Of a stretch of DNA of 64,000 nt, positions 1 to 64,000 are shown one piece after another. The position numbers were made by a program, and so were the translations under genes. The first letter of the stretch is position 1; each line of letters opens with the position of its first letter. The stretch is from Rhytidiadelphus loreus. Taxonomy: Eukaryota > Streptophyta > Bryopsida > Hypnales > Hylocomiaceae. Below the pieces are notes generated by a model that made no database searches, was not told where the DNA came from, and saw only the letters and a list, made by a program, of their open reading frames with translations. The stretch lies in contig OX344761.1 in the NCBI GenBank assembly GCA_947034895.1, forward strand, positions 28,036,863 through 28,100,862, given 5' to 3'.

Positions 1-170
1 GTATAAGTAGATATGCTACATCCATTGAAGGTGCTTATAACATAAACGCTTATAATATAGATATTTAAAATAGAGGTAACATGGAACCATGGAAAGTTTC
101 TATAATTTAGACGCCTATAATGTAGGTGAATAGACTCCTAGGCTCACGCGCTCACTTGCATGCTCATGAT
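1..170. repeat. CCTATAAT-type short-period repeat
   Basis: Degenerate copies of a 15-16 nt unit around the core CCTATAAT or CTTATAAC, followed by a GCTC-rich tail (CCTAGGCTCACG, GCTCACTTGC, GCTCATG). The same unit and tail occur at 39450-39625, so this is a dispersed repeat. It lies directly before the gypsy pol remnant. Confidence 0.55.
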
Positions 171-329
171 CTCAAGCTCACATAATACCAATTGTGCCAA
201 CACTACAAGAGAATTTTGTAGCCATTAGCCATATTTGGATCTTCACTTTGGATATCATTAACTTCATATTAGAATGGATGATAAGGAAAAAATTGTGTTC
301 TAGGGTATTGATGAGGACGGGAAGGATCA

Positions 330-1622
330 ACTCTATTGATAGCCGTTCCTACCATTTGGGTTGAAAAACACACTTGTTGATCAATTTCAAAGAATTATAG
401 ACCACATTCTTTTATCTTGGATTTTGTGAAATGCTACATTAATGACATTATTGTTTTTAGCATGAATTGGAAGCAATATTGAGCACATTTGATGGAGGTG
501 TTTATTAGACCAAGGCTTCATAAGTTGAAGTTGCACCAAAGTAGGTGCAAATTTTATTATAACGACATGGAGTACTTAGGCCACATATTAATATATCTTG
601 GAGGGTTGGATGTGGTGGCTAATAGAGTTGAGGTGATGATGTCTATTCCAAGGTTGAAGGATGTGAATAGACTATGGATGTTCTTGGAGTTGTGTAACTA
701 TTATAAAAAATTTGTGAAGACATTTAGTACCATTGCAAAGCCATTGACCATATTGACAAGGAATGGATATCTTGAGTTAAGTAAGAGAAAGCCTTTTAGC
801 AATTGAAGGAACATCTATCATCAGCATCAAGCGTATTTCTGATAGAGCAGATTAGTTGTATGAAAATTAGAGCTAATTGAGGATGGCAATTGTCTAGATA
901 CAAATGGATGACGATGGTAAGGAATTTGTTATTGCATCAGCCATCTAGTCCTACAACCATGAAGAAGCATATCACAACTTGTACAAAGGTGAGTGTTTGG
1001 TATCAATTTTGGTGATTGTACATTTTTTGTGCTATTTATATGGCAATGAGTTTTTATTGGTTACAAATCACCAATTACTAAAGTGGTTGATGGACTCCAA
1101 GAAGCTCATGGAGAAGCTTGCACGATGAACTTTGATACTAATTACCGGTGTACGACTTCAAGGTTGTGCACTATGTGGGTTTGGAAAATATGGATGCTAA
1201 AGGCTTGAGCAACAATCCAATTGAGAGCTTAGTAGATTCCACAAGGGCAAAATGGCACGTGGAGGGAAAATTATTGGATTGGCATTGTATCAAACATTTG
1301 AGTATGATAGAGATGACTAGAGGCAACACCAAGCAAGTCATTGTGGCCATAATGGATGGAGAGTGGTGAAGAATCTAGGGGTGCCAAGGATAATTTTGAT
1401 GACTTCAACGTGATGAATATTTTGAAGAATAGCAAAGTGGCAACCACTGTATCTACGAAGAAGAGATTAGATTCTACAATGACCCAAGAAATTTGTTTGG
1501 GAGGGGACTCATTTGCTTTGAGTGTTTTTGAATGGTGTGAAAAGGTGGTCATATTGGTGCCTCATGAAATAGTGAAGCTAAATACACATGTTCATAAGGA
1601 CTTGTGGCACTTTGGAGTGTGA
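330..1622 (+). pseudogene. Ty3/gypsy retrotransposon pol remnant (RT and RNase H)
   Basis: Reverse transcriptase sequence appears in several frames. Around 350-480 there is a PFGL-like stretch and then the active-site region, which reads YINDIIVFS where the family has YxDD, so a catalytic aspartate is replaced by asparagine. From 489 an open stretch reads LKLHQSRCKFYY, EYLGHIL and FLELCNYYKKFV, the standard thumb/connection motifs of Ty3/gypsy RT. RNase H motifs follow from about 900 to 1250 (KEFVIA, GECLVSILVIVHF, LLVTNHQLLKWLMDS, VVHYVGLENMDAKGLS). Stops at many points and frame changes break the gene. The stretch 1356-1622 is open but unassigned and could be the linker before integrase. 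No LTR or integrase is visible. The element is dead and belongs to the repeat background. Confidence 0.8.
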
Positions 1623-2336
1623 AAAACCCATAGCTTTTTGCAAATTCACACTTTGTGAATAGACATGCAAATGCACGTTCAATATTTGTTTATCACATGC
1701 ACAATGTGTAATTGAGTGCAGGCATCATTTACTACCCCAATGCCTAAATTACAACCATTGTCAATAATAAGTTTGGACTAAGCTGGAGTTTGGACTATGG
1801 AAGTCTAAATGTCAAGAGGCTAAGACTTTGGATAATACCACTTTCATCTCTTTATAATAACTAACTAGTGTGCAAATTTTGAACAATGAATAGATTTGCT
1901 AAAGGAAAGATTTCTCATCCAATGTCAAGTTCTTGATATAAAATTATTCAATAAATCTGCACAAAGTTTGATATGCTATTTTGGTTGGTCACAAACTTTA
2001 AATTAATTGAATAGCACAATCCATATATAAGCCTCTAAAGGACCAGCATGAGTTTTTTGGCAACATAGAAATTTTGGGCAAGTACATATGACTAGAGATT
2101 TGCATATTTTAGGGTGAAATTTTAATAGAATGTGGGGATGAGGAATATCTTTCATATGCACTAAATTTCATGATATCTGGAAATATGAGTCAAAAGTCAT
2201 GGCCTAATATGATATTTTTTTCATGTTGGGCAATCCGGGCTAATAAACTATAATCACTTTTTTTAGAAACAAATATTTGAAATTGATTTTCTAGAGTTCT
2301 ATATACGTAGATAGCTTTGAATCATTCCATTTGGAT

Positions 2337-2898
2337 CTCAGAGGGTTCACTTAGAATGTTCATTAGAAACCATGTGCAAACAAAACTTTGGACCCCCTAT
2401 AATTTTTTTGAATTTTAAATTAAATTAAATTAAAAAATATGAATAGATTTTCCTACTTTAAAATTTTATATTTTGAAGTATTGATAATTTTATATATTAA
2501 TAATAATTAGTTATAAATTTTTGAAGTAAAAAGATAAACTGTAGAATTGAATAATAACTTTCACACCCCTATATTATATAAGAAAAGTTTGTCTTAAAAA
2601 TGAACGATTTAAAAATAAATAAATAACTATACTGAAAGCTCATTTTGAGTTGATTATTGATCCAATGGTCATCTAAATGTGTTCTCTATAATTATTTGAG
2701 TTTAAAAACATGCCATTTTAGTTCATTTTCAAGCTCTTCTAAAAATCATTTCGTATTTTATCTGAGTTGGAAAATTTGGCAATTGAAAAATTTAGTCATT
2801 ATTAAATAGTGCTCAAAATTTTAGGTTGAAATTATAGTTTATTAGAAACCACTTGTTTGCACGTGGTTGTTATAGTAGAACTAAGTGCACCCCTCGTG
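2337..2898. mobile_element. hAT-like MITE inserted in R
   Basis: A 562-bp segment present here and absent from the matching point of the second R copy near 18535. It is flanked by an 8-bp direct repeat ATTTGGAT (2329-2336 and 2899-2906). Its ends are imperfect inverted repeats: GAGGGTTCACTTAG on the left against CTAAGTGCACCCCTC on the right, with a second matching block CCATGTGCAAAC / GTTTGCACGTGG further in. The 8-bp target duplication fits a non-autonomous hAT element. It has no coding capacity. Confidence 0.7.
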
Positions 2899-5446
2899 AT
2901 TTGGATTAATGAGTCAAAAGTTATGAAGAGTTTTAGTTTGCAAGCAATTATAGAGTCTTTGCTCTAAAAATAAACTTTGAAGTCCTTTATCTTACTCAAT
3001 TTTCAATATTTGTTGAAAAAAATATAACCATAGGATGTAGATTGATTATTACAACATTGCAACCATAGGGATTGGCATTTTTCAATTCCACGACTAAATT
3101 CTTAACAATTTTGTACTTTGAATCATACTCTACTTCTTTCTACTTACTATTTTTTTCTTATATGTTGTACAATTCCAAATGATGTGAAAATTTTTAAGCA
3201 TGTAGCCAACTTGTCTAGGATAAAGAATTCAAAGAAGAACCGTCATTTTGGACATAACTTCATAGAAAAGTGAGCTTGTGAAGTGCAACTGCCCTGTTTT
3301 TTGCAAGGCGAAAAAAATGTTTTTTGTGAATTTGAATGCCTCTATCTTGCAATCCATGCGGTGGAAATTTCTGAAATTTTTTCCACACCTTTTCTAACCA
3401 GTTTACTACAAGATCCTACGGTTTTTTGTGTCCAAAAATGTTTTTTTTCTTCTAAAAGTTGGAACTTGTACTAAAAATGGCAATTTTGGAGCATTTTTGG
3501 TGAAAACATGGTCAAGGAACGGCTTAAGGGGTTAGAATGATGGAATTGTATATATGAGATTTGTGATTTGCAACAATGTGTCACAACCTTGATTTTTATT
3601 CAATACATCATGTCAAGATGTCATAGCAAGCTACATAGAGTGAATTTATTGTGTAATTATTATTATTTTTTAGATCTTGAGATTGTTATTTTAATCCCCA
3701 AATTACATTTTTGGGGGCAATGTACCAATTCTAGGCAATTTTCTACGAATGGAGTTTTTATTTTTATTTTTTGAAATTTTCACACAACATGTGCCCAAGG
3801 TGTGGCATTAAGGCAAGACAAGATGGTAACATCATTATTTTCTTTTTTATATTAATTTGAAGGAGTGATCATCTACATAAATTATAGTAACATTTCAACT
3901 TGCTTTCATTAACAAAAATTTCATATTCATGCTTGAGGAAAATAGTAAATAAAAAGAAATAGAGTATAATTCAAAATACTAAATTGTTAAGAATCTAGTC
4001 ATGGAATTGAAAATTTCCAATCCCAATGGTTGTAAAGTTGTAATAAACAATCTACATCAATGAGTTTTATTCTTTTTCAAAATATTGCAAACTGAATTAA
4101 ATAAAAAGCTTCAAAGTTTATTGTAGAATTGAGATTCTACAACTGCTTGCAATTTAAAACTCCTCATATTGATTTTTGTCTTGTCAATCAAAATAGAATG
4201 ATTAAAAACTTTCCATAGATATACAAATCTAGGAAAGCAAGTTCAAAAGTTTATTTTTTGAGCTACCTAAGGAGCGACACAAATTACATATAAAACAATA
4301 ATTTTTTTACCACATAGTGAAAAGTTATGAAAATTGTTGCACCTTAAAGCCACCCTTGGGGACATGTTGTGCAAAAATATAGCAAAATCAAATGAAAATT
4401 CTATTTGTAGTGAGCTACTGAGAGTCACCATGTTGCCAAAAAAAACGCAATTTAGTCCTTTAGAGGTTAATTCATAAATAAAATCTAAATGTGGAATGTA
4501 TTCCATTTAGAAAACTTACAAAATTAAAAATGTATAGTTGATACAAATATTTATATAGAGTACATATATGTCTATAATCTATTTCTAATTAGTTTTCAAA
4601 AACTTCAAGAGTATAAATATACAAATTCAAAAACATAGAATATTGTGAAAACATATTGAAGATGTAATCTCTTATTAAAAATGTGAAATTTCTCAATGGT
4701 CATCTAAAGTGGATAAGCTAACTACCATTAGTCATCTACGAATTCCAACATCTATTAAACCCTCCCATTTGCATAACAAATGTCATCTATTCCTACAAAA
4801 TGTGTGACGAATGACCATGTGAGCAAAATATATCACCAATATTTTAGTCCACTCAATCAATTATTTCTCTGAAAAATATAGACAAGAATAAGCGCTTTGT
4901 ACAAGATTCTAGAATCACTAATTTGAATGGTAGTAGACTACTTGACCTTGACCACAAGAAAGAGAAAAATCTAAATGTTCAACTAATTATACAAATACTC
5001 TCTATAAAAAGTGGATTAGCACAATCAAACAATAATAATGAGTATCAATGTATACATAAACAACACATTGCAGTCATTTCGGAACCAACTAAAGCTAGTG
5101 TTCAAAATGCTTTGATTGAACTCTAATGTTCAATCAAAAGACTCTTGTTGTAGTCTAGGTTTTCATTGTTAATGTCGAATAATGTAGTTTGATGATATTT
5201 CTCGGGGATGAAAATGTGATAGATTTTGCAACAAGAGTGTCGTGACATTGCGAGAAGTGTGGTGATGGGGTTTGTGTCAACACCCCTATCAAGACTATTA
5301 TCACAAAATCCGTCACAATGTCATCTTGGAGAAATATCTTTCAATTATTTCATTCAATGTTCAAGATCTAAACCTAAAGCATGACAAGTGAGCATTCATC
5401 CTCACTTGAACACAACAATTCATTGCAATTTGAAGTTGCTAGTATA

Positions 5447-5603
5447 GGTAACTTTGCCTATGACTGGCAAAACTTGGGATTAACCCAAAGAAGGCCAAAA
5501 AATTCACGAGTAGTACATATCACAAGACACAAGTACTGCTCATGATTTTTTGGCCTGCATAAGGCTTTGGTCCCAAGTTCTGCCTGTCATAGGTAGAGTT
5601 ACC
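5447..5603. mobile_element. 157-bp foldback MITE
   Basis: Present here and absent from the matching place in the second R copy (around 26850). Nearly the whole element folds on itself: GGTAACT at the left end pairs with AGTTACC at the right, followed by CCTATGACTGGC / GCCTGTCATAGG, AACTTGGG / CCCAAGTT and GGCCAAAAAAT / ATTTTTTGGCC. The flanks read TAGTATA and TTATAACA, compatible with a TA or TATA target duplication as in Tourist or Stowaway-like MITEs. Confidence 0.7.
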
Positions 5604-6456
5604 TTATAACATAGCTTGCTCTAAAAGTGACAATGCTCTAAAAGGGATCATAATACAAAGGTACATTTTGTTGTCTTCAATGTACCAACGAATGTACATT
5701 TCAAGAGGTCGTCACTTGAAAAAATTTGTAACTAATTCCATGAAGGTCCCAAAAATATGAAACAACTTGGGTTAGATGTGAATTCCCGATTTTATTCATT
5801 CAAAATTTCCTGAAAATTGTTTCAAGGAGTAGAGCTTACCTGAAAAGGCAATCAGCTATTAAATGGTCGACTATTTTACACACATACAATATACTTGAGT
5901 CTGGACACAGTTTGTAGTGTGGAAGCTTTTAACTGTAGATCCTTGTATCCAGCAAGTGTTGGTGGGTTCAACGAACTTTAAATTCTTAATGACCATGTTG
6001 GGGATGTTTGTAAGAATTCAAATCCTAAACTAATAATTACTTTTACTTTTTTCACTTTGATTGTATTTAAATATTGAACTTTTTAAAATTCTAAGATTGC
6101 TTCCACTTTTTCTCAAAATAAATTTACTTTCTATCATGGTTGAACTTTACTTTTGGAAATTCTTTTACTTTGAGATGTGTTCTAGTCCCTTATGAGAGAT
6201 TTACTTTAAAGTAAAAGATAGAGGGGCTATAAAATACACCTCTTGGACTTCTTATTGAGTATTACCAAACATCATACACATTGTATGCATTATATAATCA
6301 TTTGATTTTGGGTTCACTATTTAGTATTTCAAAGTATTCTACACATTTTATGCATACAATAATCGTTTGATTTTTTAATAAAGTGTATAAAGGAACTACC
6401 GGTAGAACAATTTAATAGGTATTGAAAAGATCATCCAAGCAAATTTAATATCCAAA

Positions 6457-6858
6457 ATGGCACCAACGTTGTGGGTTGCACCAAATCCAATGTCGAATGA
6501 AAAAACTCCTCATGGATTTGATGTTCTTAACGTATATGATCAAGAAAACGATGAATGGGACGTGGAACGTATTTTGGATGTACAAGAAATTGTTGTTGAC
6601 AACAATACCAACAAATTGGAAACTCAATATCTTGTGCTATGGAAGGGATATCCACTCGATTATGCTTCGTGGGAACCGGAAGAACACCTTACCAATTGTG
6701 AAGATAAAGTTCGGGAATTTTGGAAGATTATCGAAAAAGCAAGTGAACGAGAAAAGAAAAGTATTGAAGACCAGACACAAAATCTTTTTCGATTAGATCT
6801 GCAACCAAGAATTCAATCTATCAAGACTTATTTAGACTATACTCGTAATTCAAGCTAG
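6457..6858 (+). CDS. Small chromodomain protein (left-arm copy)
   Basis: An uninterrupted 133-residue ORF with a good start context (AAAATGGC). Residues about 35-90 form a chromodomain: EWDVERILD, then YLVLWKGYPLDYASWEPEEHL, with the aromatic residues that usually bind methylated lysine (W and Y around WKGYP). A basic/acidic helix follows (VREFWKIIEKASEREKK). In plants this arrangement is typical of the C-terminus of Ty3/gypsy chromovirus integrase, where it guides integration into heterochromatin. No integrase core is next to it and the ORF begins with its own Met, so it is either a retrotransposon fragment or a captured chromodomain reader. An identical copy lies at 28474-28875 on the minus strand, and both point into the palindrome. 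The domain call is firm; whether it is expressed is not known. Confidence 0.6.
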   Translation: MAPTLWVAPNPMSNEKTPHGFDVLNVYDQENDEWDVERILDVQEIVVDNNTNKLETQYLVLWKGYPLDYASWEPEEHLTNCEDKVREFWKIIEKASEREKKSIEDQTQNLFRLDLQPRIQSIKTYLDYTRNSS

Positions 6859-7907
6859 AATGATAGTTTTGTGATTTCATAGAAAATTGTCATTACATTG
6901 GTCACTCAAATATTGATGTAGATTACAATGTAAACTTATATTAATATCAATTTCCTTAATTTGGGAATATTTAATTACTTTGGTATAGGGTTCTAAACCC
7001 CAAATCTATATACGTCCTTGTTTGTGTCCTAAAATTAGATTTTTTTATTTAAATATTAATGTGTGACAATTTGGGGTACATGGAACACCACCAATTCAAC
7101 AAAATTGATGTGGTTTATTTGCGTCATTCATTCAAATGTTGTTATGGGTTACAATTATGTTTAATGAAATGTTGTTATGGATTACAATTATGTTTAACAT
7201 ATGGCTCTTAAATGTTTAATGAAATGGTGTTATGGATTATAAATTCAAAATTTGCAAATGTCAAATAATTGAAATCATACATGGTAAATTACAGATAGCC
7301 TATGACTGTCAATTTTTTTTCCCCTTCTTATTAAGTATGTGTTGCATCAAGCAGTCTCGAGTACCAATAAGTAGCTCTTACAAAAGCTGTCTGTCTGTGT
7401 ATTGATTTCACACTTCTCACATGCCACCACAGTGCGTCCCAATCACGTCTTAAGTACAACTAAGTTATGCACTACCCAATCACATTATTTATTTATTTTC
7501 CATTAATTTACTTCATAATTCACACCCTAAACTGAGCTGTCATGTGATAAAAGTGCCACCCGCCCAGCTCCATTATCTTATGTACAGTCAATGAATTTGT
7601 CATTAAAAATGTGAAATGTAAATTATAAGTCTGTGGATCGATGACTACTGGATGCAGTTTCAAATAATAAGTTGAAGTGAGTCAGTTCAGGCACTGAAAA
7701 TTCCATGCTCATCCATGTGCTTCAAAAAATAAAATACGTGTTTCCAAAAAATGAAGAAAAAAAGTTTTTTTTCCTATGCTTGTCATGTGAAACTTGATGT
7801 TTGTTTTGAGTTAGGAGATCTCAATCCAGAAATCTTGCTGTCCTTGCTTTTGCTTTACCCACTTAAGTTATGAATCCAACCATTTTGCTGATATTTATTG
7901 AACAACA
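6859..7907. other. Gene-free AT-rich DNA in left arm
   Basis: No gene or RNA is recognisable. There is a short local direct repeat near 7130-7240 (units with TGTTATGG...TTACAATTATGTTTAA). It is mirrored at 27425-28473. Confidence 0.6.
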
Positions 7908-10699
7908 ACCTGGAACATGGCCATTAGCAATTGAAAGTTTGTTGAAGCCATCAACACTTGTTGGACACAAGGATCTACACTTAAAAGCCTCCACACTAAT
8001 AACTGTGTTCAGACTCAAGTATATTATAATTATGTGTGTAAAGTAGTCTGCTCTAAAAGCGACCATTCTAATCTTTCAATCTACGTGGTCAAATGACTCC
8101 AAATTTGATTCACGTCATCTACAACATGTCCTCTACAAGATTGTACGGTTGAGATTTCTATACCTTACTAACATTTTGAACTACAACACTTCAAAAGCAA
8201 TGATGTTTTTGAACTCAAATAGGCCTTCGGCGATGAGGGGTTAAGAGTTGATTGCCTTTGGGGAAGCTAAACTCCTTGAAACAATTTTCAATAAATTTTG
8301 AAGGAATAAAATCGGGAATTGGCATCTAACCCAAGTTGTTTCATATTTTTGGGACCTTCATGGAATTAGTTACAAATTTTTTCAAGTGACCACCTCTTGA
8401 AATGTACATTTGTTGGTACATTGAAGACAACAAAATGTACCTTTGTGTTATGATCTCTTTTAGAGCAAGCTACCTTATATATACTAGCAACTTCAAATTG
8501 CAATGAATTATTGTGTTCAAGCGAGGAAGAATGCTCACTTGTCGTGCTTTAGGTTTAGATCTTGAACATTGAATGAAATAATTGAAAGATATTTCTCCAA
8601 GATGACATTGTGACGGATTTTGTGACAATAGTCTTGACAGGGGTGTTGACACAAATCCCATCACCACCCTTCTCACAATGTTACGACACTCTTGTTGCAA
8701 AATCTATTACATTTTCATCCTAGAGAAATATCATCCAATTATTTCATTCGACAGTCACAATGAAAACCTAGACTACAACAAGAGTCTTTTGATTGAACGT
8801 TGGAGTTCAATCAAAGCATTTTGAACACTAGCTTTAGTTGCTAATGAAGTGACTGCAATGTTGTTTGCAATGTTGTTTGCAATGTTTGTTTTTAATGTAT
8901 GTATTGATACTCATTAGCACTCATTATTATTGTTTGATTGTGCTAATTCACTTTTTAGAGAGAGTATTTGTACCATTAGTTGAACATTTAGATTTTTCTC
9001 TTTCTTGTGGTCAAGGTCAAGTAGTCTACTACCATTCAAATTAGTGATTCTGGAATCTTGTACAAAGCGCTTATTCTTGTCTATATTTTTCAGAGAAATA
9101 ATTGATTGAGTAGACTGAAATATGGGTGATATATATATCTACTCACATGGTCATTTGTCACACATTTTGTAGGAATAGGTGACATTTGTTATGCAAATGG
9201 GAGGGTTTAATAGATGTTGGAATTGGTAGATGACTAATGGTACTTAGCTTATCTACTTTAGATGACCATCAATTGAGAAATTTCACATTTTTTTTATAAG
9301 AGATTACATCTTCAATATGTTTTCACAATATTCTATGTTTTTGAATTTGTGTGTTTATACTCTTGAAGTTTTTGAAAACTAATTAGAAATAGCATATATA
9401 AATATTTGTATCAACTATACATTTTAAATTTTGCAAGTTTTCTAAATGGAATACATTCCACATTTAGATTTTATTTATGAATTAACACCTAAAGGACTAA
9501 ATTGCGTTTTTTTGGCAACATGACGACTTTGGGTAGCTCACTACGAATGGAATTTTCAATTTATTTTGCTAAATTTTTGGCACAACATGTCCCCAAGGGC
9601 TAGCTTTAAGGTGCAATAATTTTCATAACTTTTCACTACACGGATAAAAAATTACCGTAATATATGTAATTTTTATCGCTCCTTAGGTAGCTCAAAAAAT
9701 GGATTTTTCAAAAAATAAACTTTTGAACTTGCTTTCCTAGATTTGTATATCTATGGAAAGTTTTTAATCATTCCATTTTGATTGACTAGATGAAAATGGA
9801 TATGAGGAGTTTTAGATTGTGGGCAATTATAGAATCTCAACTCTACAATAAATTTCAAAGCTTTTTATTTAATTCAATTTTCAATATTTTGAAAAAAATA
9901 AAATCATTTGATGTACATTGTTTATTACAACTTTACAACCATTGGGATTGGAAATTTTCAATTCCATGACTAGATTCTTAACAATTTAGTATTTTGAATC
10001 ACACTCTATTTCTTTTTATTTACTATTTTTCTCAAGCATGAATATGAAATTTTTGTTGTTGAAATTTTTGTTGTGTATTCCCAACTTTTTTCTTCAACAT
10101 GATGTAGAGAATAAGAAATTCTAGGATCTACACATTTTTGTGTAAATTTTTTGAAAGATGAAACCTATTTATTTGGGAAGAGTTGAAAATATTTTTTTTG
10201 ACTTACATTTAGATTTGTTAATGAACAAATATAGATGAAGGTTTTAGCATTGCTTTGGAGTTGAGTGCTTTGAATTAGTTTTGAGCTTAAAAACATGAAA
10301 TTCTTATCACAGTTAACTAGAGTTACGGTTACAAACATTTAATCATTTTAATGGAAGTGATAGTAAAAGCAAGTTGAAATGTTACTATAATTTATGTAGA
10401 TCACTCTTTCAAATTAATGTAAAAAAGAAAATAATGATGCTACCATCTTGTCTTGCCTTAATGCTACACCTTGGGCACATGTTGTGTGAAATTTTCAAAA
10501 AATAAAAATAAAAACTCCATTTGTAGAAAATTGCCTAAAATTGGTATGTTGCCAAAAAAAATGTAATTTAGGGCTTTAGGGATTAAAATAACAATCTGAA
10601 GATCTAGAAAATAATAATAATTACATAATAAATTCACTCTATGTAGCTTGCTATGACATCTTGATATGATGTATTGAAATCATTTGAATAAAAATCAAG

Positions 10700-10707
10700 G
10701 TTGTGAC
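10700..10707. repeat. hAT target-site duplication, left end (left arm)
   Basis: GTTGTGAC, repeated at 16115-16122. Its complement GTCACAAC is present once in the uninterrupted R copy at 3580-3587. Confidence 0.9.
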
Positions 10708-11722
10708 CAACCCTTTTTTTTTCTGGTGATATGGGGCTAGAAATCACCAACTAAAAATGTACAGCAAAAAGGCCTTAAAGGAAAAAAAGAAAAAAAGAAG
10801 GAAAATGGAGCCTAAAACTTGCGTAGGATTTCCAGGCGGCAAACAGATGGCGTCACCCTCTCCCCACGCAGTCGCTAGGTTTGGCCTTTTGTCGGTGTTC
10901 AAATTTTCCCTTGCCTTGCCACATTCCGCTACCTCTGCGCCTTCCCTCGCCTACATTGTCGCGATGAAAGTTACGTTCGTTGCCAATTCATCACCACCAC
11001 AAGTTCTGTTTGTCGCCCTAAGCTTCTTTCTTTTTCATAATGCCGGAGCCAACAATTGTACAATCTATTCTACTCCATCGCCTCCAATTCCCCAACCTCA
11101 TTGAGTTTATTGTCACAGTTGTTGTGCTCCTTAGTGCTCTTCTTTCCACTCCTATGGCGTTAATTGCAATTGATTTCCAGTATTTGCTTCCACTCTTGTT
11201 TGTTCTTGCATTTCAGTGTTGCCTCGTCGCAATGGCAGTTATGAGCATTTGTTTCCACTCCTTGTCCTCAATCTTGTTTCTCTTTCATGATTTCTTGACG
11301 ATGGTGGGCGCATGGCTGCAGCATAAGAAGGTGTTTTGACAATGACTTAGGTATTCGTCTTCTCTTCTTGCTGCAGGAGACTCCTCGGACAAAACAGTAG
11401 TAGTTAGAACACTGAGGTTGTTTTGCATCCCTGGGAGGAGGTCATTTGAAGTTTTGAACAATGAATTCTCGATTATAGTATTGGATCTTTGCTGTTTGTA
11501 TGATCTGCGAGTTGTGTTTCTGGTTTTGGGTCCTCTTTGTGACACCGTGGTTTGAACAAAGCTCACCAAAGGTGGTTCTTAATGTTGTGGTTTTAGTTTG
11601 TTAGACACGCCATGGTTTGATACAAAATCGCCAAAGGCGTTTGTGATTGTAAGGAGATTAGGGTTTAGGGATTTTTTCTGTATTTCATCTTTGTTTTCTG
11701 CATCCAAGAGCTTCTCACTGCG

Positions 11723-14700
11723 ATGGTTGATGGTCGAAGGTCTCCTAGGCGTGAAGACTTTCATGTTTTGATGGAGACGTCTTGTGAAGTTCCTTTTGGA
11801 TTGGAGAGGCACGTGGTTGCAATGTCTGCAACAAAGGCTGCGAAACGCGACGCAGAGAAGGAGTCCGCTGCTTGCCGTCATGAGCTGAAGGGGAAGGCGG
11901 TTTGTGTAGAAGATTCAAAAGCCCATCAAAGCACACGGCAAGCTACTTCAATTGCTCAGTTTTTCACCAACTCTCGAAATGCAATAAACAAGCAACCCAT
12001 TTGCCTTGAATCCGACTCGCACTCGTAGTGAACTGATTCAAGATCTGTTCCATGCTTGAACTCTGTGTCTGTAGACACATTAGAGAATCAACCCCGAGTA
12101 CTTTCGAAGAGTAGCAGCAGTCGAGCGGACATTCCAGGGCTGCAGTTTTCAGAGGCTGTGCAAGAGAGCCACCGGCAATTACAAGATGATCTGCTGGAAA
12201 TCTCCGATGGTGAAAAAGACATTGAGTTTGATGATGATCTCCAAGTCCTCCCTGCACCTAAGAAACCCAAGGTCAATTACGATTGAACTTAACGTTTCTA
12301 GAATGAGTGGGCTGCAAAACTAGTGTGGGCAGAACCGATTAGAGAAAACGATGGGCATGTGCATCTTGTCAAGTTCACTGTTTGCTCCACCTTTGAGAAA
12401 AATCCAAAGATCTTGGGGCCTAGTGGGACACCCTTACCAAGCACAAGGGAAGGAGGAAGGCAACATTTGATATGCCAAAATACAACGTCAAACAAGGCGA
12501 ATGGTATATCTCTATGACAAGTAGGCATCAAATTAATCTCAAACACTTCGTTGCTAGACAACCTGCTTCAGTACTGCAGCAGGTCAACATGACCACTTTG
12601 ACTTTGAAGTCCAAGAAGATTGTCCAGTTTGCCACGATCTACCAGATCCTATCATTTGGACGTCCAATGGTTGAATACAAAGAGCGACAATCTCTGTATG
12701 CGTTTTTGAGTGTCCTCAATTTACCAAAGATGCACTAGTCGGATTCATCAGGGTGGAAGATGGCCAACTTTCTATACGAGCAAGTCAAGGAGTCAATCAA
12801 GAAGAAATTGAACGCTGCATACTTCATTGCCATCACTTGTGATGAAGTGACCACCGTCGACAATGGCAGCTGGATTTGCGTGCACGCCTACAATGTGGAG
12901 AATTATATTAGAATTCCTCACTTAATTTGCTTGAAACGTTTGGTTGATGGATCTGGAGCAGATACCTTGACTTTGCTCATTGTCAAGGCTTTGGAGTGCG
13001 CTGGTGATTTAACCATGGAGCAAATGTCGAGCCGTCTGTTGTGTTTTGGTGCAGATGGAGTGAGCACCTTCCAAGGCGTTCGCAGTAGGGTAACCATGCA
13101 AATCCACTCAAAATTTGCTCTTTTTTGTATGGGTGTTCATTGCATGGTCCACAAGTGTAATCTAGCTGCAAAGTCCTTGTCTGCGCTGCCTGTGTTTTCA
13201 GTTATTGAACAGGTGGTCCAGAAAATACACTCTTATTTTAGTAAGAGTCCAAAGCGATTATGCGAGTATCAAAAATTAGCGGAGGTGATGGAGACGAAAG
13301 GGATGAAACCACTTTTTTAAGTAACAACCAGATGGGTGTCACTACTGGAGCCACTACGGAGGTTGTTGGTTGATTATCGGACGCTTCTAGCAAAGATGAA
13401 GGAAGATGTCGGGAAGAATGACGCTGTAGAGGTATGTTCGTTACGAAACCCAAGCGCCACATTCAATATTCACTGCGGAGCCCAATCAAACGCATGTACA
13501 GCATGTGCCCATCTGGTCAAACGCAAACGGAAGGGGGTCTTGAGACATTTTATAATAGCAATGTAGGAGCTAAATCTAGAGCTGCATTGACTAATTTAAA
13601 CAGTGGGAGGAATCTGGGCACGCAAAACTATGTGAAAATTAGCAGAGATAGGACGGAGTGTGTTAGAAGTACGCTTATTGTGGGGCCAATTGTAAGAAAG
13701 TCGGGCCTCTCAATCCAGTATGAATTTTAAGATTGTTTTCTTCTTGCAATATGTCATGTTGGACAATACCTAACCTACACTTCTATCTGTCTTGTGAAGA
13801 AATGTTTGGATCTCATGTTGGACCCGTACACACTTTTGGAAATGACGGCTTTGATGCCACTCTTGGAAACAATCGACCTACTAGTGACATTTGCCCAAAA
13901 GCGTGATGTCTATGTGTGCGACTTTGTTGCCGCCTTAAAGATTGTTGAAGGGCAGTTGTATACTTTGTATGTGGACAAGGCAAGTGCGTATGGTGGAGAC
14001 AAGTTTTGGGCGTGGAAAAATGTGTTGGATTGCTTGCACAGCCAGATTCATACTAAGTGGATTTCCAACCTCAACAACGAGTCTGCTCAGCTGGTGTTCG
14101 TTGCTAATGGCCAGTCGATTTGGACACTGCACCAAGATACAACAGTAGATCGAGATGTCTTTGCTTCTGTGGTGCCACCATCAAGACATAGTGCACAGGT
14201 CAGATTTACCGTTGCACACTTCATTGCCGCTTGTTTTCCGGTTATCAAAATAACCCGCTCCAAGGAAAAATCAAGAAATTAATCCAAATTCCAAGCACAA
14301 TAAAATGATAGACAATGCGATTTCTTGCAATGAGCTACATCTTTGTTTCCTTGTCCTCATCTGTTGAAACCAGTGATTAGGACTTGAGTGCTACTGAGGA
14401 ATTTAAAATTTGTTTTGCAATAAGCTAGATTTGTGTTTCGTTTGTCGTTATCTTGCAGAAACCAACGATTGAGACTTCACTGGTACTATACAAAAAAACA
14501 ATCTTGCAATAAATTGCAATTTGTATTTCTTTATCGTCATTTGTAGAAATCCAGCGATCGAGACTTGAGTGCTGCTATACAAAAAGAAATTCTTGCAATA
14601 CCCTAGACCTGTGTTTCCTTGTCGGTATTTGCAAAAATCTACGACGAGACTTGAGTGGTGCTATACAGAAAAAAATTCTGACAATAAGCTAGATTTGTGT

Positions 14701-15636
14701 TTCCTTATTGTCATCTGCAGAAATCAACAATTCAGACTTGAGTGCTACTTAGGAACTTGTTTTCTTGCAATAAGCTAGATCTGTGTTTTCTTTTTGTCAT
14801 TTGCCTTGAATCCAAACTTCCGTGGTGCTTTACAGAATCACCTTTGCAAATTGCCTTGAAATTACGCAGAATAGAACTAAACAGCTAAGCGTGAAATAGT
14901 GGAGATAGTACACTGACCACCTCCTGTCAATTGAATACCTCCATTATGCACAGTACACTGATCACTTCCTTGTATGTAGAGTGTGTAATGTAGTGGCAAT
15001 TAGATTAATGATTATGAAATTGTGTGCATTGTTGTAGCGGCAGCCAGGGAGTTGTTGAGAGAGCTGGAAGCAAGGTTTCTCTCACACAACATAATGGATG
15101 CACTTGGCATTGTATACCCGCAGTATTGGCTTCAAAGTGATGCGGAAGAGTGTTTCCCAAAACATTTGGCAGTGTTCATGGACTACTACTATGAGCCAAA
15201 GTTGGTAGAACCTGATAAGGTAAAGCGCTTGGTTCCCCCTGTTTTGGACAGGTACAAATTGGAGACTAAGTAAGGCTTATTCAAATTAGCCATGTTCAAT
15301 AATGCTAAGAAGCATATGGAAGTTCCCTTCAACCTAAACCCCCTCACCTGTTTGTGGCGCTATTTAGATACTTGCACTGTTCTGAGAGTCAAGGCATTTC
15401 TAGAGTATTATAAGTTGGCTCAAGTTGCAATAGTGCAAGTTCTAGGTTCAGTTGAGGATGAGAGATGCTTTAGTTCACTTGCATTTCTCAAAAACAAATT
15501 GTAAAATTCTTTGGACATGCATTTGGAGTGTGTGGTGGGAATGTACTCACAAAAGATTTTTAGCCTAGAGACCTATCCATATGACGATGCCTATAATCAG
15601 TGGGCAGCTGCAGCAGACCGTAGATATGGGCTTTGA
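11723..15636 (+). pseudogene. Broken hAT transposase (left arm)
   Basis: Coding blocks in order: a basic, Ser-rich N-terminus (11723-12292); a block with GRRK, DMPKYNVKQGEWYISM and NLKHFVARQ (about 12330-12738); the catalytic-core-like block with FIAITCDEVTT, LLCFGADGVSTFQG and GVHCMVHKCNLAAKSL (12760-13320); TTRWVSLLEPLRRL (13324-13434), ending at a GTATGT donor; LLVTFAQKRDVYVCDFVAAL (13794-14282); and a C-terminal block with GSVEDERCFSSLAFLKNKL (15292-15636), the hAT dimerisation signature. Damage: a frameshift near 12420 and in-frame stops at 12736-12738, 13318-13320, 15271-15273 and after FLKNKL near 15502. Introns probably separate some blocks, including the tandem-repeat stretch 14321-14830. 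It cannot make a full transposase. The mirror copy has the same lesions. Confidence 0.85.
14321..14830 (+). repeat. Six-copy 86-90 bp tandem repeat inside hAT
   Basis: Units start near 14322, 14412, 14501, 14590, 14677 and 14762. The consensus parts are TTCTTGCAATAAGCTAGAT, TGTGTTTCCTTGTCGTCAT, TGCAGAAA and GAGACTTGAGTGCTACTA. It lies between two transposase coding blocks, so it is probably intronic. Confidence 0.8.
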
Positions 15637-16961
15637 GGTGGTTCTAGATTTTATAGACTTGTTGAAATTTTAAATCCATGCATGGTCTATGCCTCTCTCT
15701 TGAATGGATGGGCCCTGAGCAGCTTGGCTTCTTGTGTCCATCAAGATTCTCTTTCAATGAACATTTTATTTTTATGCATGTTGCCAATTGTACATTGCAT
15801 GCATTGTCAAATGGTGCCTGAATTCACACAAATCATTCTTTGAATTCGCCTTAGTATCTTCAAAAGTAATTTGCCAAGTGCCAGAAATTATGTGAATGTC
15901 TTTTCATTTTTGCCTTTTCTGCTTCAAAATATTTTTGCAAAGTGCCAAAATTTTCTATTAGCTCCTCTTAATTTTTGCTAGATGAAGTAGACCGAAATGC
16001 GATTGTCGCCAGCTTGCCTCTCGGTGGAAATTTCATCCCTCACCATGTGGGCAACACAAGCACAGACCCTAGTAGCGAGTCTAGCTTTTGTCTAAAAAGC
16101 TTAAAAAAGAGTTGGTTGTGACGCATTGTTGCAAATCACAAATCTTATATATACAATTCCATCATTCTAACTCCTTAAGTTCCTTGACTATGTTTTCACC
16201 AAAAATGCTCTAAAATTGCCATTTTTAGTACAAGTTCCAACTTTTAGAAGAAAAAAAACATTTTTGGACACAAAAAACCGTAGGATCTTGTAGTAAACTG
16301 GTTAGAAAAGGTGTGGAAAAAATTTCAGAAATTTCCACCGCATGGATTGCAAGATAGAGACATTCATATTCACAAAAAACATTTTTTTTCACCTTGCGAA
16401 AAACAGGGCAGTTGCACTTCACAAGCTCACTTTTCTATGAAGTTATGTCCAAAATGACGGTTCTTCTTTGAATTCTTTATCCTAGACAAGTTGGCTACGT
16501 GCTTAAAAAATTTCACATCATTTGGAATTGTACAACATATAAGGAAAAAATAGTAAGTAGAAAGAAGTAGAGTATGATTCAAAGTACAAAATTGTTAAGA
16601 ATTTAGTCGTGGAATTGAAAAATGCCAATCCCTATAGTTGCAATGTTGTAATAATCAATCTACATCCTATGGTTTTATTTTTTTCAACAAATATTGAAAA
16701 TTGAGTAAGATAAAGGACTTCAAAGTTTATTTTTAGAGCAAAGATTCTATAACTGCTTGCAAACTAAAATTCTTCATAACTTTTGACTCATTGATCCAAA
16801 TGGAATGATTCAAAGCTATCTGCATATATAGAACTCTAAAAAATCAATCTCAAGTTTTTATTTCTATAAAAAGTGACTGTATTTTATCAGCCTGGATTGC
16901 CCAACATGAAAAAAAGTAACAAATTAGGCCATGACTTTTGACTCATATTTCCAATTGTCAT

Positions 16962-18370
16962 TATGGACACTGTCATTTGCCAGTCATTTATGGATAGATT
17001 GATGCTAGTTAGTGTTGTCTTTCAGTTGGGTTGAATTGTGTGTTGTGTGGTAGAGCCAAGGATGTTGCCACTATGATTTTGTGTGATGTCTGTTCTACAG
17101 GGTGGCATTTACAATGTTTGAATCCACCAATATAGGAAGTCCTTATCGGTCAATAGTCATGTCCACATTGTATCTCAAAGGATGCTCAATTTTCATAATT
17201 TATATTGAATTTTCATAGTTTATATTTTTAGGGACTCATAGAGGGGTTGTTGTTTTCACCAATGTGAAAGGGTCTTTGACATTGGTGAAGGGAGAAAGTA
17301 AAGGGGTATTGCTAAGACACTTACTATATCTATGTAACTATGCATCATATGTGGACATTTATTTCTTTTTCTAATTGTTATGGATGTTTTTAGTGTTAAG
17401 TATTAGTAGTGATGTAGGTGCACCAGTAGAAAACATGTTATAAATGATTGTCTTAAGTGACTAGAATTTTTTTTTTTTTTTTCATTTGTATCATTACTAA
17501 TAAAGTCACTTCATGGCTATGACAAGTGTCACAAACACCTAGCATGGTTCCATTAACTCACAGTGTTGATCATAAATCTAGAGCAATTAGGTTGTGACAT
17601 AGGTTAGTATTATCACCATTGTAAGGCCTTGTGTTGCACTAAGAATTGTGCATTGTCTTGCAAACCACTCCATGGAGTTTTGTGTAAGGTATATTTACAC
17701 CTTGTCACGTTGGTAATGAATGGAGGTGAGTTTTACCTCATTCATATTTATGGATATAACAATGACAATGTTTGGGCACGCATGGAATCACTATTGCTTT
17801 ATTATTGTTGTTACTCATTCTTGTCACATGTTGGCACTATATGATATTGGCACAATGTCATCTTAGCACAATATGTTTGTAGACTACAACAAATATAATC
17901 CAAAGAATGATGTACAAAATTGTGAAATTTGTTCACCCATGTGATTGTATATTTATCTCCTTATACAATGGTCTTGTTTCTTTTTTTCAAAAGAAAAAAA
18001 AATCAATTAAATGTTAAGAGGCTAAGACTCTGGATAATACCACTTTCATCCCTTTATAATAACTAACTAGCATGCAAATTTTGAACTATCAATAGATTTG
18101 CTAAGAGATAGATTACTCATCTAATGTCAAGTTCTTGAAATAAAATTATTCAATAAATCTACACAGATTTTGGTATGCTATTTTGGTTGGTCACAAGCTT
18201 TCAATTAATAGAATAGCACAATCCATATAAAGGCCTCTAAAAGACTAGCATGAGTTTTCAAGCAACATAGAAATTTTTCGCAAGTACGTCTGACTTGAGA
18301 TCTGCAAATTTAAGGTGAAATTTTAATAGAATGCGGGGATGAGGAATATCTTTCATATGCACAAAATTTC
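16962..18370. other. Palindrome spacer
   Basis: A 1,409-bp unique centre between the arms. Positions 16962-17994 contain no convincing gene (one 71-residue ORF at 17629 with no recognisable domain) and a poly-T run near 17470. From about 17995 the sequence is the beginning of R, continuing without a break into the right arm. Confidence 0.85.
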
Positions 18371-19695
18371 ATGACAATTGGAAATATGAGTCAAAAGTCA
18401 TGGCCTAATTTGTTACTTTTTTTCATGTTGGGCAATCCAGGCTGATAAAATACAGTCACTTTTTATAGAAATAAAAACTTGAGATTGATTTTTTAGAGTT
18501 CTATATATGCAGATAGCTTTGAATCATTCCATTTGGATCAATGAGTCAAAAGTTATGAAGAATTTTAGTTTGCAAGCAGTTATAGAATCTTTGCTCTAAA
18601 AATAAACTTTGAAGTCCTTTATCTTACTCAATTTTCAATATTTGTTGAAAAAAATAAAACCATAGGATGTAGATTGATTATTACAACATTGCAACTATAG
18701 GGATTGGCATTTTTCAATTCCACGACTAAATTCTTAACAATTTTGTACTTTGAATCATACTCTACTTCTTTCTACTTACTATTTTTTCCTTATATGTTGT
18801 ACAATTCCAAATGATGTGAAATTTTTTAAGCACGTAGCCAACTTGTCTAGGATAAAGAATTCAAAGAAGAACCGTCATTTTGGACATAACTTCATAGAAA
18901 AGTGAGCTTGTGAAGTGCAACTGCCCTGTTTTTCGCAAGGTGAAAAAAAATGTTTTTTGTGAATATGAATGTCTCTATCTTGCAATCCATGCGGTGGAAA
19001 TTTCTGAAATTTTTTCCACACCTTTTCTAACCAGTTTACTACAAGATCCTACGGTTTTTTGTGTCCAAAAATGTTTTTTTTCTTCTAAAAGTTGGAACTT
19101 GTACTAAAAATGGCAATTTTAGAGCATTTTTGGTGAAAACATAGTCAAGGAACTTAAGGAGTTAGAATGATGGAATTGTATATATAAGATTTGTGATTTG
19201 CAACAATGCGTCACAACCAACTCTTTTTTAAGCTTTTTAGACAAAAGCTAGACTCGCTACTAGGGTCTGTGCTTGTGTTGCCCACATGGTGAGGGATGAA
19301 ATTTCCACCGAGAGGCAAGCTGGCGACAATCGCATTTCGGTCTACTTCATCTAGCAAAAATTAAGAGGAGCTAATAGAAAATTTTGGCACTTTGCAAAAA
19401 TATTTTGAAGCAGAAAAGGCAAAAATGAAAAGACATTCACATAATTTCTGGCACTTGGCAAATTACTTTTGAAGATACTAAGGCGAATTCAAAGAATGAT
19501 TTGTGTGAATTCAGGCACCATTTGACAATGCATGCAATGTACAATTGGCAACATGCATAAAAATAAAATGTTCATTGAAAGAGAATCTTGATGGACACAA
19601 GAAGCCAAGCTGCTCAGGGCCCATCCATTCAAGAGAGAGGCATAGACCATGCATGGATTTAAAATTTCAACAAGTCTATAAAATCTAGAACCACC

Positions 19696-22600
19696 TCAAA
19701 GCCCATATCTACGGTCTGCTGCAGCTGCCCACTGATTATAGGCATCGTCATATGGATAGGTCTCTAGGCTAAAAATCTTTTGTGAGTACATTCCCACCAC
19801 ACACTCCAAATGCATGTCCAAAGAATTTTACAATTTGTTTTTGAGAAATGCAAGTGAACTAAAGCATCTCTCATCCTCAACTGAACCTAGAACTTGCACT
19901 ATTGCAACTTGAGCCAACTTATAATACTCTAGAAATGCCTTGACTCTCAGAACAGTGCAAGTATCTAAATAGCGCCACAAACAGGTGAGGGGGTTTAGGT
20001 TGAAGGGAACTTCCATATGCTTCTTAGCATTATTGAACATGGCTAATTTGAATAAGCCTTACTTAGTCTCCAATTTGTACCTGTCCAAAACAGGGGGAAC
20101 CAAGCGCTTTACCTTATCAGGTTCTACCAACTTTGGCTCATAGTAGTAGTCCATGAACACTGCCAAATGTTTTGGGAAACACTCTTCCGCATCACTTTGA
20201 AGCCAATACTGCGGGTATACAATGCCAAGTGCATCCATTATGTTGTGTGAGAGAAACCTTGCTTCCAGCTCTCTCAACAACTCCCTGGCTGCCGCTACAA
20301 CAATGCACACAATTTCATAATCATTAATCTAATTGCCACTACATTACACACTCTACATACAAGGAAGTGATCAGTGTACTGTGCATAATGGAGGTATTCA
20401 ATTGACAGGAGGTGGTCAGTGTACTATCTCCACTATTTCACGCTTAGCTGTTTAGTTCTATTCTGCGTAATTTCAAGGCAATTTGCAAAGGTGATTCTGT
20501 AAAGCACCACGGAAGTTTGGATTCAAGGCAAATGACAAAAAGAAAACACAGATCTAGCTTATTGCAAGAAAACAAGTTCCTAAGTAGCACTCAAGTCTGA
20601 ATTGTTGATTTCTGCAGATGACAATAAGGAAACACAAATCTAGCTTATTGTCAGAATTTTTTTCTGTATAGCACCACTCAAGTCTCGTCGTAGATTTTTG
20701 CAAATACCGACAAGGAAACACAGGTCTAGGGTATTGCAAGAATTTCTTTTTGTATAGCAGCACTCAAGTCTCGATCGCTGGATTTCTACAAATGACGATA
20801 AAGAAATACAAATTGCAATTTATTGCAAGATTGTTTTTTTGTATAGTACCAGTGAAGTCTCAATCGTTGGTTTCTGCAAGATAACGACAAACGAAACACA
20901 AATCTAGCTTATTGCAAAACAAATTTTAAATTCCTCAGTAGCACTCAAGTCCTAATCACTGGTTTCAACAGATGAGGACAAGGAAACAAAGATGTAGCTC
21001 ATTGCAAGAAATCGCATTGTCTATCATTTTATTGTGCTTGGAATTTGGATTAATTTCTTGATTTTTCCTTGGAGCGGGTTATTTTGATAACCGGAAAACA
21101 AGCGGCAATGAAGTGTGCAACGGTAAATCTGACCTGTGCACTATGTCTTGATGGTGGCACCACAGAAGCAAAGACATCTCGATCTACTGTTGTATCTTGG
21201 TGCAGTGTCCAAATCGACTGGCCATTAGCAACGAACACCAGCTGAGCAGACTCGTTGTTGAGGTTGGAAATCCACTTAGTATGAATCTGGCTGTGCAAGC
21301 AATCCAACACATTTTTCCACGCCCAAAACTTGTCTCCACCATACGCACTTGCCTTGTCCACATACAAAGTATACAACTGCCCTTCAACAATCTTTAAGGC
21401 GGCAACAAAGTCGCACACATAGACATCACGCTTTTGGGCAAATGTCACTAGTAGGTCGATTGTTTCCAAGAGTGGCATCAAAGCCGTCATTTCCAAAAGT
21501 GTGTACGGGTCCAACATGAGATCCAAACATTTCTTCACAAGACAGATAGAAGTGTAGGTTAGGTATTGTCCAACATGACATATTGCAAGAAGAAAACAAT
21601 CTTAAAATTCATACTGGATTGAGAGGCCCGACTTTCTTACAATTGGCCCCACAATAAGCGTACTTCTAACACACTCCGTCCTATCTCTGCTAATTTTCAC
21701 ATAGTTTTGCGTGCCCAGATTCCTCCCACTGTTTAAATTAGTCAATGCAGCTCTAGATTTAGCTCCTACATTGCTATTATAAAATGTCTCAAGACCCCCT
21801 TCCGTTTGCGTTTGACCAGATGGGCACATGCTGTACATGCGTTTGATTGGGCTCCGCAGTGAATATTGAATGTGGCGCTTGGGTTTCGTAACGAACATAC
21901 CTCTACAGCGTCATTCTTCCCGACATCTTCCTTCATCTTTGCTAGAAGCGTCCGATAATCAACCAACAACCTCCGTAGTGGCTCCAGTAGTGACACCCAT
22001 CTGGTTGTTACTTAAAAAAGTGGTTTCATCCCTTTCGTCTCCATCACCTCCGCTAATTTTTGATACTCGCATAATCGCTTTGGACTCTTACTAAAATAAG
22101 AGTGTATTTTCTGGACCACCTGTTCAATAACTGAAAACACAGGCAGCGCAGACAAGGACTTTGCAGCTAGATTACACTTGTGGACCATGCAATGAACACC
22201 CATACAAAAAAGAGCAAATTTTGAGTGGATTTGCATGGTTACCCTACTGCGAACGCCTTGGAAGGTGCTCACTCCATCTGCACCAAAACACAACAGACGG
22301 CTCGACATTTGCTCCATGGTTAAATCACCAGCGCACTCCAAAGCCTTGACAATGAGCAAAGTCAAGGTATCTGCTCCAGATCCATCAACCAAACGTTTCA
22401 AGCAAATTAAGTGAGGAATTCTAATATAATTCTCCACATTGTAGGCGTGCACGCAAATCCAGCTGCCATTGTCGACGGTGGTCACTTCATCACAAGTGAT
22501 GGCAATGAAGTATGCAGCGTTCAATTTCTTCTTGATTGACTCCTTGACTTGCTCGTATAGAAAGTTGGCCATCTTCCACCCTGATGAATCCGACTAGTGC

Positions 22601-23609
22601 ATCTTTGGTAAATTGAGGACACTCAAAAACGCATACAGAGATTGTCGCTCTTTGTATTCAACCATTGGACGTCCAAATGATAGGATCTGGTAGATCGTGG
22701 CAAACTGGACAATCTTCTTGGACTTCAAAGTCAAAGTGGTCATGTTGACCTGCTGCAGTACTGAAGCAGGTTGTCTAGCAACGAAGTGTTTGAGATTAAT
22801 TTGATGCCTACTTGTCATAGAGATATACCATTCGCCTTGTTTGACGTTGTATTTTGGCATATCAAATGTTGCCTTCCTCCTTCCCTTGTGCTTGGTAAGG
22901 GTGTCCCACTAGGCCCCAAGATCTTTGGATTTTTCTCAAAGGTGGAGCAAACAGTGAACTTGACAAGATGCACATGCCCATCGTTTTCTCTAATCGGTTC
23001 TGCCCACACTAGTTTTGCAGCCCACTCATTCTAGAAACGTTAAGTTCAATCGTAATTGACCTTGGGTTTCTTAGGTGCAGGGAGGACTTGGAGATCATCA
23101 TCAAACTCAATGTCTTTTTCACCATCGGAGATTTCCAGCAGATCATCTTGTAATTGCCGGTGGCTCTCTTGCACAGCCTCTGAAAACTGCAGCCCTGGAA
23201 TGTCCGCTCGACTGCTGCTACTCTTCGAAAGTACTCGGGGTTGATTCTCTAATGTGTCTACAGACACAGAGTTCAAGCATGGAACAGATCTTGAATCAGT
23301 TCACTACGAGTGCGAGTCGGATTCAAGGCAAATGGGTTGCTTGTTTATTGCATTTCGAGAGTTGGTGAAAAACTGAGCAATTGAAGTAGCTTGCCGTGTG
23401 CTTTGATGGGCTTTTGAATCTTCTACACAAACCGCCTTCCCCTTCAGCTCATGACGGCAAGCAGCGGACTCCTTCTCTGCGTCGCGTTTCGCAGCCTTTG
23501 TTGCAGACATTGCAACCACGTGCCTCTCCAATCCAAAAGGAACTTCACAAGACGTCTCCATCAAAACATGAAAGTCTTCACGCCTAGGAGACCTTCGACC
23601 ATCAACCAT
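19696..23609 (-). pseudogene. Broken hAT transposase (right arm)
   Basis: Same coding blocks, frameshift and in-frame stops as the left-arm gene at mirrored positions (core 22012-22572, C-terminal dimerisation block up to 20040). The shared lesions show that decay happened before the inverted duplication or was copied by gene conversion. Confidence 0.85.
20502..21011 (-). repeat. Six-copy 86-90 bp tandem repeat inside hAT (right arm)
   Basis: Mirror of 14321-14830, with the same copy number. Tandem repeats change copy number quickly, so equal arrays argue for a very recent duplication, ongoing conversion or an assembly artefact. Confidence 0.8.
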
Positions 23610-26600
23610 CGCAGTGAGAAGCTCTTGGATGCAGAAAACAAAGATGAAATACAGAAAAAATCCCTAAACCCTAATCTCCTTACAATCACAAACGCCTTTG
23701 GCGATTTTGTATCAAACCATGGCGTGTCTAACAAACTAAAACCACAACATTAAGAACCACCTTTGGTGAGCTTTGTTCAAACCACGGTGTCACAAAGAGG
23801 ACCCAAAACCAGAAACACAACTCGCAGATCATACAAACAGCAAAGATCCAATACTATAATCGAGAATTCATTGTTCAAAACTTCAAATGACCTCCTCCCA
23901 GGGATGCAAAACAACCTCAGTGTTCTAACTACTACTGTTTTGTCCGAGGAGTCTCCTGCAGCAAGAAGAGAAGACGAATACCTAAGTCATTGTCAAAACA
24001 CCTTCTTATGCTGCAGCCATGCGCCCACCATCGTCAAGAAATCATGAAAGAGAAACAAGATTGAGGACAAGGAGTGGAAACAAATGCTCATAACTGCCAT
24101 TGCGACGAGGCAACACTGAAATGCAAGAACAAACAAGAGTGGAAGCAAATACTGGAAATCAATTGCAATTAACGCCATAGGAGTGGAAAGAAGAGCACTA
24201 AGGAGCACAACAACTGTGACAATAAACTCAATGAGGTTGGGGAATTGGAGGCGATGGAGTAGAATAGATTGTACAATTGTTGGCTCCGGCATTATGAAAA
24301 AGAAAGAAGCTTAGGGCGACAAACAGAACTTGTGGTGGTGATGAATTGGCAACGAACGTAACTTTCATCGCGACAATGTAGGCGAGGGAAGGCGCAGAGG
24401 TAGCGGAATGTGGCAAGGCAAGGGAAAATTTGAACACCGACAAAAGGCCAAACCTAGCGACTGCGTGGGGAGAGGGTGACGCCATCTGTTTGCCGCCTGG
24501 AAATCCTACGCAAGTTTTAGGCTCCATTTTCCTTCTTTTTTTCTTTTTTTCCTTTAAGGCCTTTTTGCTGTACATTTTTAGTTGGTGATTTCTAGCCCCA
24601 TATCACCAGAAAAAAAAAGGGTTGGTCACAACCTTGATTTTTATTCAAATGATTTCAATACATCATATCAAGATGTCATAGCAAGCTACATAGAGTGAAT
24701 TTATTATGTAATTATTATTATTTTCTAGATCTTCAGATTGTTATTTTAATCCCTAAAGCCCTAAATTACATTTTTTTTGGCAACATACCAATTTTAGGCA
24801 ATTTTCTACAAATGGAGTTTTTATTTTTATTTTTTGAAAATTTCACACAACATGTGCCCAAGGTGTAGCATTAAGGCAAGACAAGATGGTAGCATCATTA
24901 TTTTCTTTTTTACATTAATTTGAAAGAGTGATCTACATAAATTATAGTAACATTTCAACTTGCTTTTACTATCACTTCCATTAAAATGATTAAATGTTTG
25001 TAACCGTAACTCTAGTTAACTGTGATAAGAATTTCATGTTTTTAAGCTCAAAACTAATTCAAAGCACTCAACTCCAAAGCAATGCTAAAACCTTCATCTA
25101 TATTTGTTCATTAACAAATCTAAATGTAAGTCAAAAAAAATATTTTCAACTCTTCCCAAATAAATAGGTTTCATCTTTCAAAAAATTTACACAAAAATGT
25201 GTAGATCCTAGAATTTCTTATTCTCTACATCATGTTGAAGAAAAAAGTTGGGAATACACAACAAAAATTTCAACAACAAAAATTTCATATTCATGCTTGA
25301 GAAAAATAGTAAATAAAAAGAAATAGAGTGTGATTCAAAATACTAAATTGTTAAGAATCTAGTCATGGAATTGAAAATTTCCAATCCCAATGGTTGTAAA
25401 GTTGTAATAAACAATGTACATCAAATGATTTTATTTTTTTCAAAATATTGAAAATTGAATTAAATAAAAAGCTTTGAAATTTATTGTAGAGTTGAGATTC
25501 TATAATTGCCCACAATCTAAAACTCCTCATATCCACTTTCATCTAGTCAATCAAAATGGAATGATTAAAAACTTTCCATAGATATACAAATCTAGGAAAG
25601 CAAGTTCAAAAGTTTATTTTTTGAAAAATCCATTTTTTGAGCTACCTAAGGAGCGATAAAAATTACATATATTACGGTAATTTTTTATCCGTGTAGTGAA
25701 AAGTTATGAAAATTATTGCACCTTAAAGCTAGCCCTTGGGGACATGTTGTGCCAAAAATTTAGCAAAATAAATTGAAAATTCCATTCGTAGTGAGCTACC
25801 CAAAGTCGTCATGTTGCCAAAAAAACGCAATTTAGTCCTTTAGGTGTTAATTCATAAATAAAATCTAAATGTGGAATGTATTCCATTTAGAAAACTTGCA
25901 AAATTTAAAATGTATAGTTGATACAAATATTTATATATGCTATTTCTAATTAGTTTTCAAAAACTTCAAGAGTATAAACACACAAATTCAAAAACATAGA
26001 ATATTGTGAAAACATATTGAAGATGTAATCTCTTATAAAAAAAATGTGAAATTTCTCAATTGATGGTCATCTAAAGTAGATAAGCTAAGTACCATTAGTC
26101 ATCTACCAATTCCAACATCTATTAAACCCTCCCATTTGCATAACAAATGTCACCTATTCCTACAAAATGTGTGACAAATGACCATGTGAGTAGATATATA
26201 TATCACCCATATTTCAGTCTACTCAATCAATTATTTCTCTGAAAAATATAGACAAGAATAAGCGCTTTGTACAAGATTCCAGAATCACTAATTTGAATGG
26301 TAGTAGACTACTTGACCTTGACCACAAGAAAGAGAAAAATCTAAATGTTCAACTAATGGTACAAATACTCTCTCTAAAAAGTGAATTAGCACAATCAAAC
26401 AATAATAATGAGTGCTAATGAGTATCAATACATACATTAAAAACAAACATTGCAAACAACATTGCAAACAACATTGCAGTCACTTCATTAGCAACTAAAG
26501 CTAGTGTTCAAAATGCTTTGATTGAACTCCAACGTTCAATCAAAAGACTCTTGTTGTAGTCTAGGTTTTCATTGTGACTGTCGAATGAAATAATTGGATG

Positions 26601-27424
26601 ATATTTCTCTAGGATGAAAATGTAATAGATTTTGCAACAAGAGTGTCGTAACATTGTGAGAAGGGTGGTGATGGGATTTGTGTCAACACCCCTGTCAAGA
26701 CTATTGTCACAAAATCCGTCACAATGTCATCTTGGAGAAATATCTTTCAATTATTTCATTCAATGTTCAAGATCTAAACCTAAAGCACGACAAGTGAGCA
26801 TTCTTCCTCGCTTGAACACAATAATTCATTGCAATTTGAAGTTGCTAGTATATATAAGGTAGCTTGCTCTAAAAGAGATCATAACACAAAGGTACATTTT
26901 GTTGTCTTCAATGTACCAACAAATGTACATTTCAAGAGGTGGTCACTTGAAAAAATTTGTAACTAATTCCATGAAGGTCCCAAAAATATGAAACAACTTG
27001 GGTTAGATGCCAATTCCCGATTTTATTCCTTCAAAATTTATTGAAAATTGTTTCAAGGAGTTTAGCTTCCCCAAAGGCAATCAACTCTTAACCCCTCATC
27101 GCCGAAGGCCTATTTGAGTTCAAAAACATCATTGCTTTTGAAGTGTTGTAGTTCAAAATGTTAGTAAGGTATAGAAATCTCAACCGTACAATCTTGTAGA
27201 GGACATGTTGTAGATGACGTGAATCAAATTTGGAGTCATTTGACCACGTAGATTGAAAGATTAGAATGGTCGCTTTTAGAGCAGACTACTTTACACACAT
27301 AATTATAATATACTTGAGTCTGAACACAGTTATTAGTGTGGAGGCTTTTAAGTGTAGATCCTTGTGTCCAACAAGTGTTGATGGCTTCAACAAACTTTCA
27401 ATTGCTAATGGCCATGTTCCAGGT

Positions 27425-28473
27425 TGTTGTTCAATAAATATCAGCAAAATGGTTGGATTCATAACTTAAGTGGGTAAAGCAAAAGCAAGGACAGCAAGAT
27501 TTCTGGATTGAGATCTCCTAACTCAAAACAAACATCAAGTTTCACATGACAAGCATAGGAAAAAAAACTTTTTTTCTTCATTTTTTGGAAACACGTATTT
27601 TATTTTTTGAAGCACATGGATGAGCATGGAATTTTCAGTGCCTGAACTGACTCACTTCAACTTATTATTTGAAACTGCATCCAGTAGTCATCGATCCACA
27701 GACTTATAATTTACATTTCACATTTTTAATGACAAATTCATTGACTGTACATAAGATAATGGAGCTGGGCGGGTGGCACTTTTATCACATGACAGCTCAG
27801 TTTAGGGTGTGAATTATGAAGTAAATTAATGGAAAATAAATAAATAATGTGATTGGGTAGTGCATAACTTAGTTGTACTTAAGACGTGATTGGGACGCAC
27901 TGTGGTGGCATGTGAGAAGTGTGAAATCAATACACAGACAGACAGCTTTTGTAAGAGCTACTTATTGGTACTTGAGACTGCTTGATGCAACACATACTTA
28001 ATAAGAAGGGGAAAAAAAATTGACAGTCATAGGCTATCTGTAATTTACCATGTATGATTTCAATTATTTGACATTTGCAAATTTTGAATTTATAATCCAT
28101 AACACCATTTCATTAAACATTTAAGAGCCATATGTTAAACATAATTGTAATCCATAACAACATTTCATTAAACATAATTGTAACCCATAACAACATTTGA
28201 ATGAATGACGCAAATAAACCACATCAATTTTGTTGAATTGGTGGTGTTCCATGTACCCCAAATTGTCACACATTAATATTTAAATAAAAAAATCTAATTT
28301 TAGGACACAAACAAGGACGTATATAGATTTGGGGTTTAGAACCCTATACCAAAGTAATTAAATATTCCCAAATTAAGGAAATTGATATTAATATAAGTTT
28401 ACATTGTAATCTACATCAATATTTGAGTGACCAATGTAATGACAATTTTCTATGAAATCACAAAACTATCATT
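27425..28473. other. Gene-free AT-rich DNA in right arm
   Basis: Mirror of 6859-7907. No gene seen. Confidence 0.6.
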
Positions 28474-28875
28474 CTAGCTTGAATTACGAGTATAGTCTAA
28501 ATAAGTCTTGATAGATTGAATTCTTGGTTGCAGATCTAATCGAAAAAGATTTTGTGTCTGGTCTTCAATACTTTTCTTTTCTCGTTCACTTGCTTTTTCG
28601 ATAATCTTCCAAAATTCCCGAACTTTATCTTCACAATTGGTAAGGTGTTCTTCCGGTTCCCACGAAGCATAATCGAGTGGATATCCCTTCCATAGCACAA
28701 GATATTGAGTTTCCAATTTGTTGGTATTGTTGTCAACAACAATTTCTTGTACATCCAAAATACGTTCCACGTCCCATTCATCGTTTTCTTGATCATATAC
28801 GTTAAGAACATCAAATCCATGAGGAGTTTTTTCATTCGACATTGGATTTGGTGCAACCCACAACGTTGGTGCCAT
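28474..28875 (-). CDS. Small chromodomain protein (right-arm copy)
   Basis: Identical 133-residue ORF to that at 6457-6858, on the opposite strand and also pointing into the palindrome. The chromodomain motif YLVLWKGYPLDYASWEP is intact. Same caveat: it could be a stranded integrase C-terminus of a chromovirus rather than a host gene. Confidence 0.6.
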   Translation of the reverse strand: MAPTLWVAPNPMSNEKTPHGFDVLNVYDQENDEWDVERILDVQEIVVDNNTNKLETQYLVLWKGYPLDYASWEPEEHLTNCEDKVREFWKIIEKASEREKKSIEDQTQNLFRLDLQPRIQSIKTYLDYTRNSS

Positions 28876-29217
28876 TTTGGATATTAAATTTGCTTGGATG
28901 ATCTTTTCAATACCTATTAAATTGTTCTACCGGTAGTTCCTTTATACACTTTATTAAAAAATCAAACGATTATTGTATGCATAAAATGTGTAGAATACTT
29001 TGAAATACTAAATAGTGAACCCAAAATCAAATGATTATATAATGCATACAATGTGTATGATGTTTGGTAATACTCAATAAGAAGTCCAAGAGGTGTATTT
29101 TATAGCCCCTCTATCTTTTACTTTAAAGTAAATCTCTCATAAGGGACTAGAACACATCTCAAAGTAAAAGAATTTCCAAAAGTAAAGTTCAACCATGATA
29201 GAAAGTAAATTTATTTT

Positions 29218-30857
29218 TCTCAAAGTAATAGAATTTCCAGGTGTGAAAATATTTCCTTCCCCTTACTATACTGCACATCATGTCCACAGTTGTTTATTCA
29301 GGTGGTCACAGGTGGTCATACCATAGTATGGTTTATTATTCATACAATGGAATGAGTCAACTTACGGTTCATTTATTTCCAATTTAAAAAAACTTCCATC
29401 AGTCGCCACATAACTTTCACACATAAAAAAAAAGAGGAGTCAGGAAATTTGTCTTCTTAAACTAGTTGGTGCCACCTCAGCAACAACTTTAAAATCACCC
29501 CCAAAGCACTCTCTTCATGCCAGTCTCTGTCTCACTGTGTCTGTCCCTCAGCGCATTACTTGTGAATTATTTACTTTCTTTCTCCATCCATCCCCAGGCA
29601 GTCAAATATCCTCCACACATTCATCCAAAACCGAAAATTCCATTCATCCATCCACAGCCTGACCAACCTCGTACACCAACTGCTGGCGAGAGTTGGTACC
29701 TCGGGAGCCCAATAATAGCACCCCCACCAGGTGCCGCAGTGTTACGAGGAATTCGTTTCCATCTGTGTCGTCCTCGCTATCTTCGCCGCTACATTGGTTG
29801 GGCTCCACATTGGGTTTCACACCACATTGGGCTCCTCCCAATTTGGCTGATAGTGGAGCCTCCAAGTCAGTGAGTCCAGTTTAGTGCAGAATCTGGCGTT
29901 GTTGCTGTGTTGGAATTGGCTTGGTCTCCTCCTGGTATGATTGCGTTCGGGGGCTTTTTTCCAGTTTTCACGCTGTCTTTAGGGGAAATTGGAGGGGTAT
30001 ACAAATGTAACAAATCCATCGTTGCTGCATGAGAGAATCCTTTCCTTTTGCTACTGCAGCTTTGGCGTCAGGACTGCCTGAACCCCAGTAGGACTCCACT
30101 CCTGTTGCCTAGTCTAGTAGCCAGCTCACACCACTGCACTGTGTGTGCTCAGTAGTGTTGGGGCCCTGCGCTTTGAGGGAATTGAAGAGTTCGTCGTCAT
30201 CACTCGAGCCATTTTTTTTTCCGTTTGTGTGTTCGGGGGTGACTGTCCTTGATGTGGCAGTACTGGAGCTTCTTGTGCATATCGAGGTTTTCATGGGTTG
30301 TAGGGTTTGGAGACACAGGCATTGACTTAGTAGGAGTAATTGCTGCATGCAAGAGAGGGTTGGCAGAGGCGGATATGATAGTTTTGAATGTGTTTGTATG
30401 ATTCCAGGTTCGATCGAGAGTGGAGTGGTACTGGCTGGTGTGTGATCGGAAGGTCTGTTTCCAGCTTGTGAGCTCGGTATGTACTTCTCCGTTATGCGTT
30501 GTTGATGGTGAAGGTGGCAGTGAGGGTGCGAAGTGGGAAAGAAACCGAGAACGATATATTGGTGTTGCTGTATTGGCGCACATATATTGTGGAGTGGCGT
30601 GATGCCTGGCGCGGGCGCGGTGGGGAGCTACAAATGATGCAGTAGCTGTGGGGGATTCAGAAACTTAACTAAGAAAGAGCTGCTGATAAATAGTTGCATA
30701 TTGACTGTCTTCGAGTGGCGTGGTGCGCTTGGTTGTGGGGAGGAAACGATGCAGGGTTGACTGCTGGGGTTAACGGCAGCCAGCCGGCCTTTGGTGGTTG
30801 CGATGCACTCTGTTTCTCGAATTTGAGCTTGGTGAGGGGACGTAACCCACCACGACA
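29218..30857. promoter_or_regulatory. Upstream region of the first GT34 gene
   Basis: No supported gene; the short ORFs here have no recognisable domain. From about 29500 the DNA becomes GC-richer and matches, in order, the region upstream of the second GT34 gene (29515 versus 41970; 30360-30857 versus 42320-42874). Conserved blocks include GTGGGAAAGAAACCGAG, TAGTTGCATATT and GAGTGGCGTGGTGCGCTTGG. It should hold the promoter and 5' leader. I cannot place a transcription start. Confidence 0.5.
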
Positions 30858-30938
30858 ATGTTTCGTCAGATACAGGAGAACCCAATGTTTCGTCAGATAC
30901 AAGAGAATCCGATGTTGCGGCAATTGTCGCAGGATCAG
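30858..30938 (+). repeat. 27-bp coding repeats, N-terminus of GT34 copy 1
   Basis: Three 9-codon units: two of MFRQIQENP and one diverged MLRQLSQDQ. The paralogue at 42875 has four units. Confidence 0.85.
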
Positions 30939-32794
30939 ATGAAGGCGGTGCTCCACACGTACCACCCTTCGCGCTTCCTGGCGACGCCAAAGGGACGCAA
31001 GGTGATGAAGACCATGAACACGTTCAAGATCACCATCCTGTGCGGCTTCATCACGATTCTCGTGCTGCGCGGCACGCTGGGGCCCGGCGGGCTGTTGTTT
31101 GGGGGCAACAACCCCGCACAAACGACAGCCGATGTTCGGCAGCAGATCATCATGTCGCAGCGTGCACGCGTGCTTTCGCAAGTGGAGGAAGCCATCCCCG
31201 ACGAAGTCACCGCCAGCAAGTTCGTGGAGGAGGAGGAGTGGGACCCCAGCACGCCCTACACTCTGGGCCCCAAGATCACCGACTGGGACGCGCAGCGCGC
31301 GACGTGGAATGCGCGCAACCCGGGTCGGAACACCACGGTGGGCGGCGAGCCCAAGACGCTGCTGGTGTCCGGGTCGCAACCTGGCCCTTGCGCCAACCCG
31401 TTGGGCGACTTCTACCACTTGAAGTTCTTGAAGAATCGCGTGGACTACGCGCGGCTGCACGGTCTTGAGTTTTTCTACAACATGGCGACGTTCGAGAAGG
31501 AGATGACCTCTTTCTGGGCGAAGCTTCCCCTTCTTCGCAAGGTGATGCTGAACCATCCCGACATCGAGTGGGTTTGGTGGATGGACAGCGACGCGATCTT
31601 CACGGACATGACCTTCGAGATGCCGATGGAGAAGTATGCGAACATGAACTTGGTGGTGCACGGTTTTCACAACCTTCTGTTTGAGCAGCATCGTTGGATT
31701 GGCTTGAACACGGGCAGTTTCCTGTTGAGGAACTGTCAATGGTCTCTGGACTTGCTGGATGCATTGGCCCCCTTCGGTCCTGAAGGCGAAGCCAGAGTAG
31801 AAGCAGGTATGCCTTATTCCCACACAGCCATTGATCTTACTATACACTCGGTTCATGTACCTACATTGCGTTTTCGAGCTTCGACATTTCGGTTTTCATA
31901 ATTCGCTCGATTATGAGACGGCATGTAGGTGTGCTCATTTCTGGCCTTGTGCTCGGAAGTGGTTTCACTTGTTAGGTCAAGTTTTAGGAAGTTCTCTGTC
32001 CTGTGTGTGTGTCTATGAGGGTCTAACCTTGTTTTGACCTAAACTGTGCATATTTAGTTTCACGGTGATATTGAATTTGGGATAGTCCACGAAACATCTA
32101 AGTAATCTGATGGCATACGCATTCCGAATGTAGAGATCGAGACCAATCGACATTAAGCCTGCCATAGCCATTGAGCTGATTGATCTCTAAACACTGGCAT
32201 ATCATGCGTGTGTGCACAGGGAAGTTGTTGACTGCGAAGCTTGTTGACCGACCGGTTTTCGAAGCAGATGATCAGTCTGCCCTTGTCTACCTCATCCTGT
32301 ACGGCGATCCCAAATGGAAAGAGTTCACGCACATCGAGTGGGAGTTCCTACTGCATGGATACTGGAAGTACGTAGTGTACACGTACGAGGAGTTGATGGC
32401 AAAGAACCACCCGGGCTATGGAGATGAGCGGTGGCCGTTCGTCACGCACTTTGTGGGGTGCAAGCCTTGCAAGCTCGGAGCCACTCCCGAGAACGACGAG
32501 TGCTTCAAGCAGATGGAGCGGGCCTTCAATTTTGCAGATAATCAGGTTTTGGAGAGATACGGGTTCACCCACGCAGCTCTGGGCTCCTTCAAGACGCAGA
32601 AGATTCGCAAGGACTCTGCTGATCCGCTGGGGGTGGTTCAGCAGCAAGATGAGTCTTCTGCTGAACAGACAGTGAAATCTGACGCCTCCACTTTGAAGGA
32701 GGAGCTGGACCAGGTTGACACAGAGGAAGCCATGTCCCAGCTGGATATTATCCAGGAGCCTTTAAAGCTCAATGAGATGGATTTACCTGAGTAG
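30858..32794 (+). CDS. XXT: Xyloglucan 6-xylosyltransferase, GT34 family (copy 1)
   Basis: Two exons, 30858-31806 and 32220-32794, joined by a GT-AG intron of 413 bp in phase 1, giving about 507 residues. It is a type II Golgi membrane protein: a cytosolic N-terminus with 9-residue repeats (MFRQIQENP twice, then MLRQLSQDQ), one membrane segment at about residues 57-71 (ITILCGFITILVL), a stem, then the GT34 domain. The UDP-sugar/metal-binding DxD is WWMDSDA (Asp 243 and 245). Other family marks are GLNTGSFLLRN, FEADDQSALVYL, YLHG-like LLHGYW, GDERWPFVTHFVGCKPC and AFNFADNQVLERYGF. GT34 enzymes of this type transfer xylose from UDP-xylose to the glucan backbone of xyloglucan. Galactomannan galactosyltransferases are in the same family and are the alternative. 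The acidic C-terminal tail is unusual. The exons are GC-rich, unlike the surroundings. Confidence 0.92.
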
Positions 32795-34819
32795 ACACAG
32801 CATTCTTTACTTCGGCACGTTCGTTGGTCTTTAATTTATCCCAGTTTGAATTGAAGTTCCTGTCTGACACTACGAAGCGGCAGTCCCAGGCCGGGAATCC
32901 CAGGATCCTTTAAGTCCCGAAGGGCCAGTGGAGTCATCTGATCGAGACGTTCATTATACTGGCAGAATTTGGAACACTTGCCCGAAAATGCTGAAATCCA
33001 GACTCTCTTTGTTATCAAGCCTTTTGTCACCTGAGCATTGTTAGTTTGGCAGTATAGAATCCGCCATTATGATGAATTCATAACTGGGTTTTTTAGCGAC
33101 AGGTCTCTGTGCATTGGAGGGGCTATCTTTGATTGATTTTTTTTGTTCATGCCGGAAGAGCTCCAGCAACGAAGTTTGGGTTGCCTGTTGCCTCCAGGGA
33201 CCTTCATAGAGTGACGGTGTCAAAGAGGACACCATGGCTAGGTTGCGATACCAAGAGTATCTGAATAGATGCTAAGAGCTGGTTGATCTTGACTTGTACT
33301 TGAATAGAATACTGTCCCAAAGGTACATTTGAGTAATTGAATTTGACCATGGTGACCGTTTAAGTCCAGTGTAGATCGTTGCTACGGTGCGTTGCTCCGA
33401 CTGCCCAATTTCTCTCAATTCCGTAGGCTTCTGAAAACAGTCACTGCTACCGTGGCGTGCGTAATTTATGTAGAGGAAAATGGATTGTCTCATGTTAATT
33501 GTTACGTTAATTATGTGTTCCCAATGGAACTTTCAGGGTAGCAACCATGGAGTCGGCACGGTTTGCTTGGTCTGCAAAATGAAATAGACTTATCTTGCAA
33601 CAAAAACTTGTCTCCCTAAAAGCGCTGTGTTTGTCTTGCCAGCTTGAACTACACTCTTGTCTTGCACTACCGGTATTGGACAAGGGTGCAGTACCTGTTT
33701 CTACTAATGTTGGATTCAGGAGTTGGACTGAGTTAGTACAGTCGGATCATAGATCATCAGACCAGGTCACTCATAGAGTCACACCGGTACGATAACCCAA
33801 GAGACAGTCGTCTCCTTGCTGTATAATGAACTTTGTAATACATAATCTTTTATGTGATATATTAATCTTTCATATTGATGTACTTAACATGATATCCCAG
33901 CTATAATCATGTTTAAGCCGATCTTCTGATTTTAGACGTCATTATGTCATTCATGTTAGAGCACCCACACCCATGCTCCAAACCTAGAGTTTGGATGTCT
34001 CTCCAAAGACTGGGGTCAAAGGCCCCACCCATGACCTTGCAACAATCAAAATCAAGAGTGGATCCTTTAGAAAGAGGCCATGCCACTCACCAATTGATGG
34101 CCAACAAGTTTGTCCTATGTAGCTTAGATATAGGAGAATTTGTCATACAATTAACCCCTTTATGTACATAGTGTTCTTTAGAATTGACAATTTGAGAAAA
34201 ATCATCATAGTGTACTATTTGGAAGAATATTTTGGAAGTGATATGCAAATACAAGTTGTAGATTTTGAGTTTTAGATTCCCTCTATATGGTTAGATTCAC
34301 CAATGCTATTGCTTTTTTGAATAAATTTTGTTGGAATGGATTTGAAATGAGGTTCTCTTCACATGGTAATTTTTTGAAATTTTTGTGTTCATTAAATCTA
34401 TAACCTCATTTTTGCAAAATCTAGTTTTGAACTAGAGTCAATGCAAGGAGGACTTGACAATTTAACATTCATTGATTTAGGAACCAACACCTTATAGCAA
34501 ATTGGCATCAATAATTCTATGATATCTGAAAACTCAAATGCTATTGTAAACTGATAAGTGCCTCTACGTCAAAGGCAAGTTCAATAAAGCTTCCTTAGCC
34601 ACACATAGTAGATTAAAAAACCAGCAGTACTTGCCTACACACGACAGCCATGAGATCAGTAGCCATTGCTTGAGCAAATAAACACCCTTCTTTCACCTTT
34701 TGCTGCTTTGGTTCCCCTTGGCTGAGGAAGCAGGTACTTTGTTTGATTCACCGTAACTAGCTGGCCTCCTTAGTGACGCTACCTGCTTTCGGAGGCTCCG
34801 ATCCTTCTGCAGTCATGAT
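32795..34819. other. Downstream and intergenic DNA
   Basis: Positions 32795-33460 are the 3' region shared with unit 2 of the duplication and should hold the 3' UTR. The rest is AT-rich with no supported gene. Confidence 0.5.
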
Positions 34820-35460
34820 CTTCTCTGACGTTGCCTTCGCGTTTTTGGCTGCTTCATCATAGTCCGCCCATTAGCCCACTTAATTTGGATTAATTGTCTT
34901 TCACCAACATCCAACAATGTTCAAATTCGTATTCGCAATTCTTTGAGTGTTCAGTCCAATGCCACTCTTTTGACATTTGCAAATTAAAATCTTTACGGTG
35001 CTAGTCCCACTAGGGTGCATTTTGTCGATTTGCTTGTGTACACTAATACATGATTGTCCTTCTTAATCTGCCCCCACTTTGATTCTAAGGAGCATGCAAA
35101 TCTAAATCCCCCAACCCGACGCTCATCGTAGTGTAGAAAAATTTGGTCCCCCAAAGCCCCGTTCTTCTGTTGGTTGCCATTGATCAGGTCTTGGGTGATG
35201 GCTATTACGTTCCTGGTTAGTTGTCTTTCTTTCTCTTCTACAAATTTTTGGCCCTTGGATTGTTGTCGGATCGGCGTTGAGGCTCCCCCAATTTGCCCAG
35301 AAAGCACTCGAGACTTCAACGCCGATAATTGTGTTGGTGGGTCTGATAGGCAGAGAAATCTTCGACTACAGCGTCTTGGCGTGCAGACTCCCGGGCGCAC
35401 CTGACTCGACATTGTCCTACCGCGCCACGGCCACCTGAAGCCATTGAAAAACTAATGCAA
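34820..35460 (-). pseudogene. SANT/Myb-like, NAM-associated protein remnant
   Basis: Read on the minus strand in more than one frame: QKFVEEKERQLTRNVIAI, GDQIFLHYDERR, then SLESKWGQIKKD, then HCWMLVKDN, then DEAAKNAKATSEK. This order (tryptophan-poor SANT-like helices, a W-G-x-I-K-K-D motif, an HCWxLVKD block, an Ala/Lys-rich tail) is that of plant Myb/SANT-like proteins related to those encoded by PIF/Harbinger transposons and annotated as NAM-associated. Stops and frame changes show it is dead. No transposase is seen beside it. Confidence 0.5.
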
Positions 35461-36314
35461 AAGGATAAAGATGCTCCGACTAAGATGCTCCGAAATTTTG
35501 GCACATTCACAACAACGAAAACTAGAATGGCAAGCATGGTTTGGACAAATTTTGCCTATTGCAGATTGATTGTGCGGTGGAGCACTCTTTGTCCTTTATC
35601 TGCGCCAGTGACCGCTGCGGGCCTCTCCCCAGTGAATGAGTGTGGAACTACGGATGTTCTAAAGCCTCCATAAATATTCTTTGTTGTTGCTGTAAGTAGA
35701 GCATTTCTTCTCTTTTTCATACACCACCATAAAAAATAAAGTCTTAATTCCATCTGCCAAATGTAACTAGAATTGTCAGCCTGTCGCCCAAGTAACACAC
35801 ATCACATTTCATCACTGGTAATGAGAAATTAAATTAAAGGAGGAAATGGAATTAAATGCTTACATCTACGAGATTCAGAGTGGTACAAATTGAGCAACTG
35901 ATCCAACGCCACAAACATGCTATTACAAAATCCTAGTGGAGCTTACATAATGCTCAAAACTCAGTGTAATAGAATACTGTAGCATCGAATTACGGAGGAA
36001 GGAAGCAATCTCCAAATTTGTCATGAAATCAGCAGCATACAAGCGTCAAAATTGAGTCATATATGAGAGCATTTGTTCATTTTGAATGTATGGCAATGGC
36101 ACGAGAGGAACCTATCTAGAACATTTTGAAGCTTAGACAACAATGCATATCAAAATCATGCTCATATCTTTTTGTAAAGTAACCCAAGAATAATCGAATT
36201 TATCACCTCTTCAAAACCCTAGAATTTGTGCACTTGGAATGGGATTCCTCACATCTGCTCAATCAAAATTCCAATCAAGAAATGGAATATTTGACTCTCT
36301 AATTCACAATAGTT
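35461..36314. other. Intergenic, no gene seen
   Basis: Short ORFs only, none with a recognisable domain. Confidence 0.5.
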
Positions 36315-36772
36315 GGGGTAGTCACACCTTCTTCATTGTACATCCATTCTTTAGAGAATAAGGGTGTGCAACTCATTAGATTCCCATGGATAAAATATTC
36401 TTCTTCTGCAAAATCTTCTCCACATCCATTCTTATCCTCCCAAAGTGAAGAATGGGTGTACACAAGATTTTGCAAGCAAAGAATATTCTCTTGCACTTTG
36501 TAGTTTCACCCCTCTGACTTCACCTTCGTCTTATTTGGGTCCTCTTGACTTCACCTCCTGACTTCACCGTTGTCTTGCTTTGGTCTTTTAACCAAACAAA
36601 CTTATCCCATCCTTACTTCTAGTAAAACCATTATCCATTTTCACATTGATTTCTCCATGCTTGACACACCAAACAAGGGTGTCACACCTTCTTCACAACA
36701 AACTTCTCCCCATTTCTCTCACCAACTTCTCATTCTTGATAGAAGTTTGCTTAGTGAAGGTGTGACTACCCC
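36315..36772. mobile_element. Foldback/MITE-like element
   Basis: Bounded by a perfect 17-bp inverted repeat, GGGGTAGTCACACCTTC at 36315-36331 and its complement at 36756-36772. Inside, a second imperfect inverted repeat of about 40 bp joins 36392-36431 to 36448-36488 (AATATTCTT...TGCAAAATCTT). The target duplication is unclear: flanks read TAGTT and TAATT. No ORF of interest. Confidence 0.55.
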
Positions 36773-36784
36773 TAATTGTTCTTC

Positions 36785-39449
36785 ATCAAATTAATCCCTA
36801 AAGTTCTTTGACTACGTTTCACCAAAAAAACAAAAAAAATGGGTTGTTTTGATGGCAAAGGCCCCCAAAAAATGATGAATGAAATCTTGTTGCATCTAAC
36901 TATAGGATATAGTGGTAGACTACTTCATTATGTTGTAGTAAAAAAAATGGAAGGTTTTAACTACACAAATTGAGAGATTATAGTGTTTGAAGTTGGAAAA
37001 AATGTTTATCAGGGGGCATCCAAATTTTGGGCAACTCTAATTTGGGGAGCTTTTACACAAGTTAATTTCATTTTTTTGCTTGAAATTTTTTCTTTCTTTC
37101 TTTTTATGACAAAGTTGGTCACATGTTCAAAAAAAATTCATATATAACATTTCAAATTGGGGAACATGAGTACCAAAAAATTCCACTAGGAAACTAACTT
37201 CAAGGAAACTCTTAGACAAAGCTATTTTTTCAACAATTTTTGGCTTGTACATACATTAATCTTTTCAAAATGTTAACAATGAAGTTTTAAATTTCAACTA
37301 GACCAAATTGAACTCAAGGGTAGCTTGACATATTAGGTAAGAGGAAGCTAGGTCCAAGTTTGCAATAAATACTTGAACCATCATGGATCATTGATATTGG
37401 ATATTGCCATGTCCTCTAAGCATCCATGTCCCCTTGTGCATGAAGATGTTATATTATTTGATGAAATATAATTTTTTAAATTTCAAAATTAAATTCAAAG
37501 TAACCAAAATAGCTTCAAAGTGGTAACTTTCTCACATAGCTTCAAAAGTCACTTATTTTTTGTGTTAGAATATGAGAAGACAAGCTCTTTATCCAAGAGG
37601 GATGGTAGGAGGTAAAACAACCAATGTGATATATATAAATTAAGATTAATAGGAGCTCAACCACTCAAAGTTAAGCCAAAGGAAGGAATTGTGTTCAAAT
37701 TAGAATTTCAAACCTCATTTAGACAATATAAAATATAAAAATTCAAAGAACTTTGAACTAAGTCTATGTAGGAAATCAAGCTAACTTTCATCTCCAAATT
37801 AAAAGACTATTTGAGATTTTGAATCTACAATCAAAAGTTATGGACAAAATTATAAGAGGTTATTTGAAAATATAAAAGAAAATGTCCCTTCCAATCCCTC
37901 TTTGAATTTTGCTTTCAAAATATTTTGCCTATTCAGTGTGTTGGTAGGATCTTTTCATCATTTGCTACAAAGTTAGCATAAAACAATCATAAACTTAAAC
38001 TTTTGAATAAAAATGGCCTACATAAAGGAGATAGTGAAAAAAAATTTAACAAAAAATAGCACATATAATGTTTTGTATTAGAAAACTAGGTAATAATAGG
38101 ATATACTAAAATCATGAAAAGAAAACTAATATCTACTATAATAGGTGGCAATCTCCTTGAATAGTGTGGGTAGAGTCCATACAACTTGTTGTTTATCCTT
38201 ACATCTGCATTTGGGTCTTCAATAGTCTCATACACCATGATCAAGAACGGCCACTAGTTTTCAAGGGCAATCAATGAGAATTGAAGAGTTTCTTGAGGCA
38301 CAATTTTTTTAATTTTAGTAATGACCTTTACATTGAACCTAGTTTGGCTAATACTTTTTAGTATAGCAAAATATGTTTTTGTTATTGGCAAATAAAGGGT
38401 TCACTTGTTACATTTATGAAATAAGTCATGAAAGAGTTTTTGAGGTACAAATTTATTTTATAAATTTACAAAAATTTACAAATAGTATTAAATAATAATA
38501 ATAATTTGAAAATTTGAAAACTATACATGTGTCGTTTTTATAAATTTGAAAACTTATTTATAAATTTATAAAAAAATAATTTACAAATCTTTCTAGACTC
38601 TAATTTCTATATTAAAACATGTTGAAAATTTCCATCACTAAAGTTTACACAATCTTAAACCTTTAGTCAATCATCAGTAATTGCCACAAACTCATGGAGA
38701 CCTTGATAATCCTCTAGCACCTTGTAGATACTCCTAGAACCTTCTATAGATTCCAAAAGCTTGTCTAAGGCCCCCAACTACTTGTATAAGTAGGAAGGGT
38801 GACAAGAGACTCCTCAATCTTGAAGCTTTGGAGCAATCATGAGTTTTTCTTTGTCTTGTATCTTGTCAAGTTTTCAACGAAGATTTCTTGTAATTTCTTG
38901 GGAGCAACTCTTAATCTTCATTGACAAAGGTTTTGGTGTCACATGAATTGTTTTAGGAGAGACAATGTCCATTTGATTGTTAATCACTCTATTAAATTGA
39001 TAGGATCCAATCAACCTCCATTCCTTAGTATTCTAGTAGCTAATGTTATTAATTGCTCCCAAACAAGTCTTATACAAAAGGGTAGCAAATCAAGATAATG
39101 CTTTGTACAATAAAAATTCTTCAATTTTTTGTCCACCATCTTTAGCTAGAAAGGCCTCATTTCAAGAGAGGTGGGTCTTCGAAAAGGCTTCTTTGCTTTG
39201 ATTGATGTTTGATTGCAATAACTAGTACATTTTGGAGGTATATTACAAAAAAATTCATTTTTAGAGAAAACTATAAGTATTTTAGTTTATTCCTATTGAT
39301 ACATGGATTAAACGCTTAAAGTATTGACAATAGTTTAGGAAGCAAGTAAGGAATTTAGATAGGCAATTAGACAATGACGCTAGCATGTGCGTTTAGAAAT
39401 GTGAGTCTACAAGTCTTGAGCCTAAATGTAAGTAGGTCCTCTACAACTA
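36785..39449. other. AT-rich intergenic DNA
   Basis: No gene recognised. The first 55 bp resemble the R motif CCTTGACTATGTTTTCACC, so this may be a small decayed R fragment. The rest is low-complexity AT-rich DNA. Confidence 0.5.
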
Positions 39450-39625
39450 TTGAAGGTGCCTATAATATACATACCTATAACATAAGTATCCTAAAACCAT
39501 AGCAGGTGCTTATAACATAGGTACCTATAATGTAGACATCTATAATATAAATATCCTATAACTATAAAAGGTGCCTATAATCTAGGAGCCTAGGCTCTTA
39601 GGCTCATGGGCTCACATGCTAGCAA
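39450..39625. repeat. CCTATAAT-type short-period repeat, second copy
   Basis: About nine degenerate 15-16 nt units (CCTATAATATACATA, CCTATAACATAAGTAT, CTTATAACATAGGTA, CCTATAATGTAGACAT and so on) ending in GAGCCTAGGCTC and GGCTCATGGGCTCAC. It shares units and tail with positions 1-170. Confidence 0.65.
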
Positions 39626-41172
39626 CTATGGGCAACTAGACTACCTTTAGCCAAGCATGGCAAAGGATTTTTCTTTTGAATGGGAAACAACTCCAAACCC
39701 AAAATCTTTTGGAAACTTGAAACTTTTTGTAATGTTATTTTCAAGTATCATCAATACTTGAAGACTTCAAATTTTACATTGGTTTTATTTTGAATGTTCA
39801 ACAACTATTGTCTTTGTAAAATTTTCAACACTAAATTATTTATCCCAATTTTCTCCAATTTAGACATGCTAGCCTATTACCGTACATGTTATAAGCTTGC
39901 AATATTGTACCCTAAAACGTTGATATGTCGAATTGAAGTGTCTAATAGCTAAGCTAGAAGAAACATCCATGCTTTTGGCAAAAAAATTTACTTCAAAAAA
40001 CCTCTTGTACTTGCACACTAACATTTAGGGGCTAAATTCACATCTTTTTAGCCATACACCACACATGAAATAACCACAATGAGTTGAGGTGCTAAAAAGA
40101 TGACAAGTCACTCATACAAAAACACTAAGGTCTTTATCTATATTTCTTAAGATTTTTATTTTGACATATTTCATGTTCAAATGTTAACAAATTTTAGTTT
40201 TAATAAGTTTTAACAAATTGTGACAAAGGAATATCAAAATGAAATTCTTGGAAAATATAAATATGGAGGCTTTTTTGTACTTGTTTGTGGTATAGCATTG
40301 GGTTCCCTCTAGACTATTTGGATGCTATTTCATACTCTAGTAATCTATTTCAAACCTGAGAACATTTGCCTTTTTGTGGCTTAGAAATGTGCGAGTGACA
40401 TTAAAACCTTATTATAGGTCAAAGTCAATTCAATGTGACTAAAATGCATGCAATCATACCTTGTTGTCATTTTTCCAAGATAATTAGTGAAATTAAAATT
40501 AAAATGCAATCTAAAACAAAAATAAAAAAGGGACCAAATGAAGGGCAACATTTTATAACTTAAGGTACAATTAGCTAGATATTAAACTTACATATTTGCC
40601 ATTACTCTTGAATTTCTCCCAAGTAAAATTAAGAAAAATTATAGAACTTGTTTTTACATAGACATGGAGGTTTTAATATTGACAATGCCAAAATTTTAAC
40701 AAAACACACATTTAGACCACCAACAATGTAGGTGGTGGCTTCTACTTGTTCTTGCCTTACTATTGTTATTTGTTACTTTACTTGCTACCCCCTCCAAGCC
40801 ATATTCAATTGGAGTTTGTTGTATTTTACTCTTGGAATGAAATCTCTTTCATTTGTGTAAAACAAAAACCCTTAAAAATATCTCTTTTGAATTTTAATCC
40901 ACAAATCATTAGCCATGATTGTTGGCCTTTTTCCTGTGTGTAGAAAATTGAATATTTAGTTATTTACTTTACAAAGAAACTTTCAACTTTCAACCTTGCC
41001 CAACTTCCCCATGACAAAAGGTTTTGTCAAACTTTATTTTACTTTCAAAAAACAAATTTGAGAGTTGTAGTTGGAAGTTGGCCAAAGAATTCTTAAATAT
41101 TCAGATTGTATTTGACCCAATTTCCTCATCAACAATTTTGTGTAAGGTATGAGGTTCTTAAAGCACTCGGGC
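39626..41172. other. AT-rich intergenic DNA, no gene seen
   Basis: Only short ORFs without recognisable domains (for example 40746-40943). Confidence 0.5.
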
Positions 41173-41288
41173 TCTAAAACCACCCACCTCCTCAAAACAT
41201 ACACTATTTCTACATCTTGCTTTTTTGTTGTACCAAATTACTAGCAATGTACACATAGTGTACATTTGAGGAGGTGGGTGATTTTAGA
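41173..41288. repeat. 24-bp inverted repeat (hairpin-forming)
   Basis: TCTAAAACCACCCACCTCCT at 41173-41192, extended to 41196, pairs with AGGAGGTGGGTGATTTTAGA at 41269-41288 with one mismatch. Further partial pairing (TACACTAT / ATAGTGTA) lies inside. Confidence 0.6.
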
Positions 41289-41445
41289 ACCCTAGTATGT
41301 CATTTCAACTTCAAAAAATTCATAACTAATTCCACAAAGCTCCAAATAATATGAAACCACTTGGGTTCAATGCCAATTCCATTTGTCTTTTTTTTCAAAA
41401 AAATGTACTGAAAATCATTTCAAGAAGTCAGTTTCACCTGGTCGG
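41259..41445 (+). repeat. Decayed fragment of repeat R
   Basis: Matches 26920-27077 of R in order: TACATTT, AATTCATAACTAATTCCA, ATATGAAACCACTTGGGTT, TGCCAATTCC, GAAAATCATTTCAAG. It is diverged, so this is an old insertion. Confidence 0.55.
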
Positions 41446-42874
41446 ACCCCAAATCCAGTTTCAGCTCTTGAAAAAAAGGGGCGCTTCCAATGAACCTCCC
41501 TACTACCCAAGTGACAATAATTTTGCACCCTCGCAACCCATCCAAATCAGTGCAGTTTCAGAGTGCTGTGGGAACTCAGGGTAGCGTCCACTTCCTAACG
41601 TCGTATTGTACCCGACGTCCACCAAACCTTTGAATTCTCTTCTCTTTCCTCCAAAATAATTTGGTCCCTCCTCCCAACAATGGCAATGATGCCCAAATCT
41701 CCAAAATACTTTTGCAAGTCAATTCATTTCCTCTTCCCCCTCGGTCCCAATTATTATTCATAGTCAGTGATCGATCGATTCGATCTCCCCCATATTGCAA
41801 GTGAACGAACTGATCGAGCTTTGAAATTCGCACTCCGAATCATTTTGCACCGACCCTTCTTCTACCACAGGTCCTGCCCAGGCCAGGCCAGGCCAGGCCA
41901 TCATCATTCACGAGTTTTAATAAGTAAAAGGGAGTACAGCTCAGTCCTGACGCGGGGCACTCGTCCATCTGTCATGGCAGTCCCTGTCTGTCCCCTTGTG
42001 GCAGCCGCGCTTTATCTGTGAATTATTTACCTGCATGACAGGATCCCTGATGTGGAACGGGTACGAATTGAAGCTCGATCGATCATTCCGCTAACTTACT
42101 GGAGGTCACGTTCGCTAGCTAGCTGGATGTTAGTGTCTGTCCTTTGGATTGGACCCATCACAATCACAGCTTAACCAAGGCGCGTCTTCTCACAACGCGA
42201 CGCTGGGGAGGGACAGGGGGTATTGCGCTGTATGTTGAGTTGCAGGATCGATTTCGGAATAGATGCATTATTTGGCTTTGGGATGCTGCATGTAATGGAA
42301 CGGGAGTTTGGGGGATCGAGGCGGATATGATTGATGGGTTTCATGTATTGTGTGTGATTCGAGGTTTGATCGAGTGATCAAGGAGAGGTAAGCTTACTGG
42401 TTGGTGATCGATCCAGGGGTCGGTTTTCAGCTTAATTATAAGTTCGGGTCTGAAAGTACTTCTCAGTCGTACGTTGTGGATGGTGACGTTGTCAGGGAGG
42501 GTCCGGACTGCGGAGTGGGAAAGAAACCGAGCTTAACTTACTTGATTGGTACGTGTTGGTGCATTGCTGCATATTGTAGAGTGGCGTGGTACCTGGCGCG
42601 CGCGCGCGGTGGGGAGCAACAAATGATGCTGCAGTAGCTGGAGGGGATTCGAAAACTTAACTAGTAGAGAAAGGCTAGAGCTGCTGGAGTGATATATAGT
42701 TGCATATTAGCTGTCGTCGAGTGGCGTGGTGCGCTTGGTTGTGGGGAGGAAGAAATGATACAGGGTTGACTACTGGGGTTTAAAGCAGCCAGCCGATCTT
42801 TGGTACGTGGTTGCGATGCATTCTTTGTCGCCAATTTGAGCTTGGTGAGGGAACTTAATTAACCCACCACGACG
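41446..42874. promoter_or_regulatory. Upstream region of the second GT34 gene
   Basis: No supported gene. From about 41965 it is the counterpart of 29515-30857. It contains a short GGCCA tandem run near 41880 and a GCGCGCGCGC run at about 42597 that is shorter and interrupted upstream of copy 1. Confidence 0.5.
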
Positions 42875-42982
42875 ATGTTTCGTCAGATACAAGAGAACCC
42901 GATGTTTCGTCAGATACAAGAGAACTCGATGTTTCGCCAGATACAGGAGAATCCACTGTTGAGGCAATTGTCGCAGGACCAG
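42875..42982 (+). repeat. 27-bp coding repeats, N-terminus of GT34 copy 2
   Basis: Four 9-codon units: MFRQIQENP, MFRQIQENS, MFRQIQENP, LLRQLSQDQ. This is one unit more than in copy 1. Confidence 0.85.
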
Positions 42983-44909
42983 ATGAAGGCGGTGCTCCAC
43001 ACGTACCACCCTTCGCGCTTCCTGGCGACGCCAAAGGGACGCAAGGTGATGAAGACCATGAACACGTTCAAGATCACCATCCTGTGCGGCTTCATCACGA
43101 TTCTCGTGCTGCGCGGAACGCTGGGGCCCGGCGGGCTGTTGTTTGGGGGCAACAACCCCGCACAAACGACAGCCGATGTTCGACAGCAGATCATCATGTC
43201 GCAGCATGCGCGCGTGCTTTCGCAAGTGGAGGAAGCCATCCCCGACGAAGTCACCGCCAGCAAGTTCGTGGAGGAGGAGGAGTGGGACCCCAGCACGCCC
43301 TACACTCTGGGCCCCAAGATCACCGACTGGGACGCGCAGCGCGCGACGTGGAATGCGCGCAACCCGGGTCGGAACACCACGGTGGGCGGCGAGCCCAAGA
43401 CGCTGCTGGTGTCCGGGTCGCAACCTGGCCCTTGCGCCAACCCGTTGGGCGACTTCTACCACTTGAAGTTCTTGAAGAATCGCGTGGACTACGCGCGGCT
43501 GCACGGTCTTGAGTTTTTCTACAACATGGCGACGTTCGAGAAGGAGATGACCTCTTTCTGGGCGAAGCTTCCCCTTCTTCGCAAGGTGATGCTGAACCAT
43601 CCCGACATCGAGTGGGTTTGGTGGATGGACAGCGACGCGATCTTCACGGACATGACCTTCGAGATGCCGATGGAGAAGTATGCGAACATGAACTTGGTGG
43701 TGCACGGTTTTCACAACCTTCTGTTTGAGCAGCATCGTTGGATTGGCTTGAACACGGGCAGTTTCCTGTTGAGGAACTGTCAATGGTCTCTGGACTTGCT
43801 GGATGCATTGGCCCCCTTCGGTCCTGAAGGCGAAGCCAGAGTCGAAGCAGGTATGCTAGAGTTCCTTACATGATGGTAGAAACGATCTCGGTTCGTTCAC
43901 ATGAAATGCGCCAGCTGTGTCCTTTTCTGGCCTTGTGCTTGGGAAGTGGTTCCATTTGTGAGGTCGTTTTTGGAAGTGCTATATCCTCTGTGTCTCTTTG
44001 AGGGCCTTGTCTTAACCTAAGTTGTGTGAATGGGGTGATATTAATTTGCAAGAGTCTAGGAAAACATCTTATCATGCGGTATGCTATTCTGAATAATTAT
44101 GGAGGGCTCACTTCGAACGAATTTTAGGGAGATTTTAAATGCCGGACGAATTTGGTACTAATTCATTACGCCGTTGCTATGGAGCTGATTTATCTTAGAC
44201 TGATGACATTATTATTGGTGACTAATCGCTGTGCACTGGCATATCATTCGTGTGTGCAGGGAAATTGTTGACTGCGAAGCTTGTTGACCGACCGGTTTTC
44301 GAAGCAGATGATCAGTCTGCCCTTGTCTACCTCATCCTGTACGGCGATCCCAAATGGAAAGAGTTCACGCACATCGAGTGGGAGTTTCTACTACATGGAT
44401 ACTGGAAGTACGTAGTTTACACGTACGAGGAATTGATGACAAAGAACCACCCGGGCTATGGAGATGAGCGGTGGCCGTTCGTCACGCACTTTGTGGGGTG
44501 CAAGCCTTGCAAGCTCGGAGCCACTCCCGAGAACGACGAGTGCTTCAAGCAGATGGAGCGGGCCTTCAATTTTGCAGATAATCAGGTTTTGGAGAGATAC
44601 GGGTTCACCCACGCAGCTCTGGGCTCCTTCAAGACGCAGAAGATTCGCAAGGACTCTGCTGATCCGCTGGGGGTGAAACAACAGCAAGTTGAGCTGGTGA
44701 AAGCTGACCCCTCCACTTTGAAGCAAGACGAGGAGACGAAATCTGACTCCTCCACTTTGAAACAAGACGAGGAGATGAAATCTGAATCCTCCACTTTGAA
44801 GCAAGAGCTGGACCAGGTTGACACAGAGGAGGCCATGTCCGAGCTGGATATCAGTCAGGAGCCTTTCAAGCTCAGTGAGCTTGAGAATGATTTGGATTTA
44901 CCTGAGTAG
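42875..44909 (+). CDS. XXT: Xyloglucan 6-xylosyltransferase, GT34 family (copy 2)
   Basis: Two exons, 42875-43850 and 44260-44909, with a 409-bp GT-AG intron at the same codon and phase as in copy 1. The product is about 541 residues. Same type II Golgi layout and the same catalytic region (WWMDSDA, Asp 252 and 254; FEADDQSALVYL; GCKPC; AFNFADNQVLERYGF). It is longer than copy 1 for two reasons: one extra 9-residue repeat at the N-terminus (MFRQIQENP/S three times, then LLRQLSQDQ), and a C-terminal tail with three 13-residue units around STLKQDEE where copy 1 has one. Over roughly 600 nt of exon 1 I saw no difference from copy 1, while the introns share little. It is probably functional. Galactosyltransferase activity is the family alternative. 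Confidence 0.92.
44700..44810 (+). repeat. 39-bp coding repeats, C-terminus of GT34 copy 2
   Basis: Units at 44700-44738, 44739-44777 and 44778-44810 (last one partial) encode KADPSTLKQDEET, KSDSSTLKQDEEM and KSESSTLKQEL. Copy 1 has a single related unit (KSDASTLKEEL). Confidence 0.85.
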
Positions 44910-46634
44910 TCACAGCATTCCTTTCTTCACGGCCAATGCATTACCTTCCTTGGTCTTTAATTCATTCCATTTGGCATTGAAATTCCTGTCTGACACGAAG
45001 AAGCGCCAGCCCCGAGCCGAGATCCTTGAAGTCCCGAAGTGCCAGTGGAGTCATCTGATCGAGATGCTCGTTTCTGGTATGTTGGCATTGGGACACATGA
45101 CCAAAAAACCTAAATCTATGCTCGTCCTAGCTCTCAAGAATTTGGGCACCTCAGCATCATGCATTATCTTGGCAGCATGGAATCTGGCATTATGATGAAC
45201 AACAGAGCGTTTTTGGCTACAGGGTTTAGGGTTTATAGATTGGAGGATTTGTCTTTTGTAGAATACTTTGTTCTTGTCCGAACCTCCAGCAACGAAGTTT
45301 GGGTTGCCTGTTGCCTCCAGGGACCTTCATAGAGTGACGGTGTCAAACGTGGACGCCATGACTTGGGTTGCGAAACCGAGACTATGTGAATTGAAGCTGA
45401 GAGATGGTTGAGCTCCAATTGTACTTGAATAGAATATTGACCCAGAAGTACATTTGAGTAATTGAATTTGGGCATGGTGACCAACCTTCTAATTCCAGTC
45501 TAGTACGTTGCAGTGGTGTGTTTGCTCCGACTATTCGAGACTTCGTGAGTTTCTGTGAACAAACTGTTGGCCTACCTAATTTATGTTGCTGATGTGAGTT
45601 GTGATGCCGATTCCTTACTGAGTGTTAGGGTTGGGGGCTCAGTCTCATTTTTCTTCTGTACGACAATGTCCTTAATCCTACTTTGCAGCGTTACCTTGTC
45701 TGAAATCAAACTGGATCAGAAAAATATTGATAGTCAAATGGCCACTTTTGCACGGAGTTTTCTGTAAATAATCATGTTGTCCCACATTTCAAAGCATGCA
45801 TACGCTTGATCGTGATGTGGAAGAAGATAAGAAAGTCTTACAATGCAGAGACTGACTCTTTGTGAATAGTTGTCATTGAGACTTTTCAATTCTACCTTCT
45901 AAGCTTGAAGAGCCCACTGTTGTCACTGGTCAGTGCACATGCTCACTGTAATTCCTTTGGTGGTTGCACATGTTCCTTTTTATTTGTAGAGTTGGAAAAA
46001 AAAGAATTTTCCACCTCAGTATAGTTTGGTCAAGTTTATACTTGAGGCAGTAATGATACATCATTTGGAAGTGGATTGTGTCCAAACAACTTCTAGCAAG
46101 AGTAGAATAATTTTTACAACAGAGAGTAGATTCAAAATGCACAATTGAATTGATTGAAGGTCTATTTTTTTGGGTTGAATTTAGTCTTGTACAAATAATT
46201 AGAAATAGACCCATAAGTTCCATAATGTACACATTGTTTTTAATGAATAAAATACAATTAAAGATGATTTCCAACTATATGTGAGAAAATGATGGTATTG
46301 GGAAGGTGTTGAAGGTGATTTTTTTGTTGAAGGTGATTTTTTTGCTGAAGGTGCATGGTATTAGAAGCAAGGATGTGCAATCATTCGGTGAGAGGTGTCT
46401 AGTGATTTTCAAATGCTTTTTTTTAGTGCCATTGAGGGAATGATGAATTTGAGTCTAGAGGAGAAGACATGTCATATGTCAATGAAGGTAATAGATCATA
46501 ATTATGGTGGAGTCAGAGGTCAATAAAGCTTGCCAATCATCGATGGAATGGATATCCTATTTTTCAACCAGTACTTGACAGGATCCACTGCCCCTGATTC
46601 CACATGGAAGCCAACCTTTAGCACTTATGCCATG
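44910..46634. other. Downstream and intergenic DNA
   Basis: Up to about 45560 it is the 3' region shared with unit 1. The remainder has no supported gene. Confidence 0.5.
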
Positions 46635-47290
46635 TCATTTTATAAGCCAAAGTAAGGGGGAAATCAAATTTGGAAAGTTGTCATTGTACATGCATTTATA
46701 CAAGGTGGTGTGTCTCTTCGACTTCAAGGATTCTTTGAAGTAATTAATCATGACCATGATTAAGTCAACCTCACCATTCGGATCCAAATTGAGGGCTTGC
46801 ATTGTGGCAAAAGCTCTATTGGCAAGGCCCCTTTGGAATCTAATGTTGACATGATGGTAGGAAATGCAAAGCATCCTAATGCAACCTTGTTGATGATTAT
46901 GGCATTTGCCGCTCATATTTGTTGGAGGGTGAGATTGGATTTTTGCAAGGCATTGAGGTAATGCTTTATTGATAGTCAAAATTGATCATGTATTGTATTG
47001 GCATTTGATGATGGACTTGTTGTAGTGGCACATGTTGGGGTGCACAAAAGTATCTTTTTATCTATGGTGCATATAAAATTGTGCATGAAATACTTGATGA
47101 AGATTGTCTTTTTGCTTCTAAGTGTGCTTTCAATGAAATAGAGGCTTGGATCTTTACTATGGATTTCATCAAAGATTTGTTGTTGTTTGTCATTCAAAGA
47201 CTTATTTTGCATCTTTGTACTAAAGTTGCACTTGATGGTAGTATCCTTGGTCATTTCTGGGTCTTGACCATTAGAAAATTGTTTTGGCAC
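46635..47290 (-). pseudogene. Helitron (PIF1-like) helicase remnant
   Basis: On the minus strand 46976-47290 reads SLNDKQQQIFDEIHS, LYFIEST, then KKTIFIKYF, then ILLCTPTCATT and NTIHDQF. This follows the start of the PIF1-like helicase of plant Helitrons (LNxxQxxxFDxI, Walker A, GIAAxLL, TxHSxF). The Walker A motif is degenerate (no G-x-G-K-T; RSKKT instead), so it is inactive. The following open stretch 46635-46979 is in a compatible position but I cannot assign it. No Helitron 3' hairpin or CTRR end was identified. Confidence 0.5.
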
Positions 47291-49814
47291 ATGAAATCTC
47301 CAATTTAGTCTTGGTGTACACTTGTTGTATTTACTTCATAATACATAGGAGATGCCACCAAATTTTCTTCTACATATATGTTGATTGAGCCAACTAAATA
47401 GTTATTTGTGGAGCTAGTACTTCTTGCAAACGTACTTGCAAAGCATCAAGACTACAAGACCATTTAATTTTAAATTTGCAGTGGTGAAACATTTGATGTG
47501 TCTACTCCCTTCCATCATGTTTGCAATTCTTTTTGCAAGATGACCTTCCAAGTAGATCTCTTGATTTCATTAATAAAAATAATTTGCATATCCTAATTTG
47601 AAAATATGAATGGCTTAAACATTCCTTGTACCTTGAATTGTAGCAATTTAGTCTAAATATTACATTGACTAATGTAGACATAAAAAACTAACGTAGATTC
47701 AAAGTTTCATTAGAATAGAAAAAATATGAATGAATTCATATGAATAATGGCTAACAATCCATTTCTAACATGTGCCATTTCTTTGTAGTCTACATAAGGT
47801 AAGTCATCCTCCTCCAAAAAATTTCATTTATTTTGGGTAGTGCAGAAAGTGATCTTTGTCATAATGATGTAGTTGTTCACATCTATATAGATAGAAGAAA
47901 TGTGCAAAATGCAGATGAAATTTAAATTATTCATCCCCAAAACTATGCATTCATCCAAAATAGAGCAATTTTGTCTTTAGAGTATGTAGCAAATCAACGA
48001 TTTCATCCACTAAATATGTATTACTTTTGAACAAAATATTGTTTACCTCCCTCCCTCCTTTGAGTCACCCTTTTGTAGCTACAATTTTTATCTAATACCT
48101 TAAAGAATTGAGGAAGTATTAGTTTTTTTTTCAAAAGTGAAAAAATAGTATATAAAATAATAGGAAGTAGAAAACTACCAAAAAAAATACACTTGTTCAT
48201 TCTACTAAAAAGTGGTAAGTGGAAGGAGGTATAAAATGGAAGGACATGTAGGATAAAAGGTCCCTCCATATTCTTGGTTCATATTGTTTATAATTTTGAC
48301 ATGAAATTGAGAAATATCAATTCTAAAGGTGAAACTATTGCAACATTGAAATGTATAGTCTATGAAAAGTTTTTTCTATTTGAAAAATTTGAAAATTAGG
48401 TTTCACAACTATAGCTAAATAATTGTTTTCTATAGGTGACTTGGTTAAATCTTTAAAATATGAGTGATACCCTCATAATTTTCTAATTATAGAAAGATAT
48501 GATAGATTATTTTATTCAAAATATTACTTACACTTATGAAAAAAATTAAGATTTTTTTAGCTAATTTCATATTTGATGTGAATTTTTCTTCACATTTTTT
48601 TTACATAACCAGCTTGAATGGGAAGGCAAGGACAGGGATCCTTCTACAATGAGCTACTATTTCACTACAAGAAGAATATATTTTTGTTACAATGGTCTAC
48701 AGTATAGGGCAAGTTTTGCATTCAACGTGTTTTAGGATGAAAGAAACCTCAATTTATTGAAAATAAAGTTGAAAATAAAGGTTCACCTCAATGAAGTTTA
48801 TAAATGTTATGCAAGAAAATCAATAATTTCAAATTTCAAATTTTCACACAAAAATTTGAAGTTTTTGTGACTAACAAAATACATGCGATTTCATCTTTAA
48901 AAAATAAATATAAAATAAATTCCTTGCAAGCAACTAATGAATGACTTTCAAGATTACTGTAGAAATGATGAATTTACTTATTGGTCCAACAAGTGGATCA
49001 TTTTTGGCAAAGTACCTTGGAGATAGGTCTTATCTTCACTAGTAGAATTATGTTCTGTATAGACTAAGCTTTTGAAACTCACATATAGTCTAATTCGTCA
49101 TTTTATGGCAAATTAGACCAAGAGTGGATCTTAATCCCAAAATGCTCTGACATCCATATTTTGGATGATGAACAAAGTGCCTCGAGTCAATGTTTTGACT
49201 ATATACATTCTCATTTATTCCAAATAGTTTTTGAATCTTCAAAAGATGATTTTTTTGGATCAATTTAATGATATCAAGGTCAATATTATATTCACAAAAA
49301 GATACAAGAAGAAAATGTAGAAAATTTCAAAAAAGGATTCAATCATTAAAGGGTTAAAACTTAGTCTATGTAGACTATGTTTCTATTAGTTCCTATGAAG
49401 ATTAAATTCTCAGTTTTCTTATTACAACAACAACAAAATCATTGTATGAGGCACTCAATCCACTATTAAATGCATAATATTTGTAACCCTGAAAATCCAA
49501 ACCTATGACCACAAAAATGAACTTCAACATCCTTTCACACCTCTATATTTCCATTTTGAGACTATTTATTCTACTAAGTACGAAACCCTTCAGTTCTTCA
49601 GTTCTTCAGTTCTTTGTTAGGGTTGTCGGGGGTTCTTCACATTCATGTTGCTCGTTGGGCGTTTGGTCTAAGTCGAGGGTGTTGTAAACTGCATTGCAGT
49701 GGATTGATCGGTTTGGATTGGATTGACCTGGAGGTGATGGATTGCTGATTGTCTGGATTAGTGACCAGGGTTTTGGGTTTCTGAGAATTAGTGTGGACCA
49801 GATTGTGTGAAGTG
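47291..49814. other. AT-rich intergenic DNA and 5' region of HEAT gene
   Basis: No gene recognised. The last 250 bp, which include a CAGTTCTT triplet repeat at 49590-49612, become GC-richer and probably hold the promoter and leader of the HEAT-repeat gene. Confidence 0.5.
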
Positions 49815-52800
49815 ATGGAGATGGAGGAGGCGATGGGGAAGCTCACGGATCGGATGCAGATCAAGCGAGAGCATGGCGTCACGCTCTTGCAGACGCTGCT
49901 AAATACTGCGGGTACTTTTATTTTTATAATCTCAAATTTCCTCTGTTTCATCTCGAATTTCCTCTGTTTGTACCATCGTGTCGTTCTTGGATATAAGTAG
50001 GTTTCCAGGAATTCCTGATTTCTGTGTAGTGATCAGCTTGTATTTCGTATGTATGTCTATATTAGGCGAATGATATGTGCAAGCTGACTGCAGAACCTTC
50101 TCAAAGGCAAGCGTTGTGGGGCATAGTCACAGAACGGGTGAAATTGCTAATCAATGCTCAGCAATGGGAAAGCCGTCATGGTGGCTTCGCTGCATCCAAG
50201 GTGTTTTCCTCGATCCGTACGATGTTGTGATCGTGAACAATGATGTGTGCTAAACTTATAACTTTATGTGTACTGAACTTCATAGTTTTAAAATGACCAA
50301 ATTGGACCTCATGTTTTTCTTAGCATTTTCGATCGAGTGGTCATATGGGGGCTTTCTTTTGTTCAATTGTTATGTGTTTTTTTGGGCCAACACATGCAAT
50401 GTTCACTGGTCCTGGTGATATAAAATTTGGCTCTATCCGAATTGTATTTTTCTCTTTATGATTAACCATTTTGGTCATTCTAGAACTATGAAATTTTGAT
50501 CTTGTAGTTGTAAATAAAGCAATCACTAGTGCCGATTTTTGTGATATGAAGATCATTTGTTAACATTTCTTTCACGATCATTGTTATACGAGGTGGTTTT
50601 TGTAGTCCGTGCGAGTTGTTAACACGGAATAGCGTAGATCTGTTTAGGGTTTGAGAGAATGCAGATTTTTCTTGTGGTTAGTTTCACTCTGATGTATTTT
50701 CTGCTTGGGTCGTTCAGATACTCGTATTGAGTGATCAGCAAAGCACGTTTGCAGATGAACTTCTGCCATTAGTCGCTCTTCATCTCGAAGATTCGGAGCC
50801 TGGAGTTCGGTGAGTTGAATTCCAAGGCGCATTGAAGGTTTTGAATTGATATTCTTACAGCGTGTAGAATATCATCATAATGTTCATACTACTGGTACAC
50901 TCATTTTGTTAGTAACATAGACAGATGTGTCGCTTCTTATCCGGATTATTTTCCCGACTATGATTTTGTTAACTTAGTCAACGAGGATTTGTATCTACTC
51001 CATCTGCGTTCAAAATCAACATGTACCGACGTGATGATTGAGGACAGTTCTCTAATCCAGATGTGTGGCTGTGTAATAAACAGATTAGCGATCGGAGAGT
51101 GTCTATTTGCTTTGGGGAAAGTGCAGGGGATCCCTGTTTATAATAGTGTCAAAGAGTACGTGTTCTTATTTCCCAAAGAGAACCACCCTCTGCCTGCTTT
51201 TCTGTTGTCTGGTGCAGATTTATGATTATTCAAACTAAGGCTTATGACATCGAACTGAAGGGGCGATATGTTAAAAGAGTTGTGTCATGTGTTTTCTTGC
51301 ATGATTCTTCATGAGTTCTGAAGTAGAATTTTCCCCGGAGGAGCCTTTTACTTTTCCCGATGTGTTGGGAGTTGTCAATGGGCTTCAAGAAGTCTTTGTG
51401 AGGTAAATATTCTAACGAGTTGTTGGTTGTTTTTGTTGGATCCGACAGTCGTCTACTTTTGAGTATTCAAAATGGCTTTGATGGTGAATTAGTCAGTGGC
51501 GATGAAAGCGACCAAGATGGTCTTGAAGAAAGCCTTGTGAGGAAGAAGTCCCCTGCGCAACAACTCAATCGGGTAGTAGCAAATTTCTCGAATCCTCTCT
51601 CTTTATATCATGATTGAACTCGACCAAGGTGGGTGACGGGGTTTGATTTCTCGGTAGTTATCCACAATTCTGGCAGACTCATGGTTATAGATTTTGTTAG
51701 TCAGAATTAGTAGTTTTATGTATGTTCATTGAGATTATTTCGTGGTTGAAAATGCAGAATGCTGCAATGGGCGGCAGATTCTTGGAAACCTCCATTAAGG
51801 CCCTCCAGAGATTAATGGAGGGATGTGGGGAGAGTTTTCATGACCACGTGACATCCCAACTTTGGCAGCTATTGTTGAATGCTTTATCACACACAAATCG
51901 TTTTGTGCGAGAAACTGGCTTCCTATGTGTTAACACTCTCTGCCAGCTCTCTCCCCTAGAGGTCTTGAAAGAGTACGTTTTCGTTACTCCGGCTGCTCTC
52001 TTGTGGTGCTCCTTTTGTTAATCGTATCCCTGAACGAGAGGGTGATTCTACACAGATGTTAGACTTGGATAGAATATTCCTGGTATGGACTCAATGTATG
52101 TTTGACCAAATATATATGAACAGATTGACTGTATTTTTATGGCAATGATTGTAACTTTTTAAGAACAGCACCTGATAGATAGAACTGATTGTGAAGCGCA
52201 GCAACGGTGGATTGATAGCCTCATACTTGGCGCTTGGACTAAGTGATAACTGGAGCCAAGTGCGATACGGTATGTAGTATCCTATGCCATACCTTGCTAT
52301 TCTCAATACTGTGTGGAATGCTTTGAAGTACTCTGTTGCGCTTCAAGTTGTAACTGTTGGATCTAGCACTGGATGCTTTACTTCGTTTTCATGCTCTGAC
52401 GTCTCTAAAGTTGGAATGAGAAGCATTTAGTCATGGAGAACAATTCAGACGTTCCTTTTCTGCTATCTGTGCAGCGGCATCCATTTCAACAAGAACTTTT
52501 TTACGAAGGACATCGGAGTTCAAGTCTGACTATTTTCCCAAAGTATTGCCTGCCATGTATGTTCATCTACTACTTACCTTATCTCATCTCTGATGAACAA
52601 ACCGGCATAAGTTTTTCTGCAAGAGCGACAGGATTAAATCAGGGTGGTTGCCTTTGTCCGTCGATTCTTGTATAATTGTGTATATGTAGTTTGAGTAGAT
52701 TCAAAGATTGGGGTTCTTCATCAGTGGGGATGGTTTTAGATGTTGACGACTACCATGATATTTCATCAGCAGATGTAATAATATCTTTTGGTTGACATTG

Positions 52801-55800
52801 TGGTTGCAGGTGCTTGAATAGATATTACGGAGCTGAAGGCTTGAGGTTGTATTCTCAAGAAACTTGGCAGTTGGTAATGGGCTCCACGGGAAAGGAAGAA
52901 GTAGCAAAGTGTGTTGATGTTGTATTGGACTATTACATTGCACAGTCAGCTGCGCAAAATCACCTTGTGAAAGAGGTATTTAGTCACATTTCTGTCCGAA
53001 GCTCTGCAATACGCTGAAGGAAGCTCATGTAGATGGAATTTTATTCGGAAACTAGGCATTTCATATCAGATTTAGTCTTGCTTTGTTGATAATATTTTTG
53101 AGAAATTGTGTTGCTCTGGTCCAGGCTGCATGCCATTGCTTGGCAGAATTGCTGGGTAAAATTGACCCTGAGGTATGTACCTGCTTTTGCCTCTTATTTC
53201 ACCTGTCTTTTGCGTTTGTGGTCATATTTTGAGAAGCCATCTTATGTACGCACCTTCGGATGTATGGATATAGCTCATTCAACTGTTTTAGTGAGATTTT
53301 TGATATATGATTCAACGCTGTTTTCAGAGGATTGGATCCTTAGTACCACGAGTGCTCGCCACATTGATGAACTGTTTCAAGGATCCCAGTTGGTCAGTGC
53401 GGGATGCTGCTTGTTCGGGTAAGAAGTTGTTCATACAATTTACAACTGTCCTGAATGGGTTGAAGGTTATAGATCTGTTCCCAGTTAGTGCCCATTAATA
53501 TCGATGTATATCATGTATTGTGATTCAAACAGGTTCCGCTTTCAGTGTGCTGTGCAGAATTTGACAGTTTCGTTCGCCTAAGAATTTTTTAATGGATTTT
53601 TGGCAGCTGCGTTGCCCTGCCGTTGCCTTGGCTGACTATTATTGGGTCGAAAACGCACTTGTTTACGTTATGTTTTTCTCAATCTAAGGGTTAACTTTGA
53701 TGGAGCTACAATGGAGATCTCATGGATGAGTAACAAAGAGCACTTTCCATTGAAGCATATTTCTACATCTTCTCTTCCTGATGATTATTGTCGATGTGTG
53801 ATTTTTAATGTGAAGCAATGCGAAAAGCAATCACGGGTTACCCTGAAGAAGTGAAGAAGTTACTGCCACAGCTCTTTGACATGTGGTTCGCGCATTTGGC
53901 AGACAGTATCCGAAAGTCAAAACCATGAATGGCCGAGGCACTATAAATCTTCGAATAGGGGCACTAGTTTGAAGTGTTTTGAAAAACGGGATGTGTATTG
54001 GATTGTTAATTACTCTCATTCGTTGGAAAAATTTAGAACCGCTGAAATGGGCATGCAGCGCAGGGGTTCAGAATCTTGAGAATGCGAATTATGATTGTTC
54101 TTTGAGGTTCATGAGTCCTTAACGACAGAATTTTCAGATGTAAGAAGTGTTCGGGAGTATTCAGCATTTACTTTAGGAAGTGCCATGCGCAGTTTCCCGG
54201 AGGAGACGGTTGAAAAGGTAAGTTTGCTTCTCCTTCTTGCATTGCGTCAAACTCTCTGGAAACAGACAGAAACACCGTTGATATTGGACAATTCAAGAGA
54301 AAAAAAATTCCATTTGTAAACTGCCTGTCTGCTTGCGAAGGATAACACGGTCGCTTTAAGCCGAAGTAAGATTGATGATAATAAAAACCAATTGGAAAGG
54401 AGGGTTACAAAATATCTTGATATGCGTGTGCAGTCAGTTACAGTGCTCCAAGAGATTTTGCCTCGGGCAAAGGAGCAAGTGGATAAACCCTGCTCCTGCC
54501 ATGGTTCTAACCATATCACTCAATGCTCTTCAGCTGAAGCAAGACTGTAAGTTCATCTCTCAGAAGAGTAAAAGTATTCTTTAGATCCAGACTATCGGTA
54601 GCAACATACGTATGTGGAGTGTATATGTTGAAGAAGATGATTTTAAGTGTTTTTTGTTAAAGAACGTAACTTAATTTGCTATTAGTCGTCTGCCATGGCT
54701 TATGATATTGTCTTCTTTATGATTGTGGATTTGGGTTGGATGATTGTGTTGGGGCTACAGACAGCAAGGGCCTGTTGCTTCAGCAGAAGAAAAAATGAAT
54801 GTATGCGCCTCAGATTCTTTCACTTCGTTCTTTCTCACTTAAGAATACCGATTGCATATTTTTTAACCGTGGGCATGATAAATGATTAATAACGAATTTA
54901 ATTCGAAGCTGTAATAAGCAATGTGCAAGATCTCTTCCTTCAACGGATGTCTCTTTGTTTTGTAGGGCGCATTATCTGCTGTCCCTCTGCCAAAGCCGAA
55001 AGAGTCTTGTGATGACTACGGATTTGCTAGAGAGAGCGAACCTTGGGAACAATCCGAAGGGGGTATTTATTTACTACGAGAGCTTTCTGCTGTGGCTCCA
55101 GATCGTGCGGCCAAGTTCTTACCAGTCCTAGTACAGCTGGTATTATATTACTAATTCAACTGAGTCTTGATCGTACTTCACATGAATACTCGTTTTGTAT
55201 TTTGAAGAGTAGATAAGATTTTTTTGGTGTGCATGTTTTGCCTCTTAAGTTTGTTATCATATACAGGCCCAGAGCTCGGGATATGTGCAATACCACAGCT
55301 TGATGGAAACTCTTTATAGACTCTTGCCGTCCATTGCTCAGGTACGTGTTGGTATCCTTAACTTGGAATTTGTAGTATATCTTTTGAGTCAAAATTGAAG
55401 TGCAGTTGCATTGGATACTATGATCAGAATGTCACAGTAACTCCCTAAGTGTTGCTCATTGTTCTCATGTTCGACTCACAGAATTTGGGGAAGAGAACAT
55501 TTAAACCATACTTGGAAATGTTTATCGACCCTCTTTTTTCTGCTTTGATTTGCGGCCAGGTATTCAATTTTCTACCTTTCATGTTCTCTTCTTAACTGCA
55601 CTGAATTTCAAAGTAGATGGCCATCTTAACTGCTTCTGTAAACAGACTCGGATGTGAATCCTCTCGGCTATGGATCGAATAATGCTTTTTGTTCACCATG
55701 TGCAACTTAGCACAAATTGCTTATGGCCTTTTCTTGAACTATTTCTTTGGCATGTGTGCAGAGACTGTCAGAGAATGCATCTGGCTTTTGTGTGTCCAAG

Positions 55801-55938
55801 CTGATTGATTTCATCGGGCCCAACATTTTTAAAGCTCGACTAGACAATAAGCAGCTGGCCATTCTTCAATCGAGCCCCCTGATTAGCACCAATTCCATGA
55901 CTGGAGGTAATGTCATGGGGAACCGTGTGCATCCCTAG
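49815..55938 (+). CDS. HEAT/ARM-repeat protein, 20 exons, function unknown
   Basis: My exon model: 49815-49911, 50094-50200, 50718-50809, 51084-51155, 51316-51402, 51449-51572, 51758-51961, 52179-52269, 52475-52556, 52810-52975, 53125-53172, 53328-53418, 53816-53905, 54138-54217, 54434-54546, 54761-54800, 54966-55139, 55267-55341, 55482-55559, 55762-55938. All joints use GT-AG and keep frame, giving about 695 residues. The exon 7/8 joint is the weakest: a stronger donor at 51973 does not fit the frame. The product is a chain of paired amphipathic helices with HEAT signatures (DSEPGVRLAIGECLFALG, DNWSQVRYAAS, DPSWSVRDAACS, VRSVREYSAFTLGSAM), a short acidic insert (SGDESDQDGLEES) and a conserved-looking PWEQSEGGIYLLREL block. 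HEAT proteins usually act as scaffolds in transport, cytoskeleton or complex assembly. I cannot name this one. Confidence 0.75.
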
Positions 55939-58289
55939 GTTAGGTAGTTCTGAGGCCTGCTCGTTTTGCCTGCCAAGTTGCAATTATGCAGGCACACCCA
56001 GCTGAGGTCCGGCAAGAATTTTCCTCTGAAAATGTTTTTGAAGTCTGTTCTATACTAGCTGCACGTTAGATGTAGTGATGAGGTGATACTATGACACAAG
56101 TCCATCCACATCTATTGTGGCGATCAACGGAATAGAAATTAAGCAGAGCTAGCGAATCTAATTATCCTAGACATACTTACGGGAGGAATGAGAACCTTTT
56201 TCATCTTAGTGTTGAGTTTTAAGGCGTTGCTGTCTCCACAACCTAAGTTTATAGTCAGCTTTAGGAGGAGCTCGCAATCACGCACCACGTGAACTATGCT
56301 CCAAAAGAGTTTATCATCTTGGTTTTTGGATGCTTTCATTTCCATTCTGGTTTTCCTTTTGAAATACAGATTCCAGATTCTGAAGGGGATTTTTTTGCTG
56401 TTCAAAAAGTGGGTGTCAATGATGTAATCAATTTTAGAAGCATTTGGGAATTTAGTTTTCAATTTATATTTATAATATTGGTGACAACTATAGAAAATCT
56501 AACTGTGCATATGTAATTTAAAATTTAGAATCATTTGTTCATACATAAGTACTTAATTGTTGTTATTATAAAGCTTTTCAGAATTTTAGATCAAGAGAAA
56601 TTGGGTTACTGGAGTATTAAAAAGGATTTGTGATTTATTCTTATTTTGTGAGGTGATAGATATGGTAGAGTATTGTTTTGAATTTACTGAAAACTTGTAG
56701 ATTCTAGCAAAGCTTTAAACCCAAGTGCCCAGTTCCATTGATAGATATGGAAATACTTCATTTTTGAGCTTGATTTAGTCTATTCAATCTTATTAAAGTT
56801 TCAATGTAATGTTTTTGTTACACAAGCCTATATATTATTATTTTTTAAATTAATAATAGATTTATAATAAATTATAAGTTTTCTAATTTTAAAACTAATA
56901 AGTGGAAATCAATTTACACAAGCCTATATGTTATCAAAAAAATTTATAATATTAGTTTTGTAATAAATTATAACACAAACAATCCAATTAATTTGAGATT
57001 TATCTTTGAGATAAAAGTAGACATGTGGGGAATTTAATTAAAATGGTATATTCTATATGCCATTTTTTGATTGTGCAATCTAAACTGTAAAAGTGACATC
57101 TAGGACAAGTATGCATTTTAGATTGCAATCTAAACCATAAAAATGCATAGATTTCAGACTATGCGGTCTAAATAGTAAAAGTGCCAAAGTTGTGGAATGG
57201 CACCATTTTAACCCATTAAGGACTGGTTGACCATTTTGTGGTCGATTTGGGTCCTTTTTGGTTTGTAGAGAGAGCATGTCAACAAATTTGATGACGTGGC
57301 AAAGGGGACGGGTTGGAGGAATTGAGAAGTGAAGAGTTTAGGACAATAACTAGGCCAATCTAAGGTGGCATGTGGCCAAAGGGTTGAAAAAACCAAGACA
57401 ACAGGGGCTGAAATTACACCAAGATTTGCTAAAAATTCTTACTTCACAATGCACCTCACCAAAAAATTTAATGCTAAACCCTATATCATGTGCAACACTT
57501 CCATCCGTACGGTTAGATCTCCAATAGGCACTTGCATTCAAAAGTTTTAAAATTGCTCCCAATTGGCCATACAAAGGATTGCCCACCCCCCAAATCAACC
57601 ACGGTCCTTAATGGGTTAATGCCACGTATGAAGAATAGTAGAAAAGATTTTCAAGTAATTGTTTTCTTTTTTACATCCAAAGCATGTGTCACAATGACCA
57701 TCAAGTCAAATTGTCACTATCAAGCAAAATTTAATATTTATATAGTGGATTGATAAAAAATTTATGATTTTTATGTGAGAATAAACACTTTGTGAGACTT
57801 TTAGAATTACGTAATTGTTGTTTTTCTTGTAATTTTTGTTCAAAAAAATAAAAAAATTGTGGTTTTTTAAAGTGAAACTTGTAAACAATTTTTTTTCAAT
57901 GGAAATATATACTAAGAAAATATGGGATTTTAACCCAAAAAAAAGATTAGAATGAGAAATAATAATTTGTAATTTAAATTTGTGATTCTTTCATAGAAGA
58001 AAATTACATTAAAAAAGTAATGAGATTTTTTTTTTCCAATTTCTCTAAATTTGCATTCCCCAATTGAATATTTGAAGAGGATACATTTGTCTTCTTAGAT
58101 TTGAGTAATTAAGCCATATACTTTATTGATAGACTTGGATACTTTGGTTAGCCTATTGTACCATAATCAAAGCATTAATAAATTATTACTCTTTTAGTAA
58201 ATTTTGATATTTAAATGCTTCTAAATTGATCTTGGAAATTTCTAAGATTAATTTTTCACTTCAACCATACAAGTAAGTTCTAATCATCA
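55939..58289. other. AT-rich intergenic DNA
   Basis: The first few hundred bases are probably the 3' UTR and terminator region of the HEAT gene. The rest is low-complexity AT-rich DNA. A short direct or inverted relation exists between 57210 (ACCCATTAAGGACTGG) and 57603 (GTCCTTAATGGGTTAA), perhaps the ends of a small 400-bp element. Confidence 0.45.
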
Positions 58290-59040
58290 ATCTTGATCCC
58301 TAAAATTCCATGACTATGTTTTACCCAATACTACTTTAAAATTGCCATTTCTATTGCAAACAATAAATATCTTAAACAAATTTTTCTATTTATATTCAAA
58401 CATAGGATTTGGCACTAAACTAGTATGAAAATAGGTAAAAGAAATTTCAGAAACTTCAACATTGTAGTTTTTGAGATATTAGCAATTATAATGAAAATAA
58501 CACTTTATGCCCTCTTTAAGTAAGTTTCAATAATTATTAGATTATAAGACTTTGAATCTTCTTAACTTGAAATTTGTAATATAGAGTTTTGAATTTAAAT
58601 AATCTTTATGGTAGACAATTGAGTAGAAAGGAGTTTAGGAGAAAAAAATTCAAGAAAAGAAACTTGATATTCAATCTAAAAGAATAATTTTAAAGTTGGT
58701 AGAAGTAGGTGCAAGTGGTAAAGTAAACCCAAATCTTGAATAAATCTAAGATGAAATTAAAGACATGAATCCTAATGGTGAGATTGTTCTAGCAACTGTA
58801 GTAAGCAATGTAAGCCATGTTGACCTCCTTTATTATGAAAACAGTAAAAATATAATGAAAAGATGAATCCTATGAGTTATCATTTGAAATAAATGCTTTG
58901 ATTGGCCAAAAAACAAGATTCTTCATAACTTTTGTTTGCATCAATAATCCAAATGGCATTAACTTTCCATGAGGACAAAAACAGCATATTCAATATGAGA
59001 AACAATTTTAAAATTAATAATTTCAAGTTCGCTTGTTTAT
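58290..59040 (-). repeat. Decayed fragment of repeat R
   Basis: Reads in the same direction as the left-arm R copy near 16170-16880: TGACTATGTTTTACC, TTTAAAATTGCCATTT, CAAACATAGGATTTGG, AAATTTCAGAAACTTC and, after a gap, ATTCTTCATAACTTTTG and AATCCAAATGGCATTAA. Strongly diverged, hence an older copy. Confidence 0.5.
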
Positions 59041-59114
59041 TCTTTGTTGCTTGGATGGCCAAACCCATCTATTTTTACTTTAGGTGTTAGGTATAGGGCA
59101 ATGCTCGAGGAGGA

Positions 59115-59189
59115 GGGCATTTTGGGAAAAAAAGGGCCAACGAGGAAGGCGGAGCCCGACAAGGAGGTGCTTTTTTTCCCAAAACGCCC
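59115..59189. repeat. Hairpin 1 of GC-rich island
   Basis: GGGCATTTTGGGAAAAAAA (59115-59133) pairs with TTTTTTTCCCAAAACGCCC (59171-59189), 19 bp with one G-T type mismatch. The loop is 37 nt. Confidence 0.75.
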
Positions 59190-59275
59190 GACAACGAGAG
59201 GCATTGACTGGCGTAAATCACGAGCAAAAAAGGATGAAAATTGGGGATGAAAAATCGAAGTCGGATGAGAAATCC

Positions 59276-59319
59276 GTAATGCCCGATTACTCAGGAAAAC
59301 CTGCGTAATCGGGCATTAC
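59276..59319. repeat. Hairpin 2 of GC-rich island
   Basis: GTAATGCCCGATTAC (59276-59290) pairs perfectly with GTAATCGGGCATTAC (59305-59319). Inside, CAGG and CCTG pair around an AAAA loop, with one T/C mismatch between the stems. The result is a nearly continuous 20-bp stem. Confidence 0.85.
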
Positions 59320-59330
59320 GCAGCAGAAGC

Positions 59331-59363
59331 CTCCCAGGAAATGAACGGGACATTTCCTGGGAG
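59331..59363. repeat. Hairpin 3 of GC-rich island
   Basis: CTCCCAGGAAATG (59331-59343) pairs perfectly with CATTTCCTGGGAG (59351-59363) around a 7-nt loop. Confidence 0.85.
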
Positions 59364-59399
59364 TGGTTTACGGTGGCATAACCTTTTCTTCAAGGCCTA

Positions 59400-60575
59400 C
59401 ACCAATTGAAATTAAAATCATATTCTGTAAATCCAAAGTTCCAAAATGCTATTCTATCTTAAAATTATTCTCCAAAGCTACAAATGAATGCTTTGGTTTG
59501 TTAAAATAAGCTCCAAAAGATCATGCCAAAAATTTCTCTCCTATCTTGAAATTATTCTATAAAGCTACTCCTATGTTAAAATAAGTTCCAAGATCATGCA
59601 GAAAATGGAGATTTTAGGTACCTGCTCAAACTGTCATTTGTTCTTTGAAAGACAAGGATCAACATCATCAAGTTTCCAAGTTCTATAAAAAGAATAATTA
59701 TATTAGTTTAAAATTTTAATCTTTATATCTATATGGAACTGCAGATTGAAGTGCAACAAGCCACAAGTCCACAACAGAGTATTTAGAGTACAGTCACCAT
59801 TATGGTCGATCGCGGTCTGAGTGAACAAAATCTTCCAAACTAATGGTCGGTAATGGCCTGATCGATGCGTCCTATCAGTGTCAATACCAGTTGCTGTAAT
59901 TGAACGCTCGACGAGTTGTTGATTTTCTTGCGAAATTCGTCTAAATGTCCGTGAATATTTGTTCAATCACGTACAAGGAGATAATTATATTATCCATGGC
60001 ACTTTAATTTCCCTGGAGCCCTTCCGGAAGTTTCAGACTGCAGCTAGTTTCCTAGATCGATGATTTGGCACTTGCAACGGGGAAAACTGGGAAAAGCGCG
60101 AAGCAAACAGCGAAAAAGTTTTCCCTGTTGGTTACACTGTAATTAATTAAACCGGGACTCGCAATCCGGTACAAGAGCAATGCAATCTCCAGAATCCTTC
60201 AGAATTATTTGCTATTCCGTTCTCGACTCCGTCGTCAGTATTAGTAGTTCATTTACATTACAACAGCAGGCGGAAGAAACGAAACGCACAGAACATCCAG
60301 ACACCCTGGATCACGACTTAATAACACCTTTGCTTTGACCAATTAATCATTTTATTCACAAAAGACGCGAAGCACTTTCGCTTCAAAACACGCATGCACA
60401 GTGTTCATAGCACCACGTACATACAGAAGCTCGCTAGCTAACTCCGGCGGCCGGTCGAGGTAGCCTGCTAGCCTTCAACTAACCTACGTCGCCCTTTCTC
60501 TACGACCACCCCTATCCCCGGCAGCTCAAATCGAGAACCCATCATCTTCGAGGACTCTCTCATTCCGCCAACGAT
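59400..60575. other. Intergenic, no gene seen
   Basis: AT-rich to about 59750, then of balanced composition with only short ORFs. The last part is probably downstream DNA of the minus-strand FCP1-like gene. Confidence 0.5.
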
Positions 60576-61285
60576 CTACTCTAGGTGGTCGTCACCCGCC
60601 GATAGAGGGTTCCTTCCAATCCTATTCTCTTCGACGTATCGCCGCAACTGGCCAGGACCGCAATTCGCATCTAGACGACGAAGCCACGGCAGGAGCTGTC
60701 CCAATTGAGCACGTCGTCCTGTCGCTTCTCATCATGGCTCCACGTTTCTAAAAAAATGGCATTACCATACTCATTACAGACGCTCTTATCCGGAGAGTCG
60801 TCAATGAGAATGGTGTTGTCCGCCGTAAATGAAGTGGTCCCGATAGTACTATTAAACAATGTCTCGGACAGAACTTTCATGCACAGCATTTTGGCCCACT
60901 GATGAAAGAACTGTCCGGGTGAGACCTCTATCTTCGTGCACTCTTCCTGTCCTAGGACAACGTAGGGCGGTCTGCACCCATTAAATAGGTGTCTGGCGAT
61001 TGGATCGGCATTACGTTTCAACATCGTGGTCCAAACCACGACCTTGTCCGTGATCGCCGAGACCTGTCGGAGGAATTCACCGAGGTCTTGCCGAGCGAAT
61101 ACCGCCTTGGGTCCAATCACGGTGGGATTCCGATGACATAGAACTTTCTCTTCGACTCGGTAGGGCCTAAATTTATCAGCATAAGACTTCATGGTGGTTT
61201 GACACAGGACCCCGTTCAAGTCGAAGACTATGTTCAACCACTTCCTCCGCGCTGGAGGCACTAACAAGGGCACATTCCTCGGCAT
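60576..61285 (-). pseudogene. FCP1/NIF-type HAD phosphatase-like protein, frameshifted
   Basis: From ATG 61285 the ORF runs to 60671; upstream it is open to 61393, but that part looks like leader or intron. It has the order of an FCP1 homology domain: NIVFDLNGVLC (motif I), LGEFLRQ, KVVVWTTM (motif II), then NTILIDDSPDKSV (motif III). Such HAD enzymes dephosphorylate serine in proteins, for example the RNA polymerase II tail. In motif I the second aspartate of DxD is Asn (DLNG), so activity may be lost or altered. After KRQDD (near 60711) the frame is wrong. The expected C-terminus PWLRRLDANCGPGQLRRYVE continues in another frame to a stop at 60576-60578. Either this is a real 1-2 nt frameshift or a sequence error. 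The neighbour upstream on the same strand is the methyltransferase-like gene. Confidence 0.65.
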
Positions 61286-61393
61286 AATCTCTCTTCCGCA
61301 CTCCGTTTCTACCTGATCATAGCACGACAACAAAGAAATGGGGTTACCTATAACAATGCAGTAGAGGGAGAGCCAAAATTCGGTTGTTTGCAT

Positions 61394-61806
61394 TGAGTTT
61401 CGTTTAGCAACTGCGGTCGTTTGTTAGATAAAGCTTTCAATGGCACTAGATGTTGCACGCTATAGATTCTTTCGAGCTGAGAAATCAAACATCGAAAGCA
61501 AAGTTTCATCAAATTGATGAACACTAGATGATTTGAAATTCGCATAATTTATTTACATACGTTATATAATACAGACGGAAAACGTTTTCTATATCGGCCG
61601 ATAAAACTGTACACTCAAAACTATGCTGCACTATACTACACCACGAGGCAGAATAGACGGGGTCTCCGTCCGCGCCTAGGAATCACGAAGTGGCCACACC
61701 ATCCTGTCAGGCAGCATGAGTAGAAATGAGATTCAACACTACTCAGAGAATTGCAGGCAACACGAACACCAGACAATCGTGACCGATACACATTATTATC
61801 TTGGAC
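61394..61806. other. Short intergenic stretch between minus-strand genes
   Basis: About 410 bp with no recognised gene. It presumably holds the 3' end of the coiled-coil gene and the 5' region of the FCP1-like gene. Confidence 0.45.
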
Positions 61807-64000
61807 TCAATCAAAATCGTAAGGGTCAGAGGGTTGTACCTGAGCGGATTCAGCCGCCTGAGGCTCAACCCCCTCCACAGCTGCCGAACCAGAGGGCCCT
61901 CCCTCTTGTACCGCATTTGTGTCCCGCATGTCATCGTCGCTGGCCTCGTAGTCGACCTTCTCCTCATCAACTGACATCGGTGAGGGATTGTCATGCAGAG
62001 AGTCGAAAGATGTTCCACAAGTCGAGACAGGTTCTACAGTGGCAACAACATCGGGTGCTGTTGATGCTCCAATTCTATCATCGCCTCGATGATAAGCCCG
62101 CCTGTCACTCAAACCCGCTCCAGATGGGCTGACGTCCACACCTATAGAAACAACAGCTTCAAAAGCTTGTCTATTTGGAGATAGACGCTTGGGAAGTTGG
62201 GATGCTGGAGTGTTGGCTATAACATCTTCCACAGGAGCAGGCACTACATCAGTCTTATCCTCGATTCGAGGATAAGGCAGCCTCGAGGATGAGGGAGTCT
62301 CGTTCGAGACCGGAACCTGAGCTGATGTTGCAGGAGAGTCGACAGGCGCTGGTTGGCTTGATTGCGACTTCACCGACTGCAAAATTTGCGCCACTTGACT
62401 TTGGAGAGCGAAATATTGCGCTTGTGATTCCTCCTGCATCTTCTGCATCTGCGCCTTTGACTCCTGCTGGAGCTTCAACATTTCAGCTTTCGTCTCCGCA
62501 GTGCCGGCAATTGCTTCCTTTAGCTTTTTTTCACGAGCCTCCCTCTCAGCTTTCCGTGCAATTCTTCGGTCCCGTCTCTCCTTGTCTTTCTGCCAGTAAT
62601 CCTTCTCGACTTTTACCACGACGCTGGAAGGCAAGAGAAGTGGTTTTGTCTCGCGTACCTGAAGAGGTCCACTATCGTCCTCATCATCATCGTCTGAGGA
62701 ATGAGGACGATCAATATCTTCATCACTACTTAGGTCAATGACGGGAATCGCTGTCGCTTGTACATCGGGAACATCTCCCACAGCCTCCATTATAGTGTCC
62801 TCCTCAACCTGAGGACCTTGACCACCCGAGGACATTGGCGCATCCCCTAGACGTTGTCTAGCGTAATTAGTGTCCGTCTCGTAATCCTCCTCCTCATGTC
62901 CCGGTTGATGAGATGAAGACGGGAGAGTCAAGTCCGGAACACTGGGCACGCGAGGGGATGTCCTCCACGTATGAATTTGGAACGTGTTAGTTCCGAACTC
63001 GTTGATTCCTTCAACACCCAGCTCAGAAGCGACATAAAGACCAGCAGAATCCCTCACTCGGTCCGCAGGCAAAGGATCTTGTACTAGTGAATTCAGCGTC
63101 ATAAGCGGCGATTGTGGTAAATCCATATCAACCAAGACTGGTTCCCGGGGGGGCGGTTTCTCATATGATAGCGAGTAGGGAGAATTTGAGAAAAGAAAAT
63201 CGTTCTTATCCATCTTGTCCGCTACCTTCGCAATCCTCAAATACGGTTTGGCCTCTTCTTGATTGACGAAACCGTAAAAAAATGCTCCAGACATCTGCAA
63301 AGACAGATTCAAGCACACGAGACTATTTAGTAAACAGGCAGAATCCTAAACCCAGAGATCAACTTATGTGATCCTCGACTCGACGATATCCAGCTCCCAT
63401 ATACAAGCATTAAGGCACAATTATAGCTATCCTCGACTCGAGGATAGGCAATGAGTTCTCACCTTGGATGCGAGCATGAACTTCGGGCCCGAAAAGATTC
63501 CTAGAACATTCTCGTTCGGTTTAGCAAAATCTCGTAGAATGTCTAGGTAAAATTCCATTCAGAGTTCGCTTGCCTCAATTCTCCATTTGGCCTCCGTATT
63601 TTTTGAGGCCTCCAAATAATATACGCAGTTAGCTGGCGTATCATACTTCGGCTTCATCAACGCGCGCGAGGACTTGGCAAAGTCACTACCTTTCTTAAAT
63701 AAGAAAAGTAAAGGCACGTCCGGAGCAGTACCACGATTGGTTACATTATTTATCATCTCCGCTCGGCTCGGAACATATGTGGTCAATACTTTCTCGTATT
63801 GATCCATGTGCGAAGACGCAAAAGCAGTTGCATCTTTAACATCCTCCTTGTCTTGCAAAATGAAGAGCCAAATATTGGGCTCTGTCATTTTGGGACTCAG
63901 TTTATTGACGAGGAAGGTCATGAAGGGATCGATGGAGCTCACGTTCTTCGAAGACTTTGCTCTTGGAATTTCCCTGACATCAAGAACAACGAGGTTCACT
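61807..64000 (-). CDS. Methyltransferase-like region joined to acidic coiled-coil tail (partial)
   Basis: Minus strand, entering from beyond the window. Exon A (to 63463) reads VVLDVREIP, NIWLFILQDKEDV, VPLLFLFKKG, an in-frame TGA at 63559-63561, and then in the same frame FYLDILRDFAKPNENVLGIF and SGPKFMLASK. A GT donor follows at 63462. Exon B starts after a TTTGCAG acceptor at 63294 (SGAFFYGFVNQEEAKPYL) in phase. The stretch resembles the last part of N4/N6-type DNA methyltransferases (xxYLxxLxxFxxPxxxVLDxFxGxG, then the FYG-type strand), but the glycine motif is degenerate and no DPPY is in view. The rest of exon B, about 430 residues, is low-complexity: an acidic run (SSDDDDEDDSG), a Lys/Arg/Glu coiled coil (about residues 230-320) and a Ser/Pro tail. 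The TGA may mean a pseudogene, an error or a missed intron. Confidence 0.45.
62254..62276. repeat. Short palindrome CTTATCCTCGA-T-TCGAGGATAAG
   Basis: Perfect 11-bp arms around one central base, inside the coiled-coil coding region. Related palindromes are at 62076-62094, 63371-63387 and 63427-63447. Confidence 0.7.
63427..63447. repeat. Short palindrome CTATCCTCGA-C-TCGAGGATAG
   Basis: Perfect 10-bp arms around one central base, in the intron. A one-mismatch relative (ATCCTCGACTCGACGAT) lies 40 bp away at 63371-63387. Confidence 0.7.

What the first reader, a model, noticed from the sequence alone, without database searches (positions are those of the whole stretch)
6115..29217. A 23.1-kb near-perfect palindrome with 10.8-kb arms and a 1.4-kb unique spacer
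Every ORF from 6445 to 16422 recurs at the exact mirror coordinate (sum 35332) with identical translation, stops included, and the joints can be placed to the base (6115, 16961, 18371, 29217). Arms this long without any net indel are rare in plant chromosomes. They imply a very recent event, strong arm-to-arm gene conversion, or an assembly artefact. The spacer, and the fact that R continues from the spacer into only the right arm, argue against a simple read-folding artefact.
Basis: seen in the sequence. Interest (0 to 1): 0.88.

Follow-up and report, generated by a model that had tools for sequence, protein, structure and literature searches.

The report
Recent 10.8-kb inverted duplication around transposon
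A 10.8-kb piece of a plant chromosome containing a dead jumping gene appears to have been copied backwards next to itself very recently, giving an almost perfect DNA palindrome of a rare but already known kind.

Summary
The palindrome is in the sequence and its coordinates are exact to the base: arms 6115-16961 and 18371-29217 (10,847 bp), 2 mismatches, no indels, spacer 16962-18370. The host is a plant: 407-Mb assembly, no N in 264 kb around the locus.

The right arm is the original. An older diverged paralog in the left flank (1806-5999, blocks 85-97%) and a repeat about 118 kb to the right run unbroken from spacer into right arm; the left arm is the copy. Each arm carries the same decayed 5,407-bp hAT-type transposon; the left-flank paralog keeps the empty site. 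A 582-bp piece of it is at most 94% identical elsewhere, so one duplication, not two insertions, explains the arms.

At the inner left joint an old repeat is cut; three informative paralogs of five suggest about 7 bp of microhomology and about 10 bp of filler. Best reading: recent snap-back or template-switch repair copied the right arm backwards and joined it to the left flank.

Gene conversion is not needed. An assembly artefact is unlikely but cannot be excluded without reads. A hairpin-RNA silencing role is possible and untested.

The parts
6115..16961 (-). Left arm: inverted copy of the right arm
   Evidence: 10,847 bp, 2 mismatches, 0 gaps to 18371-29217; its joint 16961|16962 is the novel one
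18371..29217 (+). Right arm: the original copy, continuous with the spacer
   Evidence: Left-flank paralog 1806-2337 aligns to 18008-18539 across 18370|18371; a repeat at 136943-137764 (window coordinates extended to the right) aligns to 18342-19164 across the same point, with 29 bp on the spacer side
16962..18370 (+). Spacer, 1,409 bp: first ~10 bp unmatched (possible filler), then a truncated old repeat (about 16971-17889), then the start of the unit shared with the left flank (from 18008)
   Evidence: One 100% copy among 56 listed matches; repeat family at 66-80%, 8 of the 56 matches starting at spacer base 10-15 and none but the locus itself earlier; truncation seen against L034-L036
1806..5999 (+). 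L0: older paralog of 18008-27418 in direct orientation, used as outgroup; keeps the empty site of the hAT insertion
   Evidence: Blocks at 85-97% identity
10708..16114 (+). Decayed hAT-type transposon in the left arm, 5,407 bp, end CAACCCTTTTTT...; TSD GTTGTGAC at 10700-10707 and 16115-16122
   Evidence: Ends and TSD; of 5 other copies fetched, 4 reach both ends and all 4 have 8-bp TSDs and similar ends
19218..24624 (-). Same hAT element in the right arm; TSD GTCACAAC at 19210-19217 and 24625-24632; empty site in L0 near 3580-3588
12739..14282 (+). Largest open pieces of the element's coding region (12739-13320 and 13731-14282), broken by stops and frame changes; mirror 21050-22593 (-)
   Evidence: no Pfam match for these two pieces
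6406..6858 (+). 150-aa open frame with a chromodomain (PF00385); mirror 28474-28926 (-)
   Evidence: (E 2.4e-15)
6114..6115 (.). Outer left joint J1 (novel): ..CCACTTTTTCTC|AAAATAAATTT..; 11-mer TTTTTCTCAAA also at the right arm's outer end
16961..16962 (.). Inner left joint J2 (novel): ..CCAATTGTCAT|TATGGACACTGTCATTTGCC..
7359..7359 (.). Arm difference 1: CTCGAG here, CTCAAG in the right arm read on the same strand (27973)
9796..9796 (.). Arm difference 2 (25536 in the right arm); L0 agrees with the left arm, so the right arm changed

Best explanation
A genuine and recent interstitial inverted duplication. A chromosome end broken inside an old repeat just left of the present spacer snapped back on itself (or a replication fork switched template) near base 18371, using a short match around CAATTGT. 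It copied the right arm backwards for 10.8 kb to 29217, and was then joined to the left flank at 6114, with loss of at least part of the old repeat. Shown: the structure in the assembly, its sharp edges, which arm is original, that the hAT element was already present, and that a repeat is cut at the inner left joint. Inferred: that the structure exists in the plant, the break, the snap-back or template switch, the loss of DNA, and the age. The element inside is a passenger; the palindrome has no demonstrated function.
For: Exact arms with base-sharp ends. Two outgroup copies run unbroken across 18370|18371, L0 for 363 bp on the spacer side and a second repeat for 29 bp. A 582-bp hAT probe is 100% identical in both arms and at most 94% in the other 18 of 20 listed matches, and L0 has the empty site. 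The spacer repeat is cut at J2, while L034 and L036 align with each other at least 370 bp further; the family reads ACAATTGTGTG there in L034 and the arm ends in CCAATTGTCAT. The lost half was not found in 1-6114 at E<=1e-4. Two transitions and no indels: age about 13,000 years (1,600-48,000) at a recalled rate of 7e-9 per site per year.
Against: No reads, so physical existence is unproven. The J2 match is modest: P(>=7) = 0.030 for random 20-bp ends against the L034 sequence, and L035 shares only 4 bp. J1 has no end-to-end microhomology on the known sides; the 11-mer there has P = 0.0038 in AT-rich windows, before correction for six joint pairs in two orientations. Foldback events that I recall mostly concern chromosome ends, whereas this one is interstitial. 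The ancestral sequence to the right of 6114 could not be recovered because the genome search for it did not complete.
Confidence: 0.6

Rival explanations
1. Assembly artefact: a foldback or chimeric long read (nanopore, missed adapter, or whole-genome amplification) was built into the contig, so the plant has only the right arm.
For: A strand folding back 1.4 kb away would give one novel inner joint and a spacer continuous with one arm, as seen here (inference). Foldback reads are reported at 0.55-0.6% of ONT genomic reads and recur at the same places (PMC12870357, passages). Artificial inverted duplications from amplification reached a published assembly (PMC6218980, passages). The sequencing method here is unknown.
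Against: The foldbacks of PMC12870357 are defined by segments mapping within 200 bp, unlike a 1,409-bp genomic spacer; virtually none were seen in PacBio HiFi. It needs a second false joint at 6114|6115, with no N in 264 kb. The arms differ by two transitions and no indels, one polarised by an outgroup; copies of one molecule should be identical or differ by random, mostly indel, errors (recalled). No further 100% copy of the 582-bp element probe or of the spacer among the listed matches.
Confidence: 0.15
2. An old palindrome kept identical by arm-to-arm gene conversion, as on mammalian Y and willow W chromosomes.
For: Very high arm identity beside a left-flank paralog at 85-97%; plant precedent with gene conversion on the willow W (PMC7023750, abstract and two sections seen). 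Conversion between L0 and the right arm may have occurred: the block between the two transposon insertions is 96-99% identical per 100 bp, against 83-98% in the other windows up to 5999.
Against: No ragged edge: identity is complete to the last base at all four ends, where conversion should be least effective (inference). Recency alone explains the identity. No intact gene was recognised in the arms; selection was not tested.
Confidence: 0.13
3. The inverted duplication was made by aberrant (alternative-end) transposition of the hAT element, as described for maize Ac/Ds (recalled, not looked up).
For: A hAT-type element with both ends lies in each arm.
Against: The joints are not at element ends: 16961 is 847 bp from the element end at 16114, and 6115 is 4.6 kb from the other end. 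The element is decayed.
Confidence: 0.04
4. The arms are two insertions of one large mobile element in opposite orientation.
For: The region is rich in repeats.
Against: No terminal repeats at arm ends and no flanking target duplication seen by eye; one arm is continuous with outgroup sequence across its inner end; the nested hAT in both arms shares one insertion site.
Confidence: 0.02

Closest known systems
Soybean I locus (27-kb inverted repeat of CHS1-3-4)
   Same: Plant chromosome, two identical inverted arms of 10.91 kb with a kilobase spacer (5.71 kb) (PMC6710647, one passage seen)
   Different: Arms there hold chalcone synthase genes and give siRNAs with a seed-coat phenotype; here the arms hold a decayed hAT-type element and old repeats, spacer 1.4 kb, no RNA evidence
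Mu killer of maize
   Same: Inverted duplication of part of a DNA transposon, proposed source of silencing RNA (PMC3440606, passages seen)
   Different: Mutator family, duplicated part ~1.3 kb; here hAT type, 5.4-kb element within 10.8-kb arms, silencing untested. That paper itself found short antisense transcripts in silencing plants and questions the read-through hairpin model
Foldback inversions in yeast via single-strand hairpins
   Same: A loop, one novel inner joint, copying backwards from a snapped-back 3' end (PMC7467729, abstract and section 6 seen)
   Different: Those are gross rearrangements selected in yeast strains, in the passages seen mostly repair mutants; this one is interstitial and in a plant
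Willow W chromosome palindromes
   Same: Large plant palindromes with highly similar stretches in the arms (PMC7023750, abstract and sections 13 and 17)
   Different: Those span 200 kb, carry genes of the sex-determining region and show gene conversion; whether C1 here is a sex chromosome was not tested

Membership tests
Near-perfect inverted duplication (palindrome) in a plant chromosome | Two long arms, opposite orientation, >99.9% identity, short spacer | tested here: met
Near-perfect inverted duplication (palindrome) in a plant chromosome | Physically present in the organism | not testable with these tools
   No reads available; no N in 264 kb is only indirect support
Foldback (snap-back) inversion | One arm continuous with the spacer, one novel inner joint | tested here: met
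Foldback (snap-back) inversion | Short inverted match at the novel inner joint that could form the hairpin stem | tested here: inconclusive
   CAATTGT shared with 2 of 3 informative paralogs (5 fetched), P about 0.03
Gene-conversion-maintained palindrome | Age older than arm identity suggests (species differences shared by both arms) | not testable with these tools
   No relative genome held (output)
hAT transposon (the passenger) | 8-bp target site duplication | tested here: met
   GTCACAAC here; 4 of 4 other copies with both ends read; 5 copies were fetched, one lacked the second end
hAT transposon (the passenger) | Short terminal inverted repeats | tested here: met
   CArCCCTTTTTT-type ends; the 5' ends vary (TAGCCC in L029, CAACCT in L032, AAGCCC in L033)
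hAT transposon (the passenger) | hAT transposase domain | tested here: inconclusive
   8 pieces gave no hAT match in Pfam even at E<=10, only one irrelevant sub-threshold hit; no PDB match for 2 pieces; a C-terminal ERCFSSLAFLKNKL stretch looks hAT-like from recall only
Silencing hairpin locus (I locus, Mu killer type) | Transcribed across the spacer and giving siRNAs | not testable with these tools
   No RNA data

The most novel reading that the evidence does not exclude
The palindrome is a newborn silencing locus: any transcript crossing the spacer would fold into a 10.8-kb hairpin RNA whose stem includes the whole 5.4-kb hAT-type element, and its siRNAs would act in trans on the related copies elsewhere in the genome. 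That would be a natural hAT counterpart of Mu killer, caught within thousands of years of its birth.
Probability: 0.1. Interest if true: 0.65.

Novelty: new member of a known kind. Interest (0 to 1): 0.36.

Why it matters
If physically real, it is a well-preserved example of how long plant palindromes are born. The original arm, the empty transposon site, the broken repeat at the joint and the possible filler can all still be read, so the repair mechanism can be tested. It would also provide a fresh inverted repeat of a DNA transposon, in which the question of whether new inverted repeats start transposon silencing can be checked with small-RNA data. If it is an artefact, it is a warning that a long palindrome with a genomic spacer and two sharp joints can still be false.

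Tried and rejected
Pfam on the element's pieces gave nothing relevant and PDB nothing for 2 pieces. The idea that 6114 and 16962 were simply contiguous before an insertion was tested by looking for the missing half of the cut repeat in 1-6114: not found, so DNA was probably lost or the event was more complex. Arms as one mobile element: rejected (no ends, no target duplication seen). A tandem duplication followed by inversion was considered and set aside as needing extra breaks. tRNA and Rfam scans were empty. Genome searches with 16900-30300 and with 5600-6114 did not complete, so copies of the whole arm and the ancestral sequence to the right of 6114 remain unknown. Waiting scripts without analysis; searches also held a wait.

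It defines foldbacks by segments within 200 bp, so my first wording, that the spacer argument does not hold, was too strong; the artefact odds were lowered from 0.17 to 0.15 for that reason. Distances, identity ranges and the list of other inverted repeats were also corrected.
Full report
OBSERVATION. A self-comparison of the window finds 6115-16961 and 18371-29217 as an inverted repeat of 10,847 bp with 2 mismatches and no gaps; base-by-base mirroring at sum 35332 gives the same four joints. The mismatches are 7359 (G; right arm read on the same strand A) and 9796 (A; G). The first changes one codon of the short ORF 7223-7405, so translations are nearly, not wholly, identical (worked out). 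Outside the joints the mirrored identity is 0.29 and 0.21 over 100 bp. In the 264 kb around it there is no N. Among the 70 best pairs listed, inverted repeats not involving the arms are at most 1.3 kb: the longest at 83-87%, shorter ones up to 92% (366 bp) and 95% (130 bp).

WHERE IT IS. The window is C1:28036863-28100862 of a 407-Mb assembly in 489 contigs. A tandem pair of glycosyltransferase-34 genes lies just right of the palindrome (Pfam run on the first copy only; the second copy by DNA similarity); the first was compared with the PDB and matches xyloglucan 6-xylosyltransferases 1, 2 and 5, which from recall are plant enzymes. So this is a plant, probably a land plant. C1 to C5 together hold about 395 Mb (contig lengths).

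WHICH ARM IS ORIGINAL. The left flank 1806-5999 (L0) is an older copy of 18008-27418 in direct orientation, 85-97% identical by block. Its first block begins inside the spacer and runs into the right arm without a break at 18370|18371. A second repeat, about 118 kb to the right, also runs across that point at 75%, with 29 bp on the spacer side. So spacer and right arm are the old arrangement and 16961|16962 is new. At 25536 both L0 and the left arm have T where the right arm has C, so the right arm changed after the copy was made. The other difference is CG in the left arm against CA/TG in the right, which would fit methyl-cytosine decay in the right arm; it has no outgroup.

WHAT IS IN THE ARMS. 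Each arm holds a 5,407-bp element (10708-16114; 19218-24624) with ends of CAACCCTTTTTT / CAACTCTTTTTT type and an 8-bp target duplication, GTCACAAC; L0 has the site once, empty. Five other copies were fetched. All five align to the element and 4 of 5 reach both ends; those four each have their own 8-bp target duplication, with some variation in the first bases of the 5' end. That is the hAT signature (recalled), though Pfam found no transposase domain in the broken pieces. A 582-bp piece is 100% identical in the two arms and 94% or less in the other 18 of 20 listed matches, so the arms share one insertion event. A 150-aa frame with a chromodomain lies near each outer end. No intact gene was recognised in the arms; selection was not tested.

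THE JOINTS. The spacer occurs once at 100% among 56 listed matches (40 of 1690 candidates were scored). Its first 900 bp or so belong to an old dispersed repeat, 66-80% identical; 8 of the 56 matches start at spacer base 10-15, and only the locus itself starts earlier. Of five copies fetched with upstream sequence, L034 and L036 align with each other for at least 370 bp beyond that point and L035 also continues, interrupted by an insert; L037 and L038 do not help. So the repeat in the spacer is cut at the joint. Upstream of the cut the family reads ACAATTGTGTGTTAT (L034), with GCAATTGTGTGCTAT in L036 and ACAATCGTGTGTTGT in L035; the left arm ends CCAATTGTCAT and then come about ten unmatched bases before the repeat resumes at GTCATTTGCC. 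A 7-bp match is shared with L034 and L036 and only 4 bp with L035; against L034 a random 20-bp end reaches 7 or more in 3.0% of 20,000 draws. The missing half of the repeat is not in 1-6114 at E<=1e-4. At the outer joint the two known sides share no end-to-end bases. The 11-mer TTTTTCTCAAA stands at both outer joints in direct orientation (P = 0.0038 in about 4,000 pairs of windows with at least 70% AT, before correction for six joint pairs in two orientations). I treat it as a hint of a complex joint, no more.

MECHANISM. The structure is left flank | reversed right arm | spacer | right arm, with novel joints at 6114|6115 (inferred, since no outgroup spans the outer ends) and 16961|16962. That is what a 3' end broken in the repeat gives if it folds back, primes near 18371, copies to 29217 and is then joined to another end. 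Template switching of a stalled fork gives the same product, and the two cannot be told apart here. Foldback by single-strand hairpins is described in yeast (PMC7467729, abstract and section 6 seen). With 2 differences in 10,847 bp and a recalled rate of 7e-9 per site per year the age is about 13,000 years, 1,600-48,000; slower or faster rates scale it.

RIVALS. It is not conclusive, because a strand could fold back further away, and amplification artefacts also make inverted duplications (PMC6218980, passages). Also against artefact stand the second joint, N-free sequence, two transitions without indels, and no further 100% copy of the arm probe or spacer in the listed matches. Gene conversion: reported on the willow W (PMC7023750; abstract and sections 13 and 17 seen), but here the edges are sharp to the base and recency suffices. 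Transposon-end mechanisms: the joints are 847 bp and 4.6 kb from the element's ends.

KNOWN KINDS. The closest plant case is the soybean I locus with two identical 10.91-kb inverted repeats 5.71 kb apart (PMC6710647, one passage). The closest in content is Mu killer, an inverted duplication of a transposon piece (PMC3440606, passages); that paper questions the read-through hairpin model of how it silences. Whether the present locus makes silencing RNA is unknown. An inverted repeat alone need not: a title in the reference list of PMC12259633 says inverted-repeat T-DNAs were not sufficient to trigger silencing; I saw only the title. The glycosyltransferase genes to the right lie on the + strand and so point away from the palindrome; they offer no obvious read-through promoter.

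VERDICT. Observation confirmed and sharpened; interpretation narrowed to a recent inverted duplication of the right arm, most likely by snap-back or template-switch repair; a new member of a known kind. I make no claim that palindromes like this are unreported in plants.

Noticed in passing
2337-2898: L0 carries a 562-bp insert with imperfect terminal inverted repeats and 8-bp target duplication ATTTGGAT (2329-2336, 2899-2906), absent from the arms; a relative lies in L035 148-897 and another about 6.4 kb left of the window.
   Followed up: partly
2899-3588 against 18531-19218: This block, lying exactly between the insert of L0 and the hAT insertion of the right arm, is 96.8% identical while the other blocks are 85-93%; perhaps an old conversion tract stopped at the two insertions.
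   Followed up: partly
30366-33402 and 42318-45532: Tandem pair of xyloglucan xylosyltransferase-like genes, apparently with introns; the two best-matching blocks are 98.5% (955 bp) and 97.0% (462 bp) identical, with a 39-bp tandem repeat in the second copy (44699-44806).
   Followed up: no
window coordinates 65555-69263 and 99028-102712 (right of the window): A direct duplication of 3.7 kb at 96.9% identity.
   Followed up: no
14415-14804 (mirror 20528-20917): Degenerate tandem array of 86-bp units (4.5 copies) inside the hAT element; repeated alignments in L029-L032 suggest similar arrays there.
   Followed up: no
60674-61423 (-): Open frame with an NLI-interacting-factor-like phosphatase domain (PF03031), next to a 512-aa open frame 61807-63345 (-) without a Pfam match.
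   Followed up: no
16962-18370: CpG observed/expected in the spacer is 0.16, against 0.58 in the hAT element and 0.90 in the first xylosyltransferase gene (30846-32794), suggesting old methylated repeat sequence.
   Followed up: no
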